From Flavisolibacter sp. (lineage in GTDB: Bacteria; Bacteroidota; Bacteroidia; Chitinophagales; Chitinophagaceae), in the NCBI GenBank assembly GCA_028288675.1, contig JAQBNG010000015.1, forward strand, positions 1 through 33,305: a DNA stretch of 33,305 nucleotides. The letters run 5' to 3'. Positions 1 to 33,305 of this stretch are shown one piece after another. Positions within the stretch are counted from its first letter, which is position 1, and each line of letters opens with the position of its first letter. The translations under genes were made by a program, and so were the position numbers. The notes beneath the pieces were generated by a model. It did no database searches, was not told the DNA's origin, and saw only the letters and a program-made list of their open reading frames with translations.

Positions 1-794
1 CTTACTTTATCGGTAGTTCGGCCGGGCAATGCAAACACGTCACGGTTGTAAGCATCCGCGAGTTTTGCGGTTATCATGCTGCCGCCTTTCACGGTTGATT
101 CAATAACAATGGTGGCATCGCTCATGCCGGCTACAATGCGGTTGCGTAAAGGGAAATTGTGTTTATCAGGCTTAGTGCCACTAAAAAATTCAGATAGTAT
201 TCCGCCCCCTTCCGTTATCATTTCTTTTGCTAAAGAAGCATGTTGTGCCGGGTAAATTTTATCCAAACCATGACCAACAACGCCAACCGTTTGCAAACCA
301 TTTTTCAGCGCCGCTTTATGTGCAATGGCATCAATGCCAAATGCAAGCCCGCTTACAATTAAAATATTGTGTTCCAATAAATCCTTAACCAGCTTCTCTG
401 TGAAAGCCTTGCCATAGTCTGTATTACTTCTTGTGCCAACAATAGCTATAACTTTTGAAGTATTTAAACTGGCGGCACCTTTATAAAAAAGAAGAGTGGG
501 CGGATCGTAGCAGTTAAGAAGTCTTTTTGGATAGGCTTCATCGGTTAAGAAAAGTGCCTGAATTTTATATTTGTCAATAAACTTTTCTTCGTGTTCTGCT
601 AAATGAAATTCATTAAAATGTTTGATGCTCCTGGCTCTAATTTCACCAATGCCATCTATTTTTTCAAGCTCCGAAATCTTTGCTTTAAAGATGGAGCCGG
701 CATCGCCAAAGTGCTGCACTAAAATCTTTGCCTGCACATCGCCGATGTTGGGAATAAGTGTAAGAGAAAGTTGGTAGAAGAGTTCAGAATGCAT
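1..794 (-). CDS. dprA: DNA-processing protein DprA (partial, 3' end outside window)
   Basis: DprA/Smf binds incoming single-stranded DNA in the cytoplasm and loads RecA during natural transformation. My translation starts at the ATG at 794 (MHSELFYQLSLTLIPNIGD) and stays open to the window edge, about 264 codons. An N-terminal helix-hairpin-helix-like region (LIPNIGDVQAKIL, then KIDGIGEIRARSI) precedes the Rossmann-like DprA core. That core shows VGTRSNTDYG, SGLAFGIDA, YPAQHASLA, FPLRNRIVAGMSD, GGSMITAKLADAYNRDVF and ALPGRT, which are the family signatures. The C-terminal winged-helix part, if present, lies outside the window. It follows the PorE-like gene on the same strand after about 70 bases that hold a heptad-repeat hairpin; I see no promoter box there, so co-transcription is possible. 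Identification is secure. Activity in transformation is known for the family, not shown here. Confidence 0.95.
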   Translation of the reverse strand, partial: MHSELFYQLSLTLIPNIGDVQAKILVQHFGDAGSIFKAKISELEKIDGIGEIRARSIKHFNEFHLAEHEEKFIDKYKIQALFLTDEAYPKRLLNCYDPPTLLFYKGAASLNTSKVIAIVGTRSNTDYGKAFTEKLVKDLLEHNILIVSGLAFGIDAIAHKAALKNGLQTVGVVGHGLDKIYPAQHASLAKEMITEGGGILSEFFSGTKPDKHNFPLRNRIVAGMSDATIVIESTVKGGSMITAKLADAYNRDVFALPGRTTDKV

Positions 795-799
795 GGAGG

Positions 800-863
800 A
801 GTTGACAAGTGATGGTTGACAGATGGCAGCAATTTAAGAAAAGTCTGTCATCTGTCAACTCCT
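800..863. repeat. 7-nt-period inverted repeat (element A)
   Basis: The left arm is a run of heptads (agttgac at 800, aagtgat, ggttgac, agatggc ending at 827). The right arm reads gtctgtc (843), atctgtc, aactcct (ending 863). Bases 815-829 pair with 845-859 over 15 positions with one G-U pair, so the transcript can form a terminator-like hairpin. It ends one base from the stop codon of the PorE-like gene (865-867) and lies just upstream of the dprA start. See the findings for the wider family. Confidence 0.7.
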
Positions 864-864
864 A

Positions 865-2778
865 TCATTTGGCTGTAATCTTCAACTCCGTCCTCCTGTT
901 TTGTGCCCGGCCTTCTTCAGTTTTATTATCTGCTACAGGCTTTGATGCGCCAAAACCTTTTGCTACAAACCGGTCACCTTTAATGCCATTGACCACCAAA
1001 TAATTTGTTACGCTTATAGCACGTGCCGTGGATAGTTTTTGGTTATCAGCAGCAGTACCCACATTGTCTGTATGACCTTCAATTTGAATTTTTACCGTGG
1101 GATTATCTTTCAGCAATTGCACCACTCTGTCCAACTCTATGGTGGACTCAGGCTTTACTTCATACTTTTTTGTATCAAAGAAAATATTGCGCAGAACAAT
1201 GGATGCATCAACTTCTATGGGCTGTAGAGGAATATCTTTTTGATAGGTAGAATCAGGCGCTTTTGTTTTTAATGAATAATTACCGGAGTAAAACAAATAG
1301 CCTTTTCTTGCTACGTTAAATACGTAATCTTTTCCAACAGGAAGGGTAAGTAAATAATTTCCGGTTTCATCGGTTTGCACTTTTGAAACTGTTTGTTTTG
1401 TAGCCAGGTCAATCAGTTCAACGGATGATGGCAGGCCAGCGGTTGTTTTTTTGTCAAACACTTTTCCTTTCACCCAAATGGTGCGGGCAGGGCGGGCATC
1501 TTCCCGCATTTCGAAACTATAAATATCAAGACCGCCTTTACTGTCGCCGCGGTCACTTGCATAGTAAGCTGTCTTTGCATCAGCACCAATAAACAGGGTG
1601 CCTTCGTTGGCAATAGTGTTGATGGGATAGCCCAAATTTTCTGGTTTGCCCCATTTACCGTCAGCACTTTTTCTTGTGATGAATAAATCATCGCCGCCAT
1701 AGCCTTGCAAACTATTTGAATTAAAGTATAGCGTTTGGTTATCAGCGTGAATAAAAGGAGAGTATTCATCGCCTGTCGTATTAATGCCGGGACCTAAGTT
1801 TTCGGGCTTTCCCCATTTGCCGCTGGGTAATAAATGCGACACGTACAAGTCACTGCCACCAAGACCGCCGAAGCGCCGGCTGGAGAAATACAAATCCCGT
1901 TTATCGGGTGATAAGCAAGGTTGTGATTCCCATTGGTCAGTATTGATATTGCTGCCTAAGTTAAATGCCGGGGACCAGCCGTCAGGGGTTTTGTAAGAGA
2001 TATAAATATCGCAACTGCCCGCGCCATCGGGCCGATTGCAGCCGGTAAATACCAACCATTCGCCATCACTTGAAATATTTTGTGCGCCTTCGTTTTGTTG
2101 TGTATTGATGTTGCCCGGCAAGCGAACGGATTTAGCCCAGGCTGTACCGGTTTTTTCACTGGCGAAAAAATCTTCGTTCATTCCATTCAGCCGCCTTGTA
2201 TAAACTAAAAGCTTACCATCAACCGGCATTGTTGGAAAGTATTCCGATTCTGAAGTGTTCACGGCATCGCCCATATTTTGCGGGGCAAAGAGATAATTGC
2301 CAGTATGTGTTTTTGCATAATTAATAGCAAATTGAAAACTGCGTTGCCGGTACTCCGCTGCTTTTTTTGTAGTGGGATGGAGGTCCGGTTTAGCTAATAA
2401 TGAATTAATAGTTTGCAATGCTTTTTCAAAATTGCCTTTGCCAGCTAAATTGATAGCATAGGGAAGAAGTGATTCGGCCGTATAAGCACTATCCATGCTG
2501 ATAGCTTTCTCATAAAAAGAAACGCTTTGTGTATAGTCTTTCAGTTCGCCATACACACCGGCAAGTGATAGGTATGCGTCAATATATCGTTCATCTCTTC
2601 TGATAGCTTCGTTAAGTGACGCAACAGCCTCTTTGTATTTGGCGGCTTCTGCCAATTCCATTGCACGGTCGTAGAAAGTGATGGCTTTTTTATCAATTTT
2701 TTCAGGATCGTATTGGGCTGTGGCAGAAAAAGTAGAATACAAAATTAAAAACGTGAAATACAGCATGCGGCTCTTCAT
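865..2778 (-). CDS. PorE-like TPR / PD40-propeller / OmpA-family protein
   Basis: 637 residues with a signal peptide (residues 1-22, cleaved after SATAQ). Domains in order: TPR-like helices at about 28-155 (FYDRAMELAEAAKYKEAV and two more units); a WD40/PD40-type beta-propeller at about 175-425, with repeated INT...E.....P pieces and YFSSRRFGGLGGSDLYVS; a carboxypeptidase-regulatory-like beta-sandwich at about 435-515 (VKGKVFDKKTTAGLP); and an OmpA C-terminal peptidoglycan-binding domain at about 525-637. The OmpA domain has EGHTDNVGT, LSTARA and the terminal EEGRAQNRRTEL. This is the domain order of PorE of the Porphyromonas type IX secretion system, but similar proteins are common in Bacteroidota, so the T9SS link is inference. 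It probably sits in the periplasm bound to peptidoglycan. A near-match to the -7 box (TATCTTCA, minus strand) lies at 2783-2790. Confidence 0.85.
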   Translation of the reverse strand: MKSRMLYFTFLILYSTFSATAQYDPEKIDKKAITFYDRAMELAEAAKYKEAVASLNEAIRRDERYIDAYLSLAGVYGELKDYTQSVSFYEKAISMDSAYTAESLLPYAINLAGKGNFEKALQTINSLLAKPDLHPTTKKAAEYRQRSFQFAINYAKTHTGNYLFAPQNMGDAVNTSESEYFPTMPVDGKLLVYTRRLNGMNEDFFASEKTGTAWAKSVRLPGNINTQQNEGAQNISSDGEWLVFTGCNRPDGAGSCDIYISYKTPDGWSPAFNLGSNINTDQWESQPCLSPDKRDLYFSSRRFGGLGGSDLYVSHLLPSGKWGKPENLGPGINTTGDEYSPFIHADNQTLYFNSNSLQGYGGDDLFITRKSADGKWGKPENLGYPINTIANEGTLFIGADAKTAYYASDRGDSKGGLDIYSFEMREDARPARTIWVKGKVFDKKTTAGLPSSVELIDLATKQTVSKVQTDETGNYLLTLPVGKDYVFNVARKGYLFYSGNYSLKTKAPDSTYQKDIPLQPIEVDASIVLRNIFFDTKKYEVKPESTIELDRVVQLLKDNPTVKIQIEGHTDNVGTAADNQKLSTARAISVTNYLVVNGIKGDRFVAKGFGASKPVADNKTEEGRAQNRRTELKITAK

Positions 2779-2862
2779 GAATTGAAGATAACAACTCTAA
2801 AAAAAGCTGGGTGATTCTACGCTTGTTTTAACGTTCTTTCAACTGTAAAATTGAACCAACAA

Positions 2863-3534
2863 TCAAGGAACATTAATATACTTATGGGTTTGCAACGATA
2901 GCTGCCATTGCGGATGAGCTTTAATGTAATCCACGATCAAGGGAGTAATGCTGTCTGCTTTCGACCATTCGGGTTGTAGAAACAGCTTGCAGTTAGATGA
3001 AACTTGCGAAGCCCATTTTTCACCCCAGGCAAAATCTGACGTATTAAAAACCACAATTTTTAATTCATCCGCCTTTGGCAAAATTTCCGGTAACGGTGCC
3101 TTAAATTTTTTGGGTGATAAGGTGATCCAATCCAGTTCGCCGGAAAGAGGAGAAGAGCCTGACGTTTCAATATGTGTTCGCAGTCCGGCCTCGTGCAATA
3201 CGTTTGTAAGGGGATATAAATCGTGCATTAGGGGTTCGCCACCGGTGATAACAACAATTTTTGCAGGCGTTGCCTTAATTGTGCTAACAATGTCTTCAAT
3301 CTTCCAAAAAGGATGTTTACCTGCATCCCAGCTATCTTTTACATCGCACCAAACGCAGCCTACATCGCAGCCGCCCAATCGTACAAAATAAGCAGCACGG
3401 CCTGTATGTACGCCTTCGCCCTGAAGGGTATAAAAATGCTCCATCAACGGCAAAGCAGTTGTCTTGCTTAATTCAATAGACAGTTCTATATTACTTATTG
3501 TCTCAACCATTTTCAAATTTGCTAATTGTCGCAT
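2863..3534 (-). CDS. queE: 7-carboxy-7-deazaguanine synthase (radical SAM)
   Basis: QueE converts 6-carboxytetrahydropterin to 7-carboxy-7-deazaguanine, a step toward preQ0 and queuosine. The 223-residue protein has the QueE substrate signature FYTLQGEGVHTG, then the radical SAM cluster motif CDVGCVWC (C56, C60, C63, the CX3CX2C spacing), TGGEP at 97-101, THIETSGS, and LSPKKF. The length fits the family. The listed start (MRQLANLK) overlaps the folD stop by one base (TAATG), which implies translational coupling. M9 (MVETISNIE) is an alternative start, because the first eight residues come from an A/T-rich stretch with a weak 7-nt look. No other queuosine genes are in the window. Confidence 0.94.
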   Translation of the reverse strand: MRQLANLKMVETISNIELSIELSKTTALPLMEHFYTLQGEGVHTGRAAYFVRLGGCDVGCVWCDVKDSWDAGKHPFWKIEDIVSTIKATPAKIVVITGGEPLMHDLYPLTNVLHEAGLRTHIETSGSSPLSGELDWITLSPKKFKAPLPEILPKADELKIVVFNTSDFAWGEKWASQVSSNCKLFLQPEWSKADSITPLIVDYIKAHPQWQLSLQTHKYINVP

Positions 3535-4415
3535 TAGTCATAGTGCTTCATAGCACAAGCCTTAAATGTATTTTTCATCAAAGCTGCAATCGTCATAGGC
3601 CCTACGCCACCAGGTACCGGTGTTATGTAAGAAGTTTTATGTGCTACCGATGCATAATCCACATCGCCGCTAATGCGGTACCCGCTTTTTTTTGTAGCAT
3701 CGGTAACCCTGGTAATGCCCACATCAATCACCACGGCGCCTTCTTTCACCATATCTTCTTTTATAAATCCGGGACGCCCTAAAGCCGCAACAATAATATC
3801 TGCCGTTTGGCAAATCTCTTTCAGATTTTTTGTGCCTGAATGGCAAATGGTAACGGTACAATTTCCCGGGTTGGTAGCGGCGCTTAATAAAATACTCATG
3901 GGCCGGCCTACAATATTGCTCCGGCCAATAACTACGGCATGTTTGCTGGCGGTATCAATTTTATAATGCTCCAGCATTAGCATAATACCATACGGTGTAG
4001 CGGGAACAAAAGTTGGCTGGCCTTGCACCATACGGCCTACATTAACAGGGTGAAAGCCATCAACATCTTTACCTGCATCTATCGTATTTATAATTTCTTC
4101 GGAAGAAATATGCGCCGGTAACGGCAATTGAACCAAGATGCCATCTACATCAGGATCATTATTTAATTCCCGTACCAGTTCCAGCAGTTTTAATTCTGAA
4201 ATATCCTCTTCCATTCGTATCAGGGTTGATTTAAACCCTACCTCGTTACAAGCTTTTACTTTAGAAGCAACGTAGGTTTCGCTGGCGCCATTGGTACCTA
4301 CTAAAATAGCTGCCAAATGCGGAACCGGGGCACCTCTTGACATTAATTGGGCAACTTCTATCTTCAATAAATCTATGATCGCCTGCGCAGTTGCCTTCCC
4401 GTTCAAAATTTGCAT
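3534..4415 (-). CDS. folD: bifunctional methylenetetrahydrofolate dehydrogenase / methenyltetrahydrofolate cyclohydrolase
   Basis: FolD interconverts 5,10-methylene-, 5,10-methenyl- and 10-formyl-tetrahydrofolate in the cytosol, supplying one-carbon units for purines and formyl-Met. The 293 residues match the family length. Visible signatures are [18 protein letters not shown] (with the catalytic Y and K), [21 protein letters not shown], the NADP-binding [12 protein letters not shown], and the C-terminal [10 protein letters not shown]. It is the first gene of a folD-queE pair. A perfect -7 box sits only four bases upstream of the start codon (4420-4427), so the mRNA is probably leaderless or nearly so. 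Confidence 0.97.
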
Positions 4416-4419
4416 CCGG

Positions 4420-4427
4420 CAAAGATA
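4420..4427 (-). promoter_or_regulatory. folD -7 promoter box TATCTTTG
   Basis: On the minus strand the sequence is TATCTTTG, an exact match to the Bacteroidota -7 consensus TAnnTTTG, four bases from the folD ATG. No TTG-type -33 element lies at the usual distance; that position is occupied by the heptad array at 4433-4460. Confidence 0.6.
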
Positions 4428-4432
4428 AAAGG

Positions 4433-4464
4433 GTTTGAGGTTTGGAGTTTGGAGTTTGAGGTTC
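4433..4464. repeat. 7-nt-period tandem repeat (element B)
   Basis: Four perfect-period heptads: gtttgag, gtttgga, gtttgga, gtttgag, then gttc. Unlike the other elements I see no inverted arm nearby. It starts five bases upstream of the folD -7 box. Confidence 0.8.
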
Positions 4465-4588
4465 TTTAACGCTGTCTTTGCCCTACCACATTCAGCCGTT
4501 CCCTCAATCTACCCGCATCACACCTTATTAACCTGGCAACTTATCAACGTATCAACTTTCTTCTTTATCTTAACACAAACTAACAACT

Positions 4589-5398
4589 GTGAAAAAGAGC
4601 TTGCTCTTGACCACATTATGCTTCCATTTATTTTGTTCCTACGGACAAATCACCCGCACTCCTGTAAGTGCAGTTTATACTTTACTTCATACCTATAGTT
4701 CCCGGTTTAAAGATGCTTTTTCGTTCAGCGGAAATGCCGCCTCACTGGCTGGGGTGAAAAACTTTTCAGCAGGCATTTATTCAGAACGCCGCTTTATGTT
4801 ACAGGAGCTTTCTTCTTATTCTTTTGCTGTAGCCTTACCTGTATCAGCAGGTAGTTTCGGACTGAGGGGTGATTATTCCGGCGGAAACTTATACAACGAA
4901 ACAGACCTTGCGCTGGCGTATGCCAGAAAGCTTGGAACTAAAGTAGATGTAGGTGTGCAATTCCATTATTTTTCTATGAAAGCCGCAAGCTATGGTACTG
5001 CTTCTGCCGTTACGTTCGATGTTGGTGCTATTTTTCATCTTACTGAGCAGGTGCAAACTGGTGTGCATGTTTATAATCCGCTTGGAATGCAAATAGGCAA
5101 AGAAGAAAAGCTGCCCGCTGTTTATACAGCCGGTATAGGGTACGATGCCTCTTCACAATTATTCGTGGGTGCTGAAGTGCAGAAGGTTGAAGACCAGCCT
5201 TTAACAGTAAATGCAGGATTACAGTATGTTTTTGCAGATAAATTAATAGCCCGTGGCGGCATCAGTTCCGCCACATCGGTTTATTATATCGGCTTTGGCG
5301 TAAAGTTGAAAAGCTTTCAGTTAGATATAACTGCTTCCTTTCATCCTTACCTCGGCGTTACTCCCGGCTTATTACTTATTTACGGGTCGCCAAAATGA
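4589..5398 (+). CDS. predicted outer-membrane beta-barrel protein, family not recognised
   Basis: 269 residues starting at GTG. The GTG start is favoured because it gives a clean signal peptide (MKKSLLLTTLCFHLFCSYGQ) and no ATG lies nearby. The mature part alternates short hydrophobic/aromatic beta strands with Gly/Asn turns (GSFGLRGDYSGGNLYNETDL, VDVGVQFHYFSM), as expected for a barrel of about 12-14 strands. It loosely resembles PorV/PorQ- or PorP-type barrels of Bacteroidota, but I cannot assign a family. Its stop overlaps the start of the next gene by four bases (ATGA), so the two are almost certainly co-translated and may act together in the outer membrane. Confidence 0.75.
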   Translation: MKKSLLLTTLCFHLFCSYGQITRTPVSAVYTLLHTYSSRFKDAFSFSGNAASLAGVKNFSAGIYSERRFMLQELSSYSFAVALPVSAGSFGLRGDYSGGNLYNETDLALAYARKLGTKVDVGVQFHYFSMKAASYGTASAVTFDVGAIFHLTEQVQTGVHVYNPLGMQIGKEEKLPAVYTAGIGYDASSQLFVGAEVQKVEDQPLTVNAGLQYVFADKLIARGGISSATSVYYIGFGVKLKSFQLDITASFHPYLGVTPGLLLIYGSPK

Positions 5399-7404
5399 GG
5401 ACCTTCTTTATCATATTGTTCTTTACCTGTTTAGAATGTTTAGCCCAGGAACTGCCTGTTACTACTCAGCAGCAACTAGAAAACTTAGGCGATGAGACTT
5501 TGGAGGATGATGCATTATTAATGCAATTGGCTTTTTACCATATGCATCCTGTAAACTTAAATACTGCTACCGCTGAAGACTTGCAACCTCTTCGCTTTTT
5601 AACCGATCTGCAAATTGCTACGCTTATTCGTTACCGCAGCGTTTTTGGTAAGCTGCTCGATATCTATGAACTGCAAGCCGTGCCCGGTTTTGATTTGTTA
5701 ACTATAAAAAAGCTACAGCCATATGTTTTTGTAGGTGTGGCTGTAACGGCAAAAGAGTCGCTTCTTTCCCGCTTCAGTGGCGGTAATCAGTATGCACTTT
5801 TCCGTCTCTCACGGGTTTTGGAAAAAGCTAAAGGCTATAATACTTCTTTAAACAGCTACTATCCCGGCGATAGAAATCATCTACTCTTTAGATATCGCTA
5901 TCAATACAAAACGAGTTTATATTATGGCGTGGTAGCTGATAAAGATGCCGGCGAACAATTTTTTAAGGGTGCACAAAAAGCAGGCTTTGATTTTTATTCT
6001 ATTCACTTTTTTGCCCGAAATCTTGGAATGATAAAAGCCCTGGCTCTCGGCGATTATGTAATAAACCTGGGCCAGGGTCTAACGCAATGGCAGTCGCTTG
6101 GGTTTGGTAAAAGTGTTGAAGCGATGAATATCAAGAGGCAGTCGGCAGTACTTCTTCCATACCGATCTGCCGGTGAGTTTACTTTTAACCGGGGTGCCGC
6201 CGCTACCATCAGGTTTAATAAATTTGAGGCAACCGGGTTTATATCCTACAAAAAATTCAGCGGCAACCTGGCAACAGATTCAGTTGACCGCTTTACTTCT
6301 TTTGGTACATCGGGATATTACCGTACTGAAAACGAAGTTGCCGACCGCTATAAGCTTAGCGATCTTTCTTTTGGCGGAAATCTTTCTTACCAAAATGGTT
6401 ATTTAAAAATAGGTGCGAATGCGGTTATGCACCAATTTTCGCGGCCTATGCAAAAAAGCAATGAGCCTTATAATTATTTTGCTTATACAGGTAAGCAGGC
6501 TTTCAATGCAAGTATTGATTATAGCTATACCTATAATAATATGCATCTTTTTGGAGAAGCAGCCGTAGATAAAAATTTGGCTACCGCATTTGTACAGGGT
6601 GCTTTGATCAGCCTAGATCCTAAGGTTGACGTCTCAATTCTATATCGCAATATATCTCCAAAGTATAGTTCCCTTTTTGGAAATGCCTTCACCGAAAGCA
6701 CACTGCCAACCAATGAAAGAGGGTTATATGCAGGCATACTTATCAGGCCTGTCTATCGGTGGCAGTTATCGGCGTATGCCGATTTTTACGAAGCGCCATT
6801 TTTAAAGTATAGGGTGAATGCTGCAAGTCGCGGCTGCGATTATTTGATACAATTAAGTTACCTGCCTAACAAAAAATCAGAAATTTACCTGCGCTATCGA
6901 GCGGAGAATAAGCCGGTAAATGAGACAGGGACCCGGATTGCAATTAATTTTCCTGTAGAAAAACTCAGGCAAAACCTGCGACTTCATTATGTTACCCAAG
7001 TTAACGCGGCCATTTCTCTAGTAGGTCGTACTGAAATTATTTGGTTCGATAAAAAAGGTAGAGAGGCAGAAGAAGGTTTTTTGACTTATATAGAAACAAG
7101 CTACCGGGCTCCATATAAGATAAAAGGAAACATTCGCCTGCAGTATTTTGAAACCGGAGGTTATAACAGCCGTATTTACGCTTATGAAAGCGATGTATTG
7201 TACAGTTTTTCTATTCCTGCTTTTTTTGATAAAGGATTCCGCTATTACTTTATGATCAGCTATGACCTCACTAAACGCCTTTCATTGTGGCTAAGAATTG
7301 CCCAAACTCTCTACCGGGGAAAAGAGGTTATTGGCTCCGGATTAGATGAAATACAAGGAGCTAGACGAACTGAGATTAAGTTCCAGGCTACGTATAGTTT
7401 TTAA
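5395..7404 (+). CDS. ComEA-like helix-hairpin-helix domain fused to an outer-membrane beta-barrel
   Basis: 669 residues with a signal peptide (MRTFFIILFFTCLECLAQ). Residues about 53-113 align with the tandem HhH domain of ComEA (VNLNTATAEDLQPL ... IATLIRYRSVFGKLLDIYEL ... IKKLQPYVFV). However, the two hairpin positions that read PGIG in DNA-binding HhH proteins read RFLT and PGFD here, so DNA binding may be weak or lost. From about residue 125 to the end the protein is rich in amphipathic beta strands with aromatic girdles and Asn/Gly turns (LLFRYRYQYKTSLYYGVVAD, GFRYYFMISYDL) and ends in Phe, typical of outer-membrane barrels. It is coupled to the upstream barrel gene by an ATGA overlap. Function is unknown to me. 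A role in DNA uptake is only a hypothesis. Confidence 0.8.
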   Translation: MRTFFIILFFTCLECLAQELPVTTQQQLENLGDETLEDDALLMQLAFYHMHPVNLNTATAEDLQPLRFLTDLQIATLIRYRSVFGKLLDIYELQAVPGFDLLTIKKLQPYVFVGVAVTAKESLLSRFSGGNQYALFRLSRVLEKAKGYNTSLNSYYPGDRNHLLFRYRYQYKTSLYYGVVADKDAGEQFFKGAQKAGFDFYSIHFFARNLGMIKALALGDYVINLGQGLTQWQSLGFGKSVEAMNIKRQSAVLLPYRSAGEFTFNRGAAATIRFNKFEATGFISYKKFSGNLATDSVDRFTSFGTSGYYRTENEVADRYKLSDLSFGGNLSYQNGYLKIGANAVMHQFSRPMQKSNEPYNYFAYTGKQAFNASIDYSYTYNNMHLFGEAAVDKNLATAFVQGALISLDPKVDVSILYRNISPKYSSLFGNAFTESTLPTNERGLYAGILIRPVYRWQLSAYADFYEAPFLKYRVNAASRGCDYLIQLSYLPNKKSEIYLRYRAENKPVNETGTRIAINFPVEKLRQNLRLHYVTQVNAAISLVGRTEIIWFDKKGREAEEGFLTYIETSYRAPYKIKGNIRLQYFETGGYNSRIYAYESDVLYSFSIPAFFDKGFRYYFMISYDLTKRLSLWLRIAQTLYRGKEVIGSGLDEIQGARRTEIKFQATYSF

Positions 7405-7568
7405 ATTTTATATCGACAAAAAGTTTTAAAATAAAAAAATTTATATCAAAAAACTTATAACTTGGCGCAGCAATTTTAACGAAGAGTTGGTCTCTGATAA
7501 TTGCTTTCTTCTCTAAGTGTGATGCTGAGATAGAAATTAATGCTTTTAAATTTAAAATTACAAGTTCA
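7405..7568. other. A/T-rich leader of the SusCD operon
   Basis: 164 bases, very A/T-rich, with two imperfect copies of a TTTATATC-containing stretch near 7407 and 7440. The best -7-like string is TAACTTGG at 7458-7465, one mismatch from TAnnTTTG and without a convincing -33 partner. No terminator hairpin for the upstream gene is visible. Confidence 0.3.
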
Positions 7569-10500
7569 ATGAGAAAAATTACGCTACTGCTATCAATGCT
7601 GTTGCTTAGTGTGCTGGCATTTGCCCAAACTGCACGTACTGGCACAGTTCGTGACGAGAAGGGAAATCCTATTCCTTTTGCAACCATTACTGAAGTTGGA
7701 AAAAACAATGTGGTGCAGGCCGATGCAAACGGGGCTTTTAGTATCAGAGCTCTTGAAGGCGCACAATTACGAATCACGGCCAGTGGCCATCAGCCTCAAA
7801 ATGTGACTGTTGCAGGTAATACAGTTGCAGCTACTTTGGCTGTTGTCAATGAGCAGTTATCAGAAGTAATAGTTACTACAGCATTGGGTGTGCAGAGACA
7901 AGCTAAGGAGCTAGGTTATTCTACGGCAAGAGTACGCTCCGCAGAGTTGAATCAGGCAGCACCTATTAATCTCCAAAATGGTTTAACAGGCAAAGTATCT
8001 GGTTTAAATATTAACACTGCTAATAATGGTGTTTTTGCCGATACACGCATTACTATCAGGGGTATTCGCTCCCTTACAGGTAATAACCAGCCAATGTTGG
8101 TAATTGATGGTGTGCCGGCAGCCTTAGGTTTTTTAAACTCTATTAATCCTAATGATGTTGCCGATGTAACAGTTTTAAAGTCTTCTTCCGCAACGGTTAT
8201 ATACGGCCCTGATGGTGTTAATGGCGCCATTGTAGTTACAACTAAAAGAGGTGTCAGAGGTCGTCCATTGGTGACAGTAAGCCACACGGCTCAAATGGAA
8301 AAACTTGCTTATTTCCCAAAAATTCAGAAGCGGTTTGGTTCGGGATATTCCCCTGATGCTGGAGGTTTTGGTACGTATGAGCCAATTGAGCAACAAAGCT
8401 GGGGCCCGGAATTTAATGGAGAAATTGTTCAGATTGGACAAGATGGCCCAAATGGTGAAAAAATAATGGTTCCCTATTCATTCAATGAAAATGGACGTAC
8501 CGGTTTTTTTAATACCGGTATTACCAATCAAACAGATTTATCTTACTCAAATGACGGGTTTTATATAAGTGCGCAAAATGTTTCAATCAAAGGAATTATG
8601 CCTGATGATCAAAACAACCGCAGATCATTTACTTTACGTTCCGAAAGAGAATATGGTCGGTTCAAAGCAGGTTTTAATCTTCGCTATACCAATTCTGAAT
8701 ACGACGTTACCACGCAGGGCAGGATTATATATTATGGTGTGACAGGCGCTCCTGGTCAAATTGACCTTAGTCAGTTTGAAGATGTGAATTCACATTTTGG
8801 TTCTCCTAATGGGTATTTTACTCCATACCTTGATAACAATGTAAAGACACCCTATTTCGGTGTTAAAAACTGGAGAGAAAAAGGAAATGGTGATGATATC
8901 TTTGGTAATGTTGAGTTAGGATTTAAAGCAACTTCGTGGTTAGATTTTGTATATCGTGCTGGTATTACTTATAGCAATGATGATGCAAGAAGCACACGAG
9001 GTGCATGGCAGTATTCTGCTTATCACAAGACTTTAAGAGATGCAGGAAGTACTAATTTAACATCTGCTGTAACACAAAGCTCTAATGAAGGCCAACGAAT
9101 TACATCTGAGGTGTTCGCCAACTTTAAAAAATCTTTTAAAAGATTTGGTTTAAATGGTACGATAGGCCAGTCGTATAGGCAAACTACTTCACGCTTTCTT
9201 AGCGTAGGAAGCAACAACCTAGGCAATTCTACTTTGTTTAGTGTTGCCGTTAGAAAGGGCGAACCCACGGTAGGTGTTGCTAATAGTAAGGTAAGATTAG
9301 GCCGCTATTTTGGAAGAGTAGGGTTCAGCTTTGATGACTGGGCTTTTGTAGAAGCTACCGGCAGCTATGACAGGGACAGTCGCCTGGTGAACCCATTAAA
9401 CAATACAAATGAGTCCTCGTTTTTTTACCCCGGAGTAAATGCCTCATTTGTTTTAAGCCAGGCTATTCCACAGTTGAAGAATAGCGCCACCATCAGTTTT
9501 TTAAAACTTAGAGGAGCTATCTCTAAAACAGGAAATGTAAACTTAGGCGCTTATGCTTTTGAAAGTGTATTTAGTAGTTCAACATTCTTCCCTTATGGTG
9601 ACATCTTAGGTTTTCAGGCAACTGCTAATACACCTGCTGCCACCTATAAGCCAGAATTTGTTTTGAATAGAGAAGTAGGATTGGAAGTTGGCTTTTTAAA
9701 GAATCGCATTAATGTAGAAGCAACTTATTATAACCAGGATAATACTGACCAGATTATCAATGTGCAGCTATCTAACACAACCGGTTATACTTCTGCCTTA
9801 CAAAACGCTGCCTCTTTTGTAAATAAAGGCCTGGAATTAGACCTTCGTTTAACGCCGCTGGTGGATATTGGGGACGTCAAAATTAATTTTAAAGCCAACT
9901 ACGCTTATCAAACAAATGAAGTCACCTCCTTAGTTGATGGTGTAAATGAATTGGGAATTGGAAATTCTAACTTCATTATTGTAGGAGAGTCAGCTTATAA
10001 ATTCAAATTAACAGATTACATTAGGGACGCTCAGGGCAGAGTAATAGTTGACCGCACAACCGGTATGCCTGATCAAAATCCTAATCTTACAGTTTTTGGA
10101 AATACACTACCAACACACATCCTTGGATTAAATCTTGATGTAGATTGGAAAGGCTTATCGTTAAGTGCTGTGGGTGAATATCGTGGAGGAAACCAGATGT
10201 TAGCTGAAGATTTAGGCAACTTTTTGGACGATAATGGTATCTCAGAAAGGAGTGCACAAAATGGCAGGCGTGCTTTTGTTTTTCCTAATTCAGTATATGA
10301 CGACGGCAGTGGCAAATATGTAGAAAACAAAGACGTTTATACACAAACTTATGGTCGCTTATTTTGGAATAGTGCTTTGAATACAAATGTCCAAACTAAT
10401 TACTTGGCTAGCGCAGCATTCTGGAAGTTGCGTGAGGTTTCACTTACTTATACAATTCCAACGAAAATTTTTGGTTCTGGCTTCGAGAAAATTGTGAAGG

Positions 10501-10670
10501 GTGCAACCATTGGAGTCAATGGACGCAACTTAATAGCCTGGTTACCGAAATCAAACGTTTGGACGGATCCAGAGTTTTCTACAGGTACTGGTAATGCAAC
10601 TGGTGTAAGCAGTGCTTCTCAGCTTCCCCCAACCCGTATTTTTGGTGCTAACCTTACTGTTCGTTTTTAA
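7569..10670 (+). CDS. SusC/RagA-family TonB-linked outer-membrane transporter
   Basis: 1033 residues, the usual size. Signal peptide MRKITLLLSMLLLSVLAFAQ; a carboxypeptidase-regulatory-like domain at about 22-95 (GTVRDEKGNPIPFATI); a TonB-box-like stretch (LSEVIVTTALGVQRQ, about 98-112); a plug domain at about 120-228 with the SusC signature TIRGIRSLTGNNQPMLVIDG and ATVIYGPDGVNGAIVVTTKRG; then the 22-strand barrel, ending in RIFGANLTVRF. SusC barrels import nutrients across the outer membrane under a SusD lid, powered by TonB. The next gene is the SusD partner 19 bases downstream. No glycosidase, peptidase, ECF sigma or anti-sigma gene is adjacent, so the substrate cannot be guessed. Confidence 0.96.
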   Translation: MRKITLLLSMLLLSVLAFAQTARTGTVRDEKGNPIPFATITEVGKNNVVQADANGAFSIRALEGAQLRITASGHQPQNVTVAGNTVAATLAVVNEQLSEVIVTTALGVQRQAKELGYSTARVRSAELNQAAPINLQNGLTGKVSGLNINTANNGVFADTRITIRGIRSLTGNNQPMLVIDGVPAALGFLNSINPNDVADVTVLKSSSATVIYGPDGVNGAIVVTTKRGVRGRPLVTVSHTAQMEKLAYFPKIQKRFGSGYSPDAGGFGTYEPIEQQSWGPEFNGEIVQIGQDGPNGEKIMVPYSFNENGRTGFFNTGITNQTDLSYSNDGFYISAQNVSIKGIMPDDQNNRRSFTLRSEREYGRFKAGFNLRYTNSEYDVTTQGRIIYYGVTGAPGQIDLSQFEDVNSHFGSPNGYFTPYLDNNVKTPYFGVKNWREKGNGDDIFGNVELGFKATSWLDFVYRAGITYSNDDARSTRGAWQYSAYHKTLRDAGSTNLTSAVTQSSNEGQRITSEVFANFKKSFKRFGLNGTIGQSYRQTTSRFLSVGSNNLGNSTLFSVAVRKGEPTVGVANSKVRLGRYFGRVGFSFDDWAFVEATGSYDRDSRLVNPLNNTNESSFFYPGVNASFVLSQAIPQLKNSATISFLKLRGAISKTGNVNLGAYAFESVFSSSTFFPYGDILGFQATANTPAATYKPEFVLNREVGLEVGFLKNRINVEATYYNQDNTDQIINVQLSNTTGYTSALQNAASFVNKGLELDLRLTPLVDIGDVKINFKANYAYQTNEVTSLVDGVNELGIGNSNFIIVGESAYKFKLTDYIRDAQGRVIVDRTTGMPDQNPNLTVFGNTLPTHILGLNLDVDWKGLSLSAVGEYRGGNQMLAEDLGNFLDDNGISERSAQNGRRAFVFPNSVYDDGSGKYVENKDVYTQTYGRLFWNSALNTNVQTNYLASAAFWKLREVSLTYTIPTKIFGSGFEKIVKGATIGVNGRNLIAWLPKSNVWTDPEFSTGTGNATGVSSASQLPPTRIFGANLTVRF

Positions 10671-10689
10671 TTTTTAAACAACTCATTGT

Positions 10690-12264
10690 ATGAAATTGAC
10701 AAAAAAAATAGCGCTCACTTTTATAGCCTCCGGCCTTTTATTTATGGCGGGCTGTAAAAAGGACCTCTTTGATATTAACTCAAATCCAGATGCTGTTACA
10801 GATGCCTCGGTAACACCTGCGGTTCTCTTACCTGGTGCTTTGCAAAACACATCCCGCATTGTTGCTACTGATTGGTCTTTTCTAAATGCCTGGATGGGCT
10901 ACTGGGCCCGTAGCGGTTCATACCAGTCGCTGACTGAAGAAGAAACCTATAAGTTCACTAATGATTTTCAGGTGCAGATTTGGAATGACTTGTATGCCAA
11001 TAACACCAACTATAATATTATGGTGAATAAAGCTAGGGCGACTGGTGCTGGCTTTTATGAGGCTATTGGACGCATTATGAAAGCACATAATTTTGGCATT
11101 CTGGTAGATGTTTATGGTAATGTCCCTTATTCAGAAGCTTTTAAAGGAACAGAAGTGGCTACACCAAAATATGATAAGGGCATTGATATTTATAAAGACT
11201 TATTCAAGGAGTTAGATGGTGCAGTTGCTCTGTTGAAAAATGCAAGTGCTATTGAGGCTGCCAAGAACCCCGATATCGCTGCTTCGGATTTAGTTTACGC
11301 CGGCAATGCTGCAAGTTGGATACGCTTTGCCAATACATTACGGTTGCGGTTATTGATTCATTTATACAATGGATTAGCGACTAACCAGGTAGTGCCTGGT
11401 ATTGATGTAAATGCAGAAATTGCAAAAACCACCGCCGATGGCTTTATTGGTGCTGGTCAGTCGGCACATTTAAATCCTGGGTTTTCGGCTACAAAGCCTA
11501 ATCCATACTATAGGGCTTACGTAGAAAATGAAGCCGGTACGCAGACTGGTGATGTTTGGAGAGCTGGTAAGTACGCTATTGACTATTATAAGTATAACGG
11601 TGACCCAAGGATTAACCGCTTCTACGTATCTCCTAATGGTACTACTGCCGGACAAACCGGAATTGTATTTGGTACTCCTGCCGGTGCAGGCGTTCCAATA
11701 GGAAGTGCTCTCTCTACCGTAAGAGGGCCAGGCTTAATTCCAAATGGTGCTGCTTCCAGAGCTTGGATTATAACGAGTGTGGAAAGTTTATTTCTACAAG
11801 CAGAAGCAAGACATCGTGGATTATTAACAATTGGTACAGCAAGTGCGTTACTTACTACAGCAGTTCGTGAATCATTTGTTTGGCTAGGTTTAACTTCAGC
11901 CAATGCTGATGCCTATCTTTCTAGTAATGCAGGATACCCTGATGTTGATTACAATGGTCCATGGGTTACGCCAGCACCTGCGGGAGGTGGATTATTTACG
12001 ATACTATCTCAAAAATGGTTTGCCTTAAATTCCATTGCTACATATGAGGTGTGGACGGATTATAGAAGAACAGACTATGTATTAGGTTCTGTTGTAGGAT
12101 ATACTGCCGGTCCTCCGATCTCGGTTGACCCAGGGAATACTTCTACAAGAATCCCACGTCGGTTGTTGTATCCACAAAATGAATACAACTACAATCCAGC
12201 TAATGTTGGGGCAGAAGGAACAGTTAACGTATTTAATAATAAAGTCTTCTGGGATTTAAACTAA
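10690..12264 (+). CDS. SusD/RagB-family substrate-binding lipoprotein
   Basis: 524 residues with a lipoprotein signal (LLFMAGC, lipidated Cys22) followed by KKDLFDINSNPDAV, the typical N-terminus of SusD-like proteins. Helical TPR-like segments follow (WNDLYANNTNYNIMVNKA, IGRIMKAHNFGILVDVYGNV with PYSEAF). The sequence style and the C-terminal RIPRRLLYPQNEYNYNPANV match the SusD/RagB superfamily, probably the SusD-like_2 branch. As the surface lid of the SusC channel it binds substrate for import. It lies 19 bases after susC and 27 bases before the DUF1735 gene, in one operon. Confidence 0.95.
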   Translation: MKLTKKIALTFIASGLLFMAGCKKDLFDINSNPDAVTDASVTPAVLLPGALQNTSRIVATDWSFLNAWMGYWARSGSYQSLTEEETYKFTNDFQVQIWNDLYANNTNYNIMVNKARATGAGFYEAIGRIMKAHNFGILVDVYGNVPYSEAFKGTEVATPKYDKGIDIYKDLFKELDGAVALLKNASAIEAAKNPDIAASDLVYAGNAASWIRFANTLRLRLLIHLYNGLATNQVVPGIDVNAEIAKTTADGFIGAGQSAHLNPGFSATKPNPYYRAYVENEAGTQTGDVWRAGKYAIDYYKYNGDPRINRFYVSPNGTTAGQTGIVFGTPAGAGVPIGSALSTVRGPGLIPNGAASRAWIITSVESLFLQAEARHRGLLTIGTASALLTTAVRESFVWLGLTSANADAYLSSNAGYPDVDYNGPWVTPAPAGGGLFTILSQKWFALNSIATYEVWTDYRRTDYVLGSVVGYTAGPPISVDPGNTSTRIPRRLLYPQNEYNYNPANVGAEGTVNVFNNKVFWDLN

Positions 12265-12291
12265 CGCACTTTACAAAAGAAAATTAGAAAA

Positions 12292-13254
12292 ATGAAAAAA
12301 TTATCATCTATATCAGCTCTGGCTATAGCAGCATTGGTCACTGTAGCAGGATGCTTAAAAGATAAGGGTTTTGAAAACGGAGAATATGGTACCCAGATTA
12401 AGGAAGTAAAAGGTGTTGCTTTCCCACAATCTGCCAGTAGCCCGGTAGTAATCGGCGTTAATGCATTATCCACTACTCAAACTATTGACGGGCCTATCAT
12501 CACGCTTGAGCAGGATGGTAAAGCTGCGTCTGATGTTCAGGTTACTCTACAGCTTAATAATGCTTTAGTTACGGCAGCCGGCTATACAGTTTTACCAATT
12601 TCTGCATATACTACAACCCCATTAATAGTAACTATACCAGCTGGTCAGAAAACAGCTACAGTAAAAATTACGTTTCCTAACTCAGCCGCTCTAGATCCAA
12701 ACCTTACCTATGGGTTAGGTTTTACCATTGCATCTGTTAGTGGCGGTTATACAATTGCCAGCAATCAGAAGGAAATTGTGTTTGGATTTAATGTAAAAAA
12801 CAAATATGATGGTAATTATACATTACGAATAAAAACCAGAGGCTGGGCTGCTTTTGGCATTTCAGAAGATCTCCCTGGTACCTGGCCTTCCATAACGGGA
12901 GGTTATAGCATTGGTATGGTTACCGGCGGTCCAAACAGCGTAAGGTTGTATGATTATTGGGGATTTGACGACTTTATTCAGCCTGCTTTTACCACAGGAA
13001 ATGCCACAGGAACAGGTTTTGGCGCAACAGCGCCAAGATTTACTTTCGATTTGGCTACAGATAAATTAATCAACGTATCTAATGATTTACCAGATGATGG
13101 CAGAGGCAGGGCTTTTCTACTCAACCCTGCAGTTACTGACAGCCGCTATGATCCCGCTACAAAAACTATATATGCTGCTTACCTTATGAAGCAGAACGGA
13201 AGGCCGAATATGCAGATTTTTGATACACTCGTATATAAAAGTGCAAGACCATAA
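12292..13254 (+). CDS. DUF1735 (BT_3987-like) surface lipoprotein of the SusCD operon
   Basis: 320 residues with lipobox VTVAGC (Cys21). Residues about 45-170 look like the DUF1735/BT_3987-like N-terminal beta-sandwich (ITLEQDGKAASDVQVTLQLN, VTIPAGQKTATVKITFP, YGLGFTIASVSGGYTIASNQ). It is followed by a second beta-rich domain of about 140 residues starting KYDGNYTLRIKTRG, which I do not recognise. Such lipoproteins are commonly third genes of SusCD operons and are thought to assist ligand binding at the cell surface. The family call comes from pattern memory. The operon ends here at a strong hairpin. Confidence 0.8.
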   Translation: MKKLSSISALAIAALVTVAGCLKDKGFENGEYGTQIKEVKGVAFPQSASSPVVIGVNALSTTQTIDGPIITLEQDGKAASDVQVTLQLNNALVTAAGYTVLPISAYTTTPLIVTIPAGQKTATVKITFPNSAALDPNLTYGLGFTIASVSGGYTIASNQKEIVFGFNVKNKYDGNYTLRIKTRGWAAFGISEDLPGTWPSITGGYSIGMVTGGPNSVRLYDYWGFDDFIQPAFTTGNATGTGFGATAPRFTFDLATDKLINVSNDLPDDGRGRAFLLNPAVTDSRYDPATKTIYAAYLMKQNGRPNMQIFDTLVYKSARP

Positions 13255-13265
13255 GGGTTCCGACA

Positions 13266-13319
13266 TAACGTACTAAATACAAAGTCCCGCATTTGCGGGA
13301 CTTTGTATTTAGTACGTTA
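13266..13319. terminator. 25-bp perfect hairpin after the SusCD operon
   Basis: Bases 13266-13290 are exactly complementary to 13295-13319, with a four-base loop (attt). The core AAAGTCCCGC/GCGGGACTTT is a typical GC-rich terminator stem followed by an A/T-rich outer stem. It lies 11 bases after the DUF1735 stop and less than 40 bases before the next start codon, so it also covers the region where that gene's -33 element would be. Confidence 0.8.
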
Positions 13320-13330
13320 CCATAATCATT

Positions 13331-13338
13331 TAATTTTG
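13331..13338 (+). promoter_or_regulatory. -7 box TAATTTTG for the DUF3467 gene
   Basis: Matches TAnnTTTG exactly and lies 18 bases upstream of the ATG at 13357. The nearest TTTG upstream (13302-13305, in the hairpin) is 25 bases away, longer than the usual 19-21, so the -33 assignment is doubtful. Confidence 0.4.
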
Positions 13339-13356
13339 GCGAACGAAAAAAATACT

Positions 13357-13671
13357 ATGCAACAAGAACAACAACCCGCAAACGGAATAAATATAGAAAT
13401 TACAGAAGAAGTTGCTGAAGGCAGTTATGCCAACCTCGCCATTATCACCCATTCACATGCAGAGTTTGTAATAGATTTTGTAAACGTAATGCCCGGTACA
13501 CCTAAGAGTAAAGTAAAGTCCCGCATCATATTTACTCCACAGCATGCTAAACGATTTATGAAAGCTCTTGCGGAAAATGTTCAGCGCTACGAAGCAGCAA
13601 ACGGGTCAATTAAAGACTTAGAAGAAGTACAAATACCGCTAACGTTTGGTGGACCTGCGGCGCAGGCCTAA
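13357..13671 (+). CDS. DUF3467 family protein
   Basis: 104 residues from the ATG at 13357 (MQQEQQPANGINIEITEE). An in-frame ATG at 13303 would add 18 residues but lies inside the terminator hairpin and upstream of the -7 box, so it is rejected. The protein has EGSYANLAIITHSHAEFVIDF, MPGTPKSKVKSRIIFTPQHA and a KRFMKALAENVQRYE helix, which together are the DUF3467 pattern. Members are small cytoplasmic proteins of unknown function found across bacteria and are very conserved in Bacteroidota. It is monocistronic here, converging on radC. Confidence 0.88.
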   Translation: MQQEQQPANGINIEITEEVAEGSYANLAIITHSHAEFVIDFVNVMPGTPKSKVKSRIIFTPQHAKRFMKALAENVQRYEAANGSIKDLEEVQIPLTFGGPAAQA

Positions 13672-13680
13672 GAAAATTAT

Positions 13681-13744
13681 GAGTTTAGAATGATGAATTA
13701 TAAAAAAAATGAACATCTCATTTATAATTCATCATTCTTCATTT
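13681..13744. repeat. 7-nt-period inverted repeat between convergent genes (element D)
   Basis: The left arm is gagttta, gaatgat, gaattat; the right arm is ataattc, atcattc, ttcattt (13724-13744). Bases 13687-13704 and 13721-13738 form an 18-bp perfect inverted repeat. It fills the space between the DUF3467 stop (13671) and the radC stop (13744-13746), so it probably acts as a bidirectional terminator or 3' stabiliser. Confidence 0.75.
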
Positions 13745-14436
13745 TATAGAATTCCCTCGTCGGCAAAACTGTAGTAGCCATCATCGCCGACAATCAGGTG
13801 GTCAAGCACTTTTATATCAAAATATTTAGCCGCTTCTTTTATTTTATGAGTGAGTTCTTCATCAGCTTTACTTGGCTTTAAGCTGCCTGAGGGATGATTA
13901 TGGCAGAGAATAAGGCTTACAGCATCTTCTTCAAGCGCCCGCTTTAAAATGATACGGGGATCTGCCACAGTGCCGGTTATGCCGCCTTCGCTGATAATTT
14001 TAAAATCGTTTATTTTATTGGCGCGGTTTAAAAAAATTACGGCAAATACTTCATGCTTATAATCCCGTAAGGAGGTTTGTAAATAAGATGCCACATCGGC
14101 ACTGCTGGTAACAATATGTTTATCAAGAGAAGCCATCGCATGCCGCCTTCGTCCTAACTCAAGTGCTGCTATTATGGTGATTGCTTTTGCGTCACCTATA
14201 CCTTTTACTTTAGTAAGTTCTTTTATTGATAATTTCCCCAGCTCATTCAAATTGTCTTTTCCTAATCGCAATACTTCCTGTGCCAATTCAACTGCGCTCC
14301 TTTCCTTGCTTCCATTTAAAATTAATATGGCCAGTAATTCCGAGTTACTTAATACCGCTGCGCCTTTACTAAGTAGTTTTTCGCGGGGCCTATCGTCTTT
14401 TGCCCAGTGCTTAATGGAGTATTTCTGCTCTTGCAT
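13744..14436 (-). CDS. radC: RadC/YicR family JAMM-domain protein
   Basis: 230 residues, the family length. The N-terminal part holds the RadC helix-hairpin-helix segment (LSNSELLAILILNGSKERSA ... LTKVKGIGDAKAITIIAALE). The C-terminal JAB1/MPN/JAMM domain has ISEGGITGTVADPRIILKRA, the metal motif HNHPSGSLKPSKAD and the end FDIKVLDHLIVGDDGYYSFA. The fold suggests a zinc hydrolase, but the substrate is unknown and the old DNA-repair role is not well supported. It is a single gene on the minus strand between two heads of plus-strand transcription. Confidence 0.96.
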   Translation of the reverse strand: MQEQKYSIKHWAKDDRPREKLLSKGAAVLSNSELLAILILNGSKERSAVELAQEVLRLGKDNLNELGKLSIKELTKVKGIGDAKAITIIAALELGRRRHAMASLDKHIVTSSADVASYLQTSLRDYKHEVFAVIFLNRANKINDFKIISEGGITGTVADPRIILKRALEEDAVSLILCHNHPSGSLKPSKADEELTHKIKEAAKYFDIKVLDHLIVGDDGYYSFADEGIL

Positions 14437-14461
14437 TGCTAAAGGTTAGCAATTATTTTTG
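14430..14461 (+). promoter_or_regulatory. promoter for the small membrane protein gene
   Basis: TATTTTTG at 14454-14461 matches the -7 consensus TAnnTTTG. CTTG at 14430-14433 is one base off the -33 TTTG, with a 20-base spacer. The -33 element overlaps the radC start region on the other strand. The start codon at 14499 leaves a leader of about 30 bases. Confidence 0.5.
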
Positions 14462-14498
14462 TTTTTGTCAATACCTATTCAAAACTAAAATCTGTACT

Positions 14499-14684
14499 AT
14501 GAACCGTAGTTCTACTTCTTCAGTTGGAGCTTTACATCCTGTTTTATTTATGTTATTAGTCTACATTATTTCTGTGGTGCTTGCTTTTTTTGTTTGTCGT
14601 ATTATCTACTTTAGTATTCACACAGATACTTCATCGGTAAACACAAAGGCTGAAAATTTGGAGACTGCAACCGTTTCAAGGTAA
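14499..14684 (+). CDS. small single-pass membrane protein, unknown
   Basis: 61 residues from the ATG at 14499 (MNRSSTSSVGALHP). One clear hydrophobic segment spans about residues 14-38 (PVLFMLLVYIISVVLAFFVC), followed by a polar tail ending TVSR. The longer in-frame form beginning at 14436 is rejected, because it would start upstream of the -7 box and read through the promoter. I know no family for it. The good promoter in front and typical codon use favour a real gene. It ends 61 bases before prs. Confidence 0.55.
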   Translation: MNRSSTSSVGALHPVLFMLLVYIISVVLAFFVCRIIYFSIHTDTSSVNTKAENLETATVSR

Positions 14685-14689
14685 ATTTT

Positions 14690-14749
14690 TCATGGCTGAA
14701 AATGTTTGATAGGCTTCTGCCTATCTTCGCCGCTCATTTTTAGCCATGA
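14690..14749 (+). promoter_or_regulatory. nested inverted repeat that includes the prs start codon
   Basis: Bases 14690-14704 pair with 14735-14749 over 15 positions (one G-U), and the right arm contains the prs ATG at 14746-14748. Inside lies a second hairpin, GATAGGC at 14708-14714 with GCCTATC at 14719-14725 and a four-base loop. TATCTTCG at 14722-14729 is one base off a -7 promoter box. If that box is the prs promoter, the left arm lies upstream of the mRNA start and the structure would be a DNA operator; in read-through RNA from the upstream gene it would hide the start codon. Confidence 0.5.
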
Positions 14750-15696
14750 ATCCTAATGCCAAAATTTTCGCCGGTACAGGCTCTCAAAAACTGGCGGAAC
14801 AAATCTGCAAAAGCTACGGTGTTCCCTTAGGAAGAATCAATATTCAAAAGTTCAGTGACGGCGAAATTCAACCCATATTTTTAGAAAGCATCCGGGGCGA
14901 TTTTGTTTTTCTTGTTTCCAGCACATATTCCCCTGCGGATAATTTGATGGAGCTTTTGCTCATGATTGATGCTGCCCGCCGTGCATCTGCCAACAAAATA
15001 ATTGTTGTAATGCCTTATTACGGCTATGCCCGCCAGGATCGTAAAGATCGCCCACGTGTAGCTATCGGTGCCAAGCTGGTAGCAAATATGCTGGTAGCTG
15101 CCGGTGCCGATAGAATCATTACAATGGACCTCCATGCCCCACAAATCCAGGGGTACTTTGATATACCTGTAGACCACCTCGATTCATCAGCAGTTTTTAT
15201 ACCTTATATAACACTCCTCAAACTCGAAAACCTTACTTTTGCCGCCCCTGATGTGGGAGCTACCAACCGCATTAGGGAAATAGCTTCTTATTTTGAAGCG
15301 GAAATGGTGATTTGCGATAAGCACCGGAAACGGGCTAACGAAATTTCCAGCATGGTGGTTATCGGTGATGTGACGAACAAGGATATAGTTATTATTGATG
15401 ATATCTGCGATACAGCGGGAACGCTAAAAAAAGCAGCAGCTCTTTTAAAAGAAAAAGGCGCCAGAAGTGTTAGGGCACTAATCACGCATCCGGTATTAAG
15501 CGGCAGAGCATATGAGAATATCGAGGAAAGTGAATTAGAAGAACTAATTGTTTGCGACACGATACCTGTAAAGCATCAATCATCAAAAATCAAATGCATT
15601 ACAACTGCTGAACTTTTTGCAGTGGCCATTCGTAACGCTTACGAAAACAAGAGTATAAATAACCTTTTCTTTCATTCACAGGGAAGGGATAAATAG
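14746..15696 (+). CDS. prs: ribose-phosphate pyrophosphokinase
   Basis: PRPP synthetase makes 5-phosphoribosyl-1-pyrophosphate from ribose 5-phosphate and ATP for nucleotide, His, Trp and NAD synthesis. The 316 residues match class I enzymes. Landmarks: FSDGEI at about 36-41, the flexible-loop motif YYGYARQDRKDRPR at 91-104, MDLHAPQIQGYFDIPVDHL with the Mg-binding His130, and the PRPP-binding loop VIIDDICDTAGT at about 215-226. It is followed by rplY and pth, an order conserved in many bacteria. A structured region covers its start codon, and a heptad-repeat hairpin follows its stop. Confidence 0.98.
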   Translation: MNPNAKIFAGTGSQKLAEQICKSYGVPLGRINIQKFSDGEIQPIFLESIRGDFVFLVSSTYSPADNLMELLLMIDAARRASANKIIVVMPYYGYARQDRKDRPRVAIGAKLVANMLVAAGADRIITMDLHAPQIQGYFDIPVDHLDSSAVFIPYITLLKLENLTFAAPDVGATNRIREIASYFEAEMVICDKHRKRANEISSMVVIGDVTNKDIVIIDDICDTAGTLKKAAALLKEKGARSVRALITHPVLSGRAYENIEESELEELIVCDTIPVKHQSSKIKCITTAELFAVAIRNAYENKSINNLFFHSQGRDK

Positions 15697-15697
15697 A

Positions 15698-15743
15698 AAG
15701 TGGTAAGTAGCTAGAAGCAAGTAGTATAGGCTGCTTGCCACTT
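15698..15743. repeat. 7-nt-period inverted repeat after prs (element E)
   Basis: The left arm is aagtggt, aagtagc, tagaagc, aagtagt (15698-15725); the right arm is gctgctt, gccactt (15730-15743). Bases 15698-15711 pair with 15730-15743 over 14 positions with two G-U pairs. It begins one base after the prs stop codon and may terminate or attenuate transcription into rplY. It has the same words as the elements at 32558-32585 and 32668-32702. Confidence 0.75.
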
Positions 15744-15775
15744 GCATAAATAGTTTAAAACAAACACTCAATAAA

Positions 15776-16414
15776 ATGAAGACAATTACAATCGAAGGAC
15801 AACTGAGGACCGAACATGGCAAAGGAGCCACCCGCCTGCTTCGCTCTCAGGAACTTGTGCCTGGTGTAATTTACGGGGGTGCACAGGAAATTAATTTTTC
15901 TGCTCCGGCCAAGGCTTTTAAAGCTTTGGTTTACACACCAAGCTTTCAGTTAGCAGATGTTACCGTTGATGGTACAACTTACCGTTGCATTTTGAAAGAT
16001 CTGCAATTTGGTAAAGTAAGCGACGAGCTTATTCACATTGATTTACTGGAATTGGTTGAAGACAAAAAGGTAATAGCCCAAATTCCATTGAAGTTCACAG
16101 GCGTGGCCAGTGGTGTTAAAGCCGGCGGGCGTCTGGTTCCAAAAATGAAAACATTGAAAGTAAAAACCTATCCAAAATATTTGCGTGAGCAAATTGAGGT
16201 AGCTGTTGATGCTTTGGAAATTGGCGAAAACCTTCGGGTACAGGACGTAAAGGATGAGAATTATGAGCTGATGAACTCACCACGCATTCCCATTGTTTCT
16301 GTAGTTACTACACGTGCCCTGCGCCAGGAAGAAGCTTCCGGTGGTGGTGCCGCTCCTGCTAAGGGTGCTGCTGCTAAAGCCGCTCCTGCAAAGGCTGCTC
16401 CTGCAAAAAAATAA
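15776..16414 (+). CDS. rplY: 50S ribosomal protein bL25 (Ctc/TL5 type)
   Basis: bL25 binds 5S rRNA on the large subunit. The 212-residue long form has the 5S-binding N-terminal domain at about 1-92 (IEGQLRTEHGKGATRLLRSQ, VPGVIYGG, YRCILKDLQFGKVSDELIHI) and the C-terminal Ctc/TL5 beta domain at about 95-185 (IPLKFTGVASGVKAGGRL, YPKYLREQIEVAVDALEIGE). The last 25 residues are an Ala/Lys/Pro tail (APAKGAAAKAAPAKAAPAKK), low-complexity and positively charged, as often seen in Bacteroidota bL25. A terminator follows. Confidence 0.97.
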   Translation: MKTITIEGQLRTEHGKGATRLLRSQELVPGVIYGGAQEINFSAPAKAFKALVYTPSFQLADVTVDGTTYRCILKDLQFGKVSDELIHIDLLELVEDKKVIAQIPLKFTGVASGVKAGGRLVPKMKTLKVKTYPKYLREQIEVAVDALEIGENLRVQDVKDENYELMNSPRIPIVSVVTTRALRQEEASGGGAAPAKGAAAKAAPAKAAPAKK

Positions 16415-16431
16415 GAAATTTTTTTTATTAT

Positions 16432-16460
16432 AATCCCGCTCACAAGGCGGGATTTTTTTT
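16432..16460 (+). terminator. Rho-independent terminator after rplY
   Basis: Stem AATCCCGC (16432-16439) with GCGGGATT (16447-16454), a 7-base loop and a run of T to 16460. It separates rplY from pth. Confidence 0.9.
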
Positions 16461-16610
16461 CACAAGGTTGGCCGAATGTCTAATGATGTCAGGCTCTTTG
16501 AAGAAAATCTAAAAGCCTGCTCTTAGCTATGAGGTGTAAAGACATATAAATGCATGAACTTTTCAGGCAATGATCCTTTCAATCTTTCTCTAATCCTGAT
16601 AAATCGCGGT

Positions 16611-16618
16611 TATTTTTG
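16611..16618 (+). promoter_or_regulatory. pth -7 box TATTTTTG
   Basis: An exact TAnnTTTG match that ends five bases before the pth ATG, so a transcript would start at or next to the start codon. TTTC at 16585-16588 is a weak -33 candidate with a 22-base spacer. Confidence 0.5.
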
Positions 16619-16623
16619 TAGGC

Positions 16624-17199
16624 ATGAAATTTTTGATTGTTGGTTTAGGAAATGTGGGGACCGAATATGCTAATACCCGCCATAACATTGGTTTCGATGT
16701 GGCAATGGCTTTTATTACAAAGCATGGAGGCCAGATGCGGCAAGACCGTTTAGCTTATGTAGCTGATGTAAAATGGAAGGGAAAAGTATTTGTTTGCATT
16801 TGTCCTACAACATTTATGAATCTTAGTGGCAAGGCGGTTAAATATTGGATGGATAAAGAGAAGATTGACCTCCAGAATATGCTGGTGATCGTTGATGATC
16901 TAGCGCTTCCGCTAAATAAAATAAGATTACGGGCTGGTGGTAGTGACGCAGGCCATAATGGACTGAAAAGTATTCAGGAAGTATTGGCAACCACAGACTA
17001 TCCAAAACTGCGTTTTGGTATTGGCAACAATTATCCGAAAGGAGCACAAGTGGCTTTTGTATTAAGTAAGTGGCTGAAAGAAGAAGAGCCGGTTGTGAAG
17101 AAGAAAATTGAAACCTGTATAGAAGCCATCGAAACCTTTGCAACGGCTGGCATGAGTAATGCCATGAACAAATTCAATAAAGTTGAAATCACATTATGA
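16624..17199 (+). CDS. pth: peptidyl-tRNA hydrolase
   Basis: Pth cleaves the ester bond of peptidyl-tRNA released from stalled ribosomes. The 191 residues fit the family. Visible motifs: VGLGNVGTEYANTRHNIGFD with Tyr15 and catalytic His20, FMNLSG with Asn66, VDDLALPLNKIRLRAGGS with the Asp that activates the His, and GHNGLKSI with Asn112. The usual GGSAGGHNG reads GGSDAGHNG here, a mild change. It has its own promoter after the rplY terminator. Confidence 0.97.
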   Translation: MKFLIVGLGNVGTEYANTRHNIGFDVAMAFITKHGGQMRQDRLAYVADVKWKGKVFVCICPTTFMNLSGKAVKYWMDKEKIDLQNMLVIVDDLALPLNKIRLRAGGSDAGHNGLKSIQEVLATTDYPKLRFGIGNNYPKGAQVAFVLSKWLKEEEPVVKKKIETCIEAIETFATAGMSNAMNKFNKVEITL

Positions 17200-17353
17200 A
17201 GATAAAAATTAATTTATTTACTTTGACGCACCAACTGGTTTAAAACCACCATTTCTAGTCCAATCTTCCCTTGTAAAACTTCTAAATATAAAGGATAAAC
17301 AATGCACAAAAGCGTCAGTATCCTTTCGTATTTAACCATAAACTTAAACATGT
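17200..17353. other. intergenic stretch, nothing recognised
   Basis: 154 bases between pth and the FAH-family gene. I see no hairpin terminator, no clear -7 box and no open frame with a convincing start. Confidence 0.3.
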
Positions 17354-17965
17354 ATGAAAATATTTTGCGTTGGCCGGAACTATGTCGATCATGCTAAAGA
17401 ACTGAACAATGACATTCCCGATGAGCCGGTAATTTTTATGAAGCCTAAAAGTGCTTTGCTCCAGCCTCACACTCCTTTTTATTATCCAGAGTTTACCAAT
17501 GAACTGCACTACGAATGTGAATTGGTTTTACGCGTTGCTAAAAACGGAAAGTATATACAGGAAAAATTCGCCAATAAATATTATGATGCTGTTACCGCTG
17601 GTATTGACTTTACCGCCCGTGATCTTCAAACCGAGCTAAAGCAAAAAGGCCTTCCCTGGGAGAAAGCCAAGGCGTGGGATAATTCAGCCGTAGTTGGTAA
17701 ATGGGTTCCGTTTACCGGGCTCAAAGACCGGCACAGAATTGAGTTCTCCCTTCAAAAAAATAAAGAGCTGGTGCAGAAAGGAAATTCAGAAGAAATGCTT
17801 TTTGATTTCGATTATATTGTTTCTTACATATCCAACTTTTTTTCCATCAACATCGGTGACCTGATTTTTACCGGCACGCCAGCTGGTGTAGGCGAGATAG
17901 TGGTTGGCGACGAAATAGAAGGCTTCATGGAAGAACAAAGCATGTTTAAGCTGGAGGTGAAATAA
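17354..17965 (+). CDS. fumarylacetoacetate hydrolase (FAH) family protein
   Basis: 203 residues, the short single-domain form. The N-terminus MKIFCVGRNYVDHAKELNND and EPVIFMKPKSALL are typical. The divalent metal ligands are visible as Glu54 and Glu56 in YECELVLRV and Asp85 in AGIDFTARDLQ. KAWDNSAVVGKW, DFDYIVSYIS and the C-terminal GDLIFTGTPAGVG complete the family pattern. Relatives include acylpyruvases, oxaloacetate decarboxylases/tautomerases and 2-hydroxyhepta-2,4-diene-1,7-dioate isomerases. The sequence alone does not decide the substrate. No aromatic-degradation genes are nearby, so a housekeeping role such as oxaloacetate tautomerase is plausible inference. A terminator follows. Confidence 0.93.
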   Translation: MKIFCVGRNYVDHAKELNNDIPDEPVIFMKPKSALLQPHTPFYYPEFTNELHYECELVLRVAKNGKYIQEKFANKYYDAVTAGIDFTARDLQTELKQKGLPWEKAKAWDNSAVVGKWVPFTGLKDRHRIEFSLQKNKELVQKGNSEEMLFDFDYIVSYISNFFSINIGDLIFTGTPAGVGEIVVGDEIEGFMEEQSMFKLEVK

Positions 17966-18003
17966 CACCTTACCCGAGCCCTGCTTTTATGCTATATACT
18001 TTT

Positions 18004-18033
18004 AACTCAGTCATGCTCTTTGATTGAGTTTTT
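18004..18033 (+). terminator. terminator after the FAH-family gene
   Basis: Stem AACTCAGTCA (18004-18013) with TGATTGAGTT (18021-18030), 10 pairs with one G-U, a 7-base loop, then T bases. Confidence 0.7.
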
Positions 18034-18213
18034 CTTTATGGGTAGCAAACTATAGTGCATTATTTAGCTTTTGTTGCACAGTTTATGCTAAGACCTCGGA
18101 AGTATACTCTTTTGCGTTCTTTTCGCTATTCATCATCTTCAATCATAAGAGATTTTGTGCGCTGATGATTTCTATTGAGGGCTATGAGAGTGCTGGGGTT
18201 TTTGAGCGGAGTG

Positions 18214-18221
18214 TATATTTG
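18214..18221 (+). promoter_or_regulatory. -7 box TATATTTG for the E1 gene
   Basis: An exact TAnnTTTG match 16 bases upstream of the ATG at 18238. A longer in-frame start at 18175 would lie upstream of this box, which supports the shorter protein. No good -33 element is visible at the expected spacing. Confidence 0.5.
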
Positions 18222-18237
18222 CAGCCACTCGAAATCT

Positions 18238-20298
18238 ATGATAGATCGCAACTTGCTCCTGCATGCGTACCGGCTGATGTACAGTGCAAAATTGATGGCT
18301 GAAACATATGAAGCTAACCGCCAGGTAACAAAATATGTACACTCTACTTCCCGTGGGCACGAAGCCATTCAATTAGCAACCGCCTTTAATTTACTGCCAC
18401 AGGATTGGATAAGCCCTTACTATCGCGATGAAAGCATGCTGCTCGGTATGGGATGGACGCCCTATCAATTAATGCTGCAATTATTAACTAAAGCAGACGA
18501 CCCTTTTACCGGTGGAAGGAGCTATTATTCTCACCCAAATTCACGGGCCGGAGATAAGCCTAAGATTATTCATCAAAGCAGTGCTACCGGTATGCAGGTA
18601 ATACCTACAACCGGAGTGGCGCAGGGTATTCAATACAAAGAACGAACAGGCAATAAGCAATTGGCAATTGGCAATGAAGAGCAGCCCGTTGTTGTTTGTT
18701 CACTTGGTGATGCATCAATGACAGAAGGTGAAGTAAGCGAGGCCTTGCAATTTGCTGTATTGAAACAATTACCCATAATTTATTTAGTGCAGGATAATGA
18801 ATGGGGTATAAGTGTTTCGGCAGAGGAAGGACGTGCAATGGATGCTTACGAATACGCAGAAGGCTTTAAAGGCTTAAATAAAACCAGGGTTGACGGTACT
18901 GATTTTTTTGAAAGCTATCTAGCGATGCAGAACGTTGTTGCAGATGTACGTACACATCGCCGCCCGTGGCTGGTTCATGCAAAATGCTGCCTGCTTAATC
19001 ATCATACAAGCGGTGTACGCAAAGAATTTTATCGTACAGAAGACGACCTGGCTAAACATGCCTGCAGCGATCCATATATAAAATTCAGAGCGGTTATTGT
19101 TGATGATTTTGGAGACGACTTTTTAAAACAAATAGAAGAAGAGGTACGAACACAAATAAAGGAAAGTTTTGATAGAGCCGTTGCTGCACCTGAGCCTGAT
19201 ATATCAAAGGTTATGGACCATGTATTTGCTCCAACACCCGTGATAGAAGAGAAGGGAGAAAGGGCGCCTGCCGGCAACGAAAAAGTACCAATGGTAGATG
19301 CCGCTTTATTTGCAATTCGTGAGTTAATGGAAGAGAATGAAGAATGCCTTTTGTACGGGCAGGATGTAGGCAAACGATTAGGCGGGGTGTTTCGGGAAGC
19401 GGCTACATTAGGCGAGCAGTTTGGTGACCACCGGGTATTTAATACTGCTATTCAGGAAGCTTATATAATTGGTTCTACTGTTGGCATGAGCGCTGTGGGT
19501 TTAAGGCCAATTGTGGAAGTTCAGTTTGCCGATTATATATACCCCGGCTTCAATCAACTGGTAACAGAAATTTCCAAATCATGCTATCTCTCTTGCGGCA
19601 AGTTTCCGGTATCAACTATCATTCGTGTGCCTATTGGTGCATATGGTGGTGGTGGCCCTTATCATAGCGGAAGCATTGAATCAACGTTGTTAACCATTAA
19701 GGGAATTAAGATTGCTTACCCCAGTAATGCGGCTGATATGAAGGGGTTGATGAAAGCCGCCTACTATGATCCAAATCCCGTGGTAATGCTGGAACATAAA
19801 GGTTTGTACTGGAGTAAAGTACCGGGTACGGAAGAAGCAAAAATGGTTGAACCTTCTGCTGATTACCTACTACCGTTTGGTAAAGGAGCAGTTGCATTGC
19901 ATGCTTCAGATGATGCAATTTCTACTGGTGAAACAGTTTGTGTTATTACATACGGAATGGGTGTGTACTGGGCGAAAGCCGCCGCTAAAAACTTCGATTC
20001 CCAAATTGAAATTATTGACCTGCGCACACTGGTTCCTTTAGATGAAGAACTCATTTTTTCAACTGTAAAAAAGCATGGTAAATGTTTGGTGCTTACCGAA
20101 GAACAACAAAATAATTCTTTTGCAGAAGCATTGGCTGGTCGCATTTCAAAAGCCTGCTTTCAATGGCTGGATGCACCGGTGGAAGTGTTAGGGGCATTGA
20201 ACTTACCTGCGGTTCCATTGAACACTGGGTTGGAAGCGGCGATGTTGCCTAATGCGTCGAAGTTAGAAGAGCGGTTAAGGCAGTTACTTTCATACTAA
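18238..20298 (+). CDS. 2-oxoacid dehydrogenase E1 component, fused alpha and beta subunits
   Basis: 686 residues from the ATG at 18238. The thiamine-diphosphate E1 decarboxylates a 2-oxoacid and passes the acyl group to lipoyl-E2. E1-alpha occupies about 1-340: YVHSTSRGHEAIQLA, SPYYRDESMLLGMGWTPYQL, SHPNSRAG, and the ThDP motif GDASMTEGEVSEAL (from 157) ending at QDNEWGIS. E1-beta follows from about 360: LLYGQDVGKRLGGVFREA, FNTAIQEAYIIGSTVGMSA, VEVQFADYIYPGFNQL, RVPIGAYGGGGPYHSGS and IEIIDLRTLVPLDEE. The fused layout is common in Bacteroidota and usually called branched-chain 2-oxoacid dehydrogenase, but the substrate is not certain. Residues about 136-147 are encoded by a heptad DNA repeat and look like an added loop just before the ThDP-binding segment. 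Confidence 0.93.
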   Translation: MIDRNLLLHAYRLMYSAKLMAETYEANRQVTKYVHSTSRGHEAIQLATAFNLLPQDWISPYYRDESMLLGMGWTPYQLMLQLLTKADDPFTGGRSYYSHPNSRAGDKPKIIHQSSATGMQVIPTTGVAQGIQYKERTGNKQLAIGNEEQPVVVCSLGDASMTEGEVSEALQFAVLKQLPIIYLVQDNEWGISVSAEEGRAMDAYEYAEGFKGLNKTRVDGTDFFESYLAMQNVVADVRTHRRPWLVHAKCCLLNHHTSGVRKEFYRTEDDLAKHACSDPYIKFRAVIVDDFGDDFLKQIEEEVRTQIKESFDRAVAAPEPDISKVMDHVFAPTPVIEEKGERAPAGNEKVPMVDAALFAIRELMEENEECLLYGQDVGKRLGGVFREAATLGEQFGDHRVFNTAIQEAYIIGSTVGMSAVGLRPIVEVQFADYIYPGFNQLVTEISKSCYLSCGKFPVSTIIRVPIGAYGGGGPYHSGSIESTLLTIKGIKIAYPSNAADMKGLMKAAYYDPNPVVMLEHKGLYWSKVPGTEEAKMVEPSADYLLPFGKGAVALHASDDAISTGETVCVITYGMGVYWAKAAAKNFDSQIEIIDLRTLVPLDEELIFSTVKKHGKCLVLTEEQQNNSFAEALAGRISKACFQWLDAPVEVLGALNLPAVPLNTGLEAAMLPNASKLEERLRQLLSY
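18645..18679 (+). repeat. 7-nt-period repeat inside the E1 coding region (element F)
   Basis: Five heptads in a row: aacaggc, aataagc, aattggc, aattggc, aatgaag. They stay in frame and encode a short polar segment, GNKQLAIGNE. The first 16 bases are identical to 23811-23826 in the tamL signal region, which is antisense to its gene. Confidence 0.75.
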
Positions 20299-20492
20299 AT
20301 TATAAGGTGCTCTATTTTGATATTGTATCCACTTAAGTTCATGACAGTGCTAAGAACTGATGTGTCTTGCGAGAAAAAACGTTAGTAAAAGTCACTGTGG
20401 CGAAGTCACATCGGAGAAGAGAATAGGATCTCAAATGTTGAGAATATATTCTTCATTCGCCATTCCATAAATAAAATGTTATGCGGTGTATA
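20299..20492. other. intergenic stretch between E1 and the KptA gene
   Basis: 194 bases downstream of the E1 stop and downstream of kptA (convergent). I see no strong terminator. It holds the left inverted repeat at 20341-20351 and otherwise nothing I recognise. Confidence 0.3.
20341..20351 (+). repeat. left inverted repeat flanking the KptA gene
   Basis: ATGACAGTGCT, the exact reverse complement of 21453-21463. After five unmatched bases the similarity resumes (CTGATG against TTGATG). No direct duplication is visible outside the pair. Confidence 0.45.
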
Positions 20493-21341
20493 TCACTTTA
20501 GGCCGTAGAAAGATTGTTGGTCATTCCACAATCCTTTTTCAATCCACTCTTCAATAGATTTATACTTCTCAATGTTAGGCCATCTATCAACGTCTTGTTC
20601 TCTTTTTGTATAGGTCAGATGAACCATATAGCATATTCCTGTCTCCTGATCTTGAAACAAAGTATCATCAGAAGCAGAAGACTTCCAAATAGCTTTTAAG
20701 TTATTTAAATGTTGATATAAGAAGTGTAATCGTCTATTTCCAATCTCCCTTTTAAGTTCGTTAATAAAATGGCTGTCAATGTTCTCAATAGAGAACCATG
20801 GTCTAAATCTTAAGTATTGTGTTGGAATAGGAGTTGTTAGCCAAACATTATCACTTGTCTGGAAGAAGACCCATCCATTCTTGACTAAATATTCTGTTTC
20901 TATTTCAATGATAATCGGTTTGCCATGTCTTTTTCCTACGCTTATTGCAGTCTCTTCTGTTTCAGATAAGTGAACGAACTGTCTATTCATGGATAGCAAT
21001 CCTTGTTCAGAAATTTTTAAAACACTTCTCACAGATGTACCATGATATAGTATTTCAGGAGGATGTTTTATTTTATCTTCTAATGTTACAGCAACTGAAT
21101 GCCCATGTGTAGCTCTTATTCTATTGCTACTTGCATCAACTTCCCAGCGCACCTTATCAAAACTGTTGTTTAGTAGAAGTAAATCTTGCAATTCTATTTC
21201 GAGGTTTCTACAATGTAATGCTTGAAGTAGTTGTTCTATGGAAATCCATCCAAACTCATCCATCGTGAATCCAGCATCTTCAGGATTGTGTCTTAGCCAG
21301 TAACTAATTAATTTACTTGTTTGTTTTGAAGGCGCTTTCAT
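20493..21341 (-). CDS. kptA: RNA 2'-phosphotransferase (Tpt1/KptA) with an extra C-terminal domain
   Basis: Tpt1/KptA moves an internal RNA 2'-phosphate to NAD+, giving ADP-ribose 1'',2''-cyclic phosphate and nicotinamide. Residues 1 to about 182 are a full KptA: SYWLRHNPEDAG with catalytic Arg17 and His18, RIRATHGHS with Arg76, ILYHGTS, and LLSMNRQFVHLS with Arg120. So the Arg-His-Arg-Arg set appears intact. Bacterial KptA is usually about 180 residues; this one has 282. The extra 100 residues (from FSIENIDSHFINELKREIGN) include HFLYQHLNNLKAIWKSSASD, DTLFQDQETGICYMVHLTY and WPNIEKYKSIEEWIEKGLW. This resembles, from memory, small stand-alone proteins of unknown function carrying DDxLF and VHLT motifs. 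An AAGGA lies six bases before the ATG, a Shine-Dalgarno uncommon in Bacteroidota. Short inverted repeats flank the gene; transfer is plausible. Confidence 0.88.
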   Translation of the reverse strand: MKAPSKQTSKLISYWLRHNPEDAGFTMDEFGWISIEQLLQALHCRNLEIELQDLLLLNNSFDKVRWEVDASSNRIRATHGHSVAVTLEDKIKHPPEILYHGTSVRSVLKISEQGLLSMNRQFVHLSETEETAISVGKRHGKPIIIEIETEYLVKNGWVFFQTSDNVWLTTPIPTQYLRFRPWFSIENIDSHFINELKREIGNRRLHFLYQHLNNLKAIWKSSASDDTLFQDQETGICYMVHLTYTKREQDVDRWPNIEKYKSIEEWIEKGLWNDQQSFYGLK

Positions 21342-21452
21342 AATATATCCTTAGTAGTTGCATTACCGCAACTTCTTGTTTCCAAACTTAGATTATTATC
21401 AATGTGTATCAGAGCACATCATTCCCGCTATGAATAATTATCATCAATAGAA

Positions 21453-21463
21453 AGCACTGTCAT
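21453..21463 (-). repeat. right inverted repeat flanking the KptA gene
   Basis: AGCACTGTCAT on the plus strand, an 11-base perfect inverse copy of 20341-20351. Together the pair brackets a 1.1-kb unit that holds only kptA. Confidence 0.45.
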
Positions 21464-21493
21464 CAAAACCAAATTAACTTTTCTATTAACATC

Positions 21494-21522
21494 AAAAAAA
21501 TCCCGGCAAAAGCGCCGGGATT
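21494..21522 (-). terminator. Rho-independent terminator of the tamB-tamL operon
   Basis: On the minus strand the stem AATCCCGGC / GCCGGGATT (21499-21507 with 21514-21522) is followed by a run of T (plus-strand A at 21494-21500). It lies about 35 bases past the tamL stop. Confidence 0.9.
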
Positions 21523-21556
21523 AAAATTATTAGCAGCAATGGGCAATCCGAAATTT

Positions 21557-23929
21557 TTAAAAAGGATAACCTATCGCCAAATTCAAAATCAAATTCTCTC
21601 TCCTCCATGCCTGGCTGCCAAAATTAATTTGATTAATTAGCAGCCGCTCACCTGCAGGCCTTGTAGGATCGCGGATAGGAAAGGCCAGATCCAATCGAAG
21701 GACAAATAACGTAATATCTATGCGAACGCCGACACCGGCTCCCATTGCTAACTCATTTAAAAAGCTTTTACTAATAGCAGCACCGGGTTTATCGGGATCG
21801 CTGTTTTTTAGCCAGATGTTACCGGCATCAACAAATACGGCACCGTATAGCGGGCCTGAAATGCGTGGCCGGAACTCTGTGTTTAGCTCCAGTTTCAGGT
21901 CGCCGGTTTGGTCGGGTATATATCTGTTTTCAATAAGCGGCGCTTTATAAGTACCCGGCCCAACGGTACGGCTTCTGAAGGCCCTGATACTGTTATTGCC
22001 GCCGATAAAAAATTGCTTAATGTAGGGTATCTGGCGGCTGTTGCCATACGGTAAGCCATATCCAACTATTATCCGGTTAGCCCAACTGGAGCCTGTCCCG
22101 ATACGACGATAGTACCGTCCGTCCAACTCAAGTTTTATGTATTGCGAGAAAGGCAGATTAAGGATCCGCTTGCCATTAACGCCGCTGCCTTTTACAAGCA
22201 ACCCTGCAAGGTTGCCCGAAATATCTGCAAGCCCATTAAAATAAAACGAGTTAAGCTTGGGTGCTCCAGCTGCCTGATCATTAAAATTATATTGATAAGT
22301 TGAGCCTAAAATAAATTGCGTATCTACAATATGCTGTAGAGTAGGACTTGCATTGATTTGATCTTTGAAAGTTGTAGTAATATTCAGTGGCTGCACATAC
22401 GTTACTGCCAACGGATAAAACTCATGCGAGGTTCTTGCGCTCTGCTTCCATAAATAGCCAAGGCCGCCACGGAAAGAGTTCAATGTATAAAGCGTTCTTC
22501 GGTTCAGGGCTTCGTAACCTAATTGAATATTGGTGCGGGGCACATAAGCGCTTTTTGTTTTGATGCTGAAGAAAGGCGTTACAAAACGAGGAATGGCAAA
22601 ATTAATTTCGCCACCAACGCGTAAGGTACTGGTGCCCGAAAAGGAGCCGCTAAACTGCGCTTCCGTACCACCGTAAATTCTGAAATCCATTTGTTCAGCA
22701 CCACGGAAGGTGTTACGATGTTTAAAGCCGATGCTTAATTCAGTTCCATTCAGATTGTTGCTTTTTGTATTAGCCCCAAACTCGGCCCGCAGTGCTTTTT
22801 CGGGATGTGGAGTGAGGTAATAAAATACATTAAGCTTTGGTGAATCTACTTTTGCAATTTCAAACCGGTTTTTCACAAACTTGAAAACATTGAGGTTGAT
22901 CAGCCGGTTTAAGGTGCGGTTATGGTCGGTACGGTTATAAACTTCGTTGGGCGAAAACTGCATCGCTGTAGTAAAAAGTTTGGGCCTGTATTTTCCCGCA
23001 GGGTCAATAACACGGTAGCCATTTGTTACAACTCCTGTATTGCGTATGGTATCTGCCCGGGCGGAGTTTAAGCTGTAATTACTGTAGATGGTTACATCAT
23101 TAATGTAATAAACCTCTTTTGCCTGGTCAGGCGCATCAGGCTTTATCACTACACGTATATCTACCAAATTGCTACCGGCAGTACTATCTACCTGCATTAA
23201 AATATACTCGGGACTAAAGTAGTAGAAGCCTCTTTCTTTTAATAAGCCATCAATACGTAAGCGTTCGCCTTTTATAAGATCAAGATCGTAAGGAGCACCT
23301 TTTTTCAACAAGGTTTCTTTGCTGATATCGGCGATAGCTGTGGTGAGCAGTGAGCTGTCATTTATAAATACAACAGACTGTATTTTATACTGTGCACCTG
23401 CATTTGCGGTATAAGTAACACTTGCTTTCTTTTTCTTCCAGGTGCTATCGGCAGTAACCTGTGCACCAAAAAACCCTTTGTTCTGTAAGTAGTTTTGAAG
23501 CAACGTGGTATTAGCACCAAGGTTTACAGTGCTTGCTAACACAGGCGGTTGACCTAACTTTCGTTGCAAGCCCGCTTTTAGGCCTTTTTGTTTTGTGGTA
23601 TAAAACATATTCCATAGCAACAGCTTAAAAGGTATCCCCAAAAACTTACCATTGGGCCGTGGCCTTGTTTGCCCTTGCAGGTCAGCAGCATACACTTTCT
23701 TTTGCTGCCCCGTAATGTTTTCCGCATTCAACTTTACTTTGGCACCGGTGTATAAAGCATCATTGTCTGGAATGTGTTTAGTGGTGCTACAAGCTGCAAG
23801 CACAACCAACAACAGGCAATAAGCAACAAGCAATTTGAGATTGCCGATTACGTACTGCTCAGTGCCTCTTGCTGGTTGCGGGTTGCTTATTGCATATTGC
23901 TTATTGACTGTAGTCTCTTGCTTTCTCAT
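21557..23929 (-). CDS. tamL: TamL: lipoprotein-type BamA/TamA (Omp85) outer-membrane protein
   Basis: 790 residues. Omp85 proteins fold or insert other outer-membrane proteins. A lipobox (VVLAACS, Cys47) makes this the lipidated TamA variant known as TamL in Bacteroidota. POTRA-like domains span about 115-420 (NKGFFGAQVTADSTWKKKK, LKERGFYYFSPEYILMQVDS, FKFVKNRFEIAKVD). The 16-strand barrel follows, with FFIGGNNSIRAFRSRTVGPG, ELNTEFRPRISGPLYGAVFV, GVRIDITLFVLRLDLAFPIR and the terminal Phe of IGYPF. The start is fixed by an ATGA overlap with the tamB stop. The n-region before the hydrophobic core is unusually long (about 32 residues); that region and the core come largely from a heptad DNA repeat. 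It works with the adjacent TamB. Confidence 0.92.
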   Translation of the reverse strand: MRKQETTVNKQYAISNPQPARGTEQYVIGNLKLLVAYCLLLVVLAACSTTKHIPDNDALYTGAKVKLNAENITGQQKKVYAADLQGQTRPRPNGKFLGIPFKLLLWNMFYTTKQKGLKAGLQRKLGQPPVLASTVNLGANTTLLQNYLQNKGFFGAQVTADSTWKKKKASVTYTANAGAQYKIQSVVFINDSSLLTTAIADISKETLLKKGAPYDLDLIKGERLRIDGLLKERGFYYFSPEYILMQVDSTAGSNLVDIRVVIKPDAPDQAKEVYYINDVTIYSNYSLNSARADTIRNTGVVTNGYRVIDPAGKYRPKLFTTAMQFSPNEVYNRTDHNRTLNRLINLNVFKFVKNRFEIAKVDSPKLNVFYYLTPHPEKALRAEFGANTKSNNLNGTELSIGFKHRNTFRGAEQMDFRIYGGTEAQFSGSFSGTSTLRVGGEINFAIPRFVTPFFSIKTKSAYVPRTNIQLGYEALNRRTLYTLNSFRGGLGYLWKQSARTSHEFYPLAVTYVQPLNITTTFKDQINASPTLQHIVDTQFILGSTYQYNFNDQAAGAPKLNSFYFNGLADISGNLAGLLVKGSGVNGKRILNLPFSQYIKLELDGRYYRRIGTGSSWANRIIVGYGLPYGNSRQIPYIKQFFIGGNNSIRAFRSRTVGPGTYKAPLIENRYIPDQTGDLKLELNTEFRPRISGPLYGAVFVDAGNIWLKNSDPDKPGAAISKSFLNELAMGAGVGVRIDITLFVLRLDLAFPIRDPTRPAGERLLINQINFGSQAWRRENLILNLAIGYPF
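23811..23905. repeat. 7-nt-period inverted repeat encoding the TamL signal region (element G)
   Basis: The plus strand has three AANNNGC heptads (aacaggc, aataagc, aacaagc; 23811-23831). After a 25-base gap come seven consecutive GC-initial heptads (gctcagt, gcctctt, gctggtt, gcgggtt, gcttatt, gcatatt, gcttatt; 23857-23905). The arms are inverse copies (CAATAAGCAAC at 23817-23827 against GTTGCTTATTG at 23883-23893). All of it lies within the tamL coding region, residues 9 to 40. Confidence 0.8.
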
Positions 23930-26900
23930 GGATTTGGCTCTTTAGCTTTTTGTCTGTCTCCGTTTTGTACCCTTTTTCTTTTCCTGAATATGTCTGCAAA
24001 CTTGTCGTAGTCTAAGGTTATGATAAAGCGAACGCCTGTTTCAATAATATAGCCATCTACTGCACCAAAGTATTCGTTTTGGCGATAAGCACGAATGGCA
24101 TAGCGCCCATCCCTGCTTAGCTGGTAATTTATGGCAAGGTTACCTGCTATGTTATTACTTTTTTGCCCGCTTTGCTGCGGCCCTTCCAACTCAAAGTTTG
24201 ATCCTACTGTCACTGTCAGGCGATTGTTGAGCAACTGTTTGCTTAGGCCAACATTCAGGTCGGTACGGTTGCGGCGTTCTCCTGTAGTATAATCATCGGT
24301 TGATGCAACATCAAATGCAAGGTCAACGCCTCCAATTAAATCCTGGGTAAGATTGTTCAGTTGCTCCGTCAATAATTTACTTACACTTTGCCTGGCAAAA
24401 GCGCCGGCATTAAATCCATCGCCACTGCTTTCAAAAGGATTTTCTCCTACGAATCTTCCCAGTAATAAAAGTGCAAATACCTGCTTGTTTAACTCTGAAG
24501 GTTCTTGACGTAATTGTGTAAGACGGGTATCAACATTATTGATTATGTCAGATGAAACTGAGTAGTTTTTATTGGTCGGTAATACAATATCAAATGTCAA
24601 TTGCGGCTTCATTAACTGGCCTTGCATATTAAGCCTTACCTGGAAAGGAAGCTTTTGCAAATAGGTGTTGCGGATGGCCTGGTTAGATTCTGCAATGTAA
24701 TTACTCACCAGGTCTAATGGTGCTGTGTTGGCAATGTAAACCGCTGTTACATTTAGATCAGCATCCGTCGGTTCGCCACTCCAGGTAATGCGGCTACCTT
24801 TTTCAATATCGAATTTGCGCTGTAAAAAGTTATAGCTTATCTGGTAAGAACCCTGGTCGATTTCATAAGAGCCGGTAAGGTTTACTTTACCGCTTGGATC
24901 AACGCCTGCCGACATATTAGCTTCGCCTTGCAACGCAACAAAATCTCCATTGGCTTCATCTATTACAATATTGAATTTGGCTTCTTTTTTTATAGTAAGA
25001 TTTGTCGCGATATCATAACCGATCAATACCGATTTATTCAGGGAATCATAAGAAGCCAGGAATAAGGAATCATTTTCAGGCGAATCAAAATCCATAAAAG
25101 CTACCACTCCTTCACGTGATACTACACCAGGATCTACCTGCGGTACAACCACTGTAAAATCAGTGCTGTCAAGAACCGTTAAGCTGCCATCAACTTTTGG
25201 CGCTGACTCGGTTCCGGTGATATGCATATTGGTTGTGACGAACAGGTTGCCATAATAAATGTCGCCCTGCCTTTTTGGCTTACTTATCGCTCTGAAATTT
25301 CTACCCCTGATGGTTAGATCAAAATCGTAGTTAATAAAATTCGTAGTACCTACAAGTCCGTTGATAGTAAGTGGTGAATTAGCTGAATCGCGGATAGAGA
25401 ATTTATCAAACGAAAAACCTTTATTATTTACTGCCACCAGCGATTCATTATCAACCCTAAGCGGACCACCAATAGCCAACGTTGAAATGGCTACATTATC
25501 AAAATTTATTTTGCCATCAATAACAGGAGTTGTTGTTGTACCTCTGAGGCTAATACCGCCATTTACACTGCCTGATGCAGAGGTGATAAAGTCTTTTAAT
25601 GCTCCTTCAAATGTGCCCATCTCCAGCCGCCGGATAGCAAGATCGAGATTCATGGCAATGTCTTTTTCACCCGGCGTCATATTACCAGTGATAGCAAGGT
25701 CATTCCCTTTACCGGTAAGTGTAATGTTAGCATTATACTGGTTGCCGGTAGAGCCAACCTTAAGGTTTAAATTACCAACGGTATCTTTTCTAAAAGTCAG
25801 ATCGGCAATAGTAATGTCGGATGTAAACAACGGTTGTTCGGTAAGATTTGTAAACGTTGCCGCACCATTCATCACACCGTCTACCAATACTGAATCAGCT
25901 TTTATAAATCCTGTGATGGTACCGATACGAAAATCTTTAAAGCTTACCTGCAGTGGCGTTTGTCCACCGGTTGGGGCAAGGCTTTGAATAGTTAGCTGTT
26001 GTCCATCTTTGGCCAGTGTAAAATCATTGGCAGTGATAGCGGTTTTGCCAATTACAATTTTATTGTTAGGTGCCACGGTCCATTGGTCGTAATTAAGCAA
26101 TAAGCTATCAGGATTCAGATGCAGTGTCATATCACCGGTAGAAGGCATTTCTACTAAGCCACTTAACCTGTACTTTGGACGCTTGGTTTTATCATCAATA
26201 CCTAAAGCAAAGTTGATGTTGTTATTCAACGCAGTTGCCGTAAACCTTGTACCAAATACATCAAAGGAACTTCCGCTTTTCAGGTGCTCAACGGTTGTAT
26301 TTATTTGCATGCCGCTATCAGCAGTGTTAATAGTAGCCCGCAGGTTATTCACTTCGTTAGTGCCGTATAAAATGTACGGTGCTGTTAGTACAGCTTTGAG
26401 TCCTGATCCACTGGCAAGTGTGCCTTCTGCATGAATGTTATCCGCCCTTTTCAAATCGGGTACGAATGCAGTAAGTGCAGGCGAATAGATCAAGTCAGCA
26501 TTAAAGCGAATATCATAAGGTTGTACCGGAGCAGCAGGTTTGGCTGTAGCTGTAGCGGTACCTGCATTAAAGTAGGGCGAGATGTTATCAAGCATAATGT
26601 TGCCTAAATCGCTCAAACGATATTGGCCTCTTAATTCTGCCCGAACCAAATCACTTTTTAATGCGATAAAGTTTTCAGCGTCTCTTCCTGCTATCAGTTG
26701 AATTGTATCTAACGCCAAACGATTAGCGCCGGAAACAACAAGCCCCTTTGTTATTAAAACATCTGCTTGCAAAGCGTCAGGATTAAGGCTGGCGATAGTT
26801 CCATCAATTGCGCCGCGAACAATTAAAGGTTCAGTGCTGAAGCCTAAATTGTGCGCCTTCACGCTATCAATCATTCCATCAATTTTGTATGAGCCATAAC

Positions 26901-29022
26901 CTGCATAGTTGCCACTAGCCGTTAAGGTTACTACAGCGTTCGGGTCTTTCACATCGGCATTTACAACAAAGGCCGTTTTATTTAGAGAGCCATTCAGTTT
27001 AATATTTCTGTAATTGTATTTGTTGTAGCCAACATTGCTGATGGCCGCATTAAACTTTGTATTAATGGTTTCAGGAGTAATGCCTCTGCCGTTAGCAGTG
27101 AAAGTGGCGCTTAGTGAACCCATAGTTGCCTGCTGGCGTAGAATTTTTCCAATACGTAAACCTTGTGTACGCAACGTAGCATTATAGGTTGTAGCAGCAG
27201 GGTTTAATAAATTAGCGAAGGTGCCATCAAGGTCTATGTTACCATCTGCTGTATTCAGGTCAAGCCTTGTATTTAACCTTCCTGCATTACCGCTGATCAT
27301 TCCTGAAATATCGAACGACTCAGGCATGTCCATTTGTGCATTTGATAAACGTGCACCGGTAAAAAGGGCTATATCATTTTGTGTTGAATGAAAACGGTAA
27401 ATGGTAAAATTGCCACCAGCATTGTTAGGATTGCTTAAACCAACCAAAGTGCCTTTTGCATTTAACTGGGTGTTTTGCAAGCCATCAAACTGAAGGCTTT
27501 CTATATTCAGCCTGTCCATAGTTCCATTACCAACTATGTTCATTTTCCAAACATCATTCACGTTTCTTAATGCTGGCTGCGACCGTAGTTGCGGTGCAAA
27601 AAGAAGAATATCTTTTACCTGCACATAACTATCGGCAACATCAATATCAAAAACAGTGCGTTCAGGATTTTTGGTGAATTCGGCTAACGAAGCATATTGT
27701 AAACTAAGGCTGCGTTTAATTTCTGTACCCGGTGTTTTAATTAATAAATTTTTTAAGTAAGATTGATTGCTGCCGTAAAGTAATTCGCCTTGCAAGTCGC
27801 TAAGCACAAAGCCACTTTTTTCTTTAAGCGATCCTTTCGTGATGGTAAGGCCGGTTCCATCTTTATTATAAACTACATTATCGGCGTGTAAGGTCAGGCT
27901 ATCCATTTTCAGGTGACTGTAATCCATGCCGGAATTAAGAACTGCTTTACTGTCATCATCAAACCTGATAGCGGTATTATCAAACCGCACTCTATCAACT
28001 TTAAAATCCCATGGCACTGTTGCCTGCGCTGTTACTTCCTGTGCTGCCTGCTCTTTTACTACAGTGGCTCCCGCTGTTTTACCCATACGTACAGAAGCGG
28101 TTGTATTTGCCAGGGATATTTCATCAAGGTGAATTTTATTATTGGAGATATCAAGCAACTTACCATCTACTTTTAATTTACCGATGGATACAGTAGAATA
28201 TAAGGCAGATACATCATTGTCATATTGTATCGAAACTTTTGAAACATCAATCACCCCAAAGTTTAAATGCATTGGGGCGGGAGTAGCTGCTTCTTTTAAA
28301 TCAACAGCTAAAGGCTTTACTTCCAGCAAAGGTTTTGTTTGCTTCATCCTAACTACAGAGTTGCGCAGGATGAACGATGGAAAAGTAAAAGTTTGTGTGT
28401 AGGGATCAAGTGTATCAATGGTTGTAGTAGCATAACCAATGCGGGCAAATACATCGTTGCCGGTAACCGCATCTTTATAGGTGAGAGCAACATTGTCAAG
28501 CGTTACATCGCTGATGGACATCTTCATAGGAACTGCGGTGGTATCCTCAGGCTTTGTTGTTTTTGAGACAAAAGCATCCACTACAAACTGGTAATTGAAA
28601 GTTGTATCGGGCAGAACCCTTTTTATTTTCGCCGTGATGTTTTGCAGTTCAATGCCTGTTACTTCCAGCTCGCTGGACAAAAGCTTCAAAAAATTGATAT
28701 TGGCTTTTATAGCTCCACCGGAAACCAGGGTATCTTTTGTCCTGTCTTCTATGTATACATTTTGCAGGCTAACATCACCCGAAAGGCCAAATGCAATGCG
28801 GCCGATCTCCACATTGGTTTGCAGCTTCTTCTCCAGGAAATTCTCCGCCTTAGCAGTTAAAAAGCGCTGCACCGGCGGGGTAAGAATAAGCAGGAAAACC
28901 AGTATGATGAATAAGACCAGGAATAGCAGGGTTTTTAAAAAGATGCGACCAATTTTAGCAGGGAGGCTTCTTTGCCTCTTAACAGTTTCTTTATGTTCTT
29001 CTTTATTTATTTCTTCTTGCAT
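23926..29022 (-). CDS. tamB: TamB: translocation and assembly module / AsmA-like bridge protein
   Basis: 1698 residues, the usual large size in Bacteroidota. One N-terminal membrane anchor at about 28-48 (FLKTLLFLVLFIILVFLLIL) is followed by an AsmA-like start (AENFLEKKLQTNVEIGRIAF, LSGDVSLQNVYIED). A very long repetitive beta region follows, with TamB-type phrases such as FDNVAISTLAIGGPLRVDNE and VDGKLLDISNNKIHLDEI, forming the periplasm-spanning beta-taco groove. The C-terminal DUF490 domain covers about 1330-1690 (GSYEIDQGSYQISYNFLQRK, LLLGRFVGENPF, LLNNRLTVTVGSNFELEG). TamB-like proteins link the inner membrane to an Omp85 partner or carry phospholipid outward. The partner TamL overlaps its stop codon by four bases. 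Confidence 0.95.
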   Translation of the reverse strand: MQEEINKEEHKETVKRQRSLPAKIGRIFLKTLLFLVLFIILVFLLILTPPVQRFLTAKAENFLEKKLQTNVEIGRIAFGLSGDVSLQNVYIEDRTKDTLVSGGAIKANINFLKLLSSELEVTGIELQNITAKIKRVLPDTTFNYQFVVDAFVSKTTKPEDTTAVPMKMSISDVTLDNVALTYKDAVTGNDVFARIGYATTTIDTLDPYTQTFTFPSFILRNSVVRMKQTKPLLEVKPLAVDLKEAATPAPMHLNFGVIDVSKVSIQYDNDVSALYSTVSIGKLKVDGKLLDISNNKIHLDEISLANTTASVRMGKTAGATVVKEQAAQEVTAQATVPWDFKVDRVRFDNTAIRFDDDSKAVLNSGMDYSHLKMDSLTLHADNVVYNKDGTGLTITKGSLKEKSGFVLSDLQGELLYGSNQSYLKNLLIKTPGTEIKRSLSLQYASLAEFTKNPERTVFDIDVADSYVQVKDILLFAPQLRSQPALRNVNDVWKMNIVGNGTMDRLNIESLQFDGLQNTQLNAKGTLVGLSNPNNAGGNFTIYRFHSTQNDIALFTGARLSNAQMDMPESFDISGMISGNAGRLNTRLDLNTADGNIDLDGTFANLLNPAATTYNATLRTQGLRIGKILRQQATMGSLSATFTANGRGITPETINTKFNAAISNVGYNKYNYRNIKLNGSLNKTAFVVNADVKDPNAVVTLTASGNYAGYGSYKIDGMIDSVKAHNLGFSTEPLIVRGAIDGTIASLNPDALQADVLITKGLVVSGANRLALDTIQLIAGRDAENFIALKSDLVRAELRGQYRLSDLGNIMLDNISPYFNAGTATATAKPAAPVQPYDIRFNADLIYSPALTAFVPDLKRADNIHAEGTLASGSGLKAVLTAPYILYGTNEVNNLRATINTADSGMQINTTVEHLKSGSSFDVFGTRFTATALNNNINFALGIDDKTKRPKYRLSGLVEMPSTGDMTLHLNPDSLLLNYDQWTVAPNNKIVIGKTAITANDFTLAKDGQQLTIQSLAPTGGQTPLQVSFKDFRIGTITGFIKADSVLVDGVMNGAATFTNLTEQPLFTSDITIADLTFRKDTVGNLNLKVGSTGNQYNANITLTGKGNDLAITGNMTPGEKDIAMNLDLAIRRLEMGTFEGALKDFITSASGSVNGGISLRGTTTTPVIDGKINFDNVAISTLAIGGPLRVDNESLVAVNNKGFSFDKFSIRDSANSPLTINGLVGTTNFINYDFDLTIRGRNFRAISKPKRQGDIYYGNLFVTTNMHITGTESAPKVDGSLTVLDSTDFTVVVPQVDPGVVSREGVVAFMDFDSPENDSLFLASYDSLNKSVLIGYDIATNLTIKKEAKFNIVIDEANGDFVALQGEANMSAGVDPSGKVNLTGSYEIDQGSYQISYNFLQRKFDIEKGSRITWSGEPTDADLNVTAVYIANTAPLDLVSNYIAESNQAIRNTYLQKLPFQVRLNMQGQLMKPQLTFDIVLPTNKNYSVSSDIINNVDTRLTQLRQEPSELNKQVFALLLLGRFVGENPFESSGDGFNAGAFARQSVSKLLTEQLNNLTQDLIGGVDLAFDVASTDDYTTGERRNRTDLNVGLSKQLLNNRLTVTVGSNFELEGPQQSGQKSNNIAGNLAINYQLSRDGRYAIRAYRQNEYFGAVDGYIIETGVRFIITLDYDKFADIFRKRKRVQNGDRQKAKEPNP

Positions 29023-29278
29023 GGTGATAGTTAAGGGGAATGGCTTTGTTATAGTGGCAAATAATATTCCTTAAACAGACTTAACGAAAATGCGGATGAA
29101 TGATGGTTTTTTACAGATGTACGGCTAGTATGACAAGTTGCTTGTAGAACAATTTCTACATGAAAACGGGTTTATCAAAACAACCCTGCTCGTATTTTAA
29201 ATTGTTCATAATTCCTTAAAATGAAAAAGTGCTTCAGATAGGCAATCCCTGCACCTTTGCGCAAAATTAGAAAAACAC
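29023..29278. other. divergent intergenic region between tamB and the Oar-like gene
   Basis: 256 bases that must hold two divergent promoters. For tamB (minus) the string TATTATTTG has the right words with one extra base. For the plus gene, CACCTTTG shortly before the start is one base off TAnnTTTG. Neither is strong, and I see no repeat or RNA gene. Confidence 0.3.
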
Positions 29279-32200
29279 ATGAGATCAAAGGATGCTTTAC
29301 TGCTTTTAGCTTTTCTATTGGTTTCCTTCGCAAATGTATTCTCACAGGAAACAACCTCCGAACTACAAGGTGTCGTAAGTGGTGAGAATAACCAGGGTTT
29401 GCAGGGAGCCACTATTGTAGCCATACATCTGCCAACCGGCACCAGGTACACAACGTCAACCCGTACCGATGGACGTTACAATTTGCCCAACGTTCGTGTA
29501 GGTGGGCCTTACGAGGTAACGACAACATTTATTGGTTTTCAGTCTTCTACACAAAGAGACATCAACTTAGTACTAGGCACAGCTTACAAAGCCGACTTTA
29601 AATTAGCACCGTCAGCCGGTAGTTTAACGGAGGTAGTTGTTTCTTCTACCCGTAGCGATAAAGTTTTCAGCCGCAGCCGCACTGGTTCTTCTGAAGTAAT
29701 AAGCCGTACGCAAATTGACCGTCTGCCTACTATTAACCGAAGCATTGCAGACTTTACACGCCTTACACCAACTGCCAATGGTAGTTCATTTGCCGGCCGC
29801 AGCGGATCGTATAACAATCTTACCGTAAATGGAGCTGCGTTCAATAATACCTTCGGTTTATCGGGTCCATTAGGCGGGCAAACTTCATCACAACCAATTT
29901 CTATTGATGCGCTGGATCAAATACAGGTTAACATTGCTCCTTACGATGTAACCCTTGGTTCCTTTACTGGTGCAGGCATTAACTCAGTTACAAGAAGTGG
30001 TACTAACAGCTTTCGGGGCAGTGTTTATTATTACTGGAAAAATCCTTACCTGACCGGAACAAAAGTTGGAACCACTACATTGCCAACCCAGCCATTTAAC
30101 TTTAATAACAGGGGTGCCAACGTTGGCGGGTACATTGTAAAAAACAAAGTATTCTTTTTTGTAAGCGGAGAGCAGGAGCGAAGAAGCGACCCCGCTACCA
30201 CTTTTACAGCCAGCCGCGCCGGTTCACCAGCGGTGCCGGGTTCTATATCACAGGCTAACGGTGATACACTGGAAACACTACGCAAATTTCTTGTATCTAA
30301 ATACAACTACGACCCAGGTGCTTTTGAAAACTATAACTACGAAACAAGAAGCGATAAAATAACGGCCCGCATTGATGTAAACATTAATAGCAAGAATACC
30401 TTCAACATCAATTATTATTATTTGAAGTCTTCCCGAAATGTGCCGCCAAACGCCAGCGGTTCTCCTGCCGGCGGACGCTCAGCAAGCAACACAGGTATGC
30501 CGTTCTTTAGTTCATCTTATGTCATTAACAACAATTTTAATATTGTAATTGCGGAGTTGAACACCCGTTTTTCTAATACGCTTTCAAACAAGTTGCAAGT
30601 AGGTTATAACCGCCTTCGCGATTTTCGCAGTTCACCCGGTGGCATTTTTCCATTAGTTGATATTGAAAATGGAGCAGGAAGCACTTTTACTTCTTTTGGC
30701 TATGAGCCTTTTACTGCCTTCAATACATTAAACACCGATACCTGGCAGTTGAATGATATTGTTACTTTAAATAAGGGTAGTCATACATTGACCTTTGGTA
30801 CGCAAAATACCTACAACAAATTCCGTAATGGTTTTGCGCCTAATTATTATGGTACTTACCGTTTTAGAAGTCTTACCGATTTTTATAACTCTGCTAATAA
30901 TGGCGTAGCCAATTCAACGCAGTATGATTTTCGTTATTCTGCCCGTAAGGGTGGCGAGTTTCCATTTGCCGATATTACCGGTTTGCAATTAGGCTTTTTT
31001 GCCCAGGACAGGTGGAGCGCTACGGACAACTTAGTGCTTACTGCCGGTTTGCGTGCCGACCTCCCGATTTTTAATGACGATAATTATACCGCTAACCCTA
31101 AAGTGGATTCATTGCCTTTTCGCAATGGCATTCGTGTTAATACAGGCAATGGCCCAAAGACTTCTGTTTTATGGAGCCCACGTATTGGTTTTAACTGGGA
31201 TGTAAAGGGAGATAAAACAACGCAGTTGCGTGGTGGTGTAGGCATTTTTGCCGGCGCTCCGCCATTCGTATATATCTCTAACCAGGCGAGTAATAATGGC
31301 GTTGATTTTGGCTCTTATCAAATTCAACCTGGTGTAGGCGGCGTTCCTGCTAACGATCCCCGTTTTATTTTTAACGCGGATGTAGATAGAAACCGTCCTG
31401 CAAGTGCGGCACCAAACGCTTCTTATAACATAGCCTTAACCGATGAGGATTTCAAATTTCCGCAGGTGTTCAGAACCAACCTTGCTTTGGATAAAAAAAT
31501 CTTCTGGGACATCACGGCTACTTTAGAAGGAATTTACTCGAAAGATATTAATGCAGTCACTCATCAGAACATCGGCCTTCCCCTTTCAGGAACTCCGTTA
31601 GCCGGATCTGATAAAAGAATACGTTATACATCACCACGGATATATAATGTATCAGTAGCGCAGCAAACAATTTCTAATCCGAATATTACCGATGTTATTT
31701 TAATGACGAATACATCGAAAGGATACAGCTATAATATTACAGGCCAGCTACAGCGTAACATTAATAACCTGTACACGATGGTAGCTTACACTTATGGTAA
31801 AAGTAAATCGGTAAATGATGGCGGTTCAATTGCACAATCCATCTGGAGAGACCGCCAGGTAAGTGGGGATCCAAATGAGACAGCGCTTAGCTATTCAAAC
31901 TTTAACCAGCCGCACCGTGTTGTAGCAGCCGCTTTCTATCGTAAGGAGTATAAAAAATACTTCGCTACTTCCATAGGGCTAACCTTTGAAGCAGCCAATG
32001 GTGGTACTGCGAGTTATGTGTATAGTGGTGATGTAAATGGCGACGGACAAAACACTAACGATTTAATTTATGTTCCGCTAAACCAAAGTGATATTGTACT
32101 TGAAGGTGTAAATGCGGCAGATACACGTACACCAGCAGTTATTTGGGCACAGTTGGATGCTTACATAAAACAAGATCCTTACCTCAGCAAAAGAAGAGGA

Positions 32201-32560
32201 ATGTATGCTGAAAGAAATGGTTTGCTTCTTCCGTTTTATAAGCGGTTGGATTTAAATCTTACGCAGGATTTTATCGTGAAAATCGGTAAGCGTACCAACA
32301 CGATCCGCTTAACAGCGGATGTATTCAATTTTGGAAATTTGCTTAATAAAAACTGGGGCACATTCCGTTCAGCATCAAGGCAGGCTTTGCTGAATTATAA
32401 GTCGCTTGTAGCTACTGGAACAAACGCAGGCAAGCCTGTTTACAGTTTCCCTTATTTGGATGCTGCTAATCAAATTCCATTGGTAAATTCTTTCCAAAAC
32501 AGCACGGCTCAAGGCTCACGCTTCCAGGTGCAGTTTGGGCTACGGTATTTGTTTCAATAG
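29279..32560 (+). CDS. Oar-like TonB-dependent receptor
   Basis: 1093 residues. Signal peptide MRSKDALLLLAFLLVSFANV up to FSQ; a carboxypeptidase-regulatory-like domain at about 26-110 (LQGVVSGENNQGLQGATIVA, TDGRYNLPNVRVGGPYEVTT); a TonB-box-like LTEVVVSS; a plug with LPTINRSIADFTRLTPTANG and NNLTVNGAAFNNTFGLSG; then a large barrel (FNFNNRGANVGGYIVKNKVF, GLQLGFFAQDRWSATDNLVL, SPRIGFNWDV, DVNGDGQNTNDLIYVP) ending LRYLFQ. It matches Oar/Cna-B-type TonB receptors without a SusD partner. Some Oar proteins export proteases or take up peptides. The substrate here is unknown. The stop codon is the first TAG of a heptad repeat. Confidence 0.93.
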   Translation: MRSKDALLLLAFLLVSFANVFSQETTSELQGVVSGENNQGLQGATIVAIHLPTGTRYTTSTRTDGRYNLPNVRVGGPYEVTTTFIGFQSSTQRDINLVLGTAYKADFKLAPSAGSLTEVVVSSTRSDKVFSRSRTGSSEVISRTQIDRLPTINRSIADFTRLTPTANGSSFAGRSGSYNNLTVNGAAFNNTFGLSGPLGGQTSSQPISIDALDQIQVNIAPYDVTLGSFTGAGINSVTRSGTNSFRGSVYYYWKNPYLTGTKVGTTTLPTQPFNFNNRGANVGGYIVKNKVFFFVSGEQERRSDPATTFTASRAGSPAVPGSISQANGDTLETLRKFLVSKYNYDPGAFENYNYETRSDKITARIDVNINSKNTFNINYYYLKSSRNVPPNASGSPAGGRSASNTGMPFFSSSYVINNNFNIVIAELNTRFSNTLSNKLQVGYNRLRDFRSSPGGIFPLVDIENGAGSTFTSFGYEPFTAFNTLNTDTWQLNDIVTLNKGSHTLTFGTQNTYNKFRNGFAPNYYGTYRFRSLTDFYNSANNGVANSTQYDFRYSARKGGEFPFADITGLQLGFFAQDRWSATDNLVLTAGLRADLPIFNDDNYTANPKVDSLPFRNGIRVNTGNGPKTSVLWSPRIGFNWDVKGDKTTQLRGGVGIFAGAPPFVYISNQASNNGVDFGSYQIQPGVGGVPANDPRFIFNADVDRNRPASAAPNASYNIALTDEDFKFPQVFRTNLALDKKIFWDITATLEGIYSKDINAVTHQNIGLPLSGTPLAGSDKRIRYTSPRIYNVSVAQQTISNPNITDVILMTNTSKGYSYNITGQLQRNINNLYTMVAYTYGKSKSVNDGGSIAQSIWRDRQVSGDPNETALSYSNFNQPHRVVAAAFYRKEYKKYFATSIGLTFEAANGGTASYVYSGDVNGDGQNTNDLIYVPLNQSDIVLEGVNAADTRTPAVIWAQLDAYIKQDPYLSKRRGMYAERNGLLLPFYKRLDLNLTQDFIVKIGKRTNTIRLTADVFNFGNLLNKNWGTFRSASRQALLNYKSLVATGTNAGKPVYSFPYLDAANQIPLVNSFQNSTAQGSRFQVQFGLRYLFQ

Positions 32561-32585
32561 TAGCAAGTAGCTAGTGGCAAGTAGC
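32558..32585 (+). repeat. 7-nt-period repeat at the end of the Oar-like gene (element H1)
   Basis: Heptads tagtagc, aagtagc, tagtggc, aagtagc. The stop codon TAG at 32558-32560 is the first three bases of the array. It is an inverse relative of 32668-32702 and shares words with element E. Confidence 0.8.
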
Positions 32586-32612
32586 TACTCAATACAAGAT
32601 TTATAATAAAAC

Positions 32613-32642
32613 AAAACCTCCTGAAAATTCAGGAGGTTTTTT
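32613..32642. terminator. bidirectional terminator between convergent genes
   Basis: Stem AAAACCTCCTG (32613-32623) with CAGGAGGTTTT (32630-32640), a 6-base loop and a T run after it (an A run before it serves the opposite strand). It serves both the Oar-like gene and fumC. Confidence 0.92.
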
Positions 32643-32667
32643 GCTGTAAGAATGTTTGAATCTACAG

Positions 32668-32702
32668 GCTACTCGCCACTTGCTACTTGCCACTCGCTAT
32701 CT
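32668..32702 (-). repeat. 7-nt-period repeat overlapping the fumC 3' end (element H2)
   Basis: Five heptads on the plus strand: gctactc, gccactt, gctactt, gccactc, gctatct. The fumC stop codon (32683-32685) and its last residues IASGK are inside the array. It mirrors element H1 across the terminator. Confidence 0.8.
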
Positions 32703-33305
32703 CTCCCACCATATTTCCCGGCACTACCCAGGCATCAAATTCCTCTGGAGTTACGTAGCCTAATTTCACAGCCATCTCCTTTAAAGTAGTGCCTTCTTTG
32801 TGTGCAGTCTGAGCAATTTCTGCTGCTTTGTAATAACCAATTTTTGTGTTAAGGGATGTTACCAGCATCAGTGAATTGTCAACATGCTTTTTAATATTTG
32901 CTTCAATTGGTTCAATGCCAACAGCACATTTATCATTGAATGATACGCAGGCATCGCCAATCAACCTTGCACTGTGTAAAAAATTATAGATCATCATAGG
33001 CTTAAACACATTCAATTCAAAATGGCCCATCGAACCGCCGATGTTTATTGCCACATCATTACCTAACACCTGCGCTGCTATCATAGTCAGCGCCTCGCTT
33101 TGCGTAGGATTTACTTTGCCGGGCATTATAGAGGAACCGGGTTCATTATCAGGAATAAAAAGCTCTCCAATACCACTACGTGGACCTGACGATAACATGC
33201 GGACATCGTTAGCGATCTTCATCAAGCTAACAGCTACAGTTTTTAAAGCGCCATGTGTTTCTACAATGGCATCATGCGCAGCAAGGGCCTCAAATTTATT
33301 CTCCG
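32683..33305 (-). CDS. fumC: class II fumarate hydratase (partial, 5' end outside window)
   Basis: FumC hydrates fumarate to malate in the TCA cycle without an iron-sulfur cluster. About 207 codons of the C-terminal part are present; the frame is open to the window edge and my translation begins [20 protein letters not shown]. The superfamily signature [20 protein letters not shown], the following [20 protein letters not shown], and [20 protein letters not shown] with [15 protein letters not shown] identify fumarase C. Aspartase shares the GSSxMPxKxNP motif, but the ALAAHDA and [10 protein letters not shown] context favours fumarase. The last residues (ASGK and stop) are encoded by a heptad repeat, so the extreme C-terminus may differ from relatives. 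Confidence 0.95.

Follow-up and report, generated by a model that had tools for sequence, protein, structure and literature searches.

Short words repeated every seven bases at eight places within a single stretch of DNA raise the question of whether a genuine class of repeat is present, how far it extends and what keeps it in place. The stretch, hereafter the window, comprises 33,305 nucleotides of Flavisolibacter sp. (assembly GCA_028288675.1, contig JAQBNG010000015.1), and the first-pass annotation had proposed a dispersed class of repeats of strict period 7, often inverted and with differing words, which is borne out by the analysis described below.

Period-7 arrays in the window

Analysis of self-matches confirmed that the period-7 observation at the eight loci is real, with lag 7 as the top lag among 5–9 at all eight coordinates, for example 56 of 88 matches at 23811–23905 compared to 14–24 of 86–90 at the other lags. 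When the window was scanned with a cut-off of 16 or more matches in 21 positions and with low-complexity sequence masked out, seven hits appeared at lag 7, and no other lag between 4 and 13 gave more than one; in 60 dinucleotide shuffles of the window, the same scan gave a mean of 0.03 and a maximum of 1. Six of the eight loci were retrieved, while 800–863 and 15698–15743 stayed under the threshold. The scan also revealed one short period-7 run within a gene at 9947. For folding, the eight loci were treated as seven stretches (32558 and 32668 joined) and each was compared with 200 shuffles. Five stretches beat nearly all of them (z −3.4 to −9.5, 0 or 1 shuffle equal), but the stretches at 4433 and 18645 showed no folding beyond shuffles. 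A search of the window with Rfam 15 gave no matches above the gathering score.

Gene calls came from a simple codon-score script in place of a standard caller. On these calls, the inverted pair at 800–863 (AGTTGAC/GGTTGAC; lag 7 23/57, the highest of lags 5–9; RNA z −4.7 on the minus strand) fills the gap from the dprA start to the stop of an ompA-family gene, and the same gap holds other heptad words in the relatives G003, G006 and G014. A second pair (13681–13744, GAATGAT/GAATTAT; z −5.7) with mismatch-free 18-base arms at 13687–13704 and 13721–13738 lies in the convergent gap between a short plus-strand gene and radC. The third (15698–15743, AAGTGGT/AAGTAGC; lag 7 21/39; z −4.2) occupies the gap between prs and rplY, where G003 carries AGCTGAT, G014 AGTTTGC and G006 an array of period 8. 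The pair of AATNNGC words at 23811–23905, whose arms span 23809–23834 and 23889–23914, is located between the tamB stop and a BamA-like gene as cut at 23800; judged by eye, it is present in G003 and absent from G008, G006, G014 and G010. Two arrays are unpaired, namely GTTTGAG/GTTTGGA at 4433–4460 (G-rich on the plus strand; lag 7 17/21; z +0.2), where folD and a plus-strand gene diverge, and the GCAATNN units at 18645–18679 (plus strand; lag 7 18/21) in the variable loop of an E1-type dehydrogenase gene.

The loci 32558–32585 and 32668–32702 had been listed separately, and both indeed have period 7 (lag 7 16/21 and 19/28, respectively), but they are the two arms of a single element (32556–32702; fold z −9.5). 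The left arm, composed of AAGTAGC words on the plus strand, starts at the stop codon of a TonB-dependent receptor-like gene, and the right arm, on the minus strand, overlaps the fumC stop codon. Judged from its sequence, the loop between them contains an ordinary intrinsic terminator bearing runs of A and T (32616–32642); the arms of the window elements themselves, inspected by eye, lack the T-run of a terminator stem. At the position of the right arm, G003 carries GATGACA words and G008 AAGTAGC words, and both relatives have a similar terminator-like hairpin between the arms.

Genome-wide excess and word structure

Sampled sequence of this genome, and likewise of its genus, contains more period-7 arrays than expected. 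The period is 7 at all eight window loci, but not always 7 beyond them, as period-8 arrays form a second, weaker class. The suggested comparison of lag 7 with neighbouring lags was only partly positive: mean intergenic autocorrelation is not raised in this genome (0.2764, compared to 0.2754, 0.2776 and 0.2725 at lags 5, 6 and 8), but is raised in G003 (0.2762 versus 0.2694, 0.2673 and 0.2675) and G015 (0.2991 versus 0.2708, 0.2764 and 0.2753). The excess in this genome is one of discrete local arrays, not of bulk intergenic DNA. The relatives compared gave no sign of positional conservation of the copies as ordinary terminators.

The words combine fixed and free positions and are, in this genome, mostly ARTNNGC and AAGTRGC. 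Of the first 20 stretches taken from this genome, 12 had been picked for holding the AAGTAGC word; these and the window are excluded from figures for sequence not chosen for content, and both are retained in the wobble, flank-homology, 35:3 orientation, column-clustering and near-perfect-foldback figures. In the 716 kb of this genome that were sampled irrespective of content, ARTNNGC recurs at spacings of 7 (36), 14 (24) and 21 (15) and at 0–10 for each other spacing from 4 to 45. Whole-genome counts of three AATNNGC units (at most one mismatch, 18 genomes) gave 165 in this genome, 189 in G014, 127 in G006, 109 in G003, 48 in G008, 46 in G007 and 0–11 in the remaining 12, and the reversed word, used as control, gave 0–1 in 16 genomes, 6 in G007 and 22 in G009. 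Mismatches concentrate in particular columns (z 3.1, 3.1 and 4.6), a modest clustering that could also stem from duplication of two-unit blocks.

Identical words make up 0.018–0.023 of pairs within genomes versus 0.001–0.004 of pairs between them. A single genome holds several coexisting word families, and ARTNNGC fits 10 of 31 arrays in this genome, 3 of 37 in G003 and 1 of 83 in G015. Flank homology between loci amounts to no pairs in G003 and four short pairs in G000; in G015, many words are copied within longer composite families. Copying of longer elements, common in G015, was rejected as the general source. A fixed run of three G, as expected for quadruplexes, is absent from the main words ARTNNGC, AAGTRGC and GATGACA; a minority of arrays (e.g. 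L006, G015) contain such runs.

Orientation and genomic context

Paired arrays face each other with the G-rich arm inward. Among pairs defined by alignment, with G015 counted apart, 35 are inward versus 3 outward and 2 even, and convergent pairs are inward in 8 of 8 cases when G015 is omitted; G015 itself gave 13:3 overall and 1:2 in convergent gaps. A second set of 92 genus loci, mostly from sequence already sampled and including 100 kb of G014, yielded 18:1 for heptads (4 previously seen; new 14:1, some near-repeats) and no inward preference for period-8 arrays (2:2). In other named Bacteroidota, all 11 listed pairs are inward, nine of them distinct or nearly so. Word matches, among those listed and with long one-word runs entered shortened, are inward in 42 cases versus 2. 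One of these two outward cases sits between two inward pairs.

Array-free gaps have a skew of +0.02 to +0.04 after stops and −0.15 to −0.20 before starts. The near-zero skew after stops and the convergent pairs speak against overall base composition as an explanation of the polarity; given the skew before starts, composition may play a part in gaps of the tandem and divergent types. Telomerase-like addition at both break ends would account for the orientation, but would not explain why a terminator is kept between the arms, and the arrays present in divergent gaps argue against loading of Rho onto the C-rich arm.

Arrays are found in every class of gap, show no consistent dependence on gene orientation and are not consistently commoner in convergent than in divergent gaps. 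An association specific to stop codons had been suggested; contact with stops is real in the window, but across the genome its frequency only slightly exceeds that expected for random positions in those gaps. The fraction of arrays at most 15 bases from a stop, compared to random, is 0.29/0.22 in G000, 0.46/0.40 in G003 and 0.11/0.10 in G015, and from a start 0.35/0.19, 0.43/0.31 and 0.06/0.05, respectively (no significance test in either case). The small excess thus occurs at both gene ends and is not special to stops.

Some orthologous gaps retain arrays while their words have changed. Recurrence in the same gaps gave p values of 0.0008–0.012, computed without control for gap length and omitting three gaps (two found only in this genome, one of about zero length). 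In Pedobacter gaps with flanks 86–89% identical, array turnover is rapid, which looks more like unselected repeats. In the E1-type dehydrogenase gene, 4 of 15 readable genus genomes, this one included, carry the heptadic 51-nt loop, whose GCA-T columns are nearly fixed in G000, G008 and G006 (3 exceptions in 48 cells); in G006, A is replaced by G in the same column of all four units.

Comparison with known repeats

The earlier statement that no element with this combination was known from Bacteroidota was too strong. Our literature search, among the matches listed, returned REP and template-switching topics and no heptads in Bacteroidota. The closest kin are the heterogeneous heptamers of Xanthomonas and cyanobacteria. 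According to excerpts of PMC4692102, the GGGAATC and GGGANTN repeats of Xanthomonas are built from heterogeneous heptamer units in which some positions are fixed and others variable, occur genome-wide, are 89% and 93% intergenic, form 70 and 75 pairs in convergent orientation and have prominent arrays at different genes in two species. Tandem heterogeneous units and convergent pairs are likewise found here. Unlike those excerpted repeats, the present arrays use different and, per genome, many words, the main ones without G-tracts, show no clear proximity to the end of the upstream gene, and had their words compared across a genus. Heptamers have also been reported from five Bacteroidetes, where, in the part of PMC4679880 consulted, TAACTGA direct repeats are intergenic and in some cases accompanied by other heptamers; these differ in being a single word, mostly just upstream of starts, with one inverted among 170 sets. 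The cyanobacterial STRR, as excerpted in PMC2670836, are seven-base repeats between genes and capable of hairpins, as here, but belong to another phylum and use other words. REP/BIME elements, in the portion of PMC3733652 used, resemble the arrays in being extragenic, often doublets and lineage-specific; they are palindromes with GTAG or CGTC tags, whereas the arms here are tandem heptads, and the two unpaired arrays of the window show no folding of the kind expected of palindromic REP units (z +0.2 and +0.4).

Discussion

With a probability of roughly one in three (0.36), we favour oriented arrays of a seven-base recognition word that would act at the DNA level and be kept by a putative genome-specific factor. 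Binding sites for a heptad-reading protein, one of the first-pass suggestions, are the best fit, though unproven, and the reader is putative. This reading draws on the strict spacing, the fixed and free columns, the inward pairs, the words shared within a genome, the retention of arrays in some orthologous places while words change and the lack of any consistent effect of gene orientation. The factor would read (or write) the word, with one protomer per seven bases, and keep the arrays in step; two arrays in the same gap would face each other, and the hairpin would arise incidentally from the presence of one word on both strands. New units would be supplied by slippage and by conversion between arrays, which may settle in otherwise unconstrained DNA, including the variable loop of a coding gene. 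Against it stand the coexisting word families (ARTNNGC fitting so few arrays of G003 and G015), the composite families and weaker inward rule of G015, the 2:2 outcome for period 8, the modest column clustering, the rapid turnover in Pedobacter and recurrence p values lacking gap-length control.

A doubtful but tenable alternative is that the arrays are functionless satellites born from replication, in which slippage favours duplications of seven, then eight, bases, conversion or template switching spreads the words and copies persist where unconstrained. The presence of arrays in every gap class and within the variable loop of a coding gene, period 8 as the second class and the rapid turnover all agree with it, as does a polymerase-linked cause for heptamers proposed by Mrazek 2007, as summarised in the consulted part of PMC4679880. 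It does not predict the 42:2 inward bias among listed matches or fixed and free columns at more than 100 places per genome, nor does it easily account for words held in common by loci whose flanks are not homologous.

Movement of doublets in the manner of REPIN/BIME, by a putative enzyme acting on paired inverted words, seems distinctly unlikely. Dispersed, mostly intergenic inverted pairs with genome-specific words and high turnover, as well as the longer composite copies of G015, would suit it, but the arms are tandem, not palindromic, copies lack shared flanks in G003 and almost entirely in G000, and one gap keeps a similar terminator between its arms in three species. The proposed link to a Y1 transposase was likewise not supported: five Y1_Tnp matches at four places of this genome have no arrays in their flanks (up to about 1.5 kb on each side, array cut-off 15/21).

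Least probable, at long odds, are RNA hairpins at 3′ ends, with a role in termination or mRNA stabilisation of the kind suggested for cyanobacterial STRR. The strong folding of five of the seven stretches and the terminator enclosed by one element would agree with this, and in G000 alone sense-strand G-U exceeds A-C (12 to 7). Over all 26 tandem pairs, however, G-U totals 31 versus 40 for A-C (9 versus 21 in G003), four further distinct pairs gave 6 versus 5, and neither stops nor convergent gaps show a consistent excess of arrays. Partner-specific matching is likewise absent, the partner arm being the best match in 6 of 22 pairs with about 4 expected by chance, which also disfavours inverted duplication by foldback copying. 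One nearly perfect foldback-like case of about 40 bases occurs in G003 (L268).

Returning to the oriented arrays, a broader form of this reading, which we regard as rather unlikely, would be a Bacteroidota-wide code of oriented, genome-specific seven-base words, written in many arrays with fixed contact and free positions, in which the arrays would follow the specificity of a putative polymerising DNA-binding (or word-writing) factor as it shifts from species to species. The inward orientation, the fixed and free columns and the genome-specific words make a factor with specificity for ARTNNGC or GATGACA, depending on the species, directly testable.

Prevalence of the 7-base period

Comparison of lags 5–9 placed lag 7 highest at all eight loci of the window, supporting the dispersed, strict 7-base period described in the first-pass annotation. 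At our standard threshold (21 positions with at least 16 self-matches, low complexity removed), the window held seven lag-7 segments versus zero or one at each other lag from 4 to 13, with an average of 0.03 after shuffling. Across 716 kb of the same genome (G000; 48 stretches, unselected by content) 31 segments were detected at lag 7; every other lag between 4 and 13 gave 0–11, the 11 at lag 6 being coding in 10 cases. The relative G003 (446 kb) yielded 37 at lag 7, 16 at lag 8 and at most three at the remaining lags from 4 to 13. Counting intergenic DNA, the relative G015 (432 kb) gave 83 segments at lag 7, no other lag up to 13 exceeding 19, and a second set, 92 loci sampled from other congeneric species, gave 46 at lag 7 with 0–8 elsewhere in that lag range. 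Among 80 loci around one gene in named Bacteroidota (two in the genus), lags 7 and 8 each gave 22 in intergenic DNA and the other lags to 13 gave 1–12. These counts led to the conclusion that period 7 is dominant in Flavisolibacter and more widely shares the lead with period 8. The raised mean intergenic lag-7 autocorrelation that had been anticipated was not found in this genome (0.2764, below 0.2776 at lag 6); in G003 and G015 the mean exceeded that of neighbouring lags. In G000, the arrays are rare and local.

The window (contig C159) belongs to a genome of 4.74 Mb in 254 contigs, and its BamA-like protein shares 71% identity with that of Flavisolibacter longurius, the named relatives placing it in Chitinophagaceae close to that species. 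According to Pfam, the proteins are mostly ordinary chromosomal ones (dprA, folD, radC, prs, rplY, pth, fumC, an E1-type dehydrogenase, tamB and the BamA-like protein). A KptA/Tpt1-type RNA 2'-phosphotransferase gene (20493-21341) had no match in stretches of nine relatives, part of which cover the place, and the gene for ribosomal protein L25 carries a two-copy 30-base tandem repeat in its terminal part (16349-16408). Elsewhere in the genome, locus L153 (C33:6697-7035) carries a gene resembling Y1 transposases that contains in-frame TGA codons and is probably decayed.

Words, dialects and orientation

Within this genome, ARTNNGC sites were spaced by 7 (36), 14 (24) or 21 (15) bases, with 0–10 at the remaining spacings, and GATGA sites in G003 likewise by 7 (16), 14 (14) or 21 (8), with 0–8 at the rest. 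ARTNNGC fitted 10 of the 31 own arrays (0.7 expected from letter-shuffled words); in G003 it fitted 3 of 37, with 1.0 expected, and in G015 one array out of 83. Triple AATNNGC occurred 165 times in this genome and never in the reversed control, and was common in five relatives. Triple AGTNNGC was most frequent in G014 (138) and this genome (51), its reversed control being well filled in several genomes, perhaps due to other heptad words. Triple AGTRGCN occurred 40 times here, 74 in G014, 16 in G006, 15 in G010 and 7 in G008, eight times in one genome of another family and 0–2 times in the rest of the 38. Consensus-word identity was roughly 5 to 20 times more frequent within genomes than between them. 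Mismatches pile up in particular word columns, to which two-unit block duplication could partly contribute. Long, near-perfect AGTAGGC or AGTAGCC arrays were observed in G014 (C12:1-126, C4:191563-191688, C13:87764-87888), one of them lying at the end of its contig.

In G000, 24 of 63 arrays had a local inverted partner (score of at least 28 within 600 bases), as did 23 of 37 in G003 and 21 of 83 in G015; the counts were 0, 0 and 2 with shuffled flanks and 4, 1 and 12 with the flanks of another locus. The 5' arm was G-rich in 35 pairs, C-rich in three and even in two across all genomes except G015, where the split was 13 to 3. In the second set, heptad pairs pointed G inward 18:1, four having been seen earlier (new ones 14:1, including a few near-repeats), and octad pairs, of period 8, were split 2:2. 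Among the matches listed, all 11 pairs of other named Bacteroidota pointed G inward, nine being distinct or nearly so, and of the neighbouring pairs of word matches listed in genome searches 42 faced inward and 2 outward.

Earlier reports describe TAACTGA repeats from five Bacteroidetes, some with additional heptamers (PMC4679880), STRR hairpins in cyanobacteria (PMC2670836) and heptamers as the most frequent intergenic tandem repeats, of unexplained cause (PMC6344855). Xanthomonas GGGANTN repeats resemble the present arrays in their period, their heterogeneous units, their location between genes and their convergent pairing (PMC4692102). Inward-facing heptad words in Bacteroidota were undescribed among the literature matches listed (titles and abstract starts, mostly from outside subscription journals).

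Hairpins, gene context and turnover

Two tests lent no support to the hairpin as the functional unit. On the transcribed strand, arm mismatches in 26 tandem pairs comprised 31 G-U and 40 A-C (12/7 in G000, 9/21 in G003, 4/8 in G015, 6/4 in others), and four further distinct heptad pairs gave 6 and 5; the pooled second-set count of 21 and 12 includes octads, repeats and pairs already among the 26. Within a word class, arms matched their own-locus and other-locus counterparts similarly (AGTRGC 0.49 vs 0.50, AATNNGC 0.44 vs 0.40, GTTTG 0.39 vs 0.35, GATGA 0.44 vs 0.43), the true partner being best in 6 of 22 pairs, a small number drawn from these four classes; of the 40 pairs in genomes other than G015, the remaining 18 had words of other classes. 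The sequence does fold, and the fold may simply reflect one word present on both strands.

No gap-class preference was consistent across genomes, the share of tandem, convergent and divergent gaps holding arrays being 0.029, 0.035 and 0.074 in G000, 0.107, 0.095 and 0.098 in G003, and 0.154, 0.244 and 0.17 in G015. The suggested tie to stop codons was not supported: as raw shares against random same-gap placement, proximity within 15 bases was little above random for stops (0.29/0.22, 0.46/0.40 and 0.11/0.10 in G000, G003 and G015) and somewhat above for starts (0.35/0.19, 0.43/0.31 and 0.06/0.05). In the window, the contacts with several stop codons arise from the shortness of the gaps, which the elements fill.

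In the E1 gene (15 of 16 loci readable), the loop between conserved blocks is 51 nt and heptadic in G000, G008, G006 and G012, 54 nt without period 7 in six relatives, and of other lengths without period 7 at that strength in five. G006 has G in all four units where G000 and G008 have A. As 7 is out of frame, the fixed bases encode differing residues in successive units, which makes a protein reason for their retention unlikely.

Inspection by eye of orthologous gaps revealed AGTTGAC (G000), GATGACA (G003, G006) and GATAACT (G014) between dprA and ompA; AAGTAGC, AGCTGAT, AGTTTGC or a period-8 word between prs and rplY; and AAGTAGC (G000, G008) and GATGACA (G003) between TonB and fumC, there lying to the outside of a comparable terminator in each of the three genomes. 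Several other relatives lacked arrays at these places. Recurrence in the same gaps (17 gaps, 10 genomes, 135 cells) exceeded shuffles at three thresholds (p = 0.0008, 0.0082 and 0.012; the statistic ignores gap length). Some Pedobacter gaps with 86–89% identical flanks hold quite different sequence, and another pair (~88% identity) retained an alignable array with changed units. By eye, Pedobacter ghigonis L072 15850-16290 contains tandem units of ~86 bases, each with GGATGATGG-type heptads; the relatives compared have a shorter gap at this place. In G015, large intergenic composites (L286 11750-15310, L287 9780-10420, L279 6440-6960) combine several different heptad and octad words whose order recurs, and 540 array pairs of the G015 sample share flank homology.

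Interpretation

We prefer, with modest confidence, a candidate reader or writer of the word, because slippage alone produces neither orientation nor fixed columns. Functionless satellites are nearly as likely as such a reader or writer, since turnover is fast and no gene context is favoured. Overall, the evidence points away from the REPs borne by a Y1 transposase that had been considered initially, as well as from RNA hairpins; it points instead to DNA words that have an orientation and a dialect.
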